DNA of 64,000 bases from Planctomycetota bacterium. GTDB lineage: Bacteria > Planctomycetota > PLA2. The stretch lies in the NCBI GenBank assembly GCA_021776735.1, contig JAJFFH010000037.1:1-64000 (forward strand), given 5' to 3'. This document shows, in pieces, positions 1 to 64,000 of this stretch (the first letter of the stretch is position 1; each line of letters starts with the position of its first letter). The notes below the pieces were generated by a model. That model saw only the letters and a program-made list of their open reading frames with translations, was not told where the DNA came from and did no database searches. The position numbers were made by a program, and so were the translations under genes.

Positions 1-150
1 TGCAAGCACTACGAAATCGGTCTGAGAACCGACCGCCACGAGGCCACGATTTCGCGCGACATCCGCGACCACCTCGCGCTGCTCAAGACACAGCCCAACT
101 ACGCCCAGCTCGCCGCGCAAGTCGCACACGCAGCCCTGGCCCGCCCATAG
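1..150 (+). CDS. C-terminal end of an unidentified protein (truncated by window start)
   Basis: Frame 1 is open from the first base to a TAG at 148-150 and gives 49 residues, beginning CKHYEIGLRTDRHEATISRD and ending in an Ala/His-rich helix (AAQVAHAALARP). The residue composition looks like real protein, with charged and hydrophobic positions alternating as in a helix. The start lies outside the window. I do not recognise the family. The 228 bp between this stop and the next gene end show no gene. Confidence 0.5.
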   Translation, partial: CKHYEIGLRTDRHEATISRDIRDHLALLKTQPNYAQLAAQVAHAALARP

Positions 151-378
151 CCGAACCGAGCCGAGCGCCACCACCCCTCACACGAGCACGCGACCGCAGA
201 CGAACTCTTCCACGACCACAGTCCGAGCCCCGTCAATCGGACTTGATGCGACCAAGACCGCGGATTCGACCTCCATGCGCCCCCGCATGCCAACCGGTTC
301 CTACGCTGCCCACCGATCGTCGCCAACCGACTCTCCGTCATTCCAACGACAACAGGATTCCCTGGCTCCGTACCCTGG

Positions 379-1629
379 CTACGTGCGAATCAGTTTTGCG
401 AGGCGTGTCAGGGCGCGTTCGATTTCCTCGCTCGGCGGGCCGAACGAGAAACGGACGTAGTGGCGAAAACGGGACGGACGGCCGTGGCGCTTTTTGCCCG
501 GATCGACATCGAAGAATGCGCCGGGGACCGTGATGACCTTGTGCGCCAACGCCGCTTTGAAGAAGTCGCGGCCACGACGCAACGGCTCCGGCAGCTCCGA
601 CAGCTCACCCCAGACATAGAACGTGCCTTCCGGCTCCGGGTCCACGCGGATGCCGAGATCGCGCAGCCCCTGGACCAGGAGATCGCGCTTGGTTCGAAAC
701 ACGCGGCGGATGACCTCGGTCTCTTGGCGCACGTCGTCGACGCCGACCAGATCGACGGCGGCACGCTGCATCGGATGAGACCCGCCGCCATCGAGAAACG
801 AACCCGCACTCGCGACCGCCTCGATCACGGGGCGCGGCCCGACAATCCACGCAACCCGCCAGCCGGGATAGCGCCAGTTCTTCGTGAGGCCGTCGAGAAT
901 CACGACCGGGTCCTTGTCGACGTCACGCACATGCGCCGCGGCGCTGACGATCGGCGGCCCCTCTTTCCAGATGTAGTGCGAATAGAACTCGTCGAACAAG
1001 AGCGTGCAGTCGAGACCGCGTGCGGTGTCCACCCACTCCTCGAGCGCCGCGCCGGAGACGAGTTTCCCGGTCGGGTTGCACGGGTTGGACAAAAGCATCG
1101 CCGTCAGTCCGCGTCCCAGAATCTCGCGCCGCAACTGATCCGCGGAAAACGCGTAGTCGTCCTCGGGGTCGAGCAGGATCGGAATTGGCGTGAACCGCCG
1201 GAACACGTCGAGCACCTCGGCGTACGCCGTGTAGTCCGGCAGAAAGTGACCGAGGTGAATGGGCGCGATCGCAGCACACGCACGAATCAGCCCGACGCGT
1301 CCGCCACCGCAGATCGCGACGTTCTCAGCGGTGTACTGCGAGCCCATGCCACGGCGAAACTGCTCGTTGTACAGAGCCGCGACGGCCTCGCGCAGCTCGA
1401 ATAATCCGCCCGACGGCGCATAGTCCTGGTCGCCCGCATGGATCGGCAGGCCCTCGACCCGCGCCGGAGCGCCTTCCAGCGGCCCGGTCTCCGGCTGGCC
1501 CTGCCCGAGATTGCACCAGTCGGCGGCACCCGTGCGAAAACCCAGCTTTTCGGCTTCCGACGTGACGTAGATCACCCCCGTGCGGGGCACGGGCCGAAAC
1601 GCGCCGGGAACATCGCTCATGCCCTCCAT
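379..1629 (-). CDS. Class I/II PLP-dependent aminotransferase
   Basis: A fold-type I PLP enzyme of 416 residues, the usual length for this family. Visible landmarks are the N-terminal segment GQGQPETGPL, the substrate/PLP region DYAPSGGLFELREAVA, the NPCNPTGK loop, the DEFYSHY strand that carries the PLP-contacting Asp and Tyr, and the Schiff-base lysine in GLTKNWRYPGWR. The amino donor cannot be told from sequence. The open frame continues upstream to 1755, but the family N-terminus begins near 1620. ATG at 1629 has GGGAG seven bases before it, so I chose it; ATG at 1620 is the alternative. It is divergent from the thioredoxin-TPR gene and probably monocistronic. A run of five C, one G and seven C lies at 1665-1677 just upstream. 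Confidence 0.85.
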   Translation of the reverse strand: MEGMSDVPGAFRPVPRTGVIYVTSEAEKLGFRTGAADWCNLGQGQPETGPLEGAPARVEGLPIHAGDQDYAPSGGLFELREAVAALYNEQFRRGMGSQYTAENVAICGGGRVGLIRACAAIAPIHLGHFLPDYTAYAEVLDVFRRFTPIPILLDPEDDYAFSADQLRREILGRGLTAMLLSNPCNPTGKLVSGAALEEWVDTARGLDCTLLFDEFYSHYIWKEGPPIVSAAAHVRDVDKDPVVILDGLTKNWRYPGWRVAWIVGPRPVIEAVASAGSFLDGGGSHPMQRAAVDLVGVDDVRQETEVIRRVFRTKRDLLVQGLRDLGIRVDPEPEGTFYVWGELSELPEPLRRGRDFFKAALAHKVITVPGAFFDVDPGKKRHGRPSRFRHYVRFSFGPPSEEIERALTRLAKLIRT

Positions 1630-1888
1630 TCGACCGCTCCCGGCCAGTCCTTGAGCCCACCGCGCCCCCGCCCCCCCGTTTTTCCACCTCGCATCGTCAC
1701 GCCCCAAGAAACGCCGCGGCACGGGTGTTCTGGCCCGGACGATTGTCAAAACCACCCTTTTGTGCCGGGCTCGGTATGGATGGCAAAGGGCCGCTCAATC
1801 CACTCCCCGCATAGAACCCGGCAAGCGCGTTCGGGCCGCCCGGAGTAGCCGTATCGCGCGTTGCCTCCGGGCGCTATAGTCGGTTCCC

Positions 1889-4138
1889 GTGAATTCCACC
1901 CGCCGCGTTCCCCTACTGGCCGCGCTCGCGCTCGCCGCGTTTGCATCTTCCGCACTCGCCCAGGGCACCCGCCAGGGCCCCAATGTCGGCCGCGAACAGA
2001 TGTGGCCCGCTGCCACCGCGGAGGAGTGGAAGAAACCGGTCCTGATCAAATTCCAGCGCTCGTGGAAAGATGCGGTCGCCGTCTCGAAGCGGACGAACCG
2101 GCCGATTCTGGTCTGCATCAACATGGACGGCGAGATCGCCAGCGAGCACTACGCCGGCATCCGCTACCGGCAGCCCGACGCCGCGAAGCTGTACGAGAAC
2201 TACGTGTGCGTGATCGCATCGGTGTACCGGCACACGCCGCGCGACTACGACGAGCAGGGGCGACGCATCCTGTGCCCGCGTTTCGGCTGCGTGACGTGCG
2301 GCGAGCACATCGCGATCGAACCCGTCATCTACGAGAAGTTCTGCAACGGCGAGCGCGTCGCGCCGCGCCACATCGCGGTCGACCTGAACGGCAAGGAAGT
2401 CTGGGACGTCTACTACATCAACGACACGGCGTCGGTTTTCGACAGCATCCGCGACAAGGTTCCCACCGACGATAAGCGGCAGCCGATTTCGATCGTGCGC
2501 GGCGACCGGCCGATCGTGGAGCGCGTGGCGAGCCGTCACATCCTCGACCGCGAGGCTGTCGAAAAGGCGTACCGCCAAGGCGACGCGAAGCTACGGCAAG
2601 CGCTGCTCGACGAGGCACGCAAGCAGCGCGGCTCAGAACAGCTCGACCTCCTGCGGCTGGCGATCTTCGGCCTCGATACCGAACTGAGCAAACGCGCGCG
2701 CGGCACACTCGCAGAGGTCGAAACCAAGGATGCGACCGAGCTTGTCTCCGAAGCACTGCGCGTGCCGATGGAGGCCGGCGAACGGCGCGCTCTCATTGCT
2801 GCGCTCAAGCGGCTCGGCACGGCGTCGCCTCTCGCCCAGTGGCTCGCGGGCGCACACGCCGGACTCGCGGCCAAGTCGACCCGCATCAACACGGACGGCT
2901 GGCGCAAGTCGGCCGGCGGCGGCAAGTATCCGGCGCCGAAGGCGTCGTTTGGCGGGCACGGACGCCTCGACCACGTCGAGGATGTCGCGCGCGGCGCGGC
3001 GGAGCGCCCCGACGATCCGGCCGCGCACGTCGAACTTGCGGAAGCGACCCTCGCCCTCGCCTTAAAGGCGCCGCTACGCTACGCGTCGAACCCGCGCATG
3101 GCCCGCCTCGCCGCCCGCCACCTGTTCGGCGACGCAATGAAGTACGCCGAGGAGGCCCGCAAACTCGGCACCCCCGAGTGGCGCGTCGAAACCGTGCTCG
3201 CGCTCGCGAAGTACTACCGCGGCCAAAAACAGGCCGCCTACCCGCACGCCGAAAAGGCGATGAAGGGCCTGCCTCCCGGCGACAACGGCTGGAACTCGAT
3301 GGCCGTCGTCACGATCTTCGCCGAATCGCGCTGGACCGCGCTGAAGGCCGCGGTGAAGGCCAAGAAGGACTACCCGCCCGAGTGGCTGACCGATCTGAAC
3401 GCGGCCTACGAAGTCCTGCTGCGCCACCCGCTCGGCACGGCAAAACAGGTCTCGTGGCACTACGACCTGCTCAAGTGGCTGCGCGCACGACGGCGCGCGT
3501 CGCAGGTTCTCATGGAAGGCCTGAAGCGATTCAGGGACGCCCCGGAACTGCACCAACGCCTGCGCCAACGCCTGATCCTGTTCCGCGGCCCCGACGGCCT
3601 CGAAGAGCGCTACGAAAAACTCGTGAACGATCTCGACGACCCGGGACGAGTCGGCCCGTTCGCCGGCCGCGCCTCGATCTTCGCCGCCGAGTACCACCGC
3701 CGCATGTGGCGCTTCGAACGCGCGCTGATCTCCTACAACCGCGCGATCGCCCACCACGAAGCCGCCATCGAAGGCGACCCGCGCAACAAGGACGCATCGA
3801 CCCACGCCATCGCCCTCGCCCACGCCGCCCGCGCGCGCGTCTACCTCCAACTCAGCGACGACGACCGCGCGCTGCTCGAAATCCTCGAGTCGTTCCAACG
3901 CCGCAAACAATCCGCTGGCACCCGCGACGGCATCGGCATCACCCCGGGCGAAACCGCCCAGATGCTGCTGGCCCGCCTCAAAAAGCGCGAAAAGACCGAC
4001 CAGGCCAAACAGCTCGAAGAAGCCCTGAAGTCCCTCGACCAAGAGTTGCTCCGCCCCGACATCGGCCTCGGCCCCAGACGCGGTCGAAGACCCCGAGCAG
4101 GAGCAGGCAGCAACGAAAGCGGTCAAGGCGGCGGATAG
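1889..4138 (+). CDS. Secreted thioredoxin-like protein with C-terminal TPR region
   Basis: A 749-residue protein with a classical signal peptide (MNSTRRVPLLAALALAAFAS, then SALAQG). Residues about 45-190 resemble a thioredoxin-fold (thioredoxin_7/DUF255-like) domain: RPILVCINMD strand, then EHYAGIRY. Cysteines occur in the segments ILCPRFGCVTCGEH and YEKFCNG, but there is no standard CxxC at the usual place after the first strand, so redox activity is uncertain. The remainder is helical with TPR-like spacing and a charged C-terminus rich in Arg, Gly and Lys. It is likely periplasmic. It stands alone between a divergent aminotransferase gene and a convergent operon. A protein-interaction or thiol-handling role is inference only. 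Confidence 0.7.
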   Translation: MNSTRRVPLLAALALAAFASSALAQGTRQGPNVGREQMWPAATAEEWKKPVLIKFQRSWKDAVAVSKRTNRPILVCINMDGEIASEHYAGIRYRQPDAAKLYENYVCVIASVYRHTPRDYDEQGRRILCPRFGCVTCGEHIAIEPVIYEKFCNGERVAPRHIAVDLNGKEVWDVYYINDTASVFDSIRDKVPTDDKRQPISIVRGDRPIVERVASRHILDREAVEKAYRQGDAKLRQALLDEARKQRGSEQLDLLRLAIFGLDTELSKRARGTLAEVETKDATELVSEALRVPMEAGERRALIAALKRLGTASPLAQWLAGAHAGLAAKSTRINTDGWRKSAGGGKYPAPKASFGGHGRLDHVEDVARGAAERPDDPAAHVELAEATLALALKAPLRYASNPRMARLAARHLFGDAMKYAEEARKLGTPEWRVETVLALAKYYRGQKQAAYPHAEKAMKGLPPGDNGWNSMAVVTIFAESRWTALKAAVKAKKDYPPEWLTDLNAAYEVLLRHPLGTAKQVSWHYDLLKWLRARRRASQVLMEGLKRFRDAPELHQRLRQRLILFRGPDGLEERYEKLVNDLDDPGRVGPFAGRASIFAAEYHRRMWRFERALISYNRAIAHHEAAIEGDPRNKDASTHAIALAHAARARVYLQLSDDDRALLEILESFQRRKQSAGTRDGIGITPGETAQMLLARLKKREKTDQAKQLEEALKSLDQELLRPDIGLGPRRGRRPRAGAGSNESGQGGG

Positions 4139-4160
4139 AAAGTCAGCGCAAGGGAAGCTG

Positions 4161-4173
4161 ACGGACGGCGATG
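4161..4173 (+). repeat. Dispersed motif copy (AGCTG-ACGGACGGCGATG)
   Basis: Exact 13-mer in the 36-bp gap between the convergent ends of the thioredoxin-TPR gene and the small conserved operon. It belongs to the AGCNN subtype and is followed by C. Confidence 0.85.
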
Positions 4174-4174
4174 C

Positions 4175-4564
4175 CTATCGCCCGATCGGCGCGACGGGAA
4201 GCTCTACGCGGGCGATGCGCCGGAGCTTCACGCGAACCTCCTCATCTTTCGTCCCCAAGACATCCGTGTGCGCACGGTTCTCGGGCACCGGTGCGTGCGT
4301 GACCTCGAGAGGGATCTCCCGCACGTAGCCGGCAACGAATGAGAGAACACCGTTGTCGAGCGGCTCTCTTGCCCGGTCGCGAGCCTCCTCGGGAGTCGAA
4401 TATCTCGACCAGTCCATCGACATGGAATCGCCCCGGTCCTTGAATGCGGACGGACTGACGGCACCGTCGCTCTTCACCCACATACGGTGGAGTCGGAAAT
4501 ACAGATCGGAACCGTCAGGGATCGGCTCGACCGACCGTTTGATTGCTGAAGGGTCGTTAGCCAC
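4175..4564 (-). CDS. Conserved hypothetical protein, third gene of a small operon
   Basis: A 129-residue soluble protein with no signal peptide. The pattern DLYFRLHRMWVKSDGAVSPS followed by AF, a Ser-rich stretch, YSTPEEARDRA and VPENRAHTDVLGTKD matches, from memory, a widespread but uncharacterised family usually found beside proteins like the next one. The start overlaps the upstream gene by about 90 bp, more than a normal coupled pair; a later start or a small frameshift in the upstream gene would explain it. No function can be assigned. Confidence 0.6.
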   Translation of the reverse strand: MANDPSAIKRSVEPIPDGSDLYFRLHRMWVKSDGAVSPSAFKDRGDSMSMDWSRYSTPEEARDRAREPLDNGVLSFVAGYVREIPLEVTHAPVPENRAHTDVLGTKDEEVRVKLRRIARVELPVAPIGR

Positions 4565-5076
4565 AACAGAAGCCTCTCGTTTGTCGAGTCCGGATCGATC
4601 GTGCCCTTGATCTTCAGATCGCCGAAGTCGTCACCGTAGAACGCTGCCGGAGACCGCCGGTCCGCAGGAACATTCACCAACAGCTCCCGCGATCCGTTCA
4701 CCCAGTGAAGATCGACGCTTCCGTCCGCCACCGGCGTCAGGTCCGGCGCGGCGAGCGACTCGCCGGTCTGCTGCCGCACTGTCGCCGCGTGGCGCCGCAG
4801 AAACTCGACCGCCCGCTCCCACGCTTTGCGGCAGGGCAGCGCGGATTCGTCGTCCCAGCCCGCCTCGAGATCGGGAATCCACGACGAATCCTGAATCGCG
4901 TCCTCCGTCGGCTCGCTGGGCGACTCGTCCGAGGTCGAAGCGACGACGGAGGGCATAGCTTGCGTGAGGAACTGGCGCCTGACCTGTTCCGAAAACGCAC
5001 GTCGTCGCCTGTGCTCCTTGGTTGACTCAATCCAGGCGACCGTGTCGGCGCTGGTGACGGGCCTACTCCCCGTCAT
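4474..5076 (-). CDS. Conserved hypothetical protein with GWDDESALPC-type motif
   Basis: A 200-residue soluble protein. The N-terminal third is polar and low in complexity. The conserved core is GWDDESALPCRKAWERAVEF, then PDLTPVADGSVDLHWVNGSR and a beta-rich end (LLVNVPADRR, AFYGDD). This W-D-(x)-P core with a D-G-S-(x)-L-(x)-W strand is a recurrent pattern in small bacterial proteins of unknown role. The upstream gene ends 14 bp inside its start, and its own 3' end overlaps the following gene. About 20 residues after the family-like end (WLTTLQQ) may be read-through in an altered frame. Confidence 0.6.
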   Translation of the reverse strand: MTGSRPVTSADTVAWIESTKEHRRRRAFSEQVRRQFLTQAMPSVVASTSDESPSEPTEDAIQDSSWIPDLEAGWDDESALPCRKAWERAVEFLRRHAATVRQQTGESLAAPDLTPVADGSVDLHWVNGSRELLVNVPADRRSPAAFYGDDFGDLKIKGTIDPDSTNERLLLWLTTLQQSNGRSSRSLTVPICISDSTVCG

Positions 5077-5356
5077 CGGCTCCGGACTCCCCGTTGGCGT
5101 AGCGGTTCAGGAGCTTCGTCATGCGAGAAAACGCTTGGACAGAAAGAGAGACACGGGCAACCGGCCTAAGCTGTATCTCGGTTTGTTCACCCCCCTGGCC
5201 CGGCGCCGGAGGCACCAGTTCGCCAAACGTAATGACTGCGTCTCCATCCTGCAGACAAAGCCACACGTGGTTGGCATGAACGGAGCGGAGATCAGGCTCA
5301 TCCCTCCAGACCAGGTTGAGTTTGACTGATTCTCTCGGCGTTTGCTTGCTCGCCAT
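5063..5356 (-). CDS. Small conserved protein (DUF3467-like)
   Basis: A 97-residue acidic protein and the first gene of the three-gene operon. The sequence VWRDEPDLRSVHANHVWLC, then ITFGELVPPAPG, then RPVARVSLSVQAFSRMTKLL follows the layout I associate with the DUF3467-type family (short beta-rich proteins with an ANH motif and a C-terminal helix). It is divergent from moxR across 92 bp. The role of the family is not established; the conserved trio argues for a joint complex. Confidence 0.6.
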   Translation of the reverse strand: MASKQTPRESVKLNLVWRDEPDLRSVHANHVWLCLQDGDAVITFGELVPPAPGQGGEQTEIQLRPVARVSLSVQAFSRMTKLLNRYANGESGADDGE

Positions 5357-5448
5357 CGTCCGTCCAGCCTAACCCCTCACCCCACCTAAATCAGGGCGAA
5401 CTTGATCGTTCTGCGGAATCCCGAATCTTCCTGAATAATGCCCCGTCC

Positions 5449-6438
5449 ATGAGCGACGTTGCTGCTGTCACTGCCCGCGTCGAGGAACAGGGGGCGTTTC
5501 TTCGAGCGGTTTCGGCCGAGGTGGAGCGCGTCATTGTCGGACAGCGGTCGTTGATCGACGGCATGCTGATCGGGCTCCTCGCGGACGGTCATGTCTTGAT
5601 CGAAGGCGTGCCCGGGCTGGCCAAGACTCTCGCCGTGCAGTCTCTGGCGACGGCGTTGGGCGGTCGGTTTCGACGCATCCAGTTCACGCCCGATCTCTTG
5701 CCTTCCGACCTGGTCGGGACGCAGGTGTTTGATCAAAAGACCGGAGACTGGTCGGTGCACGAGGGGCCCGTGTTCGGCAACTTCGTGTTGGCCGACGAGA
5801 TCAACCGTGCGCCGGCCAAGGTGCAGTCCGCCCTGCTCGAAGCGATGCAGGAGCGACAGGTCACCCTCGCCGGCGAAACGCGCGTCTTGCCCGCACCGTT
5901 TCTGGTCCTGGCAACGCAAAACCCCGTCGAGCAGGAGGGCACCTACCCGCTGCCGGAGGCGCAGGTCGATCGGTTCCTGCTCAAGATCGTGGTCGACTAT
6001 CCGAGCAAGGCTGACGAGAAAACCATCGTCGAGCGGATGGCCCGCACGGGCGACAAGATCATGACGCGCACGGTCGCGGAATTGGAGCAGGTGTTCGCGG
6101 CGCGGCGGGTCATGGACGAGATCTTTGTCGACGACAAGGTCTTGACCTATATCGTCGAACTCGCCGCGGCAACGCGCCGTCCCGCCGACGCCGGCTTGGC
6201 CGATCTCGCACCGCTGATCCTCTACGGGGTCTCACCGCGCGGCACGATCTGTCTCACCCAGGCAGCCCGCGCGCGCGCGTTTTTGGAAGGACGCGGCTTC
6301 GTCACGCCGCACGACTTAAAGTCCGTCGCCATGCCGGTCCTGCAGCACCGGCTGATTACGACCTATGAGGCGGAAGCCGAAGGCATCACGTCCGAGCAGG
6401 TGCTCCGGCGCATCCTCGACGCCGTTCCGGTCCCGTAG
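5449..6438 (+). CDS. MoxR-family AAA+ ATPase
   Basis: A 329-residue cytoplasmic ATPase. Walker A is GVPGLAKT (residues 53-60) and Walker B is FVLADEIN (112-119). Sensor 1 lies in LATQNPVEQEGTYPLPEAQ, and the C-terminal lid holds SPRGTICLTQAARARAF. This is the typical MoxR length and motif set. MoxR proteins act as chaperone-like ATPases for VWA-domain partners. Here the next four products include three VWA or VWA-like proteins, so it is the engine of the Bat-type system. Its TAG is directly followed by the ATG of the DUF58 gene. Confidence 0.93.
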   Translation: MSDVAAVTARVEEQGAFLRAVSAEVERVIVGQRSLIDGMLIGLLADGHVLIEGVPGLAKTLAVQSLATALGGRFRRIQFTPDLLPSDLVGTQVFDQKTGDWSVHEGPVFGNFVLADEINRAPAKVQSALLEAMQERQVTLAGETRVLPAPFLVLATQNPVEQEGTYPLPEAQVDRFLLKIVVDYPSKADEKTIVERMARTGDKIMTRTVAELEQVFAARRVMDEIFVDDKVLTYIVELAAATRRPADAGLADLAPLILYGVSPRGTICLTQAARARAFLEGRGFVTPHDLKSVAMPVLQHRLITTYEAEAEGITSEQVLRRILDAVPVP

Positions 6439-7365
6439 ATGCAGGTCCGCGACGCCGAACTCGCCGAGCTTCTGGAAGAGGTGCGGCGCATCAATGTCAT
6501 GAGCCGGCGGCTGGTGACCGACATCATGGCGGGCGGGTACACGTCGGCGTTTCGTGGAGCCGGGCTCGAGTTCGACCGCGTGCGCGAGTATGTGCCCGGC
6601 GACGCGCGGCGCCTTGTCGACTGGAACGTGACCGCCCGCACCGGCCGCCCGTTCGTCAAGACGTTCGTCGACGAGCGCGAACTCACCGTCCTGTTTCTCC
6701 TCGATCTCTCCGCCTCGATGGAGGGCGGCTTCAGCCACTGGTCCATGCGGCAGACCGCTGCCCGTGTGTGTGCGTGTCTCGCCTTTTCAGCACTCCGCAA
6801 CAACGACAAGGCGGGCCTGCTCGCGTTCAGCGACGGCGTCGACAAGTACGTTCCACCGCAAAAGGGCGCAGGCCACGCCATGCGTATCGTCCGTGACTGC
6901 CTCGCGCTGCAAGGACAAAGCCCGCGCACCGACCTAGCGCCCGCACTCGAGTTCGCGGCGCGCGTCGTGCGGCGCCACTCGGTCGTGTTCGTCGTCTCGG
7001 ACTTTCTATCGGACGGCTGGCAGCGCCCGCTCGCGCTCGCCGCCCGCCGCCACGATGTCATCGCCGTCCGTCTGCTTCCGCCCGAAAATGTCCCCTCCGA
7101 TATCCCCCCCGCGGGTGCCGGACTGATGCGCGTCCGCGATCCCGAGACCGGTGCCGAGCGGATTATCGACTGGGGCAGCCCGCGCGTCCGCGCCGCCTAC
7201 ACCGAACAGATCGCCCGCCGGCGCATCCGTACCGAGGACGACCTCCGCCGCGCGGGTGCGGACCGGATGGACGTGCCCGTCCCGCGCGAACGGGATCCCG
7301 ATGCCATCGCCCGCCCGATCCTGCGGTTTTTTCGGATGCGCCAGCGCCGCGGCGCGAAGCGTTAG
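6439..7365 (+). CDS. DUF58 (VWA-like) protein of the MoxR/Bat operon
   Basis: A 308-residue protein with the DUF58 hallmark FRGAGLEFDRVREYVPGD, then DWNVTARTGRPFVKTF, and a VWA MIDAS sequence DLSASM near residue 93. The second hallmark is RRHDVIAVRLLPPE near residue 205. DUF58 proteins are the usual immediate partner of MoxR. It starts on the base after the moxR stop. A motif copy (7059-7071, antisense) falls on the codons for IAVR, where the family is itself conserved, so this copy may be coincidental. Confidence 0.9.
   Translation: MQVRDAELAELLEEVRRINVMSRRLVTDIMAGGYTSAFRGAGLEFDRVREYVPGDARRLVDWNVTARTGRPFVKTFVDERELTVLFLLDLSASMEGGFSHWSMRQTAARVCACLAFSALRNNDKAGLLAFSDGVDKYVPPQKGAGHAMRIVRDCLALQGQSPRTDLAPALEFAARVVRRHSVVFVVSDFLSDGWQRPLALAARRHDVIAVRLLPPENVPSDIPPAGAGLMRVRDPETGAERIIDWGSPRVRAAYTEQIARRRIRTEDDLRRAGADRMDVPVPRERDPDAIARPILRFFRMRQRRGAKR
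7059..7071 (-). repeat. Dispersed motif copy (AGCAG subtype)
   Basis: Exact 13-mer on the minus strand inside the DUF58 gene, read in-frame as IAVR. These residues fit the family pattern, so insertion is not implied here. It is the only full copy followed by A. Confidence 0.7.
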
Positions 7366-7375
7366 AATCCGGCGC

Positions 7376-8218
7376 TTGCGGGCATCCCTTGTTTTTTTTC
7401 TGGTGGTCGTCGCCGCGTGCGGCGGTCCCGAGCTGCCGAACCGAGACCTCGCGCTCGAGGTCACCGTCGGCGCCGAGGAAGTCGCGCTGGGCCAAGGATT
7501 CCCGGTCACGGTGCGGCGTCTTTGGAGCAAGAATCTCGATCCGGCGGCGTGGCGTGACGATGCGCTTTCGCCGTTGCGCCTGCGGCTTGAGAACACGACG
7601 GTGCGCGACGACGGCAAGCGCGTCGAAGAGGTGCGCAGGTTCCGGGCGTACGCGTTCACGCCGAGCGTCGTGACGGTGCCCCCGCCGATTCTGCGCGCGC
7701 GCCCGCGAGCCGGCGGCCCGGTCCGCGAAGCCGCGGCGGAAGGCTTCGAGGTGCGCGTCGTCGAATCGATCGATCCCGACGCACCCGGCGCCCCCGAATT
7801 GCCCGAATCGCACAAGCCGGTCCCGCCGCGGCACCGCGCGTGGTGGTGGTTCGCCGCCGCCGTCCTGGCCACCGGCGCGTACATCGCCGTCCGTAGGCTC
7901 CGTCAGCAACCGGCCGTCCCGGATCCCGACCCTGATCCCGACCCCGGACCCGATTGGCTCGCGCAACTAGCGGCATTGGACGGTGAAACCGACGTGCACG
8001 CGCAAGTCGCCGCAATCGTGCGCGCCCATGTCACGGAGCGCTTCGAGATCGACGCATCCGTGCGCACGACCGAGGAACTCGCGCGCGACGTGCCGGGTCT
8101 ACTCGACGTGCTGTCTCCGTGCGACCTCGTGAAGTTCGCGCAGCACGAGCCCGGCGAAACGGAGCGCGCGGACGTGTTGACCCGGGCCCGAAACTTCATC
8201 TTGAGTAAAGCTTCATGA
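7376..8218 (+). CDS. Membrane lipoprotein of the Bat operon (DUF4381/BatD-like)
   Basis: 280 residues from a TTG at 7376. I chose it because it gives a lipoprotein signal (MRASLVFFLVVVAAC, lipobox Cys at 15) ten bases after the DUF58 stop; no ATG fits. The layout is an extracytoplasmic beta-rich domain (residues 18-140), one transmembrane helix (AWWWFAAAVLATGAYIAV), an Asp-Pro repeat linker (DPDPDPDPGPD) and a cytoplasmic helical domain ending EPGETERADVLTRARNFILS. The C-terminal domain resembles that of DUF4381-type proteins in Bat operons. The stop overlaps the batA start by 4 bp. Confidence 0.7.
   Translation: MRASLVFFLVVVAACGGPELPNRDLALEVTVGAEEVALGQGFPVTVRRLWSKNLDPAAWRDDALSPLRLRLENTTVRDDGKRVEEVRRFRAYAFTPSVVTVPPPILRARPRAGGPVREAAAEGFEVRVVESIDPDAPGAPELPESHKPVPPRHRAWWWFAAAVLATGAYIAVRRLRQQPAVPDPDPDPDPGPDWLAQLAALDGETDVHAQVAAIVRAHVTERFEIDASVRTTEELARDVPGLLDVLSPCDLVKFAQHEPGETERADVLTRARNFILSKAS
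7882..7894 (-). repeat. Dispersed motif copy (AGCCT subtype)
   Basis: Exact 13-mer on the minus strand in the lipoprotein gene, at the end of the transmembrane helix (coding strand reads YIAVRRL). Followed by T on its own strand, matching the full AGCNNACGGACGGCGATGY form. Confidence 0.8.
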
Positions 8219-9204
8219 CGGCGATGTTTCTGCAGACGCCGTGGTTGTTGCTGCTCGGACTGGGCGTTGCACTTGCGGTTTGGCGCGGGCGGCGCGGACG
8301 CGCGACTGTTCTGTTCGCGCCGGCGGTGGCGGACCTGCCGCGTTCGTGGCGCCAACGCCTCTTGTTCTTGCCCCGCGCGCTGCAGCTCGCCGGACTCGCG
8401 TGCGTCTTGTTCGCCTTGGCGCGGCCGGTGCGGCGCGTGCCGTTGCCGGAAACCAAACGGGGCCTCGACCTCGTGCTTTGTCTCGACACGTCGTCGTCGA
8501 TGAAACAGACCGACATGGATGGCGCGGATGCCGGGCGCACGCGGCTCGGCGTGGCAAAAGACGCGGCCACCCGGTTTGTCGAAGAGCGTGGCGACGATCG
8601 CATCGGTATCGTCTCGTTCGCACGCTATCCGGACGTGCGCTGTCCGCCGACGCTCGACCACAACGCGCTGCGCGGGTTCCTGGACCACGTGCAACTCGTC
8701 AAGGGCGACGGGCCCGAAGACGCGACCGGGATCGGCACGGCGGTGGCGCGCGCGGCGGACGTCCTGCGCGCGGAGGGCGCGGCCGGCAAGGTTGTGATCC
8801 TGCTCACCGACGGCGAGGAGAACGTCGCCAACGTGCGCAACGCCGGCGAGATCGCGCCGGTCCACGCGGGCCAGCTCTGCCGCCGGCTCGGTGTGCGCGT
8901 CTACGCCATCGCCGCGGGACGGGGACGCCGCGGCAGCAGCGGTGCCGGGCCGGGCAAGTGGATCAAGCCGGACACGCGGCAGGTGCGGCTCATGGCCGAG
9001 GGCACGGGCGGACAGTTCTTCGAGGCGCCGGACGCAGCCGCGATGGCGGCGGTCTACGGCGAGATTGACGCCCTTGAGCGCGTCGCGTTTGCGCAGCCGC
9101 GCTACATCTTCGAAGAGGGTTTTTTTCCGTACGTCTTGTTCGCGTTCGTTCTGCTCGCCGCCGGACGCCTCCTCGAGTCGTCCTGGGGAGCGGTGCTGCC
9201 GTGA
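8215..9204 (+). CDS. batA: BatA-like VWA-domain membrane protein
   Basis: A 329-residue inner-membrane protein: transmembrane helices near residues 6-22 and 48-68, a periplasmic VWA domain with MIDAS DTSSSM (91-96) and the LLTDGEEN strand, and a C-terminal helix (FFPYVLFAFVLLAAGRLL). This is the BatA architecture. The ATG overlaps the preceding stop; an in-frame ATG at 8224 is possible. The sequence around the start (8215-8227) looks like a degenerate copy of the dispersed motif. Bat proteins are linked to envelope stress or aerotolerance in some bacteria; the role here is inferred from operon context. Confidence 0.88.
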   Translation: MTAMFLQTPWLLLLGLGVALAVWRGRRGRATVLFAPAVADLPRSWRQRLLFLPRALQLAGLACVLFALARPVRRVPLPETKRGLDLVLCLDTSSSMKQTDMDGADAGRTRLGVAKDAATRFVEERGDDRIGIVSFARYPDVRCPPTLDHNALRGFLDHVQLVKGDGPEDATGIGTAVARAADVLRAEGAAGKVVILLTDGEENVANVRNAGEIAPVHAGQLCRRLGVRVYAIAAGRGRRGSSGAGPGKWIKPDTRQVRLMAEGTGGQFFEAPDAAAMAAVYGEIDALERVAFAQPRYIFEEGFFPYVLFAFVLLAAGRLLESSWGAVLP

Positions 9205-10853
9205 CCGTGTCGATGGTGTTCTTGCGGCCCGAGTGGTGGCCGCTACTTGTGGTCGCACTGATCGCTGGCGTCGTGCTGTGGCAACTCGACCGCGCGCGCG
9301 CCCGCCGCCTGCAACGCGCGGTCGGACCGGGCGCGCCCCGCGTCGCCACACTGCACGCGCCGCACCGCCGCGCACGCCGCCTCTTGTTCACTGCCGGCCT
9401 CGCCCTCGCCACCCTCGCCGCAATGCAGCCCGCGTGGGGCAAGACGACCCACCGCCGTGAGCCGCGCGGTACCGACGTCGTCGTGTGCCTCGACGTCTCG
9501 CGTTCCATGCTCGCCCGCGACCTGAAACCGAGCCGCCTCGTGCGCGCCCAGGACGAAATCGCAACGCTGTGCAAGACCGCGGGCGGCAACCGGCTCGCCC
9601 TCGTCCTGTTCGCCGGCGACACGCGCCTCGCTGCACCGCTCACGCGCGACCTCAACACGATCGCCACACTCGCGCGCCGCGCGAGTCCGCTCAGCGTCGC
9701 CCGCGGCGGATCGGACCTCGGCGCTGCACTCGCCGCGGCCCAACGCGCGCTCGGACAGGCACGCGGCGAACACTCGGTCATCGTCGTGCTCACCGACGGC
9801 GAGGACCTGACAGGAGAGGGACATCGAGCGGCGGAGGCGTGCCGCGCACAGGGACAAACAGTCCACTGCATCGGCTACGGGTCGGTGCGGGGTGCCAAGA
9901 TTCCGACGACAGGAACGGACGGCGATGCTTTTTTGCGCGACCGCTCCGGTGCCGAAGTCGTGTCGGCGATGAACCCGGCAAACCTGGCGCGAATCGCCGA
10001 AACGACAGGCGGCGCATTTGTGGACGCCGGCAAGAAAGACGATGCGCTGCTGCACCTGTACGAAACGCGCATCCGCGCGACCGCACGCGCGGCGTTCGAG
10101 GTGCGCGCGGGCCGCGGGAAGAAAAACCGGTTTCAGTGGCCGCTGCTGGCCGCGCTGTTGTGCTGGATGATCGAGCTGTCACTCCGGGAGCAACGGCGTC
10201 GGGGAACCGCGGCGGTGGCACTTCTCCTGATGCTCGCGCACTGTGGCCGCGATGTGCCCGACGCCTCGGCCCTGCGCGCGTACGAACGTGCACGCGCCGC
10301 CCTGCAGGCGGGCGAGCTGCGCCGCGCCGCGCAGGACGCCGCGGAGGCCGCGCGTTCGTCGGATCAAGGCAACGCAGTTCTGGCAACGTTCCTTTCCGGC
10401 AATATCGCGTTCGCACAATGCCTGCGTGCCGAGAAACAGGCGGACGCACCGGGCGCGGAGCCGTTCGCCATCGACGTCGCGATCCGCCACGCCGAACACG
10501 CGCGCGATTTCTGGCAGGACGCCGCCGTCACCCGCGCGGACTGGCCCGCGGCACGCCGCAACGTCGAGCGCGCGCTCGTCAAGCTCGATCAGCTCGAAAA
10601 GAAGAAGGCGCAGCGCCAGCCGAACAAGAAACGCACGGACCCAAAGCCGAAACCGCGCCCGCGTCCCGCTCAGCCCCGCAATCGAACAAGCAAGAGCACG
10701 AAGAAGCAGGCGCCGGCACCGCTGCTCAAGGAACTGGCCCCCGACGCGGTCGAAGAACTGCTGGCGCGCCTCGCGCAAAAGGAGAAAGACAAGGTCGCCC
10801 TGCGCCGTGCGGAACGAAAAAAGACCAACGCCCCCACCGAGAGGGACTGGTGA
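9201..10853 (+). CDS. batB: BatB-BatC fusion: VWA protein with helical TPR-like extension
   Basis: A 550-residue protein, longer than BatB alone (about 330). The N-terminal half is BatB: two transmembrane helices, MIDAS DVSRSM (98-103), VVLTDGEDLTG, and a helix near 315-330. A second hydrophobic segment (AAVALLLMLAHCG) follows, then a helical region (AYERARAALQAGELRRAAQD) like the TPR part of BatC, and a very basic Lys/Pro/Arg tail ending NAPTERDW. GTG at 9201 overlaps the batA stop as GTGA; ATG at 9213 is the alternative. A motif copy encodes TDGD in the loop after KIPTTG. Confidence 0.83.
   Translation: MTVSMVFLRPEWWPLLVVALIAGVVLWQLDRARARRLQRAVGPGAPRVATLHAPHRRARRLLFTAGLALATLAAMQPAWGKTTHRREPRGTDVVVCLDVSRSMLARDLKPSRLVRAQDEIATLCKTAGGNRLALVLFAGDTRLAAPLTRDLNTIATLARRASPLSVARGGSDLGAALAAAQRALGQARGEHSVIVVLTDGEDLTGEGHRAAEACRAQGQTVHCIGYGSVRGAKIPTTGTDGDAFLRDRSGAEVVSAMNPANLARIAETTGGAFVDAGKKDDALLHLYETRIRATARAAFEVRAGRGKKNRFQWPLLAALLCWMIELSLREQRRRGTAAVALLLMLAHCGRDVPDASALRAYERARAALQAGELRRAAQDAAEAARSSDQGNAVLATFLSGNIAFAQCLRAEKQADAPGAEPFAIDVAIRHAEHARDFWQDAAVTRADWPAARRNVERALVKLDQLEKKKAQRQPNKKRTDPKPKPRPRPAQPRNRTSKSTKKQAPAPLLKELAPDAVEELLARLAQKEKDKVALRRAERKKTNAPTERDW
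9915..9927 (+). repeat. Dispersed motif copy (ACAGGA subtype)
   Basis: Exact 13-mer in batB, read as acg-gac-ggc-gat (T-D-G-D) in the loop between GAKIPTTG and AFLRDRSG. It shares a run of more than 20 upstream and motif bases with the copy at 18340. Confidence 0.9.
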
Positions 10854-12145
10854 GCCGCACGCTGCCGCTGCTTCTTTTCGTTCTCGCCGCCGGTGCGCGC
10901 GCCGACGATCGCGCGTTCGTCGAGACCGTGATCGAACGCACGACCTGCTTCGTCGAGGAGTCGATCACCGTGCGCCTACGGATTGGCCTCGAGGAACGTC
11001 TGGCAAAAACACAGCTCGTGCAGATGTTTCAGCGGCCCTTCGATCTTCCCGTCTCCGTCCACGCGCCGTGGCTCAAGCCGCCGAAGTCCGGATCGGTCAC
11101 GCTGGTCTTGAACGGCGAGCCGGGACACGCAAACCGACGCGAGGCGGAAAACAGGAATGGACGACGATTCTTGATGTACGAGATCGCGCACACGCTCACG
11201 CCATCGCAGCCGGGCGCCATCGTGTTCGAAGCGCCGCGCCTGAACTACGTTCACGCCGCGGAGTTTCGCGACGATCTCGTCCACGGACGCACAGCCGTCA
11301 ACGAACTGACCGCGTCCACCCACGGGCAGCCGGTCACGCTCACGGTCCAGGCGTTACCCGAGGACGGACGCCCGGCGGATTTCGGCGGCGCCGTCGGCCG
11401 ATTCAGGATGCGCACGACCGCAACACCGCACGATCTCGACGCCGGCGCAACGCTGAAGCTGGTGCTGACCATCGAAGGCGAGGGCAACTTCGCGACCTTC
11501 GCCGCACCGTCACTTGACGGCTGGACCGGCTTTCATGTCTACGGCGCGCTCGAAGCCAAGACGCCGCGCCTGCGAATCGTGACCTACGAAATCGCGCCGC
11601 TCCACGGCGGCATCGAAGAGCTCCCCGCGATCCGGTTCGCCTACTTCGATCCGCAAGCGCGCGCGTACCGCACCGCGATCGCCAAACCGATTCCGCTGAT
11701 CGTGCACGGCAAAAAACCCGGTCCCATTGCCAAGACGAAGCCGTCGGAGCGGGCCGGCGGTTACGGCTGGCTGTACGCGGCCCTCGCAAGCATCGCCGTC
11801 GGTTTGCTGTCCCTTGTCTGGTTCGCCCGCCGGCGCCGTGCGCGTGCAACCGCTCCGACGTCCGCCGAACGTTTCCACGAGCGCGCGCAAGAACCCAACG
11901 CGGACGGCGAAGCGCTCTTCACGGCTTTTTTGGCTGCGCATCTCGGCGTGCCCGTCGCCGCGGTCATCGGTCCGGACTTGGCGCGGCGCCTCGAGGAAGC
12001 GGGAGCTGCATCGGACGTAAGCCAACGGACGGCGATGTTTGTCGAACGACTGGTCGGGGCGCGCTACGGCGGCCGCAAGAACGCGGATGCGCTTGCGGAA
12101 GCTTCGCGGCTGGTGGACGAGATCAGCGCGTGCCGACCATTGTAA
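10850..12145 (+). CDS. batD: BatD-like oxygen-tolerance protein
   Basis: 431 residues from a GTG that overlaps the batB stop by 4 bp. A signal peptide (MSRTLPLLLFVLAAGARADD) leads to two beta-rich BatD domains (PFDLPVSVHAPWLKPP, then FRMRTTATPHDLDAGATLKL), a transmembrane helix (WLYAALASIAVGLLSLVW) and a cytoplasmic helical domain. This is the standard last gene of moxR-bat operons. A motif copy encodes QRTAM in the last helix, and a near copy with one mismatch (11791-11803) falls in the membrane helix. Its 3' end overlaps the convergent gene by 23 bp. Confidence 0.85.
   Translation: MSRTLPLLLFVLAAGARADDRAFVETVIERTTCFVEESITVRLRIGLEERLAKTQLVQMFQRPFDLPVSVHAPWLKPPKSGSVTLVLNGEPGHANRREAENRNGRRFLMYEIAHTLTPSQPGAIVFEAPRLNYVHAAEFRDDLVHGRTAVNELTASTHGQPVTLTVQALPEDGRPADFGGAVGRFRMRTTATPHDLDAGATLKLVLTIEGEGNFATFAAPSLDGWTGFHVYGALEAKTPRLRIVTYEIAPLHGGIEELPAIRFAYFDPQARAYRTAIAKPIPLIVHGKKPGPIAKTKPSERAGGYGWLYAALASIAVGLLSLVWFARRRRARATAPTSAERFHERAQEPNADGEALFTAFLAAHLGVPVAAVIGPDLARRLEEAGAASDVSQRTAMFVERLVGARYGGRKNADALAEASRLVDEISACRPL
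12025..12037 (+). repeat. Dispersed motif copy (AGCCA subtype)
   Basis: Exact 13-mer in batD, read in the frame R-T-A-M (SQRTAMF), between helices of the C-terminal cytoplasmic domain. Followed by T. Confidence 0.9.
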
Positions 12146-13250
12146 AGTCGCGACGCGTCAGGTCGTCCTGGGCGGCGGCGCGAACGAGTCCGCCGGTCTT
12201 TTTGTCGTACACGTAGTCGAAGTACCCGAGGCGGTTGCCCCAGCGCAGCACGCAGATGTCTTGGCCGCGATCCATGCCGACAAAAAACACGGTGACGTCG
12301 GCCCCCGTGATCGGGTTGCGCATGATGACCTGGCCCTTTTGCAGGCGCGCCAGTGCCGTGGCATCGATCCACACGCCCGCCGGGCAGGCCGCGCCGCAGA
12401 CGACCGGCGTTTTCGTGGTCGTCATGGCGTCGAGAGCCGCGTCCGCCTGCGCCTGGTTCATGCCGCTGCCCTGCGTAATCTCGAACAGAGCCCATTTCTT
12501 GCCCACCGCTTTCTTGCGGATCCGCATGGCAAGAGGCACGGCGATGTTCGGCGCGGCCGGCGAGCGCTGCTGGCCCTGAAACCGGATCTCCGTGACGTTC
12601 TTCAACCACCCCGGGTTGCTCTGCCCGGCCCATGGAAGCTTCACGGTCGCCACGTCCCGCAGGCTGCCCGAAGCGGACATGACCGAACCGCCGAAGCCCT
12701 TCTTTTCGTGCTTTTCGCTGCGCGACAGGATCAGGCCGGTCTTGCGGTCGAGGTCCCACATGAACGTCGAACCGTCCTTCGAGTAGCTCACAAGGACCGC
12801 TTCGCGCTGCTTGCCCTGGAATTCAACCTTGTGCAGGGCCACCTTGGTCTCGGGGGGCGGCTTCTTCAGGATCTGTTCGATAGCGGTCGGATGAACCCAG
12901 CAGTTCTGCACAGCCCCCGGCGTTGTCACGACACCGCCCGTGACCGTCTTCAGGCCGGCGGGTCCGGTCGGCTGGACGCCAAGCAGATAGAAGCGCAGCT
13001 CAAGCACGACCTTGCCCGGCTCCATCGCGACCACGAACACCTCTCGGTAGCCGTGCCCGGCCGCACCCTTTTTTTGCGGGTTGTTGTAGCGGGTCCCGTC
13101 GATGATGTACCAGGTGATCCGCGTGCCCGGCTTGATCCACTCCGGAGCGGGCAAGTTCTTGGCCCCCGGAAACATCGCACCGAGCATGTCGGCACGCACC
13201 GGAGCCGCGAACAAGAAGCAGACCAGGAGAAGGGCAAGCAGGTTTCGCAT
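12123..13250 (-). CDS. Secreted protein of unknown function
   Basis: 375 residues with a signal peptide MRNLLALLLVCFLFAAPVRA. ATG at 13250 has GGAGG eight bases upstream. The frame stays open above it, into the sigma-factor relic described next. The mature part is mixed alpha/beta with Trp-rich strands (WIKPGTRITWYIIDGTRYNN; YSKDGSTFMWDLDRKTGLIL) and two repeats of a Gly-Lys type, suggesting a beta-sheet periplasmic protein. I see no catalytic motif. It converges with batD and overlaps its end by 23 bp, so the two transcripts are antisense at their tails. Confidence 0.7.
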   Translation of the reverse strand: MRNLLALLLVCFLFAAPVRADMLGAMFPGAKNLPAPEWIKPGTRITWYIIDGTRYNNPQKKGAAGHGYREVFVVAMEPGKVVLELRFYLLGVQPTGPAGLKTVTGGVVTTPGAVQNCWVHPTAIEQILKKPPPETKVALHKVEFQGKQREAVLVSYSKDGSTFMWDLDRKTGLILSRSEKHEKKGFGGSVMSASGSLRDVATVKLPWAGQSNPGWLKNVTEIRFQGQQRSPAAPNIAVPLAMRIRKKAVGKKWALFEITQGSGMNQAQADAALDAMTTTKTPVVCGAACPAGVWIDATALARLQKGQVIMRNPITGADVTVFFVGMDRGQDICVLRWGNRLGYFDYVYDKKTGGLVRAAAQDDLTRRDFTMVGTR

Positions 13251-13607
13251 GGTTTCAGCCTCCATGAGACAACACGAAACCGACGCGCGCACGCCCTCAT
13301 TCAGTTTTCGACGAGCTTCACGATCCCAATCCTCGGCGGGCGACATCTGCCGAATCACGACGAGCGTGGCGAGTACCAAGACCGCGGCGGTGGCAGCCCA
13401 GGCAGTCTGTCGGGTGGTAAGCGGGATCCTTGCGGGCGACAGCAGGCGCGCCAGGCGCGAGCGGAGCAGGCGACAACCGCGGGGCAGGCGTGCCGTTTCC
13501 GCGATTGAGAGGCCGTGCAGGTAGTGGAGCAGCGGGGCGTCGCGAAACGGGGCGGGGAGCGATGCGGTTCGCGCTCCAGAATCGGGGGCGCTCCCCTGTT
13601 GTGCACC
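13251..13607 (-). pseudogene. Relic of a sigma-70 factor region 4 plus membrane helix
   Basis: The frame is open from a TGA at 13608-13610 down into the secreted-protein gene and has no good start codon. Translation gives LPAPFRDAPLLHYLHGLSIA, then ETARLPRGCRLLRSRLARLL, the recognisable shape of ECF sigma region 4 (helix, GLSIAETA turn, SRLAR recognition helix). It is followed by a membrane helix (AWAATAAVLVLATLVVI) and MSPAEDWDREARRKLNEG. Region 2 is missing, since the upstream DNA carries an unrelated plus-strand gene. It matches the sigma-helix-TM plan of the two large fusions in this window, so it is probably the remains of a third one. An intact short product cannot be excluded. Confidence 0.55.
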
Positions 13608-13651
13608 TCAAACCGTCCGCGTCCCCGACAACTTCAGAATAGAATGGCGTC

Positions 13652-14248
13652 GTGACAACGGATGTCGAACGTATCCGGTCGCAGCCCGGGGCTTTCGTCG
13701 CCGGATCCGTGGCGGAGGCGGTCGTGATGGAGCTTGTGGCGCTCTCGATCGTCGAAACCACGCACGCGCGATCGCCGGTTCGCATTCGCGTCGAGTTGAC
13801 GGGGCCGCTCTCGGGGCTGCTGACCGATACCGGGCGTGGCATGCGCCTCGAGCCCGACCCCGGGGACGCGATCTCGCATGCCGAGCGCGCGCTCACGACG
13901 TTCTATCCGGTGCAACCGGCCGACACGAAGGTGCAATCGATCCTGGATCGACACGTTTGGGGACCGCGCGGGTCGCTGGGCCCGGTCGTCGCGAATGCGC
14001 TGTGCGAATCCTTCGTGTTCGAATCGCATCGTGACGGCTCCGCATGTGTGCAGGAGTACATGTACGGCGTCGCCCAAGGACCGGCACGCCCCGTGGGTGC
14101 CACCGACGGGCACGGCACAACGATCCGGTTCTGGGTTGATTCCGATCTTGCCGACGAGCCTCTGGACGCCGCGCGGCTCGCCCGCCGTTTCGAGGATCTG
14201 CGCACGTGCATCCCGGATCTCGATCTATCAGTGTTCCGTGACGAATGA
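13652..14248 (+). CDS. Stand-alone degenerate GyrB/ParE-type GHKL ATPase domain
   Basis: 198 residues from GTG 13652. The order of motifs follows the GyrB N-terminal ATPase domain: a helix where GyrB has N-x-x-D-E (here ELVALSIVETTHA, lacking that Asn and Asp-Glu), the Mg/ATP loop LTDTGRGM, an ATP-lid-like GPRGSLGPVVANALCE in place of GxHGVGxxVVNALS, then GHGTTIRFWVDSDL. The transducer, TOPRIM and C-terminal parts are absent. The loss of the catalytic Glu/Asn suggests a non-hydrolysing ATP- or DNA-binding relative, or a decaying gyrB fragment. It lies 28 bp upstream of a lipoprotein gene in the same orientation. Confidence 0.6.
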   Translation: MTTDVERIRSQPGAFVAGSVAEAVVMELVALSIVETTHARSPVRIRVELTGPLSGLLTDTGRGMRLEPDPGDAISHAERALTTFYPVQPADTKVQSILDRHVWGPRGSLGPVVANALCESFVFESHRDGSACVQEYMYGVAQGPARPVGATDGHGTTIRFWVDSDLADEPLDAARLARRFEDLRTCIPDLDLSVFRDE

Positions 14249-14276
14249 ACGGTCGCGCAGCCGGTAGGGTCTATTC

Positions 14277-17132
14277 ATGATCACGGTCCGGGTCACGAAC
14301 ATCGCCGTCCTTGGCTGTCTGCTTGTGCTGGGCTGCTCCGGTGATTCCGTCGATTCGACTGCGCCGGATCCGGCTCTGCGGATTCCGGAGGTGCGGGCAG
14401 CGCTCAAGCGGCACTACAACTTGTTTGAGCCGGCGGCGCTCGCGGCGCGCGTGAAGCGGATTCGACCACATGTCGAGGCGGTGCTGGGCGATTCACTCGG
14501 CGGGCCCGTGAAGGTGGCGCTGTTGTCGCGGGACATGGCGGTGGCCCGCGAGGTTCGGCGGGCGTTGGATGCGTCGGGCGAGACCGACCGGAAGAAACGG
14601 AAGCGAATCGGGATCATGGCCCGGGTCCAGTCCGCGGTCCTGTTCCGCACCGCGCTCGGCATGCTGGCCGGCACGGACGAAGGGTTGTACCTCTTGCCGG
14701 ACAACTTTCTGCGCTACCCGGAGGCGGATCGGCCGGGACTTCTCGATGTCGTGATCGCGCATGAGCTGGTGCACGTCTACCAGGCGCGGCGGCTGGGGCT
14801 GGACCCGGACGACGATGAGGCCACGGACGAAGCCGGCGACGCTCGATCTGCGGCGGTCGAGGGCCACGCCGAGTTTGTGTCCCGGGCGGTCGCGATCCGA
14901 CTGCACCTCGAAGCGGCGTTCGAAACGCTGGCCGATAGCTCGGGCGCGAACGATCCGTTGGAGTTCGCGGCGATCCTGCTCCGGAACCGCTTTCGCTATC
15001 GACAGGGAGAGCGGTTCTTCACCGCGGTGGCGCGCGAGCTCGGGCAAGAAGCGGCGGCCAAAAAGATCTTTCGCGAGCCGCCGACGTCGCACTGGCACAT
15101 CCAGAACCCCGCCCGCTATCTGGCGGGCGAACACAGCAGCGTTCGGCTCGCCATGCATCGTCTACTCGCGGCGTACGGCAAGAACGACGAGAAGGCGGAA
15201 GCGCTGCTCCCCGGAGCGCTGCGCTTGCAGGTGGGCGACGCCGCCGCAGGGGTCGTCCACGCGAGCCGCACCCACATCAAGGTGGCATACGGCGCGCTGC
15301 GGGGTTGGAGCGTCCGCGTCTACGCCGCGCGCTGCAAGACGCCGGCCGCCGCGCGCACATACCACGAGGCGCTCAAGAGCGCAGCCCGCTCGGGCGGAAA
15401 CAAGGTGATCTATCCGGACGATCTCTGGACTGTCACGCATTCGCACGTCGTGGACCGGACGGACGACGCACTGCACGCCGCACGCATCGCGCTCATCGGT
15501 CTCTGGGGCCTGACGGAGGCCCAGACCGTCGCGGTCCGGCGCGGCGCGACCGTCGTCCAGCTCGTGGTGTTTTCTCCCCCCGATGACGGGGAGCACCTTG
15601 TCCGGCTTGCGCGACGCATGCTCCGCACGCTCGATGCCGTCGAGCCGCCGGCGAATACCGCGGCGGCGCGCGTCCAGGCGCTGCTCAAGAAAGCGAGGTC
15701 CGGTTGGGCCGCGGACGCGACGACTCGCGAACTCCTGGTCTTGCTCGACGACCCGGATCCGGAAGTGCGCGCCGCCGCGGCCACTCTTGTCGCGCCCACC
15801 GACTCGGACGCCGCACGTCGTTTTCTGAAGGCGGCGAGCAAGCATCCGGACGCAGCCGTTCGCGCCCGGGCCGTCGCCCGACTCGGTAAACACGAGGACG
15901 TGGAAACCGCACTCGCCGATCCGCACCCGCTCGTGCGCCGGGCCGCACTCAAGGCGCTGGCAGCGCGCAAGTGGTTCGAGCGCGCGCCGGTTCCGCGGAT
16001 CGAGAAGCTCCTTGCGGATGCCGATCCGCGGGTTCGCGCCGCGACCCTCGCCGCACTCGGTGCCGCCGAGAGAGATCCTCCGGGGAATCTTCTCACGTGG
16101 GCCCGGGGTCCGGACGCACGCGTCCGCGTGGCGGCGTGGGACATCGCCGACAAGCGGCTCCTGGAGGAGGCCCTGGAGCGCGGTGTCCGCGACGACCGTG
16201 CCGTTCGGAATCGGGTGATGTTTTTCTTGTCTTCGCACACGCTAGAGGACGACCCCCGAGTCACGTGCGCGCTTGTCCGCGCCCTGCGGGACCAGACACC
16301 GTCGATCCCCTTCGGTATCGGGTTCGTCTCCAAGGAACGGTTTGCTCCGTTCGTGGACGATCTGATCAAGGCCCTCGAGCACGACATCGGACGAACCTTC
16401 GCGCTCTCTGCCCTCGCCAACCTGGACGCGCCCCGTGCCAAGGCCGCCGTGGCCATACGCATCCACGACCCCGATCATCGCCAGGCCATCGTGGAGAGAC
16501 TGGGCAAGTACCGGCCCGCCCATTCGCTGCTGCGCCAGGCCGTGCGCGATTGGGACCCGAACGTCCGCCTCGCCGCCGCCAAGTCACTGCAAGAGCTGGG
16601 CGACCAATCGCACGATCTTGTTCCGCTCGCGCTGGCGGTCTTGCGGTCCGTAGCGCCGGACGGCGACGCGGCGGACGTGCTCGGCGAGGCAGCCGCCGCG
16701 AAGGAACTCGGCCAGCACGAAGCCGCGGCGCGAATCGAGTTGTTTCGCGCGCTGACCTCCGACGATTCCATCATGCGTTGGGAGGCGGTGGACGCGCTGG
16801 TCCAGTTCGAGCCCTTGAGCCGTCGAGAGCGTCACGCGCTTCTTGAGCGTTTGAGGGACACGGACGTGTTCGTACGCAACGCTGTGGCGTCCGCAGTCCC
16901 GGACAAGTTGCGCGCCTACGCCGAGGAGGCTGTCCCGCTGCTCATCGACGTGATCAAGCGCGGCGAGGACTGGACGGACCTCAACGACTGCATCGAGGCG
17001 CTGCAAGAGCTGGGGGCCACGGCAAAACCGGCGCTGCCCGCTTTGCGCAAGCTCTTGAAGCACAAGGAAGAACTTGTCCGCAACGACGCGCGCGAAGCCA
17101 TCGACGCGATCAACGCCGCGGCGAAGAAGTAG
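14277..17132 (+). CDS. Lipoprotein with HELVH metallopeptidase-like domain and HEAT repeats
   Basis: 951 residues. Lipoprotein signal MITVRVTNIAVLGCLLVLGC (acylated Cys 20). The N-terminal half has a zinc-peptidase signature, HELVH at residues 162-166, with EGHAEF about 35 residues later as a possible third ligand, so it is gluzincin-like. From about residue 470 onward there are repeated HEAT-type units (DPDPEVRAAAATLV; DADPRVRAATLAAL; RDWDPNVRLAAAKSL; DTDVFVRNAVASAV). It is predicted to be anchored in the outer or inner membrane facing the periplasm. The peptidase call rests on motif spacing only; substrate unknown. Confidence 0.7.
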   Translation: MITVRVTNIAVLGCLLVLGCSGDSVDSTAPDPALRIPEVRAALKRHYNLFEPAALAARVKRIRPHVEAVLGDSLGGPVKVALLSRDMAVAREVRRALDASGETDRKKRKRIGIMARVQSAVLFRTALGMLAGTDEGLYLLPDNFLRYPEADRPGLLDVVIAHELVHVYQARRLGLDPDDDEATDEAGDARSAAVEGHAEFVSRAVAIRLHLEAAFETLADSSGANDPLEFAAILLRNRFRYRQGERFFTAVARELGQEAAAKKIFREPPTSHWHIQNPARYLAGEHSSVRLAMHRLLAAYGKNDEKAEALLPGALRLQVGDAAAGVVHASRTHIKVAYGALRGWSVRVYAARCKTPAAARTYHEALKSAARSGGNKVIYPDDLWTVTHSHVVDRTDDALHAARIALIGLWGLTEAQTVAVRRGATVVQLVVFSPPDDGEHLVRLARRMLRTLDAVEPPANTAAARVQALLKKARSGWAADATTRELLVLLDDPDPEVRAAAATLVAPTDSDAARRFLKAASKHPDAAVRARAVARLGKHEDVETALADPHPLVRRAALKALAARKWFERAPVPRIEKLLADADPRVRAATLAALGAAERDPPGNLLTWARGPDARVRVAAWDIADKRLLEEALERGVRDDRAVRNRVMFFLSSHTLEDDPRVTCALVRALRDQTPSIPFGIGFVSKERFAPFVDDLIKALEHDIGRTFALSALANLDAPRAKAAVAIRIHDPDHRQAIVERLGKYRPAHSLLRQAVRDWDPNVRLAAAKSLQELGDQSHDLVPLALAVLRSVAPDGDAADVLGEAAAAKELGQHEAAARIELFRALTSDDSIMRWEAVDALVQFEPLSRRERHALLERLRDTDVFVRNAVASAVPDKLRAYAEEAVPLLIDVIKRGEDWTDLNDCIEALQELGATAKPALPALRKLLKHKEELVRNDAREAIDAINAAAKK

Positions 17133-17153
17133 CGACCCTCCGCCCGCCGAAGA

Positions 17154-17166
17154 CATCGCCGTCCGT
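17154..17166 (-). repeat. Dispersed motif copy (TCACGA flank)
   Basis: Exact 13-mer on the minus strand in the 54-bp gap between the convergent ends of the HEAT lipoprotein gene and the large carboxypeptidase-regulatory gene. Its flank fits neither main subtype. Followed by T. Confidence 0.85.
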
Positions 17167-17186
17167 TCGTGACGTTCGACGTTGCT

Positions 17187-20100
17187 TCACTTCGTGGATC
17201 GGAGCGCCTTCGCGACTTCTGCGATCAGCACCCCGTCGCCCGCCGCGCGCGCGAGTTTCAGGGCGCGTTCCAGCGCGGCGCGCGCTTCGGACTTGCGGCC
17301 CAGGTCGGCCAGGGACTTCGCCGCCGTAAACGCACCGCGCGCTGCGGCGGCCGGGTCCACGTCCGAAGAATCCGCCACCTCGCGCGCCGTGCGCAGCGCC
17401 TCCTCCGGACGGCCGCGCTGCCGGACGACCTCGGCCAGATGAACGCGCGCGCGGAGACCGGCAGCCGTGGTCGCGGGCATGAGACGGGCCGCCTCGCGCG
17501 CGACCGTTTCGCGTTCCGCGTACGCGGGCGCGCCAAGCCGGGCGAGAACGCCGGCCAGTTCGTTCATCGCCGCCACGCGGTTGATTGCGTCGGTGCCGCG
17601 AGCCACAAGCGCGCGCCACATCGCCGTCGCACGCTTCCAGTCCTTGCGCAGGACCATGTAGCGCGCAGCGCGGCCGAGGTCCTCGTCCGACAACGTACCG
17701 AACGCGTCGCGCGGCGCGGGCTCGACCAGCACGACGACGCCCGTGGCACCGGCCCGCACAACGTGATCGCGAACCGTGCGCACCGGCGACGCCGTCCCGC
17801 CGGGCACAACCAGCAGGCGGTGGCGGCCCGCGGCGAGATCCCGCAACTCGAACCGTCCGTCCGCACCCGTCACGGCGCGCACGCGACCGGGAATTCCGTC
17901 GGAACGCAGCGCGCCCGCGCGCACAATCCAATACGCGTCCCATCGCTGCCCGTCCGCCGCAAACGCGCCGATCGTGATCCCGGTCGCGGACGCGCCGCTG
18001 CGAAACCGCACCTGCCCCGCGATCGTGCGCGCTGTCTCCAGGCGAATCTCCGCGGGACGATCAACCGGCACCACGACGTCAACGGGACGAAACCCGGTCG
18101 CGGAAACCAGCACGCGCGTCCGCGTCGCGTTGAGATTCGCCACGAAGAAGGATCCATCGCCGGCCGAGGCCGCCACCACGGGGAGGTGCCATGTGTAGCC
18201 CCGGTGGCCCGGCGCCGCGACGCGAATCTGCGCGTGTGTCACCGGATCGCCCGACGCGGAGACAACCCGCCCCGTTAAGCGCGAACCGGTTTCCAGGACG
18301 AGATCGGCTTCGTATTCGAACCGACTCGCGGCGACAGGAACGGACGGCGATGTTTTGGGGAGATAGCCCGGCGCGATCGCGCGAACCTGGAACGGGAATG
18401 CACGCGAGCGCAAAAAACGCTCGTAGTGACCGTCCGGACCGGTCGGCGTCGAGTCGCGCAGGACGCGCGGCCCCGGCGCGTTGCGGCCGGTGCGTTGCAT
18501 CAACTCGATGCGCGCGCCGGCGACGGGCTTGCCTGCGGGGTCTGTCACGCGGCCGCGCACGCGCGGCATGCGGGCCACGCGCAAGACGACGCCGCGCGCG
18601 GACGTGTTTTTTGAAAAGCGCACGACGACCGGCTCCGCCATGCGCCATCCGGGCGCGGACCCCGTCAAATGCGCGACGGAACGCGGGTCCAACCCTTCGA
18701 GCAGGAACGCCCCACCCGCATCGGCCAAAACCTCGAACGACCGCGACAGTCCCCCCTGTTGAAAGGCGTACACGCGCGCGCCCGGGAGCGGGATTCCCGT
18801 ATCCGTCTCGACGCGCCCCTCGACGGCGGTCCCGGAGATCAGCACGATGTCTTTTGCGACCTCACCGGTCCGCGGCATGACAACCCGTGCGCCGGCCCCA
18901 CGCGCATCGCCGCGCAGCGCCCGTTTCCAGAACGCCGTGCGACCCGGATCGACGAGCCCGTCCGCATCCGCGTGCACGAGCACCGGGCCGTCGAGAACCC
19001 CGGTAATCTGATAGCGACCGTCGATGTCCGTGACCGCCGCCGGCACGAAGTACCCGTTTTGCTCCTTGCCGGTCGTGACCGTGACGCGCGCGCCGGCAAC
19101 GGGACCGTCCGGTCCGGTCACGACGCCGTGCAGGCGCGCCCCGCGCCGCAACGCGATGTTGTAGGTGGTCGTCTCCCCGGCGAGGATCGGAAGCGCGAGC
19201 GTCACCCGGCCACCTCGGTGCGAACCCACGGGATCGTCCCGCACGACGCCATCGGCCGGACCCGGCACGCCCGACGGATGCAGCGGCACGTAGCCATCGG
19301 CGAGCACGGCGATGCGGTGCACCTTGCCCGGCAACAGGCCGGCCAGCTCGTAGCGTCCGTCGCCGTCCGTATCCACATGTCCGATCACGCCCGTCCCCCC
19401 GATCCGCAACACGACTCCGGACAGCGGGCGACCCGTGTCCACATCCGTGACGACCCCGGCAAGCGCGCCGCGCGGCCGCAGCACGAGCTCGCACACGCCG
19501 GGAAACGGGACCACAATCGTGATCGGATGTCCGGCGGGCTCGCCGGCCGAGAGCTGCAACCGGCCAGCGGGCAGATCCGCAAACCTGAACCGCCCCTGCG
19601 CGTCGGTCCGCGCCCGCGCGTTCGCGTGGCGGCTCCGGCCATACAGCGCCATGGCCCCGGCGTGCACGACCGCTTCGGGTACGGGCACGCCCCGCTCATC
19701 GACAACACGGCCGGCGAGCGCAGAGCCGGGAAGAAGATGCACCGTGACGTCTACGTCGCCCGCAGGCGGAACAAGGTTGACCTCGCGCACGCCGCGCGCG
19801 TGGCCGGACGCCTGTGCGACAAGGTGCCAGATCCCCGCCTGCGAAAGCTGCACGACGGCGATGCCTGCGGTGTCGGTTCGGGTGGATGCAAACGGCGCAC
19901 GCCCCGACGCGCGCACGGCAAACCACGCCGCCGGATCCGCCGGCGCAAACACGGACACAGCCGTGTCCGAAACAGGTCGCCCATCCGCAAGCACGCGCAC
20001 CCGCAGCGTCCAGCCTGAGGCCGCGCGGCCGGGCTCTTTCGCGCCCGGCGCACTGGCTGACGTCGGTTCGCCCGGCGCCCGGTCGCGGCGCGAGCCGGAC

Positions 20101-20270
20101 TCCGGCCCAAAACGGCCAAACCCGCGTCGAGACCCTGCGCCCCACCAAAACAACGCCGCGAGCAGCGTGACGAGCAATCCGAGAGCGATCCAGCGCCAGC
20201 GACCCACGAACCGGGAAACGAACGCCCGCGGTTCAGGGTTCGGATTCGGTCCATCGACGGATTGCGGCAT
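17187..20270 (-). CDS. Giant membrane-anchored protein with carboxypeptidase-regulatory repeats and TPR-like tail
   Basis: 1027 residues from ATG 20270 (GAAGG upstream); the frame is open to 20399. A short cytoplasmic tail precedes one transmembrane helix (WIALGLLVTLLAALFWWGAG), so most of the protein is extracytoplasmic. It carries many tandem transthyretin/carboxypeptidase-regulatory units, each with a G-R-V-x-D strand and a T-D-x-x-G-R-(Y/F) turn (TDAQGRFRFADLPAGRL; TDGDGRYELAGLLPGK; TDIDGRYQITGV). The last 170 residues are helical and TPR-like (ARYMVLRKDWKRATAMWRAL). Unlike two neighbours it has no sigma-factor domain. A surface scaffold or sensor role is likely but unproven. It holds one motif copy, read as SPSV. 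Confidence 0.75.
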   Translation of the reverse strand: MPQSVDGPNPNPEPRAFVSRFVGRWRWIALGLLVTLLAALFWWGAGSRRGFGRFGPESGSRRDRAPGEPTSASAPGAKEPGRAASGWTLRVRVLADGRPVSDTAVSVFAPADPAAWFAVRASGRAPFASTRTDTAGIAVVQLSQAGIWHLVAQASGHARGVREVNLVPPAGDVDVTVHLLPGSALAGRVVDERGVPVPEAVVHAGAMALYGRSRHANARARTDAQGRFRFADLPAGRLQLSAGEPAGHPITIVVPFPGVCELVLRPRGALAGVVTDVDTGRPLSGVVLRIGGTGVIGHVDTDGDGRYELAGLLPGKVHRIAVLADGYVPLHPSGVPGPADGVVRDDPVGSHRGGRVTLALPILAGETTTYNIALRRGARLHGVVTGPDGPVAGARVTVTTGKEQNGYFVPAAVTDIDGRYQITGVLDGPVLVHADADGLVDPGRTAFWKRALRGDARGAGARVVMPRTGEVAKDIVLISGTAVEGRVETDTGIPLPGARVYAFQQGGLSRSFEVLADAGGAFLLEGLDPRSVAHLTGSAPGWRMAEPVVVRFSKNTSARGVVLRVARMPRVRGRVTDPAGKPVAGARIELMQRTGRNAPGPRVLRDSTPTGPDGHYERFLRSRAFPFQVRAIAPGYLPKTSPSVPVAASRFEYEADLVLETGSRLTGRVVSASGDPVTHAQIRVAAPGHRGYTWHLPVVAASAGDGSFFVANLNATRTRVLVSATGFRPVDVVVPVDRPAEIRLETARTIAGQVRFRSGASATGITIGAFAADGQRWDAYWIVRAGALRSDGIPGRVRAVTGADGRFELRDLAAGRHRLLVVPGGTASPVRTVRDHVVRAGATGVVVLVEPAPRDAFGTLSDEDLGRAARYMVLRKDWKRATAMWRALVARGTDAINRVAAMNELAGVLARLGAPAYAERETVAREAARLMPATTAAGLRARVHLAEVVRQRGRPEEALRTAREVADSSDVDPAAAARGAFTAAKSLADLGRKSEARAALERALKLARAAGDGVLIAEVAKALRSTK
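18340..18352 (+). repeat. Dispersed motif copy (ACAGGA subtype)
   Basis: Exact 13-mer antisense to the giant regulatory-repeat gene, read there as T-S-P-S-V-P in a turn between two repeats. Followed by T. Confidence 0.9.
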
Positions 20271-20341
20271 CACGCCCGCCTTCGGATCTATTCCTCTTGT
20301 CTCAATCTGATACAAGCACCCGGAGCCACAAGGAGGGCGAC

Positions 20342-20503
20342 ATGAGAATGGGTATGAGAGCCGCTGCCGCGGCGGTGTTGTCGGTTGTCGGGTCCGCATC
20401 CGCAGATCGGTCTACGGGATGCCAGGCCATGGCCCGCGCTCGGCCGGTGCCCGCGGGCGTACGCGGCGGTCTCGTCCAACAGCCGAGACACGAATCGGCA
20501 TGA
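20342..20503 (+). CDS. Small secreted peptide, possible truncated paralogue of the next gene
   Basis: 53 codons from an ATG with a strong AAGGAGG site (20329-20341 region). The N-terminus is a signal peptide (MRMGMRAAAAAVLSVVGSAS, then A-D) that resembles that of the following gene in sequence and in the codons used (GCTGC-GCGGCGGTG). The remainder is short and basic with no family signature. Its TGA overlaps the next ATG as ATGA, so the two are translationally coupled. It may be the remnant of a duplicated gene now serving as a leader. Confidence 0.45.
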   Translation: MRMGMRAAAAAVLSVVGSASADRSTGCQAMARARPVPAGVRGGLVQQPRHESA

Positions 20504-20991
20504 AAAGGATTGCTGCGGCGGTGCTGCTGTACGTCGGGACTGCGGTCGCCGATCCGGTCACGGCGCATTCCGTCAACGACCTGCAGGACGGTGGTGCCCA
20601 CTCGACGCCGACCGGCGAACTGGGCCTTAGCGGCCCGTTCGCAACGGACTTCGAAATCCAATCGTCGGGCACCGGTCTTCCGCGATTTGCTCTCGACGGG
20701 CCAGACGTCGAGATCGATCATGTCGGCTTGGACGCGGGAATTCCCGCCATATCCGGCTTCGCCAAGGAGGATCCGGGCACGTTCCATGGTGTCGATACAC
20801 GTCTGGCCGGCCCACCCGCGCCGCTACTGAGCCTCGACACCGAGACGGTACCCGGCCCGGAACCGCGCACGCTGCTCTTGTCGGTGCTCGGCGTCGTAGG
20901 CGCACTTGCGTGCGGGGTCGGCATCGCCTGGCACAGCCGCTCCAACTGGGGCTCGCGTTCTCGTCGAAGGCCTCGCGCCAAGAGGCGCTGA
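20500..20991 (+). CDS. Small secreted protein with PEP-CTERM-like C-terminus
   Basis: 163 residues: signal peptide MKRIAAAVLLYVGTAVADPV, a polar Gly/Asp-rich mature part without recognisable domain, then PGPEPRTLLLSVLGVVGALA and a basic end (SRSRRRPRAKRR). A P-E-P motif followed by one membrane helix and Arg residues is the PEP-CTERM sorting pattern, recognised by exosortase in many exopolysaccharide-producing bacteria. No exosortase is visible in the window. The start is chosen at 20500 because of the signal peptide and the ATGA overlap; the longer open frame upstream is low-quality protein. Confidence 0.6.
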   Translation: MKRIAAAVLLYVGTAVADPVTAHSVNDLQDGGAHSTPTGELGLSGPFATDFEIQSSGTGLPRFALDGPDVEIDHVGLDAGIPAISGFAKEDPGTFHGVDTRLAGPPAPLLSLDTETVPGPEPRTLLLSVLGVVGALACGVGIAWHSRSNWGSRSRRRPRAKRR

Positions 20992-21054
20992 ACATCGCCG
21001 TCCCGCCTTCGCGCCCGAGGGCGCTTCGGCGCGGGCAGGCCCGCTTGCTGCCCG

Positions 21055-24000
21055 TCAGTCCATCGACTTCAACCGGATCGTGATCGAGCCGGCTCCCGGG
21101 CGATAGTCCTGTCGTGGCGAGTGAAAACGGATGCCCCCGCCGTCAAGCACGAGCGCCCAGACCTGGCCCGGCGCGTCCGGAAGCGTGCGCGCGAACGCGC
21201 CGTTCTCGTCCGTCGCCGCTGTGTAGCGCTGCTTCTCGACCTCAAACATTACCCGCGCGCGCTTGGCCGGCTTGCCGTTCGGCAGCGTCACCTGCCCCGC
21301 GATGCGTACACCGACGCGGCAGGTCAGCACCAGCTCCTGTTCGCGCGGCGTGGCCGAGACGCCGCTCGGACCCATCAGTCCGATGCTCGCCGGCAACAGC
21401 ACCTGGATCCGAACCTTCGCGTCCGGCAACCCACTCAACTGCGCCCGGCCGTCCGCGCCGGTCAACGCGCGGACCGTGCGACCGCCGGTCGATGGAAGGC
21501 CGATCACATGCGCGCCGGCCACCGCTCCGCCTCCCGGCGCCACGACACGAACCCGCAGGGTTCGATCGTGCTTGACCGTGCGCACGCGCAACACGACGTC
21601 GTCGCGGCCGGCTGGTACGCGGTCGAGCTTGCCGTGATAGACGGGTCCGCCGCGCCCGGAAGACCCCACGACAACGAGATCGACCGAGCTTCCCGGCGGC
21701 ACGGCCACGCGAAACGTTCCGGAGGGCGTCGTCGCCGTTCCGCGCAGGTCGTCGCCGCCGGCCTTGCACTGGATCCGCAAACGGCCGACCGGCTTCCCGC
21801 TCGCATCGACTACGGTGCCGGAAATGCTCTGCCAGCGCGCGAGCGTCATCCGCAAGCCGCCGGCGGGCGGATCGACGACGGTCTCGGCCGGCGCGTAGTC
21901 GCCGGAAAACACATACGGCAACCGCGCGGACTTGACCTTGCCGACGACCGTCAGCTCGACGCGCCCACGGTCGTCGGTCATGTCGTTCGACTGGCCGCCT
22001 TCATGCACTACATGAACACTGGCGCGTTCGACCGGCCTCCCGGCATCATCGAGCACCGTCACGACGTACGATCGGCCGCGCACCAAGACGAGACGAACAT
22101 CGCGCACGTCGGTTTCCTTGAGCCGGACCTTGTGCTGGCCCGAGGGCCCGCCCCCGCCGCCAACGTGCAGCGTGTAGGTTCCGGGCGCAAGATCGGGAAA
22201 CCGGAACCGACCGAGGTCGTCGGTCTTGCGGTTCTCCTGGCGTCCGTAATGCATCGGCCCGAATCCGGCGCCCCGCTGGCGCTCCAAGCGGTCCGCGTTT
22301 TCACCGATCACCGCAATACCGGCGCGCACATGCGGCCGGCCCTTCCCATCGACGAGCACACCTTCGATCGCCAGCGGCCGGGGCAGCGCGATGTCGCCGA
22401 GATCGCCCTTGGCGGGATCGAAGTCGAGCACGATCCGACCGTGGCCACGCGCGGTAACGGCGAGCAGGTGCGGCAACGCGCCGTTCAGATCGACGAGGGC
22501 AAAACGGCCGTTGGTATCCGTCGAGACATAGGCCCGGCTGACGAGCGCCCGATCCGCCCCGGCCCCGATTGCCGCAACCCGCGCCGCCGCCACGGGCGCA
22601 CCGTCCCCGCCGACGATCCGCCCGCTCACGGTCACGCCGGGTTGCAGCGCAAAGTCGATGCTTGCCTGCCCGACCGCAATGCGGTAGCCGGGCGCATAGC
22701 CCGGAGCGACCACGAACAACGTGTGGTGCCAGCGCGGACCGGTCCAGCCATTGAGCCGGTAGTGCCCGTCGGCGTCCGTGCGCGTCTCGGGTTGCATCAG
22801 GAGCGTCTTGCCGACGCGCGCCCCCGTGACCGCATCGCCGGTACGTGCATCGGTCACGCGTCCCGAAAACACCTTGCCGTCACCGAGTTCGATCGCATGC
22901 TCGAGGGTGCCCTCGGCGGGCAAAAACATCTGCACGCCACGCGGCCCCGCACGAAGCGGATGCGTCGCGTCCAGATACACGGGCGCCTGGCCGCGCAGAC
23001 CCACAAACGTCGCCACGCCGTCCGCCCCGGTGGATTGCACGACTTCGCGATCGGTGTCGCGCATGAACACGCGCGCACGCGCTCCGGGCACGGGCTGCCC
23101 ATCCCCGTCGCGTACGATCATCCGCACCGCCACCGTCGTCCCGAGCGAAATCCGGGCCCGCTCCCCCGCCAGCACACGCCGCTCGACATCCGCAAACCCG
23201 TCCGCGCGCACGCGCAGTTCGACCCAATCGCCGCGCACGAGCCGCAGCGCAAACGTCCCGTCGCGCGCGCTCACGGTCTTCGGCCCCGCTACCGGCCCCT
23301 TCCGCCGCGGCGCGATCGAGTTGACGCGGCCCCACGGATAATAGTGCGCCTGTAGCCTCGCGCCCTGCACCGGGGCGCCGGCCGCATCTACGACGATGCC
23401 GTGCAGGTCGAGATCCCGATCGACGGTCGTCAAGTCCACCGGGGGCGGGGGCGAATCCGGGCGGGAGCGGACGGACGGCGATGTCTCTCGGGGTGAGAGC
23501 GTTGCGGGCTCTCGCGCGCCGGTCCGTTGCGTGCGCTCGGAATCGTCGCGCGAGAGCGCACGCCAGCCGACGAATAGCGTGAGCAGCAGCGCGACGGACA
23601 CGGCGACGATCTTTACCTTGGTACTCATCAGCAGCGCTCCGATCGTCCAGGTTCGGGGTGCGGTCCGGGCGGGCAACAGCAGGACGGCTGCCCAGCCAGC
23701 GTGGTTTTTGCCGAGTTCGCCGCGCAGGCGCGCGAGGCCGCGACGCAGACGCGTCCGCACGGTGTCTTGCGAAACGCCGAGGCGTGCCGCGATCTCGGCC
23801 ACCTCGACGTCGTACAGGTAGCGCTGGATGATCGTCGTGCGGTAGGGCTCGGGAAGTTGCAGGACGCGTTCGACCACGAGTCGCTGCAACTCGAGCCGGG
23901 CGACAGCTTCGGCGGTGGACGGCAGCTTCTCGGGCTGGGCAGCCTTGTGTTCGCGCTGTTGCCGGCGCCGATCCCCGCGGCGCGCCATCAGCGCGAGGTT

Positions 24001-24222
24001 CTTGGCCACGGCGCCGAGCCACGCGCGCAGGTTGCCGCGCGGCGGCCGGCGGAGCGCGGCGAGCAGACTTTCCTGCACGACGTCCTCGGCCCCTTCAGCA
24101 TCGCGCCCGAGAATCCCGCGCGCGATCGCCCGCACAAAGCCCACATGTTCGGCCAAAATGTCGGGACCGGGGATGTTCCGGCCGGGAGCAACAGGTTCAG
24201 GCAGCGGAGGCGGCATTTCCAT
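21055..24222 (-). CDS. ECF sigma factor fused to membrane helix and carboxypeptidase-regulatory repeats
   Basis: 1055 residues. Residues about 25-95 are sigma-70 region 2 (GAEDVVQESLLAAL; LRAWLGAVAKNLALMARR) and about 115-172 region 4 (LPEPYRTTIIQRYLYDVEVA, then RLGVSQDTVRTRLRRGLARL). After a linker, a transmembrane helix (VKIVAVSVALLLTLFVGW) begins near residue 202, followed by roughly 800 extracytoplasmic residues of carboxypeptidase-regulatory repeats. The sigma part is therefore cytoplasmic and tethered to an external sensor-like part. An internal ATG (23628) with GGAG eight bases upstream could produce the membrane part alone. It holds one motif copy, and a hairpin lies upstream in the leader (24261-24280). 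Confidence 0.85.
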   Translation of the reverse strand: MEMPPPLPEPVAPGRNIPGPDILAEHVGFVRAIARGILGRDAEGAEDVVQESLLAALRRPPRGNLRAWLGAVAKNLALMARRGDRRRQQREHKAAQPEKLPSTAEAVARLELQRLVVERVLQLPEPYRTTIIQRYLYDVEVAEIAARLGVSQDTVRTRLRRGLARLRGELGKNHAGWAAVLLLPARTAPRTWTIGALLMSTKVKIVAVSVALLLTLFVGWRALSRDDSERTQRTGAREPATLSPRETSPSVRSRPDSPPPPVDLTTVDRDLDLHGIVVDAAGAPVQGARLQAHYYPWGRVNSIAPRRKGPVAGPKTVSARDGTFALRLVRGDWVELRVRADGFADVERRVLAGERARISLGTTVAVRMIVRDGDGQPVPGARARVFMRDTDREVVQSTGADGVATFVGLRGQAPVYLDATHPLRAGPRGVQMFLPAEGTLEHAIELGDGKVFSGRVTDARTGDAVTGARVGKTLLMQPETRTDADGHYRLNGWTGPRWHHTLFVVAPGYAPGYRIAVGQASIDFALQPGVTVSGRIVGGDGAPVAAARVAAIGAGADRALVSRAYVSTDTNGRFALVDLNGALPHLLAVTARGHGRIVLDFDPAKGDLGDIALPRPLAIEGVLVDGKGRPHVRAGIAVIGENADRLERQRGAGFGPMHYGRQENRKTDDLGRFRFPDLAPGTYTLHVGGGGGPSGQHKVRLKETDVRDVRLVLVRGRSYVVTVLDDAGRPVERASVHVVHEGGQSNDMTDDRGRVELTVVGKVKSARLPYVFSGDYAPAETVVDPPAGGLRMTLARWQSISGTVVDASGKPVGRLRIQCKAGGDDLRGTATTPSGTFRVAVPPGSSVDLVVVGSSGRGGPVYHGKLDRVPAGRDDVVLRVRTVKHDRTLRVRVVAPGGGAVAGAHVIGLPSTGGRTVRALTGADGRAQLSGLPDAKVRIQVLLPASIGLMGPSGVSATPREQELVLTCRVGVRIAGQVTLPNGKPAKRARVMFEVEKQRYTAATDENGAFARTLPDAPGQVWALVLDGGGIRFHSPRQDYRPGAGSITIRLKSMD
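23471..23483 (+). repeat. Dispersed motif copy (AGCGG subtype)
   Basis: Exact 13-mer antisense to the sigma-fusion gene (read as TSPSVRS) in the flexible segment just outside the membrane helix. A G5-C-G5 tract lies 20 bp before it at 23441-23451, and it is followed by TCTCTCG exactly as in the hemN copy. Confidence 0.9.
23626..23640 (-). promoter_or_regulatory. Possible internal translation start in the sigma fusion
   Basis: ATG at 23628-23626 (MSTKVKIVAVS) with GGAG at 23640-23637, eight bases upstream and in frame with the long protein. It would give a separate signal-anchored protein without the sigma domain. Confidence 0.35.
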
Positions 24223-24662
24223 GTTTACCTTGCCACCCGGGCCCGCCGCCGTTCAAAAAAGGACGGAAACATCGCCGTCCGTTTGCTTTTTCCTCCTTGT
24301 TGCGTGCTTCCCAGCACCGTGCGTGGCGGAATGCCTGCGCAACCTCCGGCGCAGCGACGAAGCCGCCGCAGTCCGAGCCCGTTTCGACAGGCCTGGTCCT
24401 GTTCGGACACGGTGATGCCGGCTCCTGTTTCTGCAAGACCCGCTAGAAAAACGTCAAAAGAGAGGCGGGGCACACCCTGCCACTCCCCAGACTGAACGCT
24501 AAAACCATCCTCTTGATCCCGGCTCGGTAGGGCACGGCAGCCGCCCATCCGATCGACGGCGGGTCGTCAAAAAACACCGGCGTCATCGGGTCTCCGGTTT
24601 GCGCTGGGGGCATTGCCTGTACAGGATCTTCCTGTTGCGGGTGAGATTCCGCGTAATTCTCC
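24223..24662. other. 440-bp divergent intergenic region
   Basis: Lies between the divergent starts of the sigma fusion and hemN. It holds the motif copy at 24270 and a GGACGG/CCGTCC inverted repeat (24261-24266 with 24275-24280) flanked by A6 (24255-24260) and a T-rich run. I see no convincing gene, and no FNR-type TTGAT-N4-ATCAA box before hemN. Confidence 0.6.
24270..24282 (-). repeat. Dispersed motif copy (AGCAA subtype)
   Basis: Exact 13-mer on the minus strand in the leader of the sigma fusion, forming the right arm of a GGACGG/CCGTCC hairpin with T-rich flank. Followed by T. Confidence 0.9.
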
Positions 24663-26066
24663 ATGGCCTCGCCGTCGCTTCCGGAACTGCTGCAACACTA
24701 CAACCGCCCGGGGCCGCGCTATACGTCGTATCCGACCGCGCTCGAGTTTCGCAGCGCTGCGGAGGGTGCCGGAGGGGTGGGCTCCGCGGAATACAGCGCC
24801 GCGCTCGCCGCCGCGGCGGAACGGCCCGGACCGCTGGCGCTCTACGTGCACCTGCCGTTCTGCGCCGAGCGCTGCCTGTTTTGCGGCTGCAACGTGGTCG
24901 TCACCAAGAGAGCGGATGTCGGCACGCGCCACCTCGATCTCTTGTTGAAGGAGATCGAGCGAGTCGGAGCATTGATCAGGGGGCCCGGGGGCGGGAAAGC
25001 GAACGGACGGCGATGTCTCTCGCAGATTCACTGGGGCGGCGGCACGCCGACCTGGTACGCGCCGGACCAACTGCGCCGTCTGCACGAGGCCATCCGCACG
25101 AACTTCGACATTCAGCCCGGCGCGGAATGCGCGATCGAAGTCGATCCGCGCGTGACCACCGCCGAGCACCTCGAAACGCTCCGGGATCTCGGCTTCAACC
25201 GGCTGTCGCTCGGGGTGCAGGACTTCGACCCGGACGTTCAGGCGGCGATCCGCCGCATCCAGCCGTTTCGCAATACCGCCGCACTCGTCGCACACGCGCG
25301 GTCCCTCGGCTTTCGCTCGATCAATCTCGACTTGATCTACGGCCTGCCCCGCCAACACGCGGAGTCGTTCTCGCGCACGCTGGAGCAGGTCATCGAGCTC
25401 TCGCCGGAACGGCTCGCGCTGTACTCGTACGCGCATGTGCCCTGGATGCGCGGGCACCAAAAGAAACTGGACGAGAACGAGCTTCCGAGCGCGACCGCAA
25501 AGCTCGGGCTGTATCTCGCCGCGCTCGAGCGCTTTTCCGCGGCGGGCTACGAACCGATCGGCATGGATCACTTCGCCCGGCCCGACGACGAATTGGCCGA
25601 AGCCGCCCGCGCGCGCACGCTCGGACGCAACTTCATGGGCTACACCGTCTGCCCGGCCGACGACATCGTGGGCTGCGGCACGAGCGCGATCGGCGAACTC
25701 GGCGGCGTGTTTTTTCAAAACGAAAAAACGCTCTGGGAATACGAGGAGGCCGTGCAGGCCGGCCGGCTGGCCACGGCGCGAGGCTACGCCTCGACGGACG
25801 AAGATCGGCTTCGCCGTCGCGTCATCCATTCGCTCATCTGCCGATTCGAACTCGTGTTCGACGAGATCTGTCCGGACTTCGCGGACCATTTCGCGGCAGA
25901 GCTTGCCGCTCTCTCGCCGCTTGAAACCGACGGCCTCGTGTCCATCGGGCCCAAAAGCATCGCCGTCCGTTCCTGTGGCCGCTTGTTCATCCGCAACATC
26001 TGTATGGTCTTCGACCAGTACCTGGCGCATGGCGGCAACACGCCGCGCTTTTCGAAAACGATATGA
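24663..26066 (+). CDS. hemN: Oxygen-independent coproporphyrinogen III oxidase-type radical SAM enzyme
   Basis: 467 residues. Radical SAM cysteines Cys67, Cys71 and Cys74 in HLPFCAERCLFCGC, then HWGGGTPTW, EVDPR, GVQDF and the HemN end GRLFIRNICMVFDQYL. The enzyme decarboxylates coproporphyrinogen III to protoporphyrinogen IX without oxygen, giving heme in anaerobic cells, which fits the respiratory genes downstream. Compared with E. coli HemN from memory there are about seven extra residues (GPGGGKANGRRC) before SQIHWGGGTPT, exactly where a motif copy sits. A second copy replaces residues near the C-terminus without a length change (SIAVRS). The stop overlaps the next ATG by 4 bp. Confidence 0.9.
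   Translation: MASPSLPELLQHYNRPGPRYTSYPTALEFRSAAEGAGGVGSAEYSAALAAAAERPGPLALYVHLPFCAERCLFCGCNVVVTKRADVGTRHLDLLLKEIERVGALIRGPGGGKANGRRCLSQIHWGGGTPTWYAPDQLRRLHEAIRTNFDIQPGAECAIEVDPRVTTAEHLETLRDLGFNRLSLGVQDFDPDVQAAIRRIQPFRNTAALVAHARSLGFRSINLDLIYGLPRQHAESFSRTLEQVIELSPERLALYSYAHVPWMRGHQKKLDENELPSATAKLGLYLAALERFSAAGYEPIGMDHFARPDDELAEAARARTLGRNFMGYTVCPADDIVGCGTSAIGELGGVFFQNEKTLWEYEEAVQAGRLATARGYASTDEDRLRRRVIHSLICRFELVFDEICPDFADHFAAELAALSPLETDGLVSIGPKSIAVRSCGRLFIRNICMVFDQYLAHGGNTPRFSKTI
25003..25015 (+). repeat. Dispersed motif copy (AGCGA subtype)
   Basis: Exact 13-mer in hemN, read as N-G-R-R-C, inside a stretch that looks inserted relative to HemN homologues. A G-rich tract (24979-24994) precedes it and TCTCTCG follows, as in the copy at 23471. 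Confidence 0.9.
25958..25970 (-). repeat. Dispersed motif copy (ACAGGA subtype)
   Basis: Exact 13-mer on the minus strand near the 3' end of hemN, read as S-I-A-V-R-S before GRLFIRNI. Family length is kept here. Followed by C. Confidence 0.9.
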
Positions 26067-27421
26067 AGACGATCATCGAGCCCTTCCGGATCAAGGTCGT
26101 GGAGCCGCTGCGGCGCACGACGCGTGCGGAACGCGAGAAGCTTCTCGCCGCGGCGCACTTCAATCCGTTCCTGCTGCACGCCGACGACGTGCTCATCGAT
26201 CTGCTGACCGACTCCGGCACCTCCGCGATGTCGCAGAATCAGTGGGCCGGGATCATGCGCGGCGACGAGTCCTACGCCGGGTCGGAGTCCTACTGGCGGC
26301 TCAAGCGGGAGGTCGTCGACCTCACCGGCTATGCCGAGTTTATTCCGACGCATCAGGGCCGCGCGGCCGAGCGCATCCTGTTTTCGCTGCTTGGCGGGCC
26401 GGGCAAGACCGTGATCGCGAACACGCACTTCGACACGACGCGTGCGAATGTCGAACAGAGTGGCGCACGCGCCGTCGACTGCCCGTGCCCCGACGCCAAG
26501 GATCTCGACGCGGCGGCGCCGTTCAAGGGCAACATGGATCTCGGCGGACTGCTCCGCGAGATCGAGGCGGCAGGGCCCGGCAACGTGGGCGTGGTGGTGC
26601 TCACGGTGACCAACAACAGCGGCGGCGGCCAGCCCGTGTCGATGGCGAACGCGCGCGCCGTGCGCGAGATCTGCCGCGACAGTGGGATTCCGTTTTTTCT
26701 CGACGCGTGCCGCTTCGCCGAAAACGCGTGGTTCATCCGCGAGCGTGAGGACGGGTACGCGGACAAGACGATTCGCGAGATCGCACGGGAGATGTTTGGG
26801 CTCGCGGACGGGTGCACGTTCAGCGCCAAGAAGGACGCGTTCGTCAACATGGGCGGGTTCTTGGCCCTCAACGACAGCGAGGGGGCGCTCGAGGCGCGCA
26901 ACCTGCTGATCCTGACCGAAGGCTTCCCCACGTACGGCGGCATGGCGGGACGCGACCTCGAAGCGATGGCGATCGGCCTGCGCGAGATCTGCGACCACGA
27001 CTACATGGAGTACCGGATCGCATCCACGCGCTACCTCTGCCGCGGACTGGAGGAGCGCGGTGTGCCGACGCTGAAGCCGGCGGGCGGCCACGCTGCCTAC
27101 GTCGATGCGCGCCGCACGCTGCCGCACATCCCGCTTGCGCGTTTCCCCGGCCAAGCGGTCGTGAACGCGCTGTACCTGATCGGCGGCGTCCGCGCCGTGG
27201 AGATCGGCACCGTGATGTTCGGGGAACACGCCCAGCACGACCTCGTACGGCTCGCCCTGCCGCGCCGCGTCTACACCCAGAGCCACATCGACTACGTCCT
27301 CGAGGTCTTCGAGGAACTCGTCGCCACGGCGCCGGAACTGCCCGGCTACGAAATGACCTACGAACCGCGCGTCCTGCGCCACTTCACCGCACACTTCGAA
27401 CCGGTCCCTATCGAGGCGTGA
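26063..27421 (+). CDS. tnaA: Tryptophanase / beta-eliminating PLP lyase
   Basis: 452 residues, full length for the tryptophanase/tyrosine phenol-lyase family. Conserved segments: EPFRIKVVEPL, IDLLTDSGTSAMSQNQWAG, PTHQGRAAE, NNSGGGQPVSMAN, the PLP lysine in SAKKDAFVNMGG, and EPRVLRHFTA. Two specificity positions point to tryptophanase: EIG where tyrosine phenol-lyase has an Arg (MERG), and RHFTA where the lyase has Phe. The N-terminal part (SAMSQNQWAG) looks more like the lyase, so substrate should be tested. The reaction would release indole, pyruvate and ammonia. It is translationally coupled to hemN. Confidence 0.8.
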   Translation: MKTIIEPFRIKVVEPLRRTTRAEREKLLAAAHFNPFLLHADDVLIDLLTDSGTSAMSQNQWAGIMRGDESYAGSESYWRLKREVVDLTGYAEFIPTHQGRAAERILFSLLGGPGKTVIANTHFDTTRANVEQSGARAVDCPCPDAKDLDAAAPFKGNMDLGGLLREIEAAGPGNVGVVVLTVTNNSGGGQPVSMANARAVREICRDSGIPFFLDACRFAENAWFIREREDGYADKTIREIAREMFGLADGCTFSAKKDAFVNMGGFLALNDSEGALEARNLLILTEGFPTYGGMAGRDLEAMAIGLREICDHDYMEYRIASTRYLCRGLEERGVPTLKPAGGHAAYVDARRTLPHIPLARFPGQAVVNALYLIGGVRAVEIGTVMFGEHAQHDLVRLALPRRVYTQSHIDYVLEVFEELVATAPELPGYEMTYEPRVLRHFTAHFEPVPIEA

Positions 27422-27424
27422 CCC

Positions 27425-27832
27425 GTGGCTTCGTCGTTGCTCTTCCCCGATCCGCCCCGGACATTCCCCGGCCAACGCTGGATCAAGATCACGGCGCGTG
27501 CGATCCACGTCCTGTGCGCGGGCATTGCGACCGGCGCCTACCTGCTCGCCGGCGGCGACCCCGGGTGGCTCTGGGCCACCGTCGCCACGGGCGTGCTGCT
27601 CCTGCTGATCGACCTGCACCAGAGTGCCGCGTTCTTGTGCGAGGTCCGCGGCCTGCTGGTGCTCGGCAAGCTCGGCCTTTTGTCGCTGTGGCCGGTACTC
27701 GGCGACAACGCGCGCTGGCTGCTACCGGTCCTGATCGTCGTGTCGGTGATCTCGAGCCACGCCCCCGGTTCGTTCCGCCACCATCTCGTCTTTCGTCGCG
27801 GCAAGGTCACGCCCTCGACCAGTCACGGTTGA
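27425..27832 (+). CDS. Small integral membrane protein of the hemN-tnaA operon
   Basis: 135 residues from GTG 27425, three bases after the tnaA stop. It has four hydrophobic segments (IHVLCAGIATGAYLLAG; WLWATVATGVLLLLIDL; GLLVLGKLGLLSLWPVL; WLLPVLIVVSVISSHAPGSF). I do not recognise a named family. A His in the first and another in the last segment could be ligands but this is not supported further. Context (after a catabolic lyase) would allow a transporter or accessory role; unproven. Confidence 0.65.
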   Translation: MASSLLFPDPPRTFPGQRWIKITARAIHVLCAGIATGAYLLAGGDPGWLWATVATGVLLLLIDLHQSAAFLCEVRGLLVLGKLGLLSLWPVLGDNARWLLPVLIVVSVISSHAPGSFRHHLVFRRGKVTPSTSHG

Positions 27833-27927
27833 ACACCTCGGACTGAACGCACTCAAAATGAACATCGCCCGATCCGTTTCGCCGTGATCCGATTCGTCGG
27901 CGGCGGCGTTGTACCGGTAAAGGACCG

Positions 27928-30528
27928 ATGACGACCCCGACGCTTCCCGATCCCGCGCGGCTGCTCGCGCACCGGGCGTTCGTGCGCCACGTCGTACGCC
28001 GGCTTGTCCGCGACGACGCGACGGCCGACGACGTTGTGCAAGAAACCTGGGTGCGCGCGCTCCGGTCACCGCCACGCATGGGCAGGGCCCTGCGCGGCTG
28101 GCTTGCCCGCGTCGGAAAAAACGTCGCGCTCGATCGGCTCCGCAGCGAACGCCGACGACGACGCCGCGAACAGGAGGCCGCACGCGCAGAAGGCAGCGTC
28201 GCATCGCCCGGCGAACTCGCGGAGCGCGTCGCACGGCAGCGCGAAGTCGCCGGTGCCGTGCTCGCCCTCGACGAGCCGCTTCGGTCCACCGTCATTTTGC
28301 GCTACTACGAAGATCAACCGCCGCGGCGCATCGCAGCGGCGCATGATGTGCCGGTCGCCACGGTCAAGAGCCGGCTGCGGCGCGCGTTCGAACTGTTACG
28401 CGCGCAACTGGACAACGAGTACGGTAGCCGCGATGTGTGGCAGCGTTCACTGCTTCCTCTGGCCGGATCTCTTGGACGGCTCGGTTGGGGGGCTACGGGG
28501 GGAGGACTTCTCGTGAAAAAAAAGTTGATCCTGGCCGTGACGGCTCTCGCTTTGGGAACGACCGGCGTGTTGTTTTGGCACGCATTCCGCGAGGACGGCG
28601 CGGAGCGCTCCAAGACGCGCCGCGCAGCCGAACGGGGCGCCGGCGCCCACGCCGACCGCGCGACCGGTGCCGCCGGGAGTCGGAAGGACCGCGGCTTCGC
28701 CGACAACACGGCTGCAAAAGACCGGCCCCCGCCCCCCCACAAGACAGCCGTCGAAATTGCTCTCGCCGAAGGCTTGGCGAACCTGAAAGGAAAGACGCGC
28801 CGGAACAAAAAGAACGTGACGGCCAGACGGCCCTACCGGGTCGCGGAAGTTGCGGGCCCCGCCGACCGGGCCCTGTTACGTGTTCTGGTGTTCGACGGAC
28901 TTGCGCGGCCGATCCTGGGAGCGGACGTGCGGCTGTTCCTGGTCGTGAAGGGTGTCGGAAAAACCGGGAGCCGGGGAAAGACCGACGCGAGCGGGACGGT
29001 GCGGTTCGACGATCTCCTGGCCGACGAGCTTGCTTCCGTGAGCGTGACCGTCGAACGGTTCACGCGTACCGCCCGGGTGCGTCTGGCCGACGGACACGTC
29101 ACCGAACTCTCGGTGACGTTCGAGCACGGGCTCGAGGTCTCCGGGATCGTGCGGAACGCGCGGTACGGACCGCTTGCGTACATCAGCGTGTCGTTCACGC
29201 GCAAGACCGACGACGGCTTCACCGACCGCACGTTCGCCAACACCGATACGCGCGGACGGTACGAGCTGCCTCGCGTTCCTGCAGGCGAGTACGAGGTTCA
29301 ACTGGCTGGAGGCAGGGTCCCGGCGACCGTGCGGCGCAGTCCGGGTGGTGCTCCCGTGAACAAGCCCCGCGTGCAACCAGCACTCGCCTACCACGAGAAA
29401 AAACCGGGCAAGGCCACGATCGCGCCACCGGGCCCCGTCACGCACGACATTATCCTCGGCCACGTCGCCATCGAGGGCACGGTGCGCGACGGCGCCACCG
29501 GGCGGCCCATCGCCGGGGCGACCGTCCAGGCGCAGAGCCCGCACTTTGCGATCGTGAAGACGGACGCTCGGGGCCGGTTCACGCTCGCGAGCCTGCCGCC
29601 CGGCAAGTACCGGTTCCTGCTGGAGAAGGACGGCTACGTCCTGAGATTCGTACGCGATGTCGAGATCGGCGCTCCGGCGGCCGGCCCGCTGCGGCGCGAT
29701 TTCTCGCTGCATCCGGCGGCGACGCTGCACCTGATGCTGCGCGACAAAGACGGACATCCGGTGCGCGGCGAACACTGGATTACGTTCTCCGTGGGCGGCA
29801 AGGACTCCCAGGCAGGAGACAAGAAACGGGAATGGACGAGCAACCTCACGGCGGACGCCGACGGTCGCATCGTGTCCAAGACCGCGCCGCTCGGGACGAT
29901 CACCTTGTCGATAAGCGGCGGAGGGTGGACGGGCGGTCCGGTCACCGTGGACGCGAAGCCCGGGACGAACACCGTTCCGATCGTGCTTGAGCGCATGAAG
30001 GGCAAGGACGCGCTTTCGCTGCGCGGGATCGTACGCAACGAGACGACGCGCGCGCCGGTCAAGGGCGCCCGCGTAAGACTGTCCGCGGACATGATGCGCG
30101 ACGCGTACACCGACGCGGAAGGCGGCTACGAGTTCAAGGGCGTGCCTGCCGGGCGCTACCGGCTTTCGACCGAAAAAGACGGCTATGCGAATCTGAGCGG
30201 GATCTCCGTCCGGATCGAAGATGGCCAGGCCGCCACGCGTGACCTCAAGCTGACGCCGGCGGCCACGCTGCACATACGGGTCACGGACGAACACGACCGC
30301 CCGGTATCAGGCAAGCTGCTGCTCGCATACACGCGCAAGGACGAGGGCCTGGGCCGCGGCATCAAGATCGAAACGGACGCCGACGGCCGCGCCACCTGTC
30401 GCCGGCTCGCGCCGGGCAAGTACAGCTATTTCACGATCGTAGCGGGCGAACGCAAGAGCGGGTATGTGCCCTTCGAGCTGCGCTTGGGCGACAACACCCT
30501 GAACATCCGCCTGAAGCCGCCGGAGTAG
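27928..30528 (+). CDS. ECF sigma factor fused to membrane helix and carboxypeptidase-regulatory repeats (second copy)
   Basis: 866 residues with the same plan as the gene at 21055-24222. Region 2 ([40 protein letters not shown]) and region 4 ([40 protein letters not shown]) occupy residues 10-170. A membrane helix ([19 protein letters not shown]) starts near residue 198. The extracytoplasmic part has repeated regulatory units ([55 protein letters not shown]). GGGGGGAGGA at 28497-28506 followed by GTG-AAA-AAA-AAG at 28513 is a strong internal start. The promoter region (27833-27927) has only a degenerate motif-like stretch (near 27862). Confidence 0.85.
28497..28515 (+). promoter_or_regulatory. 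Strong internal ribosome-binding site and GTG start
   Basis: GGGGGGAGGA (28497-28506), six bases, then GTG AAA AAA AAG (28513), in frame with the sigma fusion. It would make a membrane-anchored repeat protein without the sigma domain ([15 protein letters not shown]). Confidence 0.5.
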
Positions 30529-31192
30529 GAGAAATAGCCCGGCCCCGCCGGCCAACGCCGAACAGGCGCATGCGGAACGCACGACCGCGGCGTAGTTTAC
30601 GGATCTGCATCAACCACGAAGAGCGCGAAGGAACGATCCCGAGCAGAGCCGACGGACGGCGATGTCTGCGTAGCGCGCAAACTCCATCGCATTCGGAATG
30701 GGGATCGGAACCAAACACGTCCGCGCGTGCCGTCAACTGCCGCTTCAACGACTGCCTGCACGCACGAGAACCCGGTTGCGCAGTGCTCGCCGCACTCGAG
30801 GACGGCGGGACCATGGCTTCACGACACGAGTCGTACCTGCGGATTCTCGAAACCCCGCGCGAAAGCACCCCCGAGTTCCTTGCGAAGAGCCCCACGTCCG
30901 AGGCGATCCTCCCCCGGCCTCCTATTCGATCGTTATCTCGGAGGAGACTCGTAACGGGGAGCTTCTACGCCCCCCGGCGAACGTCTCATACGGCAACGCC
31001 CGCGCAGCCTATCTCGACAGCTCCTGACCCCCCTACGTCCAAAACCCGCACGCCGAGCTGCTTTCGGGCCCCTTCCCCGAAGTCGCCGATTCGAGATAGA
31101 CTGCATGCACCCGCTAGGCCTCGTCTTATGCGGAACCGCATAATCAGTAGTCGGGTAGGCGACCAATACAAGCCCGAGTCTGAAGGTGGTTC
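30529..31192. other. 664-bp region without a supported gene
   Basis: Open frames here (for example one from 30570 plus) have no conserved sequence and compositional bias of shadow frames. It contains the motif copy at 30652 and marks the change to less GC-rich DNA of the cassette-like island. GAAGGTGG precedes the TTG start at 31193. Confidence 0.5.
30652..30664 (+). repeat. Dispersed motif copy (AGCCG subtype)
   Basis: Exact 13-mer in intergenic DNA about 120 bp after the sigma-fusion stop. Followed by T. Confidence 0.85.
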
Positions 31193-31981
31193 TTGTTCAA
31201 GGAGTTCACTGCACCGTTCCTGCTCTTGCTGCCACTGCTCGCCTCCTGCACGAGCCCTTATGCTTGGCAGCGTTTCGAGATAACCCCCGATCTCTACTTC
31301 GGTGAGGCGACCAAGGAGGAGGACAAAGAGTACGCCCGAGGCCTTGAGGAGTTGATGAAGTGCTGCACGCGCGCCTGCGAGGTTTACCACCGCATCTCCG
31401 ACACTGGCATGAAGGACCTGCAGTCTGAGTCAGTGTCGGCTGAATTGGGCGCGCTTGTCACCGAAGCGCGCGATGCTCTCCGTAAGGCAGAGAGTTACAA
31501 ATTGTATACAACCCCGTTTCCGCCCGGGACTCTATGGCAACTTCGCCCTGCACATGGGCCGGCCATGAACAAGGAGAACCTCTTTGACGAGCAGGCGGGA
31601 TGCATAGCGATGATGTTCACCCCCTACAAAACTAGAATCGTGGACTTGTCTCGGTATGAACCGGAGACCAAGCTACGGTGGCTGGCTGCTCTTAGCGCGT
31701 CTTCGCCCCGGCCGCCACCAGGGCTGCGCATCCACTTGGCCACGGGGCATGAATTCGAGTTCCCGGCCACCCCAGGCGGCGGTCCGCGCTACTTGCTTCC
31801 GATGGAGTACGAGATAAGAATACTGTCGGAACGGCATCGCACGGTATGTGTCCTAATGCTAAGTAGCGATCCGACCAGATGGGCGGAGCCTTCGATGAAG
31901 TTTGAGGACCCGTTTGGCGCGATCGTGATCGGTGATCGCGTGGCCTCGATTAAGGACCTGATCGCTGAGATCAAGAGGTAG
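31193..31981 (+). CDS. Lipoprotein of unknown function in cassette-like island
   Basis: 262 residues from a TTG preceded by GAAGGTGG. Lipoprotein signal [19 protein letters not shown] with Cys 19. The mature part has a helical segment ([20 protein letters not shown]) and a C-terminal region with mixed strands; no family recognised. Codon use is visibly less GC-biased than in the surrounding genes (third positions A/T are common), in keeping with foreign origin. An attC-like site begins 47 bp after its stop, which is the expected order for an integron cassette. Confidence 0.6.
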
Positions 31982-32027
31982 TGCATGTACACCTTGGCAC
32001 CTGACAGCTCGAATCAGGAAGCGAGCC

Positions 32028-32089
32028 GCCCAACAAGCCGATGCAGTGGACGGCGCGACGCGCCGACGCTGATCGGCAAGGCGTTCTGC
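32028..32089 (+). repeat. attC-like site 1
   Basis: 62 bp starting GCCCAAC (matches R-Y-Y-Y-A-A-C), continuing AAGCCGATGCAGTGGAC, with an internal GGCGCG/CGCGCC dyad, and ending in GCTGATCGGCAAGGCGTT. The last core (GTTCTGC) departs from GTTRRRY. It shares AACAAGCCG-x-TGCAG, GCTGAT and AAGGCGTT with the site at 32644. Confidence 0.5.
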
Positions 32090-32162
32090 GGCGGGAGCGT
32101 AGCTCGAGTCGATCCCCTGCGATCCCTGTGCGGCGGGCAGGTCGATCTGGTAGCTTCGAGGA

Positions 32163-32416
32163 ATGGCCCGGCATGAGAAGACACTGCTCAAGGTTCTGCG
32201 CGGTGGCAGCGACGCCAACATCGGCTTCGAGGATCTGCGTGGACTGCTCCTCCATCTCGGATTTGAAGAGAGGGTGCGAGGCAGCCATCACATCTTCAGC
32301 AGGCCGGGGATCGAGGAGCTGATCAACGTGCAGCGATCGGGGACAAGGCGAAGCCGTATCAGGTACGGCAGGTCCGTGCCGTCATCACACGGCACGGCCT
32401 CGGAGGCGACGAATGA
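32163..32416 (+). pseudogene. hicA: HicA toxin gene with a single-base frameshift
   Basis: The 5' part encodes a HicA toxin (MARHEKTLLKVLRGGSDANI; LRGLLLHLGFEERVRGSHHI) including the catalytic-type His in GSHHIF. The frame is lost in the GGGG run near 32338-32341. Adding one G restores GDKAKPYQVRQVRAVITRHG, then LGGDE and a TGA that overlaps the hicB ATG as ATGA. HicA is an mRNA-cleaving double-stranded RNA-binding-fold toxin. As sequenced the toxin is truncated in its C-terminal half; a sequencing error in a G run is the main alternative. Confidence 0.75.
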
Positions 32417-32628
32417 CCTACAAGTACGAAATCATTATCTACTGGAGCGACGACGACCAAGCCTTCGTCGCCGAGGTTCCCGAGCTACCGGGATGTGCGG
32501 CCCACGGAGATACGCCGGACGACGCCCTCTCGAACTGCGGTGAAGCGATCACTCTCTGGATCGACACGGCCAAGGAGACTGGCCGTCCGGTCCCCGCTCC
32601 CAAGAGCCGACGGCTCCGCTTGGCGTGA
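32413..32628 (+). CDS. hicB: HicB antitoxin
   Basis: 71 residues, MTYKYEIIIYWSDDDQAFVA, then EVPELPGCAAHGDTPDDALS and a helix ending in a basic tail. This is the compact HicB (UPF0150-type) fold: a beta-hairpin and a helix carrying the EVPELPGC-x-(T/A)-x-GDT signature. It has no obvious C-terminal DNA-binding domain. HicB binds and blocks HicA. It is intact although its partner toxin is frameshifted, and its ATG overlaps the restored hicA stop. Confidence 0.85.
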   Translation: MTYKYEIIIYWSDDDQAFVAEVPELPGCAAHGDTPDDALSNCGEAITLWIDTAKETGRPVPAPKSRRLRLA

Positions 32629-32643
32629 CGGACTTGGATTCCC

Positions 32644-32702
32644 GCAGAACAAGCCGCTGCAGCCGACCGGCTTCGCCGCCGCTGATGCCGAAGGCGTTAG
32701 CT
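32644..32702 (+). repeat. attC-like site 2
   Basis: 59 bp following hicB: GCAGAAC, AAGCCGCTGCAGCCGACC, a short variable centre, GCTGATGCCGAAGGCGTTAG, ending GTTAGCT. It aligns with attC-like site 1 at both ends, as cassette recombination sites do. The outer cores are imperfect. Confidence 0.5.
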
Positions 32703-32779
32703 TGATGAGGAATGCCGGGATGAGGAGATCACCTTGGCGAGTTCCCGGTCCGACGCTCCGAGAGCAAGGAGGGAGCGGA

Positions 32780-33034
32780 TCAGGAGGTCGATAGAACCCG
32801 AGGGGTCCCGCCCTCCATCTTAGCCACACGGGATTGGCTGGATTTGATCAGTTTCGCCAACTGCACCTGGCTCAGTCGACGGCGCCTGCGTCGGCGACGC
32901 AAGTTCTCGCTTAGCCGAAGCTTCATCTCGATATGCGCGGACTCTTCAGGAGACAGGTCGAGGAACTCCTCGGCGGTGCCGACCTTCCATCCTTTCTTTT
33001 CCAGTCGCTCTTTCTTCGTCTTACGCATCGTCAT
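32780..33034 (-). CDS. HigA/XRE-type antitoxin
   Basis: 84 residues. The helix LSPEESAHIEMKLRLSENLR is followed by an XRE helix-turn-helix (RRLSQVQLAKLIKSSQSRVA, KMEGG). This pattern is typical of antitoxins encoded directly after HigB/RelE-type toxins. Two in-frame ATG codons (33034 and 33028) are possible; the first overlaps the restored toxin end. It would repress the promoter at 33362-33388 and neutralise the toxin. The C-terminal SxS tail runs slightly past the usual end. Confidence 0.8.
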   Translation of the reverse strand: MTMRKTKKERLEKKGWKVGTAEEFLDLSPEESAHIEMKLRLSENLRRRRRRRRLSQVQLAKLIKSSQSRVAKMEGGTPRVLSTS

Positions 33035-33351
33035 ACTCCTTCAAGCGCTTCTTGCAGGTCTGGATCACGCGCTTCGGCGTCTGCGCCGTCTTTTTGCTGA
33101 AAACCTCCACGATGATCACGGCGTCTGGGTCGGCCCGGTCTACGATCCGCCAAGTGCTGTCCTCGTCGATGATCCGCCACTCGTGACATCGTGTTCCGAT
33201 ACCTGGCAGCGGCCTCGAGTGCGGGAGCGCCAGCTTCTCTCCCTTCTGCAGCCGCCGCAGGAAACCCCGCCTCGATCCGGCCCGCCCTGGAAAACGGCGG
33301 GGATTTCACCTCGCCGTGCAGCCAGACCAGGGGTTTGTCCGTTGGCCTCAT
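33021..33351 (-). pseudogene. HigB/RelE-type toxin gene with a frameshift
   Basis: The first 30 codons give MRPTDKPLVWLHGEVKSPPF, SRAGRIEAGF, the start of a phage-derived Gp49/HigB-type toxin. Around 33259-33264 the frame shifts; a one-base change restores LRRLQKGEKLALPHSRPLPG, IGTRCHEWRIIDEDSTWRIV, DRADPDAVIIVEVFSKKTAQ and TPKRVIQTCKKRLKEYDDA, then TAA at 33021. The restored protein has the family signature (PHSRPLPGIG, CHEWRI, VFSKKT). As sequenced, the toxin loses its catalytic two thirds while the antitoxin is intact. A sequencing error remains possible. Confidence 0.75.
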
Positions 33352-33361
33352 CGACGCTCAG

Positions 33362-33388
33362 TACATATCCGATCTAACATATTGTCAA
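33362..33388 (-). promoter_or_regulatory. Sigma-70-type promoter of the toxin-antitoxin pair
   Basis: On the minus strand TTGACA (33388-33383), 15 bp, then TATGTA (33367-33362), about ten bases before the toxin ATG. It is AT-rich in contrast to the surroundings. The spacing is short; shifting the -10 to TGTACT gives 17 bp. Confidence 0.5.
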
Positions 33389-33623
33389 GGTGCCCCAGTG
33401 AACGCACGAGCTAACTAACTACCACATGCAGCAGCCAGTCCGCGCGTCACGGGCCCTGCGCCTATCGTGCGCTTGGCGGCGGTGACGGTCCTCTCGACGC
33501 TGGGACCCCGAACCTGTATCTCGTTCACGAACGACGTTCACGTAGCGCTTGCTGCACACGCGGGAACTGAACGTTCGAACGACCCGCGGCGTAACCGCAG
33601 CCCGAACCCGACACCGAGGCCTT

Positions 33624-34826
33624 TCACCGCCCCTGCGTCCGCATCCGGCGGCGAAAACGGGGGGCCGCGGCGCGGCGCAGCAGCGCGAGCTTTGCGCGGT
33701 ACCAACGGTCGCGCCAGGTATTGTCCGCGAGATACGCGGCGTCGGCGGGCTGCACGACCAGCGATACATTCACGTTCGGGGCGATGCCGATCGGGATGCT
33801 GCGGTCGCGGCAACGGGTCCACATGTGCTTCATCACATGGCGCATCTTGGCGTATTGCGGCGGCGGTTGATCCTCGAGCCGGCTGCCGGCCAGCGGTCGA
33901 AAGATGCAGACCGTGGGGAACGCGCCGACCGACGTGATGTAGTCGATCGCGTCTTCGGTTCGCTCGTCGGGATCGCTGCCGGCAATGATCTCGCCGCTAC
34001 ACGCGCCCTTGGGCATTTTCTTCTGGCAGTGCTCGAGCGCCCGGAAGAACGCGGCCTGGCCGACCGTTTCGTGCTTGCCCGGGCATTGGCGTGCGAACAC
34101 GTCGGGGTCGAAGTACTCAAAGCAAAACGAGAAGTGATCGACGCCGAGATCGATCAGCCGGTCGAACTCCTCGAGCGGCGCCTCCGGCACAACCTGCACG
34201 CCGACCAGAGCGCCGACCTCGCGCTTGACGGCTTCGACATACGGCGTGACCAACCGTAGTCCCCCGCCCCCCTGATACCCCGTGTTCATGTGAACGAACG
34301 TCACGCCGGACTCGTCGCGCGCCGCCCGAACGGTCTCGACGACATCCTGCACCGACTTGTGTGCTTTCGCATCGACGTTGAGACCCGTGGTGCAAAACGC
34401 GCACGGAACTGCCGGCTCCATGCGCCAGTACTCGCACGAGTTGCCGAGGTAGATCGCGACGTAACTGCCCTGCAGCGTGCCGATACGGCGCATCGCGACG
34501 CCCGAGCGCGTTGTTTTTTGATACCAGCCGGGCTCCGGAGCGACGCGCACGCGATAGGTCTCGTGGTCGCGGTGGTCGAGGATCGTGTGGACACCGTCGC
34601 CGTCGCGGCGCAGCCAAAACGGCGAATCCGCGGCGAACGGCTCCACCACCGGCACGTTGACGGGCAGGTCGCGACCAGACCCATGGCTCTCAATGACCAG
34701 TTCGAGGCCCGAGCCGAGACCGGCCCGTTCGCGCACGATGCCGCGGGCGTCGCGCGTCGCTTGCGCCGACGAATCAACCACCATGCCCTTGCAGAACAGG
34801 TCGATCTTGAGCTCGCAGGGATTCAC
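33624..34826 (-). CDS. Atypical radical SAM-like protein, last gene of the nar-act operon
   Basis: 400 residues from GTG 34826, which overlaps the upstream stop as GTGA; the open frame above it is a shadow. A probable Fe-S site is in GNSCEYWRMEPAVPCAFC (three Cys spaced C-x10-C-x2-C), not the canonical C-x3-C-x2-C. Later sections look like a TIM-barrel radical SAM core: TFVHMNTGYQGGGG, VQVVPEAPLEEFDRLIDLGV, CSGEIIAGSDPDERTEDAID and FPTVCIFRPLAG. It is likely cytoplasmic. Its place behind a polyferredoxin-like membrane protein suggests a maturation or modification job in the respiratory complex. Substrate unknown. Confidence 0.6.
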   Translation of the reverse strand: MNPCELKIDLFCKGMVVDSSAQATRDARGIVRERAGLGSGLELVIESHGSGRDLPVNVPVVEPFAADSPFWLRRDGDGVHTILDHRDHETYRVRVAPEPGWYQKTTRSGVAMRRIGTLQGSYVAIYLGNSCEYWRMEPAVPCAFCTTGLNVDAKAHKSVQDVVETVRAARDESGVTFVHMNTGYQGGGGLRLVTPYVEAVKREVGALVGVQVVPEAPLEEFDRLIDLGVDHFSFCFEYFDPDVFARQCPGKHETVGQAAFFRALEHCQKKMPKGACSGEIIAGSDPDERTEDAIDYITSVGAFPTVCIFRPLAGSRLEDQPPPQYAKMRHVMKHMWTRCRDRSIPIGIAPNVNVSLVVQPADAAYLADNTWRDRWYRAKLALLRRAAAPRFRRRMRTQGR

Positions 34827-35857
34827 GCGGGTGCGACCACGCGCGCGGGACGCACAAGCCAGCCCCGGCGATTGCTCTTGCGCAGGCCAAGCCACCACGC
34901 GAACAGCGCGGTCGTGACGGCGCGCGAAACGAAAGGAAACCACGCGGTCCAGATGCCGGTCATATCGACAAGCATGCCGTCGCCGGGAAACGGCCCCCAG
35001 CCGAATAGCGCGGGCAGCCGGTACCAGTAGTAGCAGGCGACCGCGGCGGCAGCGAACCAGTGGTTGGCGCGCCGGCCGGCGAGCCGGTAGACCGCGAGAG
35101 TCGCGGCGGCGCCCAGCAGCGGATAGGCATAGGCGATTCCGGCGTGCGACCAGCCGGCGGCGCCCGCGTAGTCGGGCACCTGGAACCAGCCCCAAACGAA
35201 TCCGGGGAATCCGCCGATCATGAGCGTGCGCGCGAGGCCACGGACGCGGCCGTTCGGGACCGGCACAAAGCCGACGTCCGCGGTGGAATCGACACACGGT
35301 TGGGTGCAGGAAAAACACTCCGTGCAGTGCGCGTTGCGCGGCACGACTACGGGCGCGGAACCGTACAGCCGCTCAACGGCGTGGACCGGACAGGTGCCGG
35401 AACACCAGCCGCTCTTCCATTCAAACACGGCGCCCATGAACACGGCGACGGCAGCCAGCGCTGCGATCAACAGCGCCGTGGCCGGCCCGTTCAGGTCGAA
35501 CACGATGTGGCGCAACGGAACGAGCGCAAACAGCAAGACGACCCCGCTCAGCAGAAGACGCCCCTGCCAGACATAGGGAACCTTGCGGCGCGTACTCTCG
35601 CCTGTCCGGCGGCTGAACAGTCCCACCTTGCGGCTGAACAGGGCCGTCGAGGCAAGCGGACAGACGTTGCGCCAGACCCCCGGCACAAAGACAACCACGG
35701 CGGGAGCGACCGGGATGAGCACATTCCAAAACGCATGCAGCCCGATGGTCGGCGCCCCGAGCAACGCGACGAAGATCGCGACGCCAACCAGCCAGACCGC
35801 GATCTGCACCGCCCTCCACGCGCGGCGTTCCCGGGGTGAAACTGTCTCCCCGCTCAT
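34823..35857 (-). CDS. Membrane-bound 4Fe-4S (NapH/polyferredoxin-like) protein
   Basis: 344 residues with about eight membrane helices. Conserved elements are WNVLIPVAPAVVVFVPGVWR followed by NVCPLAS, FEWKSGWCSGTCPVHAVERL, and CTECFSCTQPC, giving Cys sets able to hold [4Fe-4S] clusters on the membrane surface, as in NapH, NosR and related electron-transfer proteins. It follows actF after 54 bp and is coupled to the radical SAM-like gene. It may pass quinol electrons to an unidentified acceptor. I cannot place it in a named subfamily. Confidence 0.65.
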   Translation of the reverse strand: MSGETVSPRERRAWRAVQIAVWLVGVAIFVALLGAPTIGLHAFWNVLIPVAPAVVVFVPGVWRNVCPLASTALFSRKVGLFSRRTGESTRRKVPYVWQGRLLLSGVVLLFALVPLRHIVFDLNGPATALLIAALAAVAVFMGAVFEWKSGWCSGTCPVHAVERLYGSAPVVVPRNAHCTECFSCTQPCVDSTADVGFVPVPNGRVRGLARTLMIGGFPGFVWGWFQVPDYAGAAGWSHAGIAYAYPLLGAAATLAVYRLAGRRANHWFAAAAVACYYWYRLPALFGWGPFPGDGMLVDMTGIWTAWFPFVSRAVTTALFAWWLGLRKSNRRGWLVRPARVVAPA

Positions 35858-35911
35858 ACCGCTACAAACCCGGGCAAGCGGGGCGAGTTCCGGCGAAGCC
35901 AGGGACGACCG

Positions 35912-37093
35912 TCAATTGTGATAGTGCAGGCTCTCCGCCAGCATGGGGTCGCGGGACGGGACCGCGGGAACACGCTGGACAACCTTGAACAGCAAGATCA
36001 CGGCGACCGGCAGCATCGCCGCCAGGGCACCGATCTCCCAGACGCCGAAGCGCGGGGTATCGGAGATTCCCGGCTGAACGAGCAGGAACAGGTCCAGCCC
36101 CCGCCCCCCCAACAACAACAGCGCGACCTTAAACATCACCGTCTCGTCGCGCTTCGCCGGACGCGGCAACAGCACGACAAACGGGATCAACCAGTTCACG
36201 ACGACGTTGGCGTACATGAGCGGACCCCAGGCGCCGTGAAAACGCGTGGCGTAGTACGACGTCTCCTCCGGCATGTTGGAGTACCAGATGAGCATGTACT
36301 GGCAAAACCAGATGTAGGCCCAAAAGATGGAGAAGCCGAACGTCAGTTTGCCCAGGTCGTGCAGGTGCTCGTCTCGCAATCCGGGGAGCAGGCCGCGACG
36401 CTTGAGCGTGATCGCGACGACCGTGATCGTGGCGAGACCGGCGAGGAAGAGGCCGGAGAAGCAGTAGACCCCAAACACCGTGCTGAACCAGTGCGCCTCG
36501 ATCGACATGATCCAGTCGAAGCTCGCGAACGAGAACGTGATCATGAAGAACGCCAGGAACAGGGTCGACAACACGACGTTGCGACCGGTCAGCCGCGGAT
36601 CCCCGGACTTGTCCTGCGCGCGCGACACCTTGCGGATCGCGAATGAAAAACCCAGCCAGACCAGCAGGTAGAAGACCGCGCGCCCAAAGAACGAGGCGGC
36701 GTTAAGCCAGGGGGCCTTGTGTTCGAGCAGCGCGTCGCCATGGGCGCCGCCCAGCCAGTGGTAGATCGCAGGCGCGCCGGCCAGGGCGACGACCATGCAC
36801 AGCACACCCAGGGGAAGGATGCCTGCCATCGCCTCCGGCACGCGGCGTAGCGCGACGTTCCAGCCCGCCTTCGTCACGTAGCCCAGGGCCACGAAGACGA
36901 GGCCGCCGAGTCCGATTCCCAGGACCCACAGCGCAGCCACGAGGACCGCGGCGCAGGTTCGTTCGGTGGAGATGATCCAGCCCGCGGCGGTCAGCAGACC
37001 ACCGAGCGCGGCGATCCGCCACAGGGTACGGGTGGCGCGCTCGCTCAGTCCGCAAACGTCCGACGGGCGAGGAGTTTTCGTGGTGCCGTTCAT
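35912..37093 (-). CDS. actF: Alternative complex III subunit ActF
   Basis: 393 residues with about ten membrane helices, of the quinol:cytochrome c oxidoreductase quinone-binding subunit 2 type. The middle helices carry FASFDWIMSIEAHWFSTVFG and FWAYIWFCQYMLIWYSNMPE, typical of ActF. ActF and ActC are paired membrane subunits of alternative complex III, which oxidises quinol in place of cytochrome bc1. ATG 37093 overlaps the actE stop as ATGA; the longer frame is not needed. A C5-G-C7 run (36098-36110) encodes LGGRG. Confidence 0.85.
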   Translation of the reverse strand: MNGTTKTPRPSDVCGLSERATRTLWRIAALGGLLTAAGWIISTERTCAAVLVAALWVLGIGLGGLVFVALGYVTKAGWNVALRRVPEAMAGILPLGVLCMVVALAGAPAIYHWLGGAHGDALLEHKAPWLNAASFFGRAVFYLLVWLGFSFAIRKVSRAQDKSGDPRLTGRNVVLSTLFLAFFMITFSFASFDWIMSIEAHWFSTVFGVYCFSGLFLAGLATITVVAITLKRRGLLPGLRDEHLHDLGKLTFGFSIFWAYIWFCQYMLIWYSNMPEETSYYATRFHGAWGPLMYANVVVNWLIPFVVLLPRPAKRDETVMFKVALLLLGGRGLDLFLLVQPGISDTPRFGVWEIGALAAMLPVAVILLFKVVQRVPAVPSRDPMLAESLHYHN

Positions 37094-37689
37094 CGTTTTT
37101 GCAGCGTCCGGACGTACCGGATCGCCCTCCACCGGTCCACGCGCGTGACCTGCGCTGCGTGCGCCGCCATGTTGCCCTGTCCGACCGTGATGATGCGGAA
37201 CATGTGTCCGTCACTCTTTTCCGCGGACCCGGGTAACAGGAGCGACGGCGGCGGCGGGACGCCACGCTTGGTGACCGGTCCGTCGCCGGCCCCCCCGGCT
37301 CCGTGGCAGGTGGCGCAGATAGCCTGAAAGACCTCGCGGCCCCGCGAGAGTTCGGCCGCGCTGCGTTGTTCAGGGACTGCCGGCGCAGCCAACGCGTTCC
37401 ACGCATCCTGCTGTGCCGCCGGAAGTTGCTTCCACTCGCGCGTCGTGTCCAGCAGCAAACCCCGACTCGACAGCGGCAGAAACCCGCGCGCGATCGTCCC
37501 GGGCACCGGCGGCTGAATCGTCTTGCCGTCGGGGAAGTTCTCGTTCTCGGCCTGGGCGTCGTACGGAATCGACGTGAGCATCTCGGGCAAGACCTCGAAG
37601 TTGCGCACGCGGTGATCGTTCACGCCGACGAAATGCAACGCGGCCACCACGACGATCGCGACAGCGAGGACTTTCTGTGTGCGGTTCAT
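37090..37689 (-). CDS. actE: Alternative complex III monoheme cytochrome c subunit ActE
   Basis: 199 residues. An N-terminal helix (VLAVAIVVVAALHFVGV) anchors or exports it. The heme motif is CATCH in REVFQAICATCHGAGGAGDG, and a Met ligand probably lies in GHMFRIITVGQGNM. The region FPDGKTIQPPVPGTIARGFL is characteristic of ActE proteins. It should relay electrons from the pentaheme subunit to soluble cytochrome c or a terminal enzyme. It overlaps neighbours by 4 bp on both sides. Confidence 0.85.
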   Translation of the reverse strand: MNRTQKVLAVAIVVVAALHFVGVNDHRVRNFEVLPEMLTSIPYDAQAENENFPDGKTIQPPVPGTIARGFLPLSSRGLLLDTTREWKQLPAAQQDAWNALAAPAVPEQRSAAELSRGREVFQAICATCHGAGGAGDGPVTKRGVPPPPSLLLPGSAEKSDGHMFRIITVGQGNMAAHAAQVTRVDRWRAIRYVRTLQKR

Positions 37690-38324
37690 GAGCGCCCCTC
37701 CTCACCCTGCGCCACCGGATCGCCGGCCTCTTCCGGTCGGCTCGCCTCCGCGGGCGCGCTCGACGGCTCCGGCCCCGACGGATCTCGCGACTCGAGTTGC
37801 GCGCGATGCTCGAGTTCCTCGTGCACCTCGACCGCGCCGAACTCGCGAAGCAGGTTCGCCAGCTCGTCCGGAGGCCGGCCGGCCCCGGCGCTGGCCACGA
37901 CCAGGACAAACCGATCGTCGGTCACGCGCTCAGCGGGCAGACGCGGCGCCCGCCCCGGAATCAGACCGCAGCGAATCAGCATCGCGGCGACGACGCCGAG
38001 GCCCGCGAACAGGATCGTGCCCTCGAACGCGACGGGCACGAACGCGGGCCACGAGTTCCACGGCTTGCCGCCGACGTTTATGGGCCAGTCCACGGCCGAG
38101 CTCCAGTACTGAAACCAGGTCATGAAGACGAGACCGAAGAGGCCGCAGAAAAAACAGACCCATGTCAGCCGCGACGCCCGCAGACCCATCGCGCGGTCGA
38201 GTCCGTGCACGGCGAACGGCGTAAACGCGTCAATGATGCGATAGCCCTTGTCGCGCACCGCTTGCGTCGCGCGCAGCAGTTCGTCGTCGCGCTCGAACGC
38301 GGCCCAATGAATGCGAGCACTCAT
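37686..38324 (-). CDS. actD: Alternative complex III subunit ActD (DUF3341 family)
   Basis: 212 residues. The soluble N-terminus (AFERDDELLRATQAVRDKGY, RIIDAFTPFAVHGLDRAMGL) and two membrane helices (WVCFFCGLFGLVFMTWFQYW; PVAFEGTILFAGLGVVAAML) with INVGGKPWNSWPAFVP between them are diagnostic of ActD. It ends in an acidic, Pro-rich tail of about 40 residues longer than I expect for the family. ATG 38324 overlaps the actC stop by 4 bp. Confidence 0.85.
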   Translation of the reverse strand: MSARIHWAAFERDDELLRATQAVRDKGYRIIDAFTPFAVHGLDRAMGLRASRLTWVCFFCGLFGLVFMTWFQYWSSAVDWPINVGGKPWNSWPAFVPVAFEGTILFAGLGVVAAMLIRCGLIPGRAPRLPAERVTDDRFVLVVASAGAGRPPDELANLLREFGAVEVHEELEHRAQLESRDPSGPEPSSAPAEASRPEEAGDPVAQGEEGRS

Positions 38325-39760
38325 GCGTTCGCCTCCTCCGTCTGCCCGTTCACAGTCGAGTCGGCGGCGCCGTCGCCCCCGCCCCCCCCTGACCCAACTT
38401 CTTGGGGCTTTTTCTGAGCCCACTGCGATACGCCCTTGATCTCGCCGATGGCGATGACGGGCAGGAACCGGCAGAACAGGAAGAACAGGGTGAAGAACAG
38501 ACCGAAGCTGCCGATCAGCGTCACCACTTCGATCAGGGTCGGCTTGTACGACGCCCACGATGACGGCAGGAAGTCTCGATGCAGCGAGGTGACGATGATC
38601 ACGAAGCGCTCGAACCACATGCCGACGTTTATCAGCAGGCTGAGGCCGAATACCAGGGCGAGGTTCTGGCGGATGCGCCCCGACCAAAACAGCTGCGGCA
38701 CGATCACGTTGCAGCTCACCATGATCCAGTACGCCCAGGCGAACGGCCCGAGCGCGCGGTTCATGAAGACGAACTGCTCGTACGGGTTGCCCGAGTACCA
38801 GGCGATGAAGAACTCGGTGGCGTACGCCAGGCCGACGATGCCGCCCATGCCGATGATCAGCTTGCACATCGAGCCGACGTGGCCCTTCGTGATGTAGTTC
38901 TCGAGGCGCATGACCTTGCGCGCGACGAGCATCAGGGTCAGCACCATCGACAGGCCCGAGAAGATCGCGCCCGCCACGAAGTACGGCGGGAAGATCGTCG
39001 TGTGCCACCCGGGGATCACCGACGTGGCGAAGTCGAAGCTGACGATGGTGTGCACGGAAAACACCAGCGGTGTCGCCAACCCCGCCAACAGCAGGTACAC
39101 GACCTCGTAGCGTTGCCACGTGCGTGCCGAGCCGTTCCAGCCCAGGCTCAGGAACGAGAACACCTTCTTCTTCAGGCCGCGGAACCGGTCGCGCAGGGTC
39201 GCGAAGTCGGGAATCAGGCCGACGTACCAAAACGTCGCCGAGATGATGAAGTAGGTCGAGATCGCGATCACGTCCCAAAACAGGGGCGAGCGCCAGTTGA
39301 TCCAGAGCGAGCCGCGCAGGTTCGGATACGGCATCGGCCAGAACGCCAGCCAGGGCCGGCCCATGTGGATCAGTGGGAAGAGCGCTGCGCACAACACCGC
39401 GAAGATCGTCATCGCCTCGGCGGAGCGGTTGACGGCGGTGCGCCAGCGCTGGCGAAACAAGAACAGCACCGCGCTGATGAGCGTGCCCGCGTGGCCGATG
39501 CCGACCCAGAACACGAAGTTCGTGATGTCGAACGCCCAGCCGACCGTGCGGTTGAGTCCCCACGTGCCGATGCCGGTCGAGATGGTGTACCCGATGGCGA
39601 GCATCCCGAGCAGGAGCGCGGTGCCGCTGATGCCGATGCCGAGGTACCAGAGCCGGGTCGGCTTGCCCTCGAGCGGTCGCGCAATGTCGGCCGTGATCTC
39701 GGCGTACGAGACGGGTCGAGCGGTCAGCGGTTCGCGCAGTTCCGAAACGGCATCAGACAT
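38321..39760 (-). CDS. actC: Alternative complex III subunit ActC (NrfD-type)
   Basis: 479 residues with about ten helices, of the NrfD/PsrC superfamily. Characteristic parts are WGLNRTVGWAFDITNFVFWV, GIGHAGTLISAVLFLFRQRW, SVHTIVSFDFATSVIPGWHT and YSGNPYEQFVFMNRALGPFA. It is the main quinol-binding membrane subunit of alternative complex III. The C-terminal tail is Gly-rich (SGGGGGDG) because of a C5-G-C8 run at 38376-38389. It overlaps actB by 8 bp. Confidence 0.88.
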   Translation of the reverse strand: MSDAVSELREPLTARPVSYAEITADIARPLEGKPTRLWYLGIGISGTALLLGMLAIGYTISTGIGTWGLNRTVGWAFDITNFVFWVGIGHAGTLISAVLFLFRQRWRTAVNRSAEAMTIFAVLCAALFPLIHMGRPWLAFWPMPYPNLRGSLWINWRSPLFWDVIAISTYFIISATFWYVGLIPDFATLRDRFRGLKKKVFSFLSLGWNGSARTWQRYEVVYLLLAGLATPLVFSVHTIVSFDFATSVIPGWHTTIFPPYFVAGAIFSGLSMVLTLMLVARKVMRLENYITKGHVGSMCKLIIGMGGIVGLAYATEFFIAWYSGNPYEQFVFMNRALGPFAWAYWIMVSCNVIVPQLFWSGRIRQNLALVFGLSLLINVGMWFERFVIIVTSLHRDFLPSSWASYKPTLIEVVTLIGSFGLFFTLFFLFCRFLPVIAIGEIKGVSQWAQKKPQEVGSGGGGGDGAADSTVNGQTEEANA

Positions 39761-42581
39761 CGCGGTTTCTCACCAGCGACAGGTAGCCGACGCTGGGCTT
39801 GGTGTTGAGTTCCTCGAGCAGGCGGTACTGGCGCCGATCCGTCCACGCCTTCGAAACGGCGCTGTCGGGATCGTTGCGGTCCCCGAACACGAGCGCGTCG
39901 GCGGGACACGACTGCACGCACGCGGGCGAAATGTCCCCGTCGCGCAGCGGCCGCCCCTCGCGTTTGGCCTCGGCCTTCGCCTCGGTGATCCGCTGGACGC
40001 AAAACGAACACTTCTCCATGATGCCGCGCGACCGCACGACCACGTCGGGATTCAGGGACGCGTTGGCGAGCCGGTCGTCGTGCGGGTAGTCGAACCAGTT
40101 GAAGCGCCGCACCTTGTACGGACAGTTGTTGGCGCAGTAGCGCGTCCCGACACAGCGGTTGTACACCTGCTGGTTGAGCCCCTCGCTGCTCTGCACGGTC
40201 GCCAGCACCGGACAAACGGTTTCGCACGGCGCGTTGTCGCACTGCTGGCACATCACCGGCTGATGCGCGACGTCGCCGTCGTCACGATAACGATCGATCC
40301 GTATCCAGTGCATCTCGCGCGCCCGCGCCACCTCGTCCTTGCCGACGACCGGAACGTTGTTCTCCGCCTGGCAGCCGATCACACACGCCGAACAGCCGGT
40401 GCACGCGCTGAGGTCGGCGGTCAGCGCCCAGTGGTGACCCTTGAAGCGATGGTCGTCGGGCCATAGATCGACACTCCCGCCGTGGGAACCGTGAGCTTCT
40501 TCCGGGGAAGCGGACGGACGGCGATGCTCCTTGAGCGTGGTCTCGTGAACCATCGGGCGCTTGTCGCCGCCGAGTTCCTCGGGAACCGTGAGCGACTGGT
40601 ACGGCTGCGTGCACGCGAGTACTCGCCGTCCGTTTGCTGTTTTCACGGCGACGCGTGCCTTCCCGCGCAACACGGCCGCGTTCTTCCCAACGAACTCGCC
40701 GTCTTCGACGGTGGGATCACCCTCGAGCCAGTCCGGCCCGACGTGCGCAAACCGGTCGGTCCCCTTGCGCCCGTAGCCAAGTGCAATCGCCACAACGTCG
40801 TCGTGCTGGCCGGGCTGGATGTGCACGGGCAGCTTCACGCCGCCCGCGTCCACGAGGTCACCCTCCTTCACGTCGAGCCGCGACGCCGCAGTCGCGGACA
40901 GGCACGCGTAGTTGTCCCACACGATCTTGGTGACCGGGTCGGGCAACTCGTGCAGCCACGGATTGTTCGCGTGGCGCCCGTCGAGCATGCCGGTCTTGGC
41001 GTAGAGCACCAGCGCCAACCCTTCGGTTCCGGGTTCACGCGCGGAGGCACGCAGGGTGCTCGCGGCAGGCGGCTTGACGCGCACGGTCGCGGGCTTGAGT
41101 TTTGCAAACCCGTCGTGCACGGCTTTCGCCCAAAAGGTATCGAACGATCCGGCACCCGCGCCGGCTCGGGGCAGCAGCGCTTGTTTCCACGTCGCCCGCA
41201 TCAGGTCGTACGCCGAGGAAGCATCGCCGTCCGTTCCTCCGGTCCAAATGTTCAGGCTGTCCACAAGCGCGCGGGTCTGAAACAGCGGCGCGACCAGTGG
41301 CTGCGAGACGGTGACGATTCCATCGACGGCCTCGGCGTCGCCCCAGCTCTCGAGCGGATGGTGGTCCGGACACACGAACTGCGCCTTCGACGCGGTCTCA
41401 TCGTCGTGCCCCGCAAAGCTCACGACCGTGTTCACCTTGGTCAAGTCGAGCAGCCCCGGCCGGTCATAGGTCGGGTTGCACTGCGCGACGAAAAGAAGGC
41501 CGACTGCACCCGCCCGAATCTCCCGTTGCAAGGCGAGAAGGTCCGTATCGCTGCCCTGGCTTTGGTGGGACAGTCGGCCCGTTTCTAACGTCGTTTCGTA
41601 GTTGCCGAGCTGCGTGTTGATCCACGCGACGGTCTTTTGCGCGTCGGCGTCGTCGAGGCCGCAGACGATCAACGTCGTGCCGCGGTCAGCAGCGGTCAGG
41701 CGCGCGGCGAGTTCCTTGATCTCCGGCTTCGGCGTTGCCGTCAGCGGAATGCTCGCGCCGGTGCGGCGTGCCACAGCCACGGCGAGTTCGCTGATCGCGT
41801 CGCGCAGCCCGTCCGGACTGCGGACGAACCGCCGGTCGGCGTTCGCGCCCGTCAGGGACACGCGCGCCTCGAACTGGACGTGGTAGGAATGCCGTCCGTC
41901 CTCTTCCAGCGATCGACCGGCGCGGTAGTCACGCGTGTACTCGACCGGGGAAATCCAGGTGGCCAGGAAATCGGCGTCGAAGCCGACGATTACGTCCGCG
42001 CGGTCGAAGCGCGGCCGCGGCAGCGCCCGTGTGCCCAGCATCTTCTCGTACACGTCGAGCTGCGCGCTGCTGGACAGCGCGTCGTACTGCACATGCTGGA
42101 AGTTGCCGAATCGCGCGCCGAAGCTGCGGATCGCGGCGAGCACCGTCGGGCTGTGGATCGTCCCCGTCAGGAAACGGACGGCCGTGCCGGACCCGCGGGC
42201 GGCTTCGATCCCTGCGCGCACCTCGGCATCGACGCGCTTCCAGTCCACCGCCTCTCCGCGGCTGCGCGGGCCGTGCAGGCGATGCGAATCGTACAGCGAC
42301 AAGACGGACGCCTGGCCGGTCGCGCACAGCCCGCCCTTCGACAGGGGGTGCGCGGGGTTGCCCTCGAGCTTCACCGGGCGGCCGTCGCGGCTGCGCGCGA
42401 GCACGCCGCAACCGGCCGCACATCCGGAACATCCGGTCGCGTACCAGACCGCGCGGCCGGGCACGCGCTCCTCGTGCGGAACAAGCAGCGGGATCGCTTT
42501 TTGATCCAGACCGCGCGAACAGGCGGCCAGCATGGAAAAGCCAGAAAGCTTGAGGAAGGAACGGCGGGTCGGGCTGGTCAT
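39753..42581 (-). CDS. actB: Alternative complex III iron-sulfur subunit ActB (MopB-like plus ferredoxin domain)
   Basis: 942 residues from ATG 42581, coupled to actA by ATGA. A Tat-type signal (TRRSFLKLSG) exports it. Residues about 60-670 are a molybdopterin-oxidoreductase-like domain (YATGCSGCAAGCGVLARSRD) that in ActB proteins lacks the cofactor. The C-terminal 230 residues are ferredoxin-like with four clusters (CTGCSACVIGCQAENNVPVV; MCQQCDNAPCETVCP; RYCANNCPYKVRRFNWFDYP; CSFCVQRITEAKAEAKREGR). Two full motif copies (40514 and 41222) and one near copy (40621) fall in linkers, read as EHRRPSA and GTDGDASS. It transfers electrons from quinol to the hemes. Confidence 0.88.
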   Translation of the reverse strand: MTSPTRRSFLKLSGFSMLAACSRGLDQKAIPLLVPHEERVPGRAVWYATGCSGCAAGCGVLARSRDGRPVKLEGNPAHPLSKGGLCATGQASVLSLYDSHRLHGPRSRGEAVDWKRVDAEVRAGIEAARGSGTAVRFLTGTIHSPTVLAAIRSFGARFGNFQHVQYDALSSSAQLDVYEKMLGTRALPRPRFDRADVIVGFDADFLATWISPVEYTRDYRAGRSLEEDGRHSYHVQFEARVSLTGANADRRFVRSPDGLRDAISELAVAVARRTGASIPLTATPKPEIKELAARLTAADRGTTLIVCGLDDADAQKTVAWINTQLGNYETTLETGRLSHQSQGSDTDLLALQREIRAGAVGLLFVAQCNPTYDRPGLLDLTKVNTVVSFAGHDDETASKAQFVCPDHHPLESWGDAEAVDGIVTVSQPLVAPLFQTRALVDSLNIWTGGTDGDASSAYDLMRATWKQALLPRAGAGAGSFDTFWAKAVHDGFAKLKPATVRVKPPAASTLRASAREPGTEGLALVLYAKTGMLDGRHANNPWLHELPDPVTKIVWDNYACLSATAASRLDVKEGDLVDAGGVKLPVHIQPGQHDDVVAIALGYGRKGTDRFAHVGPDWLEGDPTVEDGEFVGKNAAVLRGKARVAVKTANGRRVLACTQPYQSLTVPEELGGDKRPMVHETTLKEHRRPSASPEEAHGSHGGSVDLWPDDHRFKGHHWALTADLSACTGCSACVIGCQAENNVPVVGKDEVARAREMHWIRIDRYRDDGDVAHQPVMCQQCDNAPCETVCPVLATVQSSEGLNQQVYNRCVGTRYCANNCPYKVRRFNWFDYPHDDRLANASLNPDVVVRSRGIMEKCSFCVQRITEAKAEAKREGRPLRDGDISPACVQSCPADALVFGDRNDPDSAVSKAWTDRRQYRLLEELNTKPSVGYLSLVRNRDV
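40514..40526 (+). repeat. Dispersed motif copy (AGCGG subtype)
   Basis: Exact 13-mer antisense to actB in the linker before the ferredoxin domain (protein reads KEHRRPSASPEE). Followed by C. A near copy, TCGCCGTCCGTTTGCT, lies 100 bp away at 40623-40638. Confidence 0.88.
41222..41234 (-). repeat. Dispersed motif copy (GGAGGA flank)
   Basis: Exact 13-mer on the minus (coding) strand of actB, read as T-D-G-D in WTGGTDGDASSAYD, a loop of the MopB-like domain. Followed by C. Confidence 0.9.
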
Positions 42582-43204
42582 TGGTGGCACGCTCCGCAGT
42601 CCAGGGTGGCCTTTTTCTTGCGGTGGCAGTCGACGCACGACCCCATGAGCAGCGTCGAGTGCTGCCGCATGCGCTCCATCGTCTCGACCGGCCCGTGGCA
42701 GTCCTGGCACGCCACGCTGGCTGTAATGTGCGAACGGTGGTCGAAGCGCACGAAATCCGGGACCTTGTGGACCTGCATCCACGCGATCGGATCGCGCTCG
42801 AGCTTCGGATCGCGCTCGCGCTTGTCGTTGAGTCCGAGCGCGCGATAGATTTTTCGAATCTCCGGCGACACGACGAGTTCGGGCTTGCGATTCGCCGCCT
42901 CGGCCTTCTTGGCTTCCGCCAGCACATCCGCCCGCGGAGCGGAAACCGACGTGTGGCAGTTCATGCAGATCCCGGCGGGCGGGATGCCCGCGTGCGGACT
43001 CTGCTCGGCGCCGACGTGGCAATACCGACAATCGATGCCCAGCTCGCCCGCGTGCAACCGGTGCGAGTACGCAATCGGCTGCGTCGGCGAGTAGCCCTGG
43101 TGGTTGCCGGGGACCCGCAGCGCGCTCAGCCGCGTTGCCAGCGAGACCAGCGCTAGCGCGAGGCCCACGAGCAGGGTAATGGTGCCGACCCGGGTGCGAT
43201 ACAT
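42578..43204 (-). CDS. actA: Alternative complex III pentaheme cytochrome c subunit ActA
   Basis: 208 residues from ATG 43204. An N-terminal helix (TITLLVGLALALVSLATRL) is followed by five CxxCH motifs (CRYCH, CMNCH, CQDCH, CVDCH, CGACH), matching the pentaheme ActA. The sequence QPIAYSHRLHAGELGIDCRY is typical for the class. It is a periplasmic membrane-attached subunit that takes electrons from ActB. Its start overlaps the upstream narK stop by one base, which ties complex III to the nitrate genes in a single transcript. Confidence 0.9.
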   Translation of the reverse strand: MYRTRVGTITLLVGLALALVSLATRLSALRVPGNHQGYSPTQPIAYSHRLHAGELGIDCRYCHVGAEQSPHAGIPPAGICMNCHTSVSAPRADVLAEAKKAEAANRKPELVVSPEIRKIYRALGLNDKRERDPKLERDPIAWMQVHKVPDFVRFDHRSHITASVACQDCHGPVETMERMRQHSTLLMGSCVDCHRKKKATLDCGACHQ

Positions 43205-44841
43205 CAGCAGGAGACCTCCGCGCCCTTTCTGGCGTAGAACCACCAGTTAACGACCAGGCAACTCCCGTAGTAGCCCGCGAACCCGTACAACGCGTACTCG
43301 GGATGGCCCGCCTTGAGCTGCGTGCCAAAGATCTTCGGGATCAGGAACGCGCCGTAGGCGGCGATCGCCGAGGTCCAGCCGAGCACCGGTCCAGCCTGTT
43401 CCTTCTCGAAGATGATCGGGATCATCCGAAACGTCGAGCCGTTGCCGATGCCGGTGGTCGCAAACAGCAGAATGAACAGCAAGAGGAACGGCATGAAGTA
43501 CTGCTCCGGGGTGGGCGATTGACTCGCCTGCGCCACGTAGTACCCCGCGCCTATCGTCGCGCCGATCATGATGAACGTATCCCACTGGGTGACGCGCGCG
43601 CCGCCCCACTTGTCGGCGAGCCAGCCGCCCACCGGACGGATCACGGCGCCGACCGCGGCGCCGATCCAGATGTAGTGGTCGGAGATCGGTCCGTTCGTGT
43701 TCTCCACGGCCTTGGCCAGCAGTTGGCCGTCTTTGTTGACGCGGATCACGCCGAACACGTCGTCGATCAGCTTGGGGAACGCGTTGGCGTACCCGATGAA
43801 CGACCCGAAGGTCATCGTGTACAGCCAGGTCATGATCCAGGTGTGCTTGTTCTTGAAGATGGCGAACTGCCCGTCGAGGTTCTCCTTGGTCGCCGCGGGC
43901 GTGACGTACTTCATCAGCGCCAGCGTCGTAACGACCGCAACGAGCACCGCGACAAACAGCTTCAGCAGGACCGGGAACCCACCCCAATCGATCAGCAGCA
44001 GGAAAATCGCCGCCGCGGCGCCAGCAAACCCGAGCAGCGTCAGCCACAGGAACTTGCCGAACGCACCGGCGGTCGTCCCGAACTTGTGCTGCGGCAGGTT
44101 GTTCATGAAGAACCAGCTCAGCACAAGCAGGACACCCAGGACCGGCACCCAGACGAGCGCCGCGTTCTGAATCCAGATCGAACGGTCGGGCGACCCCTCC
44201 TTGATCAGGGTGAGCGAGTCGCCGCCGATCGCTCCGAACATGCCGAAAGTGATGGCCCACGGGATCAGGAACTGCATCACGCTCACGCCGGCGTTGCCCA
44301 GGCCCGCGTTCAGGCCCAGCGACAGGCCCTGCATCCGCTTCGGGAAAAAGAAGCTGATGTTGGACATGGACGACGCGAACGCGCCGCCGCCGACCCCGGA
44401 AAGCGCGGCGAGCATCACGAACGTCAAGAACGACGTGTTCGGATCCTGCAGCGCGAACCCGGCGGCGATCGCCGGCAGGACGAGCAGCAGCGTCGTCATG
44501 AACTTGACGTTGCGTCCGCCGCAGAGCGCGATCATGAACGAGTTCGGAATACGCAGGGTTGCGCCCGCGAGACCCGCGACCGCCGGCAGGTTGTAGAGCA
44601 GCGCGCGGTACGCGTCGCCTTCGAGCGGCTTGCCGTTGTTCCCGAAGGTGAACGCGAACAGATCCGGGTTGCCTATATGCAGCGACTGCATGACCTTCGC
44701 GATCATGCCCCAGTACAGCCAGACCGCGAATCCGCACAAGAGGTTCGGAATCGAGATCCAGAGGTTTCGATTCGCGACCTTTTTTCCTGTCCCGTTCCAA
44801 AAGGCCGGATCCTCGACGTCCCAGTGCTTCGGGTCACTCAT
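43204..44841 (-). CDS. narK: NarK-type nitrate/nitrite transporter (second)
   Basis: 545 residues, a major facilitator with about 12 helices plus a longer loop. Nitrate-signature stretches are GVGGGAFASSMSNISFFFPK followed by RMQGLSLGLNAGLGNAGVS, and TGIGNGSTFRMIPIIF in the second half. Helix 1 reads NLWISIPNLLCGFAVWLYWG. The sequence is of the NarK2/nitrate-nitrite exchanger sort, which exports nitrite made by NarG. It starts inside the stop of the first narK gene (4-bp overlap) and is coupled to actA. Confidence 0.88.
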   Translation of the reverse strand: MSDPKHWDVEDPAFWNGTGKKVANRNLWISIPNLLCGFAVWLYWGMIAKVMQSLHIGNPDLFAFTFGNNGKPLEGDAYRALLYNLPAVAGLAGATLRIPNSFMIALCGGRNVKFMTTLLLVLPAIAAGFALQDPNTSFLTFVMLAALSGVGGGAFASSMSNISFFFPKRMQGLSLGLNAGLGNAGVSVMQFLIPWAITFGMFGAIGGDSLTLIKEGSPDRSIWIQNAALVWVPVLGVLLVLSWFFMNNLPQHKFGTTAGAFGKFLWLTLLGFAGAAAAIFLLLIDWGGFPVLLKLFVAVLVAVVTTLALMKYVTPAATKENLDGQFAIFKNKHTWIMTWLYTMTFGSFIGYANAFPKLIDDVFGVIRVNKDGQLLAKAVENTNGPISDHYIWIGAAVGAVIRPVGGWLADKWGGARVTQWDTFIMIGATIGAGYYVAQASQSPTPEQYFMPFLLLFILLFATTGIGNGSTFRMIPIIFEKEQAGPVLGWTSAIAAYGAFLIPKIFGTQLKAGHPEYALYGFAGYYGSCLVVNWWFYARKGAEVSC

Positions 44842-46487
44842 GACGATGCCCCCTCCCCCGAATCCCCAGACCCCCTCCCCCCGGCGCCCCCCTCCCCCAA
44901 CTTCGGATCGGACCCCACAGCCGGGGCTTCGATGTGATCCGCCAAGTGGGGGCTGTGCTCACGGGTCATGCGGCGCACGACGATGTGCATCCAGATCATG
45001 CAGATCGCGGTGATGCCGAAGAAAAACATCCAACACGTGGTCCAGATGCCGGTCGCTTTCAGCAGGTAGCCGAAGATCACCGGGCAGATGAACCCGCCGA
45101 GTCCGCCGAGGACGCCGACGATGCCGCCGACCACGCCGACGTCGTCGGGGAAGTAGTCGGGAATGTGCTTGTAGACGGCCGCCTTGCCGATGCCCATGAC
45201 GGCACCGAGGACCAGGCTCAGTATCGTGAAGATCCACACGTTGGCCTGGAAGAAGATGTGGGTGTGGCCCTTCGCGAGGAGCTGCTTCGGTTTGATCTGG
45301 TCGCCGGCCTCTACCGCGGGCTCGTGCCAGGACATGCCGCGCGGCCAGACCAGGACGCCGGTGCGGCGCTCCTCTTCGGTCGCGAGCTCGCCTTCTTTCT
45401 TCTTGAGCTTGTACGACCGCTCCTTGCCCGTCTTCGCAGCCGTCACGACGACCTTGTCTTCCGCGACCGACACCACCGTGCCCGGAGACTTGGCGATCAC
45501 GCCGCTGCCCGGCGCGAAGATGTCCATGCGCGGCACGATGAGCAGCGCGCACACGACGAGGCAGATGCCGAACACCCAGTACATGACGGAGCGTGCGCCG
45601 AACTTGTCCGACATCCAGCCGCCCGCCGCACGCACGACGCCTCCGGGCAGCGTGTTGAATGACGCAAGGAAGCCGGCCATCGCCACGGGCAGCGCGTAGA
45701 CGTTGACGTAGTACGGCACCAGCCAGCCGGCCAGGGCCACGAAGCCGCCGAAGACGAAGAAGTAGTACAGGCCGAAGCGCCACACGCGGACGTGCTTGAG
45801 CGGCTCGAGCCGCTGCTTCATCGTCTTGGTCGCGCCACCCGCGGGCCGCTTGTTTTCCGTCGCGAACCAGAACAGGATGCCGGTGACCAGCAGAGCCACC
45901 GCGTAGAACTTGGGCAGATGGCGCCAGCCCTCCATCGACGCGCCGTCGTCGGTCAGCATGCCGAGCAGCGTCGGCGCGCCGAGCAGGGTCAGCGCCGCGC
46001 CCGCGTTGCCCGCGCCGAAAATGCCCAGCGCGGTGCCCTGCAGGCGCTTGGGAAACCACACCGACGTGAACGCGATGCCTACCGCGAAGCTGGTTCCGGT
46101 CATGCCGAAGCCGAGCCCGGCGATCAGGAAGCCTGCGTAGCTGTCGCAGTAGCTCACCGCCCACATGGGGATGGCGCACAGGATCAGCAGGATCGTGTAG
46201 ACCGGCCGGCCGCCCCACTTGTCGGTCGCGATGCCGATGGGCAAGCGGAACAGGGCGCCGGTCAGAACCGGAATCCCGATCAGCCAGCCCAGTTGCCCCG
46301 CGTCCCAGTCGTACACCCCGTTGTTGATCAGGAACGTGATGAGGACCCCGTACATCGTCCACGCGGCAAAGCACACCGTGAACGCGAGGGTGTTCGCCGT
46401 GAGGACGGACCACGCCCCGCGCAGGACCGGTGCGCCGTCGTCCGGCTTACCGGAGTCCGCAGTGCCCGATTGGTTGGCCCCGGTCAT
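44838..46487 (-). CDS. narK: NarK-type nitrate transporter (first)
   Basis: 549 residues, a major facilitator with GLGFGMTGTSFAVGIAFTSV, WFPKRLQGTALGIFGAGNAG and GVVRAAGGWMSDKFGARSVM, the paired nitrate signatures. About 90 extra hydrophilic residues in the middle (VVSVAEDKVVVTAAKTGKER and following) form an inserted loop. The C-terminus is a Gly/Ser-rich tail caused by C runs at 44848-44900. It is of the NarK1 type that commonly pairs with the exchanger as a fused or adjacent gene. It begins three bases after narI. Confidence 0.88.
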   Translation of the reverse strand: MTGANQSGTADSGKPDDGAPVLRGAWSVLTANTLAFTVCFAAWTMYGVLITFLINNGVYDWDAGQLGWLIGIPVLTGALFRLPIGIATDKWGGRPVYTILLILCAIPMWAVSYCDSYAGFLIAGLGFGMTGTSFAVGIAFTSVWFPKRLQGTALGIFGAGNAGAALTLLGAPTLLGMLTDDGASMEGWRHLPKFYAVALLVTGILFWFATENKRPAGGATKTMKQRLEPLKHVRVWRFGLYYFFVFGGFVALAGWLVPYYVNVYALPVAMAGFLASFNTLPGGVVRAAGGWMSDKFGARSVMYWVFGICLVVCALLIVPRMDIFAPGSGVIAKSPGTVVSVAEDKVVVTAAKTGKERSYKLKKKEGELATEEERRTGVLVWPRGMSWHEPAVEAGDQIKPKQLLAKGHTHIFFQANVWIFTILSLVLGAVMGIGKAAVYKHIPDYFPDDVGVVGGIVGVLGGLGGFICPVIFGYLLKATGIWTTCWMFFFGITAICMIWMHIVVRRMTREHSPHLADHIEAPAVGSDPKLGEGGAGGRGSGDSGEGASS

Positions 46488-46490
46488 CGA

Positions 46491-47225
46491 TCACCTCTGT
46501 TGTTGGTCTTGCGCCGAGCGTTTTCGATGCTCGACTCGACCCTGGTTGGTTCCGTACCAGCGCACGACCTGGGTTCTCCGCCACAGGTACATGTTGGGAA
46601 TCACGAGAATGTGGACGAGCCGCGTGAAGGGGAAGAACGCGACCAGCGCGAACGCGCCGAGGATGTGCGCCTTCACCAGCCACGGCATGGGCACGACCGC
46701 CGCAACGTCCGGGTTCAGCTTGACCAGCGACCACAGGTAGGGCGCCAGCGTCGAGGCGAACCACGACGAGCCCCAGCCGTAAAAGACGGCGACGCCCAGG
46801 CCGGTCGCGATCTGAACCAGCAGCATGACCGACAGGATCCAGTCGCTCGGCGTCGTCACCGCGCGGAGCCGGTTGTTCGATCCGCGCCGCAACACCAGTG
46901 ACACGAACCCGATCAGCGACAGGAGGCCGCCGATCAGCGCCGTGATCTCCAGGATGTAGAGACGGGCGGGATGGCTGTTCCACCACAGGATCGAGCGCGG
47001 CACCAGGAATGCCACGAAGTGCCCGAGGAGCACGAACAGGATGCCGTAGTGGAACGGGACGCTGCCCCAGAAGTGCTGGCGGTTCTCCAGGAACTGCGAG
47101 CTGAGGGTCGAGTACGTGTACGCCCGCTGGCGATAGCGCTGGATGGTCACGACCAGCAGCAGCACCATCGCGATGTAGGGAAAGGCTCCGTAGAGCAGGA
47201 AGTCCAGATGGTTAGCAGATCCCAC
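46491..47225 (-). CDS. narI: Respiratory nitrate reductase gamma subunit (cytochrome b)
   Basis: 244 residues from GTG 47225. Five membrane helices with His candidates for the two hemes b: FHYGILFVLLGHFVAFLVPR (helix 2) and WLVKAHILGAFALVAFFPFT followed by RLVHILVIP (helix 5). NarI oxidises membrane quinol and passes electrons to NarH. It overlaps narJ by 14 bp. Length and motifs are usual for the family. Confidence 0.9.
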   Translation of the reverse strand: MGSANHLDFLLYGAFPYIAMVLLLVVTIQRYRQRAYTYSTLSSQFLENRQHFWGSVPFHYGILFVLLGHFVAFLVPRSILWWNSHPARLYILEITALIGGLLSLIGFVSLVLRRGSNNRLRAVTTPSDWILSVMLLVQIATGLGVAVFYGWGSSWFASTLAPYLWSLVKLNPDVAAVVPMPWLVKAHILGAFALVAFFPFTRLVHILVIPNMYLWRRTQVVRWYGTNQGRVEHRKRSAQDQQQR

Positions 47226-47745
47226 TGCAGCCTCCGCAGTCGTACGGAGCGTTCGCCGTCGGCGCGCTCCACTCGATCGGCTCGCCGTACCGCCGGCGCA
47301 GGAACTGCTCGATATCTGCGAGCACCGCTCCGTAGGGGTTGTCGCCGTCTTCGAACCCGGCGCGCATCTTGAGCAGCGCCGGCAGGATGAACTCGCGTGC
47401 GAGGCCTGCCGCCTCGGACTCGTCCATGACCTCCAGCACGCGCAGCGCGCTTTCCAGGTGGTCGGGCAGTTCCGCGCCTTCCTCGATGCCGTGGGCGCGC
47501 AGCAGGCCGCGCATCCTCACGAGGAACGCTCCCCGGTTGTAGTCCTCGCCGAACAGGTGCCAACCGGTCTCGAGCGAGCACACGGGATTGATGTCGAACG
47601 TTCGCGTGTACAGCTCCTCGAGGTCGCCGTGCTCGATCGCGGCGAAGTCGGGAAACCGCCGCAGTGCCGCCCGGATCTCGGGCGTCGACGGATAACACAG
47701 CGCATCCGCGAAATCGCGATGCGTGCCGATCGCCGCGCCGCTCAT
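47212..47745 (-). CDS. narJ: Nitrate reductase assembly chaperone NarJ
   Basis: 177 residues, all-helical, TorD/NarJ family, with DFADALCYPSTPEIRAALRR, the marker YTRTFDINPVCSLETGWHLF, GEDYNRGAFLVRMRGLLRAH and ELPDHLESALRVLEVM. NarJ guides molybdenum cofactor insertion and membrane docking of NarGH and is not part of the final enzyme. It overlaps narH by 4 bp. The C-terminus ends in CGGCSGIC. Confidence 0.88.
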   Translation of the reverse strand: MSGAAIGTHRDFADALCYPSTPEIRAALRRFPDFAAIEHGDLEELYTRTFDINPVCSLETGWHLFGEDYNRGAFLVRMRGLLRAHGIEEGAELPDHLESALRVLEVMDESEAAGLAREFILPALLKMRAGFEDGDNPYGAVLADIEQFLRRRYGEPIEWSAPTANAPYDCGGCSGIC

Positions 47746-49232
47746 GATCCCCTCCGCGGTCCCGTCAGGAACCCGAATCCGGTCTCGCGCCGATGGTCGT
47801 CGGTGTCCTTCATCATCTCGATCGCCTCCTCCCGGTGCATGGGCGGAATCACAAAGCGGTCGTCGAACGTTGCGGTCGTCGAGAGCTTGAAAATCTCGTC
47901 TGCTTCTTCCGGCGTGCAGTCGGCCTCGCGCAGCGCCGCCTCCGCGGCCTCCTTCGTGATGTCGCCGACCGTGACCGCGCGGCGCCAGAGGCGCACGGCC
48001 ATCTGCTTGCGCAGCGCGTAGGACACCTTGCCGGTGTTGCCGCCCCCGAGCAGGTTGCCGAGGTACTCAAGCGGTGCGCGAGCCTGATCGAACGCGTGGA
48101 AGAGATCCTCGCTGACCGACTCGATCGTGTCGCCGTTGCGCTGGCTCATGACCGGCAGCAGCGGCGGCACGTAAAACAGCATCGGCAGCGTGCGGTACTC
48201 CACGTGCGGCGGCAGCGCGATCTTCCAGTCCTTGACGAACTTGTAGACCGGCGAGTTCTGCGCGGACTCGACAACCGAGTCGTGGATGCCGTTGGCCCGC
48301 GCCCCGGCGATGACCGCCGGATCGTGCGGGTCGAGGACCATGTCGCGGTGCGCGTCGATGAGTTCCTCGTCCTTGCGGCTGGCGACGTCCTCGATCTTGT
48401 CCGCGTCGTAGAGCAGCACGCCGAGATAGCGGATACGGCCGACGCACGAGTGGAAGCACGCCGGCGCCTGTCCGGTCTCGAGGCGCGGGAAGCACAGGAT
48501 GCACTTCTCCGACTTGCCCGCGTTCCAGTTGAAGTACGTCTTCTTGTAGGGGCACGCCGCGATGCACGAGCGCCAGGCGCGACAGACGTTCTGGTCGATC
48601 AGGACGATGCCGTCCTCGCCGCGCTTGTAGAGCGCCCCGGAGGGGCACGAAGCGACGCAGGACGGGTTGAGGCAATGGTTGCAGATGCGCGGCAGGTAGA
48701 AAAACACCAGCCGTTCGATGGCCATCATCTGCGACTGCTGCTCCGGCGTCAGCGACGCCATGTTCGGATCGTTTTTGGCGTAGATCTCCGAGCCGCCCAG
48801 GTCGTCGTCCCAGTTGGGCCCCGCCTCGATGTCGATCAGCTCGCCGGTGACCTTCGAGATCGGGACCGCCGTCGGCTGGTCGTCGCCCTCGGGGGCGTTG
48901 AACAGGTCCTCGTACCGGTACGTCCACGGCTCGTAGTAGTCGTCCATGCTGGGCTGGGACGGGTTGTGGAAGATGTTGGGCACGATGCGCGCCTTGCCGG
49001 TGGACTTGAGGCGCAGCTTGCCGTCGATGAGTTCCCACCCACCGCGGTACTCCTCCTGGTCCTCCCACTTCGTGGGATAGCCGGTGCCCGGCTTCGTCTC
49101 CACGTTGTTCCACCACATGTATTCCGTGCCCTTGCGGTCGGTCCACACGTTCTTGCAGGCGATGCTGCATGTATGACAGCCGATGCACTTGTCGAGGTGA
49201 AACACCATCGAGACTTGCGAGCGAACGTCCAT
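47742..49232 (-). CDS. narH: Respiratory nitrate reductase beta subunit (iron-sulfur)
   Basis: 496 residues. Four cysteine groups: CIGCHTCSIACKNVW, CNHCLNPSCVASCPSGALY, CRAWRSCIAACPYKK (with the Trp that marks the [3Fe-4S] site of NarH) and CILCFPRLETGQAPACFHSC. It carries electrons from NarI to NarG at the cytoplasmic membrane face. Full length. Its start lies ten bases after the narG stop. Confidence 0.93.
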   Translation of the reverse strand: MDVRSQVSMVFHLDKCIGCHTCSIACKNVWTDRKGTEYMWWNNVETKPGTGYPTKWEDQEEYRGGWELIDGKLRLKSTGKARIVPNIFHNPSQPSMDDYYEPWTYRYEDLFNAPEGDDQPTAVPISKVTGELIDIEAGPNWDDDLGGSEIYAKNDPNMASLTPEQQSQMMAIERLVFFYLPRICNHCLNPSCVASCPSGALYKRGEDGIVLIDQNVCRAWRSCIAACPYKKTYFNWNAGKSEKCILCFPRLETGQAPACFHSCVGRIRYLGVLLYDADKIEDVASRKDEELIDAHRDMVLDPHDPAVIAGARANGIHDSVVESAQNSPVYKFVKDWKIALPPHVEYRTLPMLFYVPPLLPVMSQRNGDTIESVSEDLFHAFDQARAPLEYLGNLLGGGNTGKVSYALRKQMAVRLWRRAVTVGDITKEAAEAALREADCTPEEADEIFKLSTTATFDDRFVIPPMHREEAIEMMKDTDDHRRETGFGFLTGPRRGS

Positions 49233-49242
49233 CGGAGGCTCC

Positions 49243-52200
49243 TTACCAGTCGAGACGGGGCAGCTTGCGCACGTACACGTGCGTGTCGCGGTTGCAGCCG
49301 GTCGGGCCCCAGTAATTGAAGTGGTAGGTGAACTGCGCGTAGCCGCCGACCATCAGGTTCGGCTTCAGGCGCGTGCGCGTCAGGCTGTTGTGACCGCCGG
49401 CGCGCCGGTTCTTGCGAAGCGGCGAACGCGGGACGCCGTAGGTGCGCTCGGTGGAGTGGTAGAGGATGCCGATGCCGCGCGGAATGCGCGCGGACACCGC
49501 TGCCCGCGTCACCGCGACGCCGTGGTCGTTGTGCACCTCGACCCAGTCGTTGTCGACGATCCCGATCTGCTCGGCATCCTTGACGTTCATCCAAAACGGA
49601 TCGCAGCCGCGCGACAGCGTCGACATGCGCTCGTTGTCGCCGTACGTCGAGTGGATGTGCCATTTGCCGTGCGGCGTCAGGTAGTTCAACATCACCGTCG
49701 GCCCCTCTTCGGTACTCACGACGAGGTCGGCGTACTCGGTGGGCTTCGGCTTGGGCTTGTACGTCGGCAGATGCTCGCCGAACTCGAGGTAGCCGGGGTG
49801 ATCGAGGTACAGGTGCTGGCGGCCCGTCAGCGTGCGCCACGGCACCAGCAGCTCCTTTTGAAACGTGAAGGGAGCGTACGGACGGCCGTTCTCGGTCAGG
49901 CCCGACCACATCGGACTGTTGAGGAGACGGCGCGGCCGGCCCTGCAGGTCGTCGAAGTCGCAGCGCTGGCTCCGGGACTTCTCGGCGACGTGCGCGAGCT
50001 TGAGGCCGGTCTTGACCTCGAGATCGAGGTAGGACCGGTGCGACAGCTCGCCGTTCGTGACCGTCGCCAGGTGCAGGATCGTGTTGCAGACCTGCACGTC
50101 GTCTTTCAGCGACGGATAGATCGTGTCGTCAAGCTCCTCGACCGGCCACGTGGCGACCATCTCGTCGTAGAAGTCCTCGCAGTTGTAGTGCGTGCCGTGC
50201 GCGCCCAGTCCGCCTTCGCGAACGTTCGGGCCCAGCGAGATGAACTGCTTGTAGACGTCCTTGTAGTTGCGCTTGATGACCTTCAGATTGGGCATGGTCT
50301 TGCCCGGGATCGGTTCGACCGTGCCGTCGATCCAATCCTCGATGGCCGGCTGCGCGATCTCCGCCGGCGAGTCGTGTGACAGCGCCGCCGCGATAAGGTC
50401 GTCGACGGGCTCCGGGAAGTGGCGCTCCGCGAGCTCCGAGAACTTCTTCGAGATCTCGCGGAAAATCTGCCAGTCGCTCTTGCTTTCCCAGCACGGGGGA
50501 ACAGCCGGCGTCAACGGATGGATGAAGCTGTGCATGTCCGTCGAGTTGAGATCCGCCTTCTCGTACCAGGTGGCGGCCGGCAGGACGATGTCGGAGTAGA
50601 GCGCCGACGTATCCATGCGGAAGTTCAGGTCGACGACGAGATCCAGCTTGCCGGTCGGTGCAACCTCGTGCCACTTGACTTCCTTGACGTGCTCCTTGGC
50701 AAGAGGCTCGGCGATTTCGTTGTGGTGCGTGCCGAGATAGTGCTTGAGAAAGTACTCGTGGCCCTTGGCCGAGGACTGCAGCGCGTTGCCGCGCCAGATG
50801 TACCAGACCCGCGGCCAGTTCTCAGGCGCGTCGGGATCTTCGACGGAGAACTTCAGGTCGCGCGACTTCAGCCGGTCGACGACGCGCTTCACGACCTCGG
50901 CGTCGTCCTTCGCGCCATGCTCTCTCGCTTCCTTGACGACGTCGATCGGATTCTCGGAGAACTGCGGGTAAAACGGCAGCCATCCGTTGCGCACCGCGCG
51001 CACCTGCGTGTCCATGGTGTGGCCGCGCGCGAGCCCACTGCCCTCGTCGCCGCGCTCGGGCACGGCGTGATAATCGGTGAACTCGCGCTCGTAGCGCCAC
51101 TGGTCGCTGTGCACATAGTGCCAGCTCGGCGCGTTCTGCAGGCGCGCGCCCGGATACCAGTCCTTGCCAAGCGCGATCGCCGACCACGGCTCCATCGGCG
51201 CCAGTTTTTCCTGGCCGACATAGTGCGCGAGACCGCCGCCGTTGGTGCCCACGCAGCCGCAAAAAACGAGCGCGTGGATGCCGGCGCGATACATCAGGTT
51301 GGCGTGGTACCAGTGGTTGATCCCGGCGCCGATGATGATCGTGCAACGACCCTCGGTCTTCTCCGCGGTCACGCCCCACTCGCGGGCGAAGCGAAGAAGC
51401 TCCTTGCGGCTGATGCCGGTGAAGCGCTCGGACCACGCGGGGGTATACGGCGCATCCTCGTCGTCGTAGTTCTCCGGATAGCCCTTCAGACCGCGAGGAA
51501 CGCCGTATTGGGCCATGAGCAGGTCGTAGACCGTCGCGACCGTGACAGTCTTGCCGTCCGCGGTTTCGATCCGGCGGACCGGCACCTCGCGAGTGACCGT
51601 GCGCCCCTCGGCGAAGTCGTCGAGCAAGACCATCGCGACGCCGTCGCCGCCGTTCAGGAACGTGAGCGCGGGATCGATCTTCGAGCCGTCGGCGCCGTCC
51701 TCGAGCTTTAGGTTCCACTGGCCCTTTTGATCCTGCCAGCGGTGGCCGGACGAGCCCATGGGCATCTTCGGGCGCTGGTCACCCTCGTCCCACATGAGGA
51801 ACTTCCACTCGCCGTTCTGCTCGCCCTCGTACGCCTTCAGGCGACCGGCGCGCAGCAACTGGCCCGGCGACAAGACATCGCCGTCCGTCTGCTTACTTCC
51901 GGTGGACTCCGCAAGTTCCACGAGGAACGGGCTGTCGGTGAAGCGCTTGGAATAGTCGAGGAAGTACGGCGTCTGCTTTTCGTGGTGGAACTCCTTGAGC
52001 AGCACGTGGTTGACGGCCATCCACCAGGCGCCGTCCTGGCCCGCGTTGACCGGGACCCAGGTGTCGGCGTACTTCGAGACCTGGCTGAAGTCGGGGGAGA
52101 AGACCCACATCTTCGTGCCGTTCGTGCGCGCCTCGGCGGCGAAGTGCACGTCCGGCGTGCGGGTCATGTTGAGGTTGCTCCCCATGACCGCGAGCAGCTT

Positions 52201-52911
52201 GGCGTTGTACCAATCCGCGCTCTCGTTCACGTCGGTCTGCTCGCCCCACGTCTCCGGGGACGCGTTAGGCAGATCGCAGTACCAGTCGTAGAACGACAGC
52301 GAAACGCCACCCATGAGTTGCAACATGCGCGAGCCGGCGGCGTAGCTGATCATGGACATCGCCGGGATCGGGCTGAAGCCCGTCAGGCGGTCGGGCCCGT
52401 GCTTCTTGATGGTGTGGACGTTCGCCGCCGCCATCAGCTCGAGCACGGTGTCCCAGTCGGTGCGCCGCAGGCCACCCTTGCCGCGGGCGCGCTGCCAGCG
52501 GCTGCGTTTCTCGTCGTCACCGACGAGTGCGGCCCAGGCGTCGACCGGATCCTCGTGGTTGGCCCGCGCCTGTTTCCACAGGTCGAGCAACGCGCCGCGG
52601 ATGTAGGGATACTTCACCCGCAGCGGGCTGTAGAGGTACCAGGAGAACGAAATGCCGCGCTGACAGCCCCGCGGTTCGTACGGCGGGATGCCGTCCTCGA
52701 GGGGCGGGTAGTCGAGCCCCTGCATCTCCCACGTGACGATCCCGTCCTTGACGTAGATCTGCCAGGTGCAACTGCCGGTGCAGTTCACGCCGTGGGTGGA
52801 GCGCACGACCTTGTCGTGCTGCCACCGGTTGCGATAGAACTCCTCCCAGCCGCGGGAGCGCGCGCTGACTTCGTCCCCGATCCACGGACGGTCGCCGTTG
52901 CCGCTCATCAT
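49243..52911 (-). CDS. narG: Respiratory nitrate reductase alpha subunit
   Basis: 1222 residues from ATG 52911 (GGGAGGAGC upstream), overlapping the cytochrome stop; ATG 52908 is equally possible. There is no Tat signal, so it is cytoplasmic like classical NarG. The [4Fe-4S] FS0 site is in [20 protein letters not shown] with the His ligand, and [12 protein letters not shown]-type and [20 protein letters not shown] segments mark the bis-MGD domain. It reduces nitrate to nitrite. Relative to E. coli NarG from memory, seven residues (SKQTDGD) are added between LAESTG and [10 protein letters not shown], and these are exactly the motif copy at 51876. Confidence 0.93.
51876..51888 (-). repeat. Dispersed motif copy (AGCAG subtype)
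   Basis: Exact 13-mer on the coding (minus) strand of narG, read as Q-T-D-G-D. It coincides with an apparent seven-residue (21-bp) insertion relative to NarG homologues. Confidence 0.92.
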
Positions 52912-53804
52912 GCTCCTCCCTTGCGCACGTTCTCGACGAGCGCCTTGCGGACACTGCGAAAGCGCCCGCTCCACACGTTGTTGAAGGCGACCAGGGCGCC
53001 CATGGTTCCCGCGAGCCCGAGCAGGATGAACACCAGCGCGCGCGGCGCCGTGTCCTCTTCCGATTCCGCCGCGGCGTGGCGGAAGTACGCCACGAGCCCG
53101 AGGATTTCGTCGTCCGAGATCGGGTGATCCTTGAAGGTGGGCAGCATCGTCTCGGTCGCCGGGGCAGTGAGCCACGCCGCGAGGCGCCGGCGGTCCTTGT
53201 AGCGCTCGAAAACCTTGGTCAGGTCCGGCCCGAGCCGCCCGCCACCGAGCCAGCCGATGTCTCCCATCGCGTGACACGAGACACACGAGGGGCCGCCGTT
53301 CTCCAGCCGCGTCGTGCCCAAAAAGACCGCGCGTCCGTGCTCGACGTCGTCGTCGGTCAGCGGCCGATCCGACACCGTCGAACCGGCGAATTTCGAACGC
53401 TCCTTCGCCGACTCGGCCTCGATCAGGTCAAGCAGCGCGTCGGCGCGATCCCCGGTCATGCCGGCAACCGGCGGCATCTGCACGCCACCAGCCGCAGCCA
53501 GCAGCTCCTTGGCGTACGGATCACCGCTCGCGAGGACCCCGGCCGGATCAAGAATGAACCGGCGCAGCCACGCGCGGTCCTTCCGCTTGGCGACGTTCTT
53601 CAAGTCGGGGCCGGTCAGCGGCCCGCCACCAATGGTGTGGCAGCTGGAACAACTCTGCTTGAAGTCGTCCGCGGGAGTTTGAGCCGCAACCCGTCCCGCC
53701 GCAACGGCGAGAAACAGGGCGGCCAACAGCGCACAGCAGCGCGTGGTGCGACGGGTCCTGGGCACATCTGGCCTCCGGAAAAACGGCATCCGTACCGCCG
53801 CCAT
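52908..53804 (-). CDS. Membrane-anchored diheme cytochrome c, first gene of the nar-act operon
   Basis: About 298 residues if started at ATG 53804; 53789 is also possible. A signal or anchor ([20 protein letters not shown]) precedes two cytochrome c domains with CSSCH and CVSCH motifs, and a C-terminal helix ([19 protein letters not shown]) anchors it with a short cytoplasmic basic tail. Possible Met ligands are in VQMPPVAGM and [16 protein letters not shown]. Diheme cytochromes of this kind precede nar genes in some bacteria (NarC-like). It could accept electrons from complex III or feed another acceptor. It is coupled to narG by ATGA. Confidence 0.75.
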
Positions 53805-53935
53805 GAAAACGCCGTGCCGCGCCAAAAGACGCGCTCCCATAGCGGTTTTTATCGCCGGACTGGATCCGCCGCTATGCAGGCGGATGCATACACGGGTATT
53901 CAGGTGTCACGGAGGAATGACGCTCGAAAAAGCGA

Positions 53936-53948
53936 ACGGACGGCGATG
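53936..53948 (+). repeat. Dispersed motif copy (AGCGA subtype)
   Basis: Exact 13-mer in the leader of the nar-act operon, at about the predicted transcription start of the sigma-54 promoter. Followed by T. Confidence 0.88.
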
Positions 53949-53956
53949 TTGCTGCC

Positions 53957-53971
53957 GCAAAGCCCGTACCT
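53957..53971 (-). promoter_or_regulatory. Sigma-54 (-24/-12) promoter of the nar-act operon
   Basis: Minus strand AGGTACG-GGCT-TTGC (53971 to 53957) matches TGGCACG-N4-TTGC with GG and GC exactly ten bases apart. Transcription would begin near 53945, about 140 bp before the cytochrome ATG. The 443-bp region 53805-54247 otherwise holds a motif copy and the palindrome at 54088, and no supported gene. Confidence 0.65.
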
Positions 53972-54087
53972 CCGAGTCCCGGTGCCGCCGAGCCCTTTGA
54001 TGGGGACGATGGCCGACTGCATCTCGTCCATCTGGACTACAAGGACGACCAGCGGTCCTGAGACGGCACTTGACGGCGACGCCCAAA

Positions 54088-54107
54088 ACTTATAACTTTT
54101 TATAAGT
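54088..54107. promoter_or_regulatory. Perfect 8+8 bp inverted repeat, likely activator site
   Basis: ACTTATAA-CTTT-TTATAAGT, strongly AT-rich in GC-rich DNA, lies about 140 bp upstream of the predicted sigma-54 transcription start and 140 bp after the response-regulator stop. This is the usual place of an enhancer-type binding site for an NtrC-family activator. It could also act as a weak terminator for the regulator gene. Confidence 0.55.
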
Positions 54108-54247
54108 CTCGGAGATCGACGACCATGAAACCCGAGCGCTTCCTGACCCACGACCGCGCTGCTGATGCCGCGGACCACCGGCCGCAGCAGGGATCGCCCT
54201 TGCTCTTGCGCCGCCGCGCCGAGGGTCAGCCAAGCGAGGATCTCCGC

Positions 54248-55666
54248 CTAGCTCCGGCGGAACTGTTCTCTGGTCAGGCCCTGGGCGCGCATGATGCGTT
54301 GGACGGCGGCTCGCGTCAGGCCGCAACTTCGGGCTGCGGCCGAGACGTTGCCGTCTGAGTCGTCGAGCGCGCGTTCCAGGAATCGCCGTTGAAACGCGTC
54401 GACGACGCGGCGCTTGCCTTCCTCGTACGAGACGGATGGGTCCACGATCGGGCGGCTCCAACGTGCGTTCTCTTCGAGGCCCAAGTGTTCGGGGCAGATC
54501 GGCTTTCCGCCACTCAGCACCAGCGCGCGGTGGATGCAGTTTTCGAGTTCGCGCACGTTGCCCGGCCATGCGTGCGTGTCGAGCGCGGAGAGCCCCGATT
54601 CCGACAAGACACCGGGACGCGCGACCTCCGCGGCATACTTTTTTAGAAAGTGCGCGGCCAGCGGTCGGATATCGCGAGGGCGGTCGCGCAGGTTCGGCAC
54701 TTCGAGCGTGAACACCTGCAAGCGGTAGTACAAGTCCTCGTGGAACGTGCCTTGGGCCATCAGTTCCTTGAGGTCGCGGCTGGTCGCGGAGACAAGGCGA
54801 AAATCGACGGGCTTGGGGTCGATCGAGCCCAGGGGTACGACCACGCGCTCTTGCAATACGCGCAACAGCTTGCCCTGAAAGCCGAGCGACATCAGGCCGA
54901 TTTCGTCCAGGAACACCGTGCCACCCTGGGCCTGTTCGAAGATTCCCTGGCGCGCGCGATCGGCGCCGGTGAATGCGCCCTTCTCGTGGCCGAACAGTTC
55001 CGCTTCAAGGAGCGCGTCCGGAAGGGCTGCGGTGTTGACCGCCAAGAACGGCTTGCTCGCGTTCTTGCTGCGGTCGTGGATGGTTCGGGCGATCAGTTCC
55101 TTTCCGACGCCGCTGGCGCCCTGGATGAGCACACTCATGGTCGTAGGTGCGACCTGGTCGAGACGCGCGAGGACGGCGCGCATCGCGGGATCCTCGGCGA
55201 TGAACGCGCGGTCCGCAGACATCGCCGTCCGTTTGCTATCCATGCGCAGCGCCCGCTCGGCCAAGACCGCCTCGGTGCCGAATCGTCGGATCGCGGCGAG
55301 CAGGTCCTCGTTGTCGAACGGCTTCGTGACGAAGTGCGATGCGCCGAGTCCCATCGCGGTGACGGCCAGTTCGATCGTGCCGAAGCCGGTGACCAGGATG
55401 ACGCGGGTGTCAGGGAGGCAGGCGCGCAGCTCGCGCAACAGGTCGATGCCGCTCATGCGACCCATCGTGATATCGCTGACGACGACATGGGGACGCCACT
55501 CCCGCGCGGTTTCGAGCGCCTGTTCGCCGTTGGCTGCCGCCTGGACCGATGCGCCTACGGATTCGCTCAGCATACGGAGACCCAGACGCACGTCGGGCTC
55601 GTCATCGACCACGAGCACGCGCAGCCCGCCGGGCCTCCAGACCGCGTCCGTCATCTTGCTGTTCAT
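54248..55666 (-). CDS. NtrC-family sigma-54 response regulator
   Basis: 472 residues. Receiver domain with phospho-acceptor Asp65 (VVSDITM) and KPFDNEDL. AAA+ domain with Walker A GASGVGKE, the sigma-54 contact loop ELFGHEKGAFTGA, and Walker B GTVFLDEIG. A C-terminal Fis-type helix-turn-helix (DGNVSAAARSCGLTRAAVQR). A motif copy encodes SKRTAMSA in the linker between receiver and AAA+ domains. It follows the kinase gene by 15 bp. The neighbouring sigma-54 promoter and palindrome make the nar-act operon its probable target. Confidence 0.9.
   Translation of the reverse strand: MNSKMTDAVWRPGGLRVLVVDDEPDVRLGLRMLSESVGASVQAAANGEQALETAREWRPHVVVSDITMGRMSGIDLLRELRACLPDTRVILVTGFGTIELAVTAMGLGASHFVTKPFDNEDLLAAIRRFGTEAVLAERALRMDSKRTAMSADRAFIAEDPAMRAVLARLDQVAPTTMSVLIQGASGVGKELIARTIHDRSKNASKPFLAVNTAALPDALLEAELFGHEKGAFTGADRARQGIFEQAQGGTVFLDEIGLMSLGFQGKLLRVLQERVVVPLGSIDPKPVDFRLVSATSRDLKELMAQGTFHEDLYYRLQVFTLEVPNLRDRPRDIRPLAAHFLKKYAAEVARPGVLSESGLSALDTHAWPGNVRELENCIHRALVLSGGKPICPEHLGLEENARWSRPIVDPSVSYEEGKRRVVDAFQRRFLERALDDSDGNVSAAARSCGLTRAAVQRIMRAQGLTREQFRRS
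55220..55232 (-). repeat. Dispersed motif copy (AGCAA subtype)
   Basis: Exact 13-mer on the coding (minus) strand of the response regulator, read as R-T-A-M in the interdomain linker. Followed by T. Confidence 0.92.
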
Positions 55667-55681
55667 CGTTCTTCGACCGCC

Positions 55682-57829
55682 TCAATCACGCGCCGATTCC
55701 ACGGGATCGGGCGCAGTGTTCTTGTCCGGCAGGAGAATCGCGAAGGTCGTGCCTCCGGCGCCGGTGGCGACGATCTCCAGACTTCCGGCATGGGCCGCGA
55801 TGATACGGCGCGATGTCGAGAGACCCAGTCCCGTACCGACCCCCGGCGCTTTCGTCGTAAAGAACGGCTCGAAAACGCGGTCCCGCTCGTCGGCCGGAAT
55901 GCCGGTCCCCGTGTCTTCGACCTCGATCCTGAACCCGCGCTCGTCTCTCCGGGCGCGGACCGCGACCCAGCCGCCGTCCTCCATCGCGTGCACAGCGTTC
56001 ATGACCAGGTTGATCAGCACCTGCCGGAGTTGCAGTTCGTCGCCGACCACGTCGCCGACGTCTTCCGCGCAATCAACGTCGAACGCAATGCCCGCGCGTT
56101 CCCAGATGGGGCGCAGAAAACGGCGCACGTCCTCGATCAGATCGCGGAGATCAAAGTCGGCGGTGTCCGGCGGCCCCTGCCCGGCCGTGTCCAGCAGACC
56201 GCGGATCGTGCGCCGGCACGTCTCGACGTTGCGCCGGATGACCTCTGCGCTCTCGCGCGCCGCGTTCCGGGCCGCCTCGTCGGACAAGCCGCGACCGGCG
56301 CCGCCGGCGCCCCCGCCCCCCCCTTCCCCTGCATCAAGCTGGCTCTCCAGCATCTGCGCGAACATTGCGATCGCGGCCAACGGATTGTTGAGCTCGTGCG
56401 CCATGACGGCGGAGATGTTGCCGAGCACGTTCATGCGCTCCTGATGCGCCTGCACCTTCGCCTGCGCCACGCGCTCGGTGATGTCACGACTCACGCACAG
56501 GCGCCCCGGCGACTCGCCGTCCGCTCCCGGGAGTTCGGTGACGTGGACTTCGAAGACGCGGCCGTCCGCCTTGATCGTGCAGGCGCCGCGCGGCAGCACG
56601 GCCTCGCGCAGGCAATTGACACAACCCGCGGCGTCGGGCGCCGCGCAGCCGGCACGCACCGCGACCGACGCGTCGTCCAGCAACTCGACGAGCGGCTGCG
56701 CGGCCTCGTTCGCAAACGTCACCGAACCGTTGCCGTCCAACGCGAGCAGGCCGTCGCGCATCGAACTCAGCACGGCATCCAGGCGGTCGCGCTCCAGGCG
56801 GATCGACGCCTCGCGCCGCTTCAACGCTTCCGTGCGCTCCTCGATAGCGTTGGCCATGATGTCGAACGCGCGCGAAAGATCGCCGATCTCGTCCTTCGAC
56901 GAATAGCCCACTCGCACCGAAAAATCGCCCCCGGCAAGGCGGCGCGCGGCCTCCCGAATGCGCGACAGCGGCGCGAGCAGAAAACGTACGGGGAAAAACA
57001 AGACCAGCGCGGTCAAGCCCAGGAGCACGGCCGCGGTCGCGAGAAACCTGTTGCGCAGACGCGCGGCGGGCGCCGTGACGGCCGCGCGATCGACCTCGAC
57101 GATCAGGTTCCAACCGGTCTCGGGAATCGTACTGCGATACGCGATCGCGTCGGCCGGGGACTGATCGCCGGCAAGCTGCAGACGCGCCCCGCGCCCCGAC
57201 TGCACCGCCACGACCGCGCCATCGGCAGCGGGCAACCCCCGCAGCTCGTTCATGCCCCCCACCCATGTGTCCGCCCGAATCTGCAGGACCAACGTCCCGA
57301 TACGGCGCTTGCCGGACAGATCGCGCAACGGCGTCGCAACCGCGAAGCTGGGGTAGTCGCGGGAACCGCCGGGCTCAAGCAGCGCCGTGAACGACGTCTC
57401 CGAAACCGATCGGCCTTCCGCCCCCCCGTACGCATCGCAGATACGCCGCCCCGCCATGTCCAGGACCGCAGCATCGACAAACGCAGCCACGAGGGGCAGC
57501 TTGCTGGCAACAAGATGCTCCCGTAGCTGACGGACGGCGATGCTTTCGGGCGTCGCCCCCTCAGCGGCGATCGCTTCCGCCGAAGTGCGAATGAAACCGT
57601 CGGACGCAAAGTCCTCGGCGCGGCGGGCGACGAGGTCCAGGTGATGCCGCACGATCATCCGCGTCGCGGCCGCGCGCTCGTCCAGACGGCTGCGGATCTG
57701 GCGGACCAGCGCCTCTTGTGCCGTGGACGTCACGACGAATCCGCCGACGCCGAAGGCGACGAGGCAGATACTGACGAACGTCAACGGCAGCTTGAACTTG
57801 ATGGGAACCCAAAAGAGGGGATCCCGCAT
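55682..57829 (-). CDS. Membrane sensor histidine kinase (Cache-HAMP-PAS-HisKA-HATPase)
   Basis: 715 residues from ATG 57829 with GGAGG ten bases upstream. Two membrane helices (FVSICLVAFGVGGFVV and the one at FLATAAVLLGLTALVLF) flank a periplasmic sensing domain of about 260 residues. HAMP, then a PAS domain with a Cys group (GCAAPDAAGCVNC) that could sense redox or metal. HisKA phospho-acceptor in NISAVMAHELNNPLAAI. ATPase domain with QVLINLVMNAVHAM and VEDTGTGIP and GVGTGLGLSTS. A Gly-rich insert (EGGGGGAGGAG) arises from a C5-G-C8 run. It is the partner of the following regulator, and divergent from tetR. Confidence 0.9.
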   Translation of the reverse strand: MRDPLFWVPIKFKLPLTFVSICLVAFGVGGFVVTSTAQEALVRQIRSRLDERAAATRMIVRHHLDLVARRAEDFASDGFIRTSAEAIAAEGATPESIAVRQLREHLVASKLPLVAAFVDAAVLDMAGRRICDAYGGAEGRSVSETSFTALLEPGGSRDYPSFAVATPLRDLSGKRRIGTLVLQIRADTWVGGMNELRGLPAADGAVVAVQSGRGARLQLAGDQSPADAIAYRSTIPETGWNLIVEVDRAAVTAPAARLRNRFLATAAVLLGLTALVLFFPVRFLLAPLSRIREAARRLAGGDFSVRVGYSSKDEIGDLSRAFDIMANAIEERTEALKRREASIRLERDRLDAVLSSMRDGLLALDGNGSVTFANEAAQPLVELLDDASVAVRAGCAAPDAAGCVNCLREAVLPRGACTIKADGRVFEVHVTELPGADGESPGRLCVSRDITERVAQAKVQAHQERMNVLGNISAVMAHELNNPLAAIAMFAQMLESQLDAGEGGGGGAGGAGRGLSDEAARNAARESAEVIRRNVETCRRTIRGLLDTAGQGPPDTADFDLRDLIEDVRRFLRPIWERAGIAFDVDCAEDVGDVVGDELQLRQVLINLVMNAVHAMEDGGWVAVRARRDERGFRIEVEDTGTGIPADERDRVFEPFFTTKAPGVGTGLGLSTSRRIIAAHAGSLEIVATGAGGTTFAILLPDKNTAPDPVESARD
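57530..57542 (+). repeat. Dispersed motif copy (AGCTG subtype)
   Basis: Exact 13-mer antisense to the kinase gene, read as S-I-A-V-R-Q in the periplasmic sensing domain. Followed by C. Confidence 0.88.
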
Positions 57830-57864
57830 GGTCTTGAACCTCCGAGGGGGGCGCGCATCATATC

Positions 57865-57892
57865 TTGCCCTAAGTAAGTAAGCGATTACTAT
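57865..57892 (+). promoter_or_regulatory. Divergent promoter with TetR-type operator
   Basis: TTGCCC (57865-57870), 16 bp, TACTAT (57887-57892), so transcription starts about at the GTG 57899 (leaderless). Overlapping it is AGTAA-GCGA-TTACT (57877-57890), a form common in TetR operators, with additional AAGTAAGT to its left. The 69-bp gap to the kinase start suggests that TetR controls both genes. Confidence 0.5.
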
Positions 57893-57898
57893 CTTCAC

Positions 57899-58516
57899 GT
57901 GCCCCCGCAGAAACGCGTCCCGACAGCCCATCGGCGGCCGCAGATCGCGAATACCACCCTCCGGCTCGTCGGCAAACACGGGTTGGTCGCGCTGACCATG
58001 GCGAAACTCGCGGCGGAGATCGGCGTGACAACGGGCGCGCTGTTCCGGCACTTCGCGTCGCGGGACGAGATTCTCGAGACGGCGGTGACAAACGCGGTCG
58101 CTCGCCTCGAACTCACGTTTCCCGAACCGGGCCTGCCGCCGCTCGAAAGACTGTTCGCCCTGGCGCGCGCACGCGTTCGCTTAGTCGGCAGCGACCCCGG
58201 TCTCGCATGGCTGCTGTTGTCGGAAGAGGCGCGCCTCGCGTTGCCGTCCGCGGCAGTCCAACAGCTCAGCGCGTTGGTCCGGCGATCACGCCGGTTCATC
58301 CTCGCGGCATTGCGCGAAGGCGCCGACAACGGCGAAGTCCGCGCCGACATCGAACCGGAAACCCTGCTGCTGCCGGTCGTCGGAACGCTCCATGTGTTGA
58401 TTCGCGCCCCGGGCGTGCACCGCCGCGCGTTTCCCCGCAAGCAAAAGCCGGAAGTGGTGCTTGCCGCCCTGCGGAAGCTGTTGACGCCCCCGCCCCCAAA
58501 AAAACACAACGCCTGA
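57899..58516 (+). CDS. TetR-family transcriptional repressor
   Basis: 205 residues from GTG 57899. The N-terminal helix-turn-helix (ANTTLRLVGKHGLVALTMAK, LAAEIGVTTGALFRHFASRD) is the TetR signature; the C-terminal part is a helical ligand-binding domain. It precedes ric by 20 bp and is divergent from the kinase gene. It probably represses itself and ric, in the place occupied by NsrR or NorR elsewhere. Ligand unknown. A C5-G-C5 run followed by A7 at 58487-58504 encodes TPPPPKK at the C-terminus. Confidence 0.85.
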   Translation: MPPQKRVPTAHRRPQIANTTLRLVGKHGLVALTMAKLAAEIGVTTGALFRHFASRDEILETAVTNAVARLELTFPEPGLPPLERLFALARARVRLVGSDPGLAWLLLSEEARLALPSAAVQQLSALVRRSRRFILAALREGADNGEVRADIEPETLLLPVVGTLHVLIRAPGVHRRAFPRKQKPEVVLAALRKLLTPPPPKKHNA

Positions 58517-58536
58517 TTCACACGGAGACCAAGATC

Positions 58537-59217
58537 ATGACGACATCCACGTTTCAACCCACGGCCCCGGTCGGCGAGATCGCCGCGAGCCAGCCGCTCG
58601 CCACGCGCGTCTTCGCCCGCCACGATATCGACTACTGCTGCTCGGGCGGCGTTCCGCTCGCGGACGCATGCGCGCAGCGAAACCTCGATGTCGCGGCCGT
58701 CCTCGAAGAGATCCGCCACGAGGCCGAGAGCGGCACCGCGGACCCGCGCAAATGGCGCGACGCACCCCTCGCGGAGATCATCGACCACATCCTTGAGAAG
58801 TACCACGCGCCGCTGCGCGAGGAACTCCCCCGCCTCGACGCGATGGCGCGCAAGGTCCTGTCGGTCCACGGCGACAAGGATCCGGAGATGCTGCAGGGCC
58901 TCGTCGATACGTTCGCCGATCTGCGCGCCGAGCTCGAGTCCCACATGATGAAGGAGGAGCAAATCCTCTTCCCGATGATCAAGGCCGGCCACGGCGCGCA
59001 GGCGTTGGGCCCGGTGAAGGTCATGGAGGCCGAGCACGCGTCGGCCGGCACCGCCCTCGCGCGCATCCGCACGCTGACGAACGAGTATCGCGTCCCGGAC
59101 GGCGCGTGCACGACGTGGACCGCGCTGTGGCACGGGCTTGCCGCGCTGGCGGAAGCGCTGCACCAACACATCCACCTCGAGAACTACATCCTCTTCCCGC
59201 GAGCCCTCAAGAGCTGA
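58537..59217 (+). CDS. ric: Iron-sulfur cluster repair di-iron protein (Ric/ScdA/YtfE)
   Basis: 226 residues. The N-terminal ScdA part has FARHDIDYCCSGGVPLADAC, and the hemerythrin-like di-iron part has HILEKYHAPLREELPRLD, ESHMMKEEQILFPMI, EHASAGTALARIR and HQHIHLENYILFPRAL, providing the His/Glu iron ligands. These proteins repair Fe-S clusters damaged by nitric oxide or peroxide. The context with nitrate reductase explains why it is needed. ATG 58537 is preceded by GGAGA. Confidence 0.92.
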   Translation: MTTSTFQPTAPVGEIAASQPLATRVFARHDIDYCCSGGVPLADACAQRNLDVAAVLEEIRHEAESGTADPRKWRDAPLAEIIDHILEKYHAPLREELPRLDAMARKVLSVHGDKDPEMLQGLVDTFADLRAELESHMMKEEQILFPMIKAGHGAQALGPVKVMEAEHASAGTALARIRTLTNEYRVPDGACTTWTALWHGLAALAEALHQHIHLENYILFPRALKS

Positions 59218-59234
59218 GTGAATCCGAGTCAGCA

Positions 59235-59262
59235 AACGGACGGCGATGCATCGCCGTCCGTT
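59235..59262. repeat. Perfect 28-bp palindrome formed by two head-to-head motif copies
   Basis: Left arm AACGGACGGCGATG (59235-59248), right arm its exact reverse complement (59249-59262). The left copy has the AGCAA flank and the right copy the ACAGGA flank, so each keeps its own subtype. It lies 17 bases after the ric stop and 26 before the cytochrome ATG, followed by a T-rich run. It can form a terminator-like stem. Confidence 0.92.
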
Positions 59263-59288
59263 CCTGTCTGTTGTTGTCCGTCTTCGCC

Positions 59289-60980
59289 ATGAAACGCTTC
59301 GCGTTCTTCTTGCTCGCCGCCGGTTTCCTGGCAGTCGGCTTCGTTTGGGCCGGGCCGCCGTGGCCTGCTCCGAAGCGCGTGCGCACGCGCCACTTCGCCA
59401 CGGCGCAAGCGTGCGTGATCTGCCACTCGAACCACAAGAACGCCCGCGCCATGCGCGACGACAAGGGGCGCGGCATCGCTCCGTACGACCTGTGGCGCGG
59501 CACCATGATGGCGAACGCGGCGCGTGATCCGCTCTGGCGCGCGTTCGTGTCGGCCGAAATCGCGGCCACGCCGTCGGCGCGCCGGGTGATCGAGGCCAAG
59601 TGCCTGCGCTGCCATACGCCGCTGGCCGCGGCGGAGGTCGAGGCGCGCGTTGGGCGCGGTGCGTTGAATCTGTCCGTGCTCGACGACACGGGCGATCTCG
59701 GCCAGCTCGCACGCGACGGGGTGTCGTGCACGCTGTGCCACCAGATTCGCGACGTCGGCCTCGGCAAGCCCGAGAGCTGGTCGGGGCTGTTTGTCGCGGG
59801 CGGCAAGCAGCAGATCTTCGGCCCCCACAAGAACGTGCGCACGCATCCGATGCAACGCCATGTGGGCTACACCCCGACCTACGCGCCGCATGTCACGAGC
59901 TCCGCGATGTGCGGCACCTGCCACACTCTCTTTACGGATTCGCTCGCCGCGGACGGCAAGGCGACGGGTCACGTGCTCACCGAACAGAGCACGTATCTCG
60001 AGTGGCGCAACTCGGCCTTTCGCACCGAAACGGATGCATCCGGCAAGAAGCCCGGGCCCGACGCGCGCAGTTGCATCGACTGCCACATGCCGACGGCGAA
60101 CAAGAACGGACAGGCGTACCGCGCCGGCATCGCGCGCTGGCCGGGCGGCGGTGATTTTCCGTTCGTCAAGCCGCGCACGCCGTACGGCCTGCACCGAATC
60201 GTCGGCGGCAATACCCTGATGCCCGCCATCCTGAGGGACGGGCCGTGGAGCGTGGCATCTCGCGAGGCGTTCGACGCGACCATCGCCGCTGCACGCGATC
60301 TGTTGCAGCAGCAGACCGCCGACGTAAAGATCGAAGCGGCGACACGAACCACGGGCAGTCTCTTGGTCACGGTGAGGGTGCACAACCGGGCGGGCCACAA
60401 GTTCCCGACGGGCATTCCGCTGCGGCGCGCATGGCTGCGCATTCGTGTCCGCGATGCGAGGGGCCGCGTGCTCCTCGCCTGGGGCGACCACGACGACGCG
60501 GGCCGGATCCTCGACGCCGACAAGAAACCGCTCGTCTTCGAACACGTCGGCGGACCGCTCGCGCCGCACCGCGCGCGCGCGTCGGGCCCGGCGGAGGTGC
60601 CGGTCTACGAGGCCGTCATGGAAGACGCGCAGGGCGCCGTGACGTACTCGTTGCTGCGTGCCGCACGCTATCGCAAGGACAACCGGCTGCTACCCCGAGG
60701 CTGGCGCGACGATCACGCGCACGCCAAGGCAGCGGCGCCCGTCGGGACCAGCGACGACAAGGACTTCGTGGGCGGATCGGACGGGGTCGTGTTCGAACTC
60801 CCGCGCGTGGCCGGCGCCGCCACGGTGCACGTCGATCTGCTGTACCAGACCCTGAGCGCCCGCGTCGCCGCGGAACTCTTTGAGCACAAGACCGCAGAAG
60901 TCGCGACGTTCCGCAAGGCCTACGAAGCCGCGGACCGCCGCCCGGTCACGGTCGCAACCGCCACGCGCCGCATCAAGTAA
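59289..60980 (+). CDS. Pentaheme cytochrome c (c554-like multiheme protein)
   Basis: 563 residues. A signal peptide (MKRFAFFLLAAGFLAVGFVW) leads to five CxxCH sites: CVICH, CLRCH, CTLCH, CGTCH and CIDCH. The C-terminal 230 residues are beta-rich without heme motifs (SLLVTVRVHNRAGHKFPTGI), including HKFPTG, which recurs in multiheme proteins of this group. It is periplasmic. It could take part in nitrite, hydroxylamine or nitric oxide chemistry or in electron storage, but sequence alone does not decide. ATG 59289 is chosen because of the signal peptide; the longer frame runs through the palindrome. Confidence 0.8.
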   Translation: MKRFAFFLLAAGFLAVGFVWAGPPWPAPKRVRTRHFATAQACVICHSNHKNARAMRDDKGRGIAPYDLWRGTMMANAARDPLWRAFVSAEIAATPSARRVIEAKCLRCHTPLAAAEVEARVGRGALNLSVLDDTGDLGQLARDGVSCTLCHQIRDVGLGKPESWSGLFVAGGKQQIFGPHKNVRTHPMQRHVGYTPTYAPHVTSSAMCGTCHTLFTDSLAADGKATGHVLTEQSTYLEWRNSAFRTETDASGKKPGPDARSCIDCHMPTANKNGQAYRAGIARWPGGGDFPFVKPRTPYGLHRIVGGNTLMPAILRDGPWSVASREAFDATIAAARDLLQQQTADVKIEAATRTTGSLLVTVRVHNRAGHKFPTGIPLRRAWLRIRVRDARGRVLLAWGDHDDAGRILDADKKPLVFEHVGGPLAPHRARASGPAEVPVYEAVMEDAQGAVTYSLLRAARYRKDNRLLPRGWRDDHAHAKAAAPVGTSDDKDFVGGSDGVVFELPRVAGAATVHVDLLYQTLSARVAAELFEHKTAEVATFRKAYEAADRRPVTVATATRRIK

Positions 60981-60992
60981 ATCGCCGTCCGT
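60981..60992 (-). repeat. Dispersed motif copy, 12 of 13 bases (AGCAA subtype)
   Basis: Starts on the base after the TAA of the pentaheme cytochrome gene. Only the last motif base differs, because the stop codon supplies it. Confidence 0.85.
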
Positions 60993-61032
60993 TTGCTGCT
61001 TTGCGCGTTCTCCGGACGCTCCACGGACAAGT

Positions 61033-62892
61033 TCAACGGCCTGCCGTCCCCGGTGCGGCGCGGAGCTCTACGACAAGGTCTGGTGCATCGAGTCTGTCGA
61101 GGTCAGCGCGATGAAACTTCGCGCCGGGGAAGGTCACGCGCAGCGTAAGGCCCGTGGTCGATGTGTGCAAAAACACGAAACGGCCCTGTGCGTCGCAGCG
61201 TGTCTCTTCCCTGTAGCCAACGGGCTCGCCGTCGCGGCGCAGGAGCCGGACCACGGCGCCGTCGGCGGGCCCCCCGTTGGGCGCGACGACTGTGCCTTGG
61301 ACCGCGCGCCCGTGGTCCAGGCTCACGGACAGGCCGCGGGGGTAACGACTGGCCTCGCGGGAGAACAGCAGAACCGTCGCCGAGGCACGATCGCGCGCCC
61401 GCACGACGAGGTAATGGCCGCGACCCTCCGGCCGCGAGAACCGGAAGCTCCCGTCGGCCTCCACCACGACCGGGACGTGGACGCCGTCGGCGCGGATCAA
61501 CTCCGCGCGCAGGGCGACAAGCGGCTCCTGTTCCCGGTCGACGATCCGTCCGCGCACGATGTCCTCGGACGGCAGGCGGAGTGTGGTTTCCGTCTCGTTC
61601 ATTCCGCTCTTGACGTCGATGAACACGGGCGACATCGATCCGTGGCCCGAGTCCTCCGCGGCCACGGCGTAGCGTCCGGGAAGGAGTCCGGCAATGACAA
61701 AGCGCCCCGCCGCGTCGGTCGTGCCTGTGCCGCGAGCCACGACGTTCTCCGCGCGGGCCTCGATCGTCACGCCCACCGCCGGCGCACCGCCGTGATCCAG
61801 GACCAGGCCGCGAACACTCCCGGCAGGGCGCACCAGAAGTACGTAGTCGCGCACCCACCCGCCCGACTTGAGTTCGACACTCGGTCCCAGCGCCAGGAGT
61901 CGGTAGCCGTCGTCGATGGCCCCACGCAGGACCAACTGCACGGCACCCGGCTTGAGGTTTCCTACCTCGAACGTGCCGTTGGGCTCCACGGAACTCATCG
62001 CACTTGAAGCAACCACGACCGCCCCCCGCAGATCGATGCCGCCCCCTTCGCTCACCACACGTCCGGTGATCCGCGCGGGCGCGGGTTTCGGCTCGACGGT
62101 CATCACCCCAAAGTCCGCGTCCTGCCCCGGCTTCAGCACGACCATGAGTTGCGCTGGATAGTGCGAGGCCGAAGTGAACTTCACGACAACCTGCCGGCGC
62201 ACGCGGGTGTTCAGGGGATCGGACGTAAAGACTCCATGCGCGGGGACAGCGGTGGACCCGGACCACCAGCGGTTCCCACGAAAAATACGGTAGGCGATGA
62301 CTCCGTTGACCAGTTCGCCGCCATCGCCGGCCACGATCCGACCGCGGATTCTCGTCGCCGGATAGAGCACGATGCGCACCAGGTTTCGCGGCTTCCCCCA
62401 AACGGTCCGATCGGACTCACCGACACCCACGTCCGGATGATGAGCATGGATCACGTCCACCCGGGTCTTCGAGAACGAGAGCCAGTACCGCCCGTATGCA
62501 TCCGTGCGGGCGGTGTTCTCTCCATGTCGCACGGTAACCCCTGCAACCGGCTCGCCGACGGGATCGACGACGATACCGACGCAGCCCTCGTGGTCGGCCT
62601 CGGTCGGCACCAACGCCGCGGTCGAAGACAGCCTGCTCGCTGTAACCGGGGAAGGCTTTCGAGTCTTGGGCGGCGCGTCTCGCGCGCCCTTCGCGGTGCG
62701 GTGTGCGTCCGTGCGCGGGCGCGGCGAGTCCGGTGCGCGGACAATCCAGAGGGTCCACAAGACCACAAGCCCCAGCACGCCGAGTACGGGGCCCGTCCGA
62801 AGGAGTCCCGATGTCCGACGCTTCCGCTTCACCCGGTCCATGTTAGCCGGGGCTGGACTTCGCGGGGTGCTGCTCGGGGCCGGTCCGGTCAC
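61033..62892 (-). CDS. Membrane-anchored carboxypeptidase-regulatory repeat protein
   Basis: 619 residues if started at GTG 62892, which overlaps the upstream stop as GTGA; ATG 62841 (MDRVKRKRRTSG) is the other choice. One membrane helix (GPVLGVLGLVVLWTLWIV), then five or six regulatory repeats (HGENTARTDAYGRYWLSFSK; GTGTTDAAGRFVIAGLLPGR; VEADGSFRFSRPEGRGHYLV). The last 500 residues align with the next gene along their length. It has no sigma domain. Function unknown; the external repeats suggest a surface or binding role. Confidence 0.75.
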   Translation of the reverse strand: MTGPAPSSTPRSPAPANMDRVKRKRRTSGLLRTGPVLGVLGLVVLWTLWIVRAPDSPRPRTDAHRTAKGARDAPPKTRKPSPVTASRLSSTAALVPTEADHEGCVGIVVDPVGEPVAGVTVRHGENTARTDAYGRYWLSFSKTRVDVIHAHHPDVGVGESDRTVWGKPRNLVRIVLYPATRIRGRIVAGDGGELVNGVIAYRIFRGNRWWSGSTAVPAHGVFTSDPLNTRVRRQVVVKFTSASHYPAQLMVVLKPGQDADFGVMTVEPKPAPARITGRVVSEGGGIDLRGAVVVASSAMSSVEPNGTFEVGNLKPGAVQLVLRGAIDDGYRLLALGPSVELKSGGWVRDYVLLVRPAGSVRGLVLDHGGAPAVGVTIEARAENVVARGTGTTDAAGRFVIAGLLPGRYAVAAEDSGHGSMSPVFIDVKSGMNETETTLRLPSEDIVRGRIVDREQEPLVALRAELIRADGVHVPVVVEADGSFRFSRPEGRGHYLVVRARDRASATVLLFSREASRYPRGLSVSLDHGRAVQGTVVAPNGGPADGAVVRLLRRDGEPVGYREETRCDAQGRFVFLHTSTTGLTLRVTFPGAKFHRADLDRLDAPDLVVELRAAPGTAGR

Positions 62893-64000
62893 TTCGAACG
62901 CGGGCGCAGGTTGACGACGATGTCCGTCGGCTCAAATCCCTGGATCGCTGCGTTGTGAAACCTCGCGCCCGCAAGACTCACCTGCAGCGTGAGATTCGCC
63001 GGGGCCGCATGGGGGAATGCGAAGTGTCCCTTGTCGTCGGTGCGCGTCTCTTCGCGATAGCCCGTGGGCTCGCCCGCGCTGCGGAGCAAGCGCACCAGCG
63101 CGCCCGCCGCCGGTTTCTTGTTCGGACCATAAACCGTGCCCTCGACCGGGCGCCCGGGCTGCATTTCCACGTTCAGCGCACGAACGTGCCGGCTTGCCGA
63201 TTTCGAAAAGAGGAGTTGCAGCGACGTGGCGCGATTGCGGGCGCGCACGACGAGGTAGTGGCCGGGTCCGTCCGGCCGTACGAACGAAAACTCGCCGTTC
63301 GCCTCGACCCGGATCGGTACGCGGACGCCATCGGCACGGATGAGTTCGGCACGCAGATCGCCAAGTTTCTTCCGCTCCTTGTCCACGATTCGGCCGCGTG
63401 CAGAATCCAGAGAGGGAAGGCGAATCACGGCCTCGTTCGCGCCGCTGCCGACATCGACCGCAACGGGCCGCATCCAACCCTGCACGCGGTGGTGGCCACG
63501 CGGATGGGCTTGCCCGGTCGCGGCGACAAGGTAGGGCCCCGGGATGAGGTCCGGTATCGAGAAGCGTCCCGCCGCATCGGTCACGCCCGCGCCTCCGTGG
63601 CGCAGGCGGCGCAGCTGGGCTACGCTTGACGTGGGTACGGCGCTCGCCACGACCGATACGCCGGGGACCGGCAGGCCCGCGTGATCAACGACGCGACCGG
63701 CCAGGACGCCATCGGGCCGCACCGTCAGCACATAGTCGCGCACCCAGGCGCCCGGTCCGACCGCGACACGCGGTCCAAGCGCCAGGAGCTGAAGGTCGCC
63801 GGAACCCGAGCGCAGGCGCAACTGGACGATCCCCGGCTTAAGATCGCGCACGTCGAATGTGCCGTCGCGTTCGATCGTGAATCCCCTGCTCCCCACGACA
63901 CCGTTCGCGCGTTCCGAAACAAAGCCCGGCACGTCGCTCACCACGCGACCCGTGATCCGGCCGCGCGCCGGCTTCGGCTCGACGGTCATCACGCCGAAGT
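62889..64000 (-). CDS. Carboxypeptidase-regulatory repeat protein, truncated by window end
   Basis: The frame is open to the window edge, so the N-terminus is missing; 370 codons are seen. It is a tandem paralogue of the gene before it: both have V-M-T-V-E-P-K-P-A near the cut, LALGP-x-V, WVRDYVL-x-VRP, and ALRAELIRADGVHVPV versus DLRAELIRADGVRVPI. Both end with a beta strand before a polar tail. It is translationally coupled to the downstream copy by a 4-bp overlap. Confidence 0.75.
   Translation of the reverse strand, partial: FGVMTVEPKPARGRITGRVVSDVPGFVSERANGVVGSRGFTIERDGTFDVRDLKPGIVQLRLRSGSGDLQLLALGPRVAVGPGAWVRDYVLTVRPDGVLAGRVVDHAGLPVPGVSVVASAVPTSSVAQLRRLRHGGAGVTDAAGRFSIPDLIPGPYLVAATGQAHPRGHHRVQGWMRPVAVDVGSGANEAVIRLPSLDSARGRIVDKERKKLGDLRAELIRADGVRVPIRVEANGEFSFVRPDGPGHYLVVRARNRATSLQLLFSKSASRHVRALNVEMQPGRPVEGTVYGPNKKPAAGALVRLLRSAGEPTGYREETRTDDKGHFAFPHAAPANLTLQVSLAGARFHNAAIQGFEPTDIVVNLRPRSK

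Follow-up and report, generated by a model that had tools for sequence, protein, structure and literature searches.

We report that the genome of a Planctomycetota bacterium is populated by a dispersed 13-nucleotide motif, ACGGACGGCGATG, and we propose, with a probability that we put at roughly 70%, that it is a lineage-private DNA-uptake sequence that evolved independently of the DUS of Neisseria and the USS of Haemophilus. The motif is spread over the whole genome, with 1,202 exact copies in 5.97 Mb (589 on the plus and 613 on the minus strand) against none of a control word, the motif read backwards, which excludes near-chance counts outside the 64-kb stretch that was analysed as a whole (the window). 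A rescan of the window found 20 exact copies, each at the coordinate and on the strand given by the initial annotation, and five copies with one mismatch (Table 1). Of these five, the one previously placed at 60981 does exist but occupies 60980-60992, and the other four, at minus-strand positions 1096, 11791, 14300 and 19358, had not been listed. The 25 copies at up to one mismatch compare with a mean of 0.37 and a maximum of 2 in dinucleotide shuffles of the window. Detailed figures for anatomy and placement come from 1.21 Mb of the 5.97-Mb genome, fetched as stretches, and this sample holds 246 exact copies, where an order-3 Markov model expects 0.29, together with 134 one-mismatch copies. 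The density is 0.2 per kb for exact copies and 0.31 with one mismatch included, and the total of both kinds extrapolates to roughly 1,900 sites.

Table 1. Exact and one-mismatch copies of the motif in the 64-kb window and their setting.
Position	Strand	Copy	Setting
1096..1108	-	one mismatch, ACTGACGGCGATG	sense, gene 379-1755(-)
4161..4173	+	exact	directly past stop, gene 1889-4138(+)
7059..7071	-	exact	antisense, gene 6439-7365(+)
7882..7894	-	exact	intergenic per simple gene calls
9915..9927	+	exact, ACAGGA flank	sense, gene 9201-10853(+), TDGD frame
11791..11803	-	one mismatch, ACCGACGGCGATG	
12025..12037	+	exact	gene edge / intergenic
14300..14312	-	one mismatch, AAGGACGGCGATG, most frequent tolerated variant	
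17154..17166	-	exact	convergent genes on either side
18340..18352	+	exact, ACAGGA flank	antisense, gene 17187-20399(-)
19358..19370	-	one mismatch, ACGGACGGCGACG	flank TGTGGAT, a poor fit; possibly a coding coincidence (TDGD within repeat protein)
23471..23483	+	exact	antisense, gene 21055-24222(-)
24270..24282	-	exact	intergenic, divergent genes on either side
25003..25015	+	exact	sense, radical SAM gene 24663-26066(+)
25958..25970	-	exact, ACAGGA flank	antisense, gene 24663-26066(+)
30652..30664	+	exact	intergenic
40514..40526	+	exact	sense, gene 40482-41588(+)
41222..41234	-	exact	antisense, gene 40482-41588(+)
51876..51888	-	exact	sense, molybdopterin oxidoreductase gene 49243-53286(-), TDGD frame
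53936..53948	+	exact	intergenic
55220..55232	-	exact	sense, gene 54248-55666(-)
57530..57542	+	exact	antisense, gene 55682-58051(-)
59236..59248	+	exact, left half of perfect +/- pair	
59249..59261	-	exact, ACAGGA flank, right half of perfect +/- pair	
60980..60992	-	one mismatch, ACGGACGGCGATT, common tolerated variant	at stop, gene 59106-60980(+)

An Rfam search of the window gave no match. In two window genes (21055-24222 and 27928-30528) ECF-type sigma factor domains are joined to several carboxypeptidase-regulatory-like repeats, a fusion that recurs in the motif-bearing genome (also L136:7580-9958).

Conservation extends beyond the 13-mer. The full consensus, drawn from the 246 exact copies of the sampled 1.21 Mb and the 134 with one mismatch, is RAAGCnnA(C/a)GGACGGCGAT(G/a/t)YYTYY, about 30 bits, or RAAGCnnACGGACGGCGATGYYTYY with the commonest bases. 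Mismatches in the core fall mainly at the edge positions 2 (C to A, 33 of the 134 copies) and 13 (G to A or T, 58; G to C, 7), and positions 5 to 10 show almost no variation. The two flank subtypes described for the window (AGCNN in 15 of 21 copies, ACAGGA in 4) are both real across the sampled genome, with AGCnn at 168 of the 246 exact copies and CAGGA at 27. A T or C does follow the motif nearly always, the exceptions in the window numbering one (7059) and not two as thought at first. Upstream there are weaker purine peaks at -10 and -21, that is, at one and two helical turns, with dips at -3 and -14; the resulting 11-bp period is what one would expect if a protein held the helix from one side for two to three turns. 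The sharp base tolerance and the helically phased flanks imply recognition by a protein, though not which protein, and they would also suit the main rival to our proposal, namely that a lineage-specific DNA-binding protein (a nucleoid organiser, or a segregation or repair factor) has sites that are selected singly for reasons unrelated to uptake. We consider this rival unlikely for reasons given below.

The strand balance claimed for the window holds genome-wide and inside single contigs, and orientation relative to GC skew is also balanced (192/188). A polar chromosomal signal such as Chi or KOPS, which the copy number might recall in being of similar order to that of Chi, would have strand polarity along the replichore, of which neither comparison shows any sign, and the ~30 bits of the motif far exceed an 8-bp polar site. 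All six gene frames are used, as had been noted, and the 132 genic copies are spread over them unevenly (sense 57/7/15, antisense 8/8/37), the preferred readings being TDGD (57) and IAVR (37). The 57 TDGD readings would fit a coding repeat; against this stand the use of six frames, the 114 copies outside called genes, and synonymous codon shuffles within genes, which left 0-12 copies where 132 were observed. Since the shuffles abolish nearly all genic copies, codon usage and protein sequence can be excluded as the makers of the motif, as can a single duplicated protein family as its sole source.

As the initial annotation had it, copies occur both in genes (132) and between them (114 of those in the sampled 1.21 Mb), and the genic share is 54% though coding sequence makes up 82% of the DNA. 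Copies are about 4-fold denser between genes than inside them (per kb, 0.77 in convergent, 0.53 in tandem and 0.40 in divergent regions, and 0.13 in genes), figures that are approximate since the genes were called with a simple codon-usage caller. The first 60 bp past a stop codon hold 45% of the non-genic copies against 14% of intergenic positions. The site of a global regulator would hardly have its lowest intergenic density in divergent regions, where promoters lie, and we regard this reading, like the polar signal and the coding repeat, as barely credible. Enrichment of the motif in genes conserved in relatives was looked for and is absent. The longest motif-free stretch, 19.7 kb on contig C11, carries the remnant of a transposase of the Mutator family and also a SUKH protein, and its genes have a lower GC content (58-62%). 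Both the transposase remnant and the lower GC are expected of newly acquired DNA, which this stretch resembles.

Close pairs (<100 bp) in the sampled 1.21 Mb are mostly head to head, with 18 +/-, 5 -/+, 1 ++ and no -- pairs, separated by -2 to 79 bp. The window contains one perfect +/- pair, a 26-bp inverted repeat at 59236-59261. The hairpin pairs of USS and DUS likewise favour the +/- order (PMC1852404). When paired copies were checked for a terminator role, their hairpins were strong and their T-tails weak. Copies are spaced a little more evenly than under random placement (CV 0.91, against a random mean of 1.02 with a 95% range of 0.92-1.14), a regularity that sites of a DNA-binding protein could also show. 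Adjacent copies share a strand in 142 of 369 cases, below chance, and close +/- pairs explain only part of this. Immediately after several intergenic copies comes a hairpin of the GCGAAAATCGCC-TTC-GGCGATTTTCG type, which may represent a terminator family that recurs in this genome.

The intergenic enrichment and the inverted pairs raise the question of whether the motif is a mobile repeat of the REP/BIME or MITE kind that has spread by making copies of itself, the more so as a true REP-like repeat is present in the sister genome G003. REP/BIME elements are similarly dispersed, intergenic-rich and capable of forming hairpins from pairs. Following the test applied to the USS of H. influenzae (PMC1626085), proteins with genic copies were aligned to 1.35 Mb of relatives' DNA. 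In this small sample, 10 of 13 genic sites with well-aligned flanks were gap-free against motif-free relatives, and the 3 gapped sites are what insertion would predict. At ungapped sites the motif residues replace others (e.g. VGMGVLPLTHTDGDTPESLGLDGTE where relatives have VGMGVLPLCFLDGATHESLGLDGTE), and identity to relatives is 26-30% at motif residues compared with 54% in control windows. It is therefore likely that genic copies arise mostly by substitution, either at a cost to the protein or at tolerant sites. With poor alignments included, gaps occur at 10 of 30 genic sites, above the 7% background and mostly in poorly conserved segments, which indicates that some copies lie in indel-prone segments. 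Unlike REP/BIME, the motif thus mostly does not appear to be inserted, more than half of its copies are genic, its pair spacing is variable, and similarity among copies stops within about 25 bp, with no conserved arms beyond. The alignments largely refute a mobile repeat for the genic copies, and we find this explanation highly improbable for the motif as a whole.

The motif is private to its lineage. By its YebC the motif-bearing genome comes closest to Gimesia out of 12 named genomes compared (53% identity), and this, along with a 16S fragment, suggests Planctomycetota. Counts of ACGGACGGCGATG in 39 relatives range from 0 to 5 per genome (0-1 in four genomes of the same family), and the 901 copies of its longer form GGACGGCGATGYYT here contrast with no more than 3 in any of the 16 other genomes of the class; the motif-bearing genus is represented by one genome. 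Scans with AGCNNACGGACGGCGATG showed no second motif-rich organism among the matches listed from genome contigs, a set outside which the home genome of the motif may lie, or among those from viral contigs, and matches were single per stretch. No comparable over-represented word was found in the sister genera, of which G001, G002 and G004 are thinly sampled. The commonest word of G003 belongs to a REP-like element, palindromic and clustered, whose conserved arms are longer (CCAACATCTGACGATGTTGG, the conserved 3' arm being ..GACGTTCG..GGTTTGGCATGC; core 35 times in about 1.2 Mb; e.g. L174, contig C1 7086-7200, and L189, contig C16 2575-2920). The next over-represented words of the motif-bearing genome are G-rich, of the CCCCCGCCCCC type (74 in 1.21 Mb, where 1.4 would be expected), and are not related to the motif. 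A literature search for the motif word returned unrelated papers only. The suggestion that selection acts on the DNA itself is borne out by the counts, the lineage restriction, the neutrality to strand and frame and the origin by substitution.

DNA-uptake sequences had been named as the nearest parallel, and the traits of the sequence agree with this. Like DUS and USS, the motif has dispersed copies far above chance, no orientation bias, a preference for noncoding DNA, an apparent origin by substitution, close +/- pairs, and a host that encodes competence and type IV pilus machinery. Self-specific DNA uptake has been called unique to two proteobacterial families (PMC3630211), and the same two are named elsewhere (PMC7811141, PMC12616744). 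The USS of Pasteurellaceae (AAGTGCGGT in the Hin type, ACAAGCGGT in the Apl type) are likewise dispersed without orientation bias, mainly noncoding, fairly regularly spaced and found in opposed close pairs (PMC1626085, PMC1852404), and they too arise by substitution and have additional flanking segments at a spacing of one helical turn (PMC1626085). The motif differs from them in its unrelated and longer core, its lower density, its phylum and the putative nature of its role in uptake, and its flanks are upstream and purine-rich whereas those of USS are downstream and AT-rich. A homologous USS dialect was rejected, as the consensus contains neither core, AAGTGCGGT or ACAAGCGGT (PMC1626085). 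The DUS of Neisseriaceae (GCCGTCTGAA and its dialects) share with the motif thousands of copies, permissive sites, inverted pairs, lineage-specific dialects and a short intolerant core (PMC3630211); the extended flanks of the motif have no DUS counterpart. A homologous DUS dialect was also rejected, the invariant CTG core (PMC3630211) being on neither strand of the 13-mer. The reverse strand of the motif and DUS share only GCCGTC, which is short enough that the overlap can be due to chance. At 0.2-0.31 per kb, the motif is sparser than the signals of known uptake systems, which occur about once per kb. HIP1 of cyanobacteria (GCGATCGC) is another abundant, dispersed short word, but it is a short palindrome whereas the motif is long and non-palindromic. 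With no DUS or USS core and no palindrome, the motif is, as first stated, neither a known uptake sequence nor HIP1.

The competence genes that self-specific uptake would call for are present. The genome encodes ComEC (Competence and beta-lactamase-like domains, with a weak DUF4131 match), DprA, and a short ComEA-like HHH protein that scores below the curated NCBIfam cut-off and above the Pfam cut-off. The type IV pilus set comprises several PilB and several PilT ATPases, PilC, a PilD-type peptidase, PilM near pilin genes, seven secretin matches and about 18 pilin-type matches. Since ComEC is also found in motif-free relatives, this machinery would be necessary yet does not account for specificity, and competence genes, being widespread, are weak support for the uptake reading when taken alone.

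We propose that the motif is read by a protein on the cell surface, in all likelihood a minor pilin of the type IV pilus (the role of ComP in Neisseria), which would contact the rigid core GGACGGCGAT with its AAGC and YYT arms as well as the upstream purines that follow the helical phase. On retraction, the pilus would draw the bound duplex through a secretin, the ComEA-like protein would hold it, and ComEC and DprA would hand the single strand to recombination. If fragments with the motif thereby enter cells and recombine more frequently, molecular drive would spread any chance mutation that brings a sequence closer to it, and tolerant positions on either strand would fill up through substitution; head-to-head pairs may additionally form hairpins. 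From these sequence data we infer that self-specific uptake together with molecular drive is the most economical account. A DNA-binding protein unrelated to uptake would need strong selection at each of 1,900 separate sites against the cost to proteins, whereas drive needs none, and the +/- pair bias and the clustering after stop codons fit uptake sequences. To our knowledge, the sites of known chromosome organisers are far fewer, or polar. It is similarly doubtful that the sites reflect an entirely new, sequence-specific system of DNA recognition that acts genome-wide and has spread its binding site through genes by substitution; a lineage-specific chromosome organiser or a self/non-self mark would be examples.

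If the motif is an uptake sequence, it would be a third case of self-specific uptake, unrelated in sequence to the others and in another phylum, which would mean that the trait evolves repeatedly. It would offer an independent test of the molecular-drive model and a new pair of pilin and DNA for the study of recognition, and the recurrence of flanks at helical turns on an unrelated core would bear on how a stiff duplex is bent into the uptake pore. It would also imply gene exchange by natural transformation in these bacteria, on which literature searches found almost nothing, and would give a starting point for developing genetic tools in them.

Follow-up and report, generated by a model that had tools for sequence, protein, structure and literature searches.

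A nitrate reductase operon in a planctomycete very probably under a dedicated sigma-54 two-component system, its promoter and enhancer sites predicted from conservation

What is known about how nitrate respiration is controlled comes mostly from Proteobacteria and concerns NarXL, FNR and their relatives; we here asked how a nar cluster is controlled in a member of the Planctomycetota. The window, meaning the whole stretch of 64,000 nucleotides that was analysed, belongs to a draft genome of 5.97 Mb in 71 contigs. An initial annotation had proposed that its nar cluster is controlled by a dedicated sigma-54 two-component system, using a -24/-12 promoter together with a distant palindrome. The genes of the cluster, in their minus-strand order, are as follows.

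55682..58051, minus strand: sensor histidine kinase with HAMP, PAS, HisKA and HATPase domains (Pfam; start codon uncertain)
54248..55666, minus strand: response regulator of the NtrC type, comprising a receiver, a sigma-54 AAA+ domain that carries GAFTGA, and a candidate Fis-type helix-turn-helix (Pfam; orthologue alignment)
52908..53765, minus strand: cytochrome c, encoded first in the operon (Pfam Cytochrom_C; start codon revised to GTG at 53765)
49243..52911, minus strand: narG, nitrate reductase alpha subunit (adjoins the cytochrome gene in relatives too, 68–79% identity)
47742..49232, minus strand: narH (gene order)
47212..47745, minus strand: narJ (gene order)
46491..47225, minus strand: narI (Pfam Nitrate_red_gam)
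43204..46487, minus strand: two narK-type transporters (Pfam MFS_1)
38321..43243, minus strand: c7-type cytochrome, ActB-like molybdopterin/Fe-S protein and NrfD-like protein, the ‘act’ part of the initial annotation (Pfam)

The genes for an NtrC-type activator and its kinase, which had been described as adjoining the palindrome, are real as judged by Pfam. The regulator matched Response_reg as well as Sigma54_activat, and its GAFTGA loop was found intact in the orthologue alignment. Its C-terminal Fis-type helix-turn-helix matched HTH_8 with an E value of 5e-4 and 20.1 bits, which is just below the Pfam cut-off of 22, and the same region is strongly conserved across the orthologues. The genome carries one rpoN gene (Sigma54_DBD, 206 bits). 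The regulators encoded near the operon are NtrC-type and TetR-type, and none of them belongs to the LuxR or Crp class. The revised GTG start of the cytochrome c gene has a good ribosome binding site ahead of it and opens a plausible signal peptide. Beside the nar cluster, on the plus strand, we also noted a protein that from its sequence resembles the RIC/YtfE-type iron-sulphur repair proteins (58537–59217) and a multihaem cytochrome c (59106–60980), for both of which roles in nitrosative stress or respiration are plausible.

Using the regulator as query against 392 genomes of the phylum gave a close match in 30 genomes. The kinase–regulator pair adjoined a cytochrome c gene, or lay within about 11 kb of it, in 19 genomes plus this one, the relatives being mostly drafts and not mutually independent, with narG and the genes that follow counted only as far as each contig reaches. 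At several other loci the contig ends before the nar region, and at L142, L155 and L156 a regulator orthologue is present with the nar genes not in reach. A profile search of genome contigs with the regulator alignment gave matches of about 35–45% identity in other phyla, which are probably paralogues and were set aside. A more distant regulator, 43–44% identical, was found at two loci (L163 and L164) near molybdopterin enzymes that are 23–25% identical to NarG, and related kinase–regulator pairs may therefore serve other respiratory enzymes.

Footprinting of the stretch upstream of the cytochrome gene in 20 loci, including this one, led to the predicted control sites listed here together with the two elements of the initial annotation and a copy of an iterated motif.

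53772..53776, minus strand: ribosome binding site GGAGG upstream of the GTG start at 53765 (sequence)
53804..53819, minus strand: predicted sigma-54 promoter CGGCACG-GCGT-TTTCA (position and sequence conserved ahead of the cytochrome gene in 19 relatives)
53861..53878, minus strand: predicted enhancer site 2, TGCAT-AGCGGCGG-ATCCA (centred 50 bp ahead of the -24 element and 24 bp from site 1)
53885..53902, minus strand: predicted enhancer site 1, TGAATAC-CCGT-GTATGCA (centred 74 bp ahead of the -24 element)
53927..53947, minus strand: iterated-motif copy, ATCGCCGTCCGTTCGCTTTTT (motif search)
53957..53971, minus strand: -24/-12 candidate of the initial annotation, probably not a promoter (three mismatches, rank 78; no counterpart in relatives)
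54088..54107, no strand assigned: palindrome of the initial annotation, which probably forms an RNA hairpin past the regulator gene (folding; non-conservation)

The predicted promoter sits 54 nt before the GTG codon, with a predicted transcription start at about 53793, and in the loci with a readable start the corresponding distance was 27–54 nt in all but one, where it was 74 nt. Its -24 element is one base off consensus and its spacing is right; by consensus it is nevertheless a weak candidate, because the -12 element reads TTTC rather than TTGC. At the conserved position, the best promoter match reached a mean of 9.4 out of 11, versus 6.7 in shuffled sequences, a comparison that controls in part for the relatives' promoters having been picked near the start codon. 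No second sigma-54 site was found 100–260 nt further upstream in the relatives (6.9 versus 7.1 when shuffled), which is where a counterpart of the originally proposed promoter would be expected.

The footprinting also revealed an inverted repeat, TGCAT-N8-ATGCA, which recurs 40–185 bp upstream of the promoter in the relatives' loci. As many as 16 of the 20 regions reached at least eight of ten matches, against a mean of 1.7 and a maximum of six in shuffles, and the signal was limited to a spacer of eight, other spacer lengths not behaving in this way. Four relatives (L151, L159, L162 and L166) have no repeat at that threshold, and a second copy lies 66–69 bp from the first in 11 loci. Enhancer site 1 matches an extended consensus, TGCATAC-N4-GTATGCA, at 13 of 14 positions, which none of 2000 shuffles did; enhancer site 2 matches the shorter repeat at nine of ten positions, and two sites in one region were likewise seen in none of 2000 shuffles. 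Searching all 5.97 Mb with the 14-position consensus gave one site within two mismatches, being the nar site, which makes the regulator appear dedicated. In the four genomes searched whole, exact copies of the 10-position repeat number 0 to 2 per genome. One of the copies in G013, and one of those in G374, is the nar site, whereas the only exact copy of the present genome lies elsewhere because its nar copy differs at one position. The simplest reading of these sequence counts is that the regulator has few targets, perhaps one. In some loci the regulator gene is 2.4–11 kb off while promoter and repeat remain beside the cytochrome gene, and the elements therefore belong to the nar operon.

Also conserved in several relatives is another inverted repeat, TAAGY-N15-RCTTA, whose centre lies 40–60 bp upstream of the -24 element. 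At least eight of ten matches were reached in nine of the 20 regions (L143, L144, L150, L152, L153, L154, L157, L165 and others), with a mean of 0.55 and a maximum of three in shuffles, and the repeat is absent from the window. This conservation suggests that at least one additional factor acts on the nar promoter in relatives.

Dedicated sigma-54 two-component control, the core of what had been proposed, gained support from the conserved gene order, promoter and enhancer, the GAFTGA activator and the one rpoN gene. As far as sequence comparison can tell, the nar cluster is very probably under its own dedicated sigma-54 regulator pair, in an arrangement common to 19 other genomes of the phylum. 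The sequence shows the gene order, the conserved motifs and how rare they are in the genome, the motifs of the activator and an rpoN gene; the scheme proposed on this footing adds predictions as to binding, phosphorylation, the transcription start, the signal and where the operon ends. The kinase would sense a respiratory signal and phosphorylate the regulator, which would then bind the two repeats, centred about 74 and 50 bp ahead of the -24 element, and from this enhancer pair activate RpoN polymerase on the promoter at 53804–53819. The transcript from near 53793 would cover cytochrome c, narGHJI and narK, and possibly the act-like genes as well. We hold the whole scheme, from kinase to nar operon, to be likely, and with somewhat less assurance we think it probable that nar in many members of the phylum is run by such a system with a private enhancer, replacing control of the NarXL or FNR type, with a second factor acting at TAAGY-N15-RCTTA in part of the group.

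The two cis elements originally chosen found no such support. AGGTACG-GGCT-TTGC was found on the minus strand from 53971 to 53957, where it had been placed, as was ACTTATAA-CTTT-TTATAAGT at 54088–54107, with eight perfect pairs around a 4-base spacer, and in the original proposal the former was the promoter, with the regulator bound to the latter about 130 bp upstream. A generic consensus weighting does put that -24/-12 slightly higher than the site at 53819, 12.0 versus 11.0, and the palindrome is AT-rich and single-copy, no further copies with up to three mismatches having been found in the genome. The -24/-12 can, however, hardly be called excellent, with three mismatches to TGGCACGNNNNTTGCW and 77 sites in the window that are equal or better, and a matrix built from the relatives prefers the site at 53819, which ranks 11th of 127,956 positions in the window while the original candidate ranks 78th. 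Starting from that candidate would also give a leader of about 180 nt, where those of the relatives are short. Neither element has a counterpart among the 19 relatives, the best palindrome matches there covering 6–12 of 16 positions. Their distances to the likely start codon are 206 and about 330 nt, and both belong to about 300 bp of sequence, between the regulator stop and the enhancer, that is missing from relatives; the distal enhancer copy of G013 and of G012 starts roughly 20–50 bp past the regulator stop. This extra stretch holds the -24/-12, the palindrome and one iterated-motif copy, and the conserved control sites are found about 150 to 200 bases away, downstream of both elements. 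We thus regard the original pair of sites as very improbable, and the case as a warning against -24/-12 elements and palindromes picked by eye. The idea that the -24/-12 is instead a decayed distal enhancer, suggested by its distance to enhancer site 1 (about 68 bp), was given up because no more than five of ten positions match. Also improbable is that TGCAT-N8-ATGCA is bound by another factor, such as an FNR-like protein or another repressor or activator, with the NtrC-type regulator acting elsewhere. Its assignment to the regulator comes from sequence comparison, and TAAGY-N15-RCTTA points to at least one more factor at the promoter in relatives. What speaks for the regulator is that the repeat lies upstream of a sigma-54 promoter, is doubled at fixed spacing and has the dyad size of an enhancer, besides sitting by the regulator's own gene cluster and being nearly unique per genome.

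There remained the palindrome, whose perfect repeat is real although its lack of a counterpart in relatives argues against an activator site. Perfect 8-bp arms with loops of 3–8 numbered 16 in the window against 11–38 in 12 shuffles, which is the level of chance, and it is the AT-richness of its arms alone, in a genome of 67% GC, that stands out, matched in none of the 12 shuffles. This AT-richness might suit a site for an unrelated regulator, or the operator of a small gene on the plus strand that starts at 54126, either of which we consider unlikely. Against such roles stand the lack of conservation, the failure to find a sigma-70-type promoter near the palindrome (the terminator and sigma-70 promoter scans of the region gave nothing useful) and the folding. 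The minus-strand RNA was predicted to form a hairpin of 14 pairs at -14.1 kcal/mol (z -3.66), using G-U pairs that are impossible on the plus strand, for which z was -1.78. With the minus-strand fold by far the more stable, the palindrome is on this modelling more likely to be a hairpin at the 3′ terminus of the kinase–regulator transcript, though not a standard terminator, than a site for the regulator. No Rfam match was found within the window. The palindrome was also considered as a displaced TAAGY-N15-RCTTA and rejected, the half-sites being in opposite order and the distances differing (15 versus 20 bp).

How does the proposed system compare with known ones? NtrB/NtrC and other NtrC-family systems combine receiver, sigma-54 AAA+ domain and Fis-type helix-turn-helix, the domain order also predicted for the regulator in the window, with inverted-repeat enhancers upstream of -24/-12 promoters, as also predicted here. 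NtrB/NtrC target nitrogen assimilation, whereas the target in the window would be nitrate respiration, through the private enhancer TGCAT-N8-ATGCA. The spread of NtrC-family response regulators is covered elsewhere (PMC12316311). A close parallel is AoxS/AoxR, which together with RpoN controls the arsenite oxidase operon of Herminiimonas arsenicoxydans and is likewise a neighbouring two-component pair whose NtrC-type regulator bears GAFTGA, the genes of a respiratory molybdenum enzyme being preceded by a sigma-54 promoter (PMC2848651). Enzyme, substrate and phylum differ, and for AoxS/AoxR transcription and mutants were studied (PMC2848651), whereas the enhancer sequence in the window is defined by conservation. 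A comparative survey of nitrogen-oxide regulators covers FNR-like factors, NarXL/NarQP, NorR and NsrR (PMC1274295). Among these NorR, being sigma-54-dependent, resembles the regulator of the window as a sigma-54 activator in nitrogen-oxide metabolism (nitric oxide detoxification). The survey does not describe control of nitrate reductase by NorR; the regulator in the window has a receiver of the phosphorylated type and a partner kinase. NarXL/NarQP and FNR-like control have the same nar targets, and NarXL is also two-component, but the class of regulator and the sigma factor differ (PMC1274295). The nar operons of Geobacter metallireducens also begin with a cytochrome c (diheme) followed by nar, with two narK beside one operon, and the part of PMC2700814 that deals with them describes no dedicated sigma-54 pair. 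We found none for a respiratory nar operon in the open-access literature, which is weak evidence. If the scheme is true, nar in another phylum has been placed under an ATP-driven, enhancer-dependent activator, as arsenite oxidase has in some bacteria, and the window offers exact sites for it: a promoter, an enhancer pair, one regulator and apparently one target.

A separate observation concerns the iterated motif ATCGCCGTCCGTNNGC, of which the genome has 1158 copies (587 and 571 by strand), with one for a reversed-pattern control and 0–2 in any one of 391 further genomes from the phylum. The motif mostly has AC before it and T-rich sequence, often TTTTT, after it. In the window it is found at 53927–53947 (minus strand) and 24271–24291 (plus strand), plus 13 further copies of the core. 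Within 464 kb, the 12-base core had 117 exact copies versus only 45 with one mismatch, the strands were about even, and some copies formed close inverted pairs; in 400 kb about half of the copies were intergenic, although a rough gene call makes about 90% of that sequence coding. In these respects the motif is reminiscent of DNA uptake sequences as found in Neisseriaceae and Pasteurellaceae. We found no uptake sequence reported from Planctomycetes in the literature, which is weak evidence, and the ComEC-type gene present in the genome belongs to a widespread family and proves nothing for uptake. Elsewhere in the window, 21055–24222 on the minus strand encodes a protein of 1055 residues in which sigma-70 regions 2 and 4 (ECF-like) are fused with several carboxypeptidase-regulatory-like domains.
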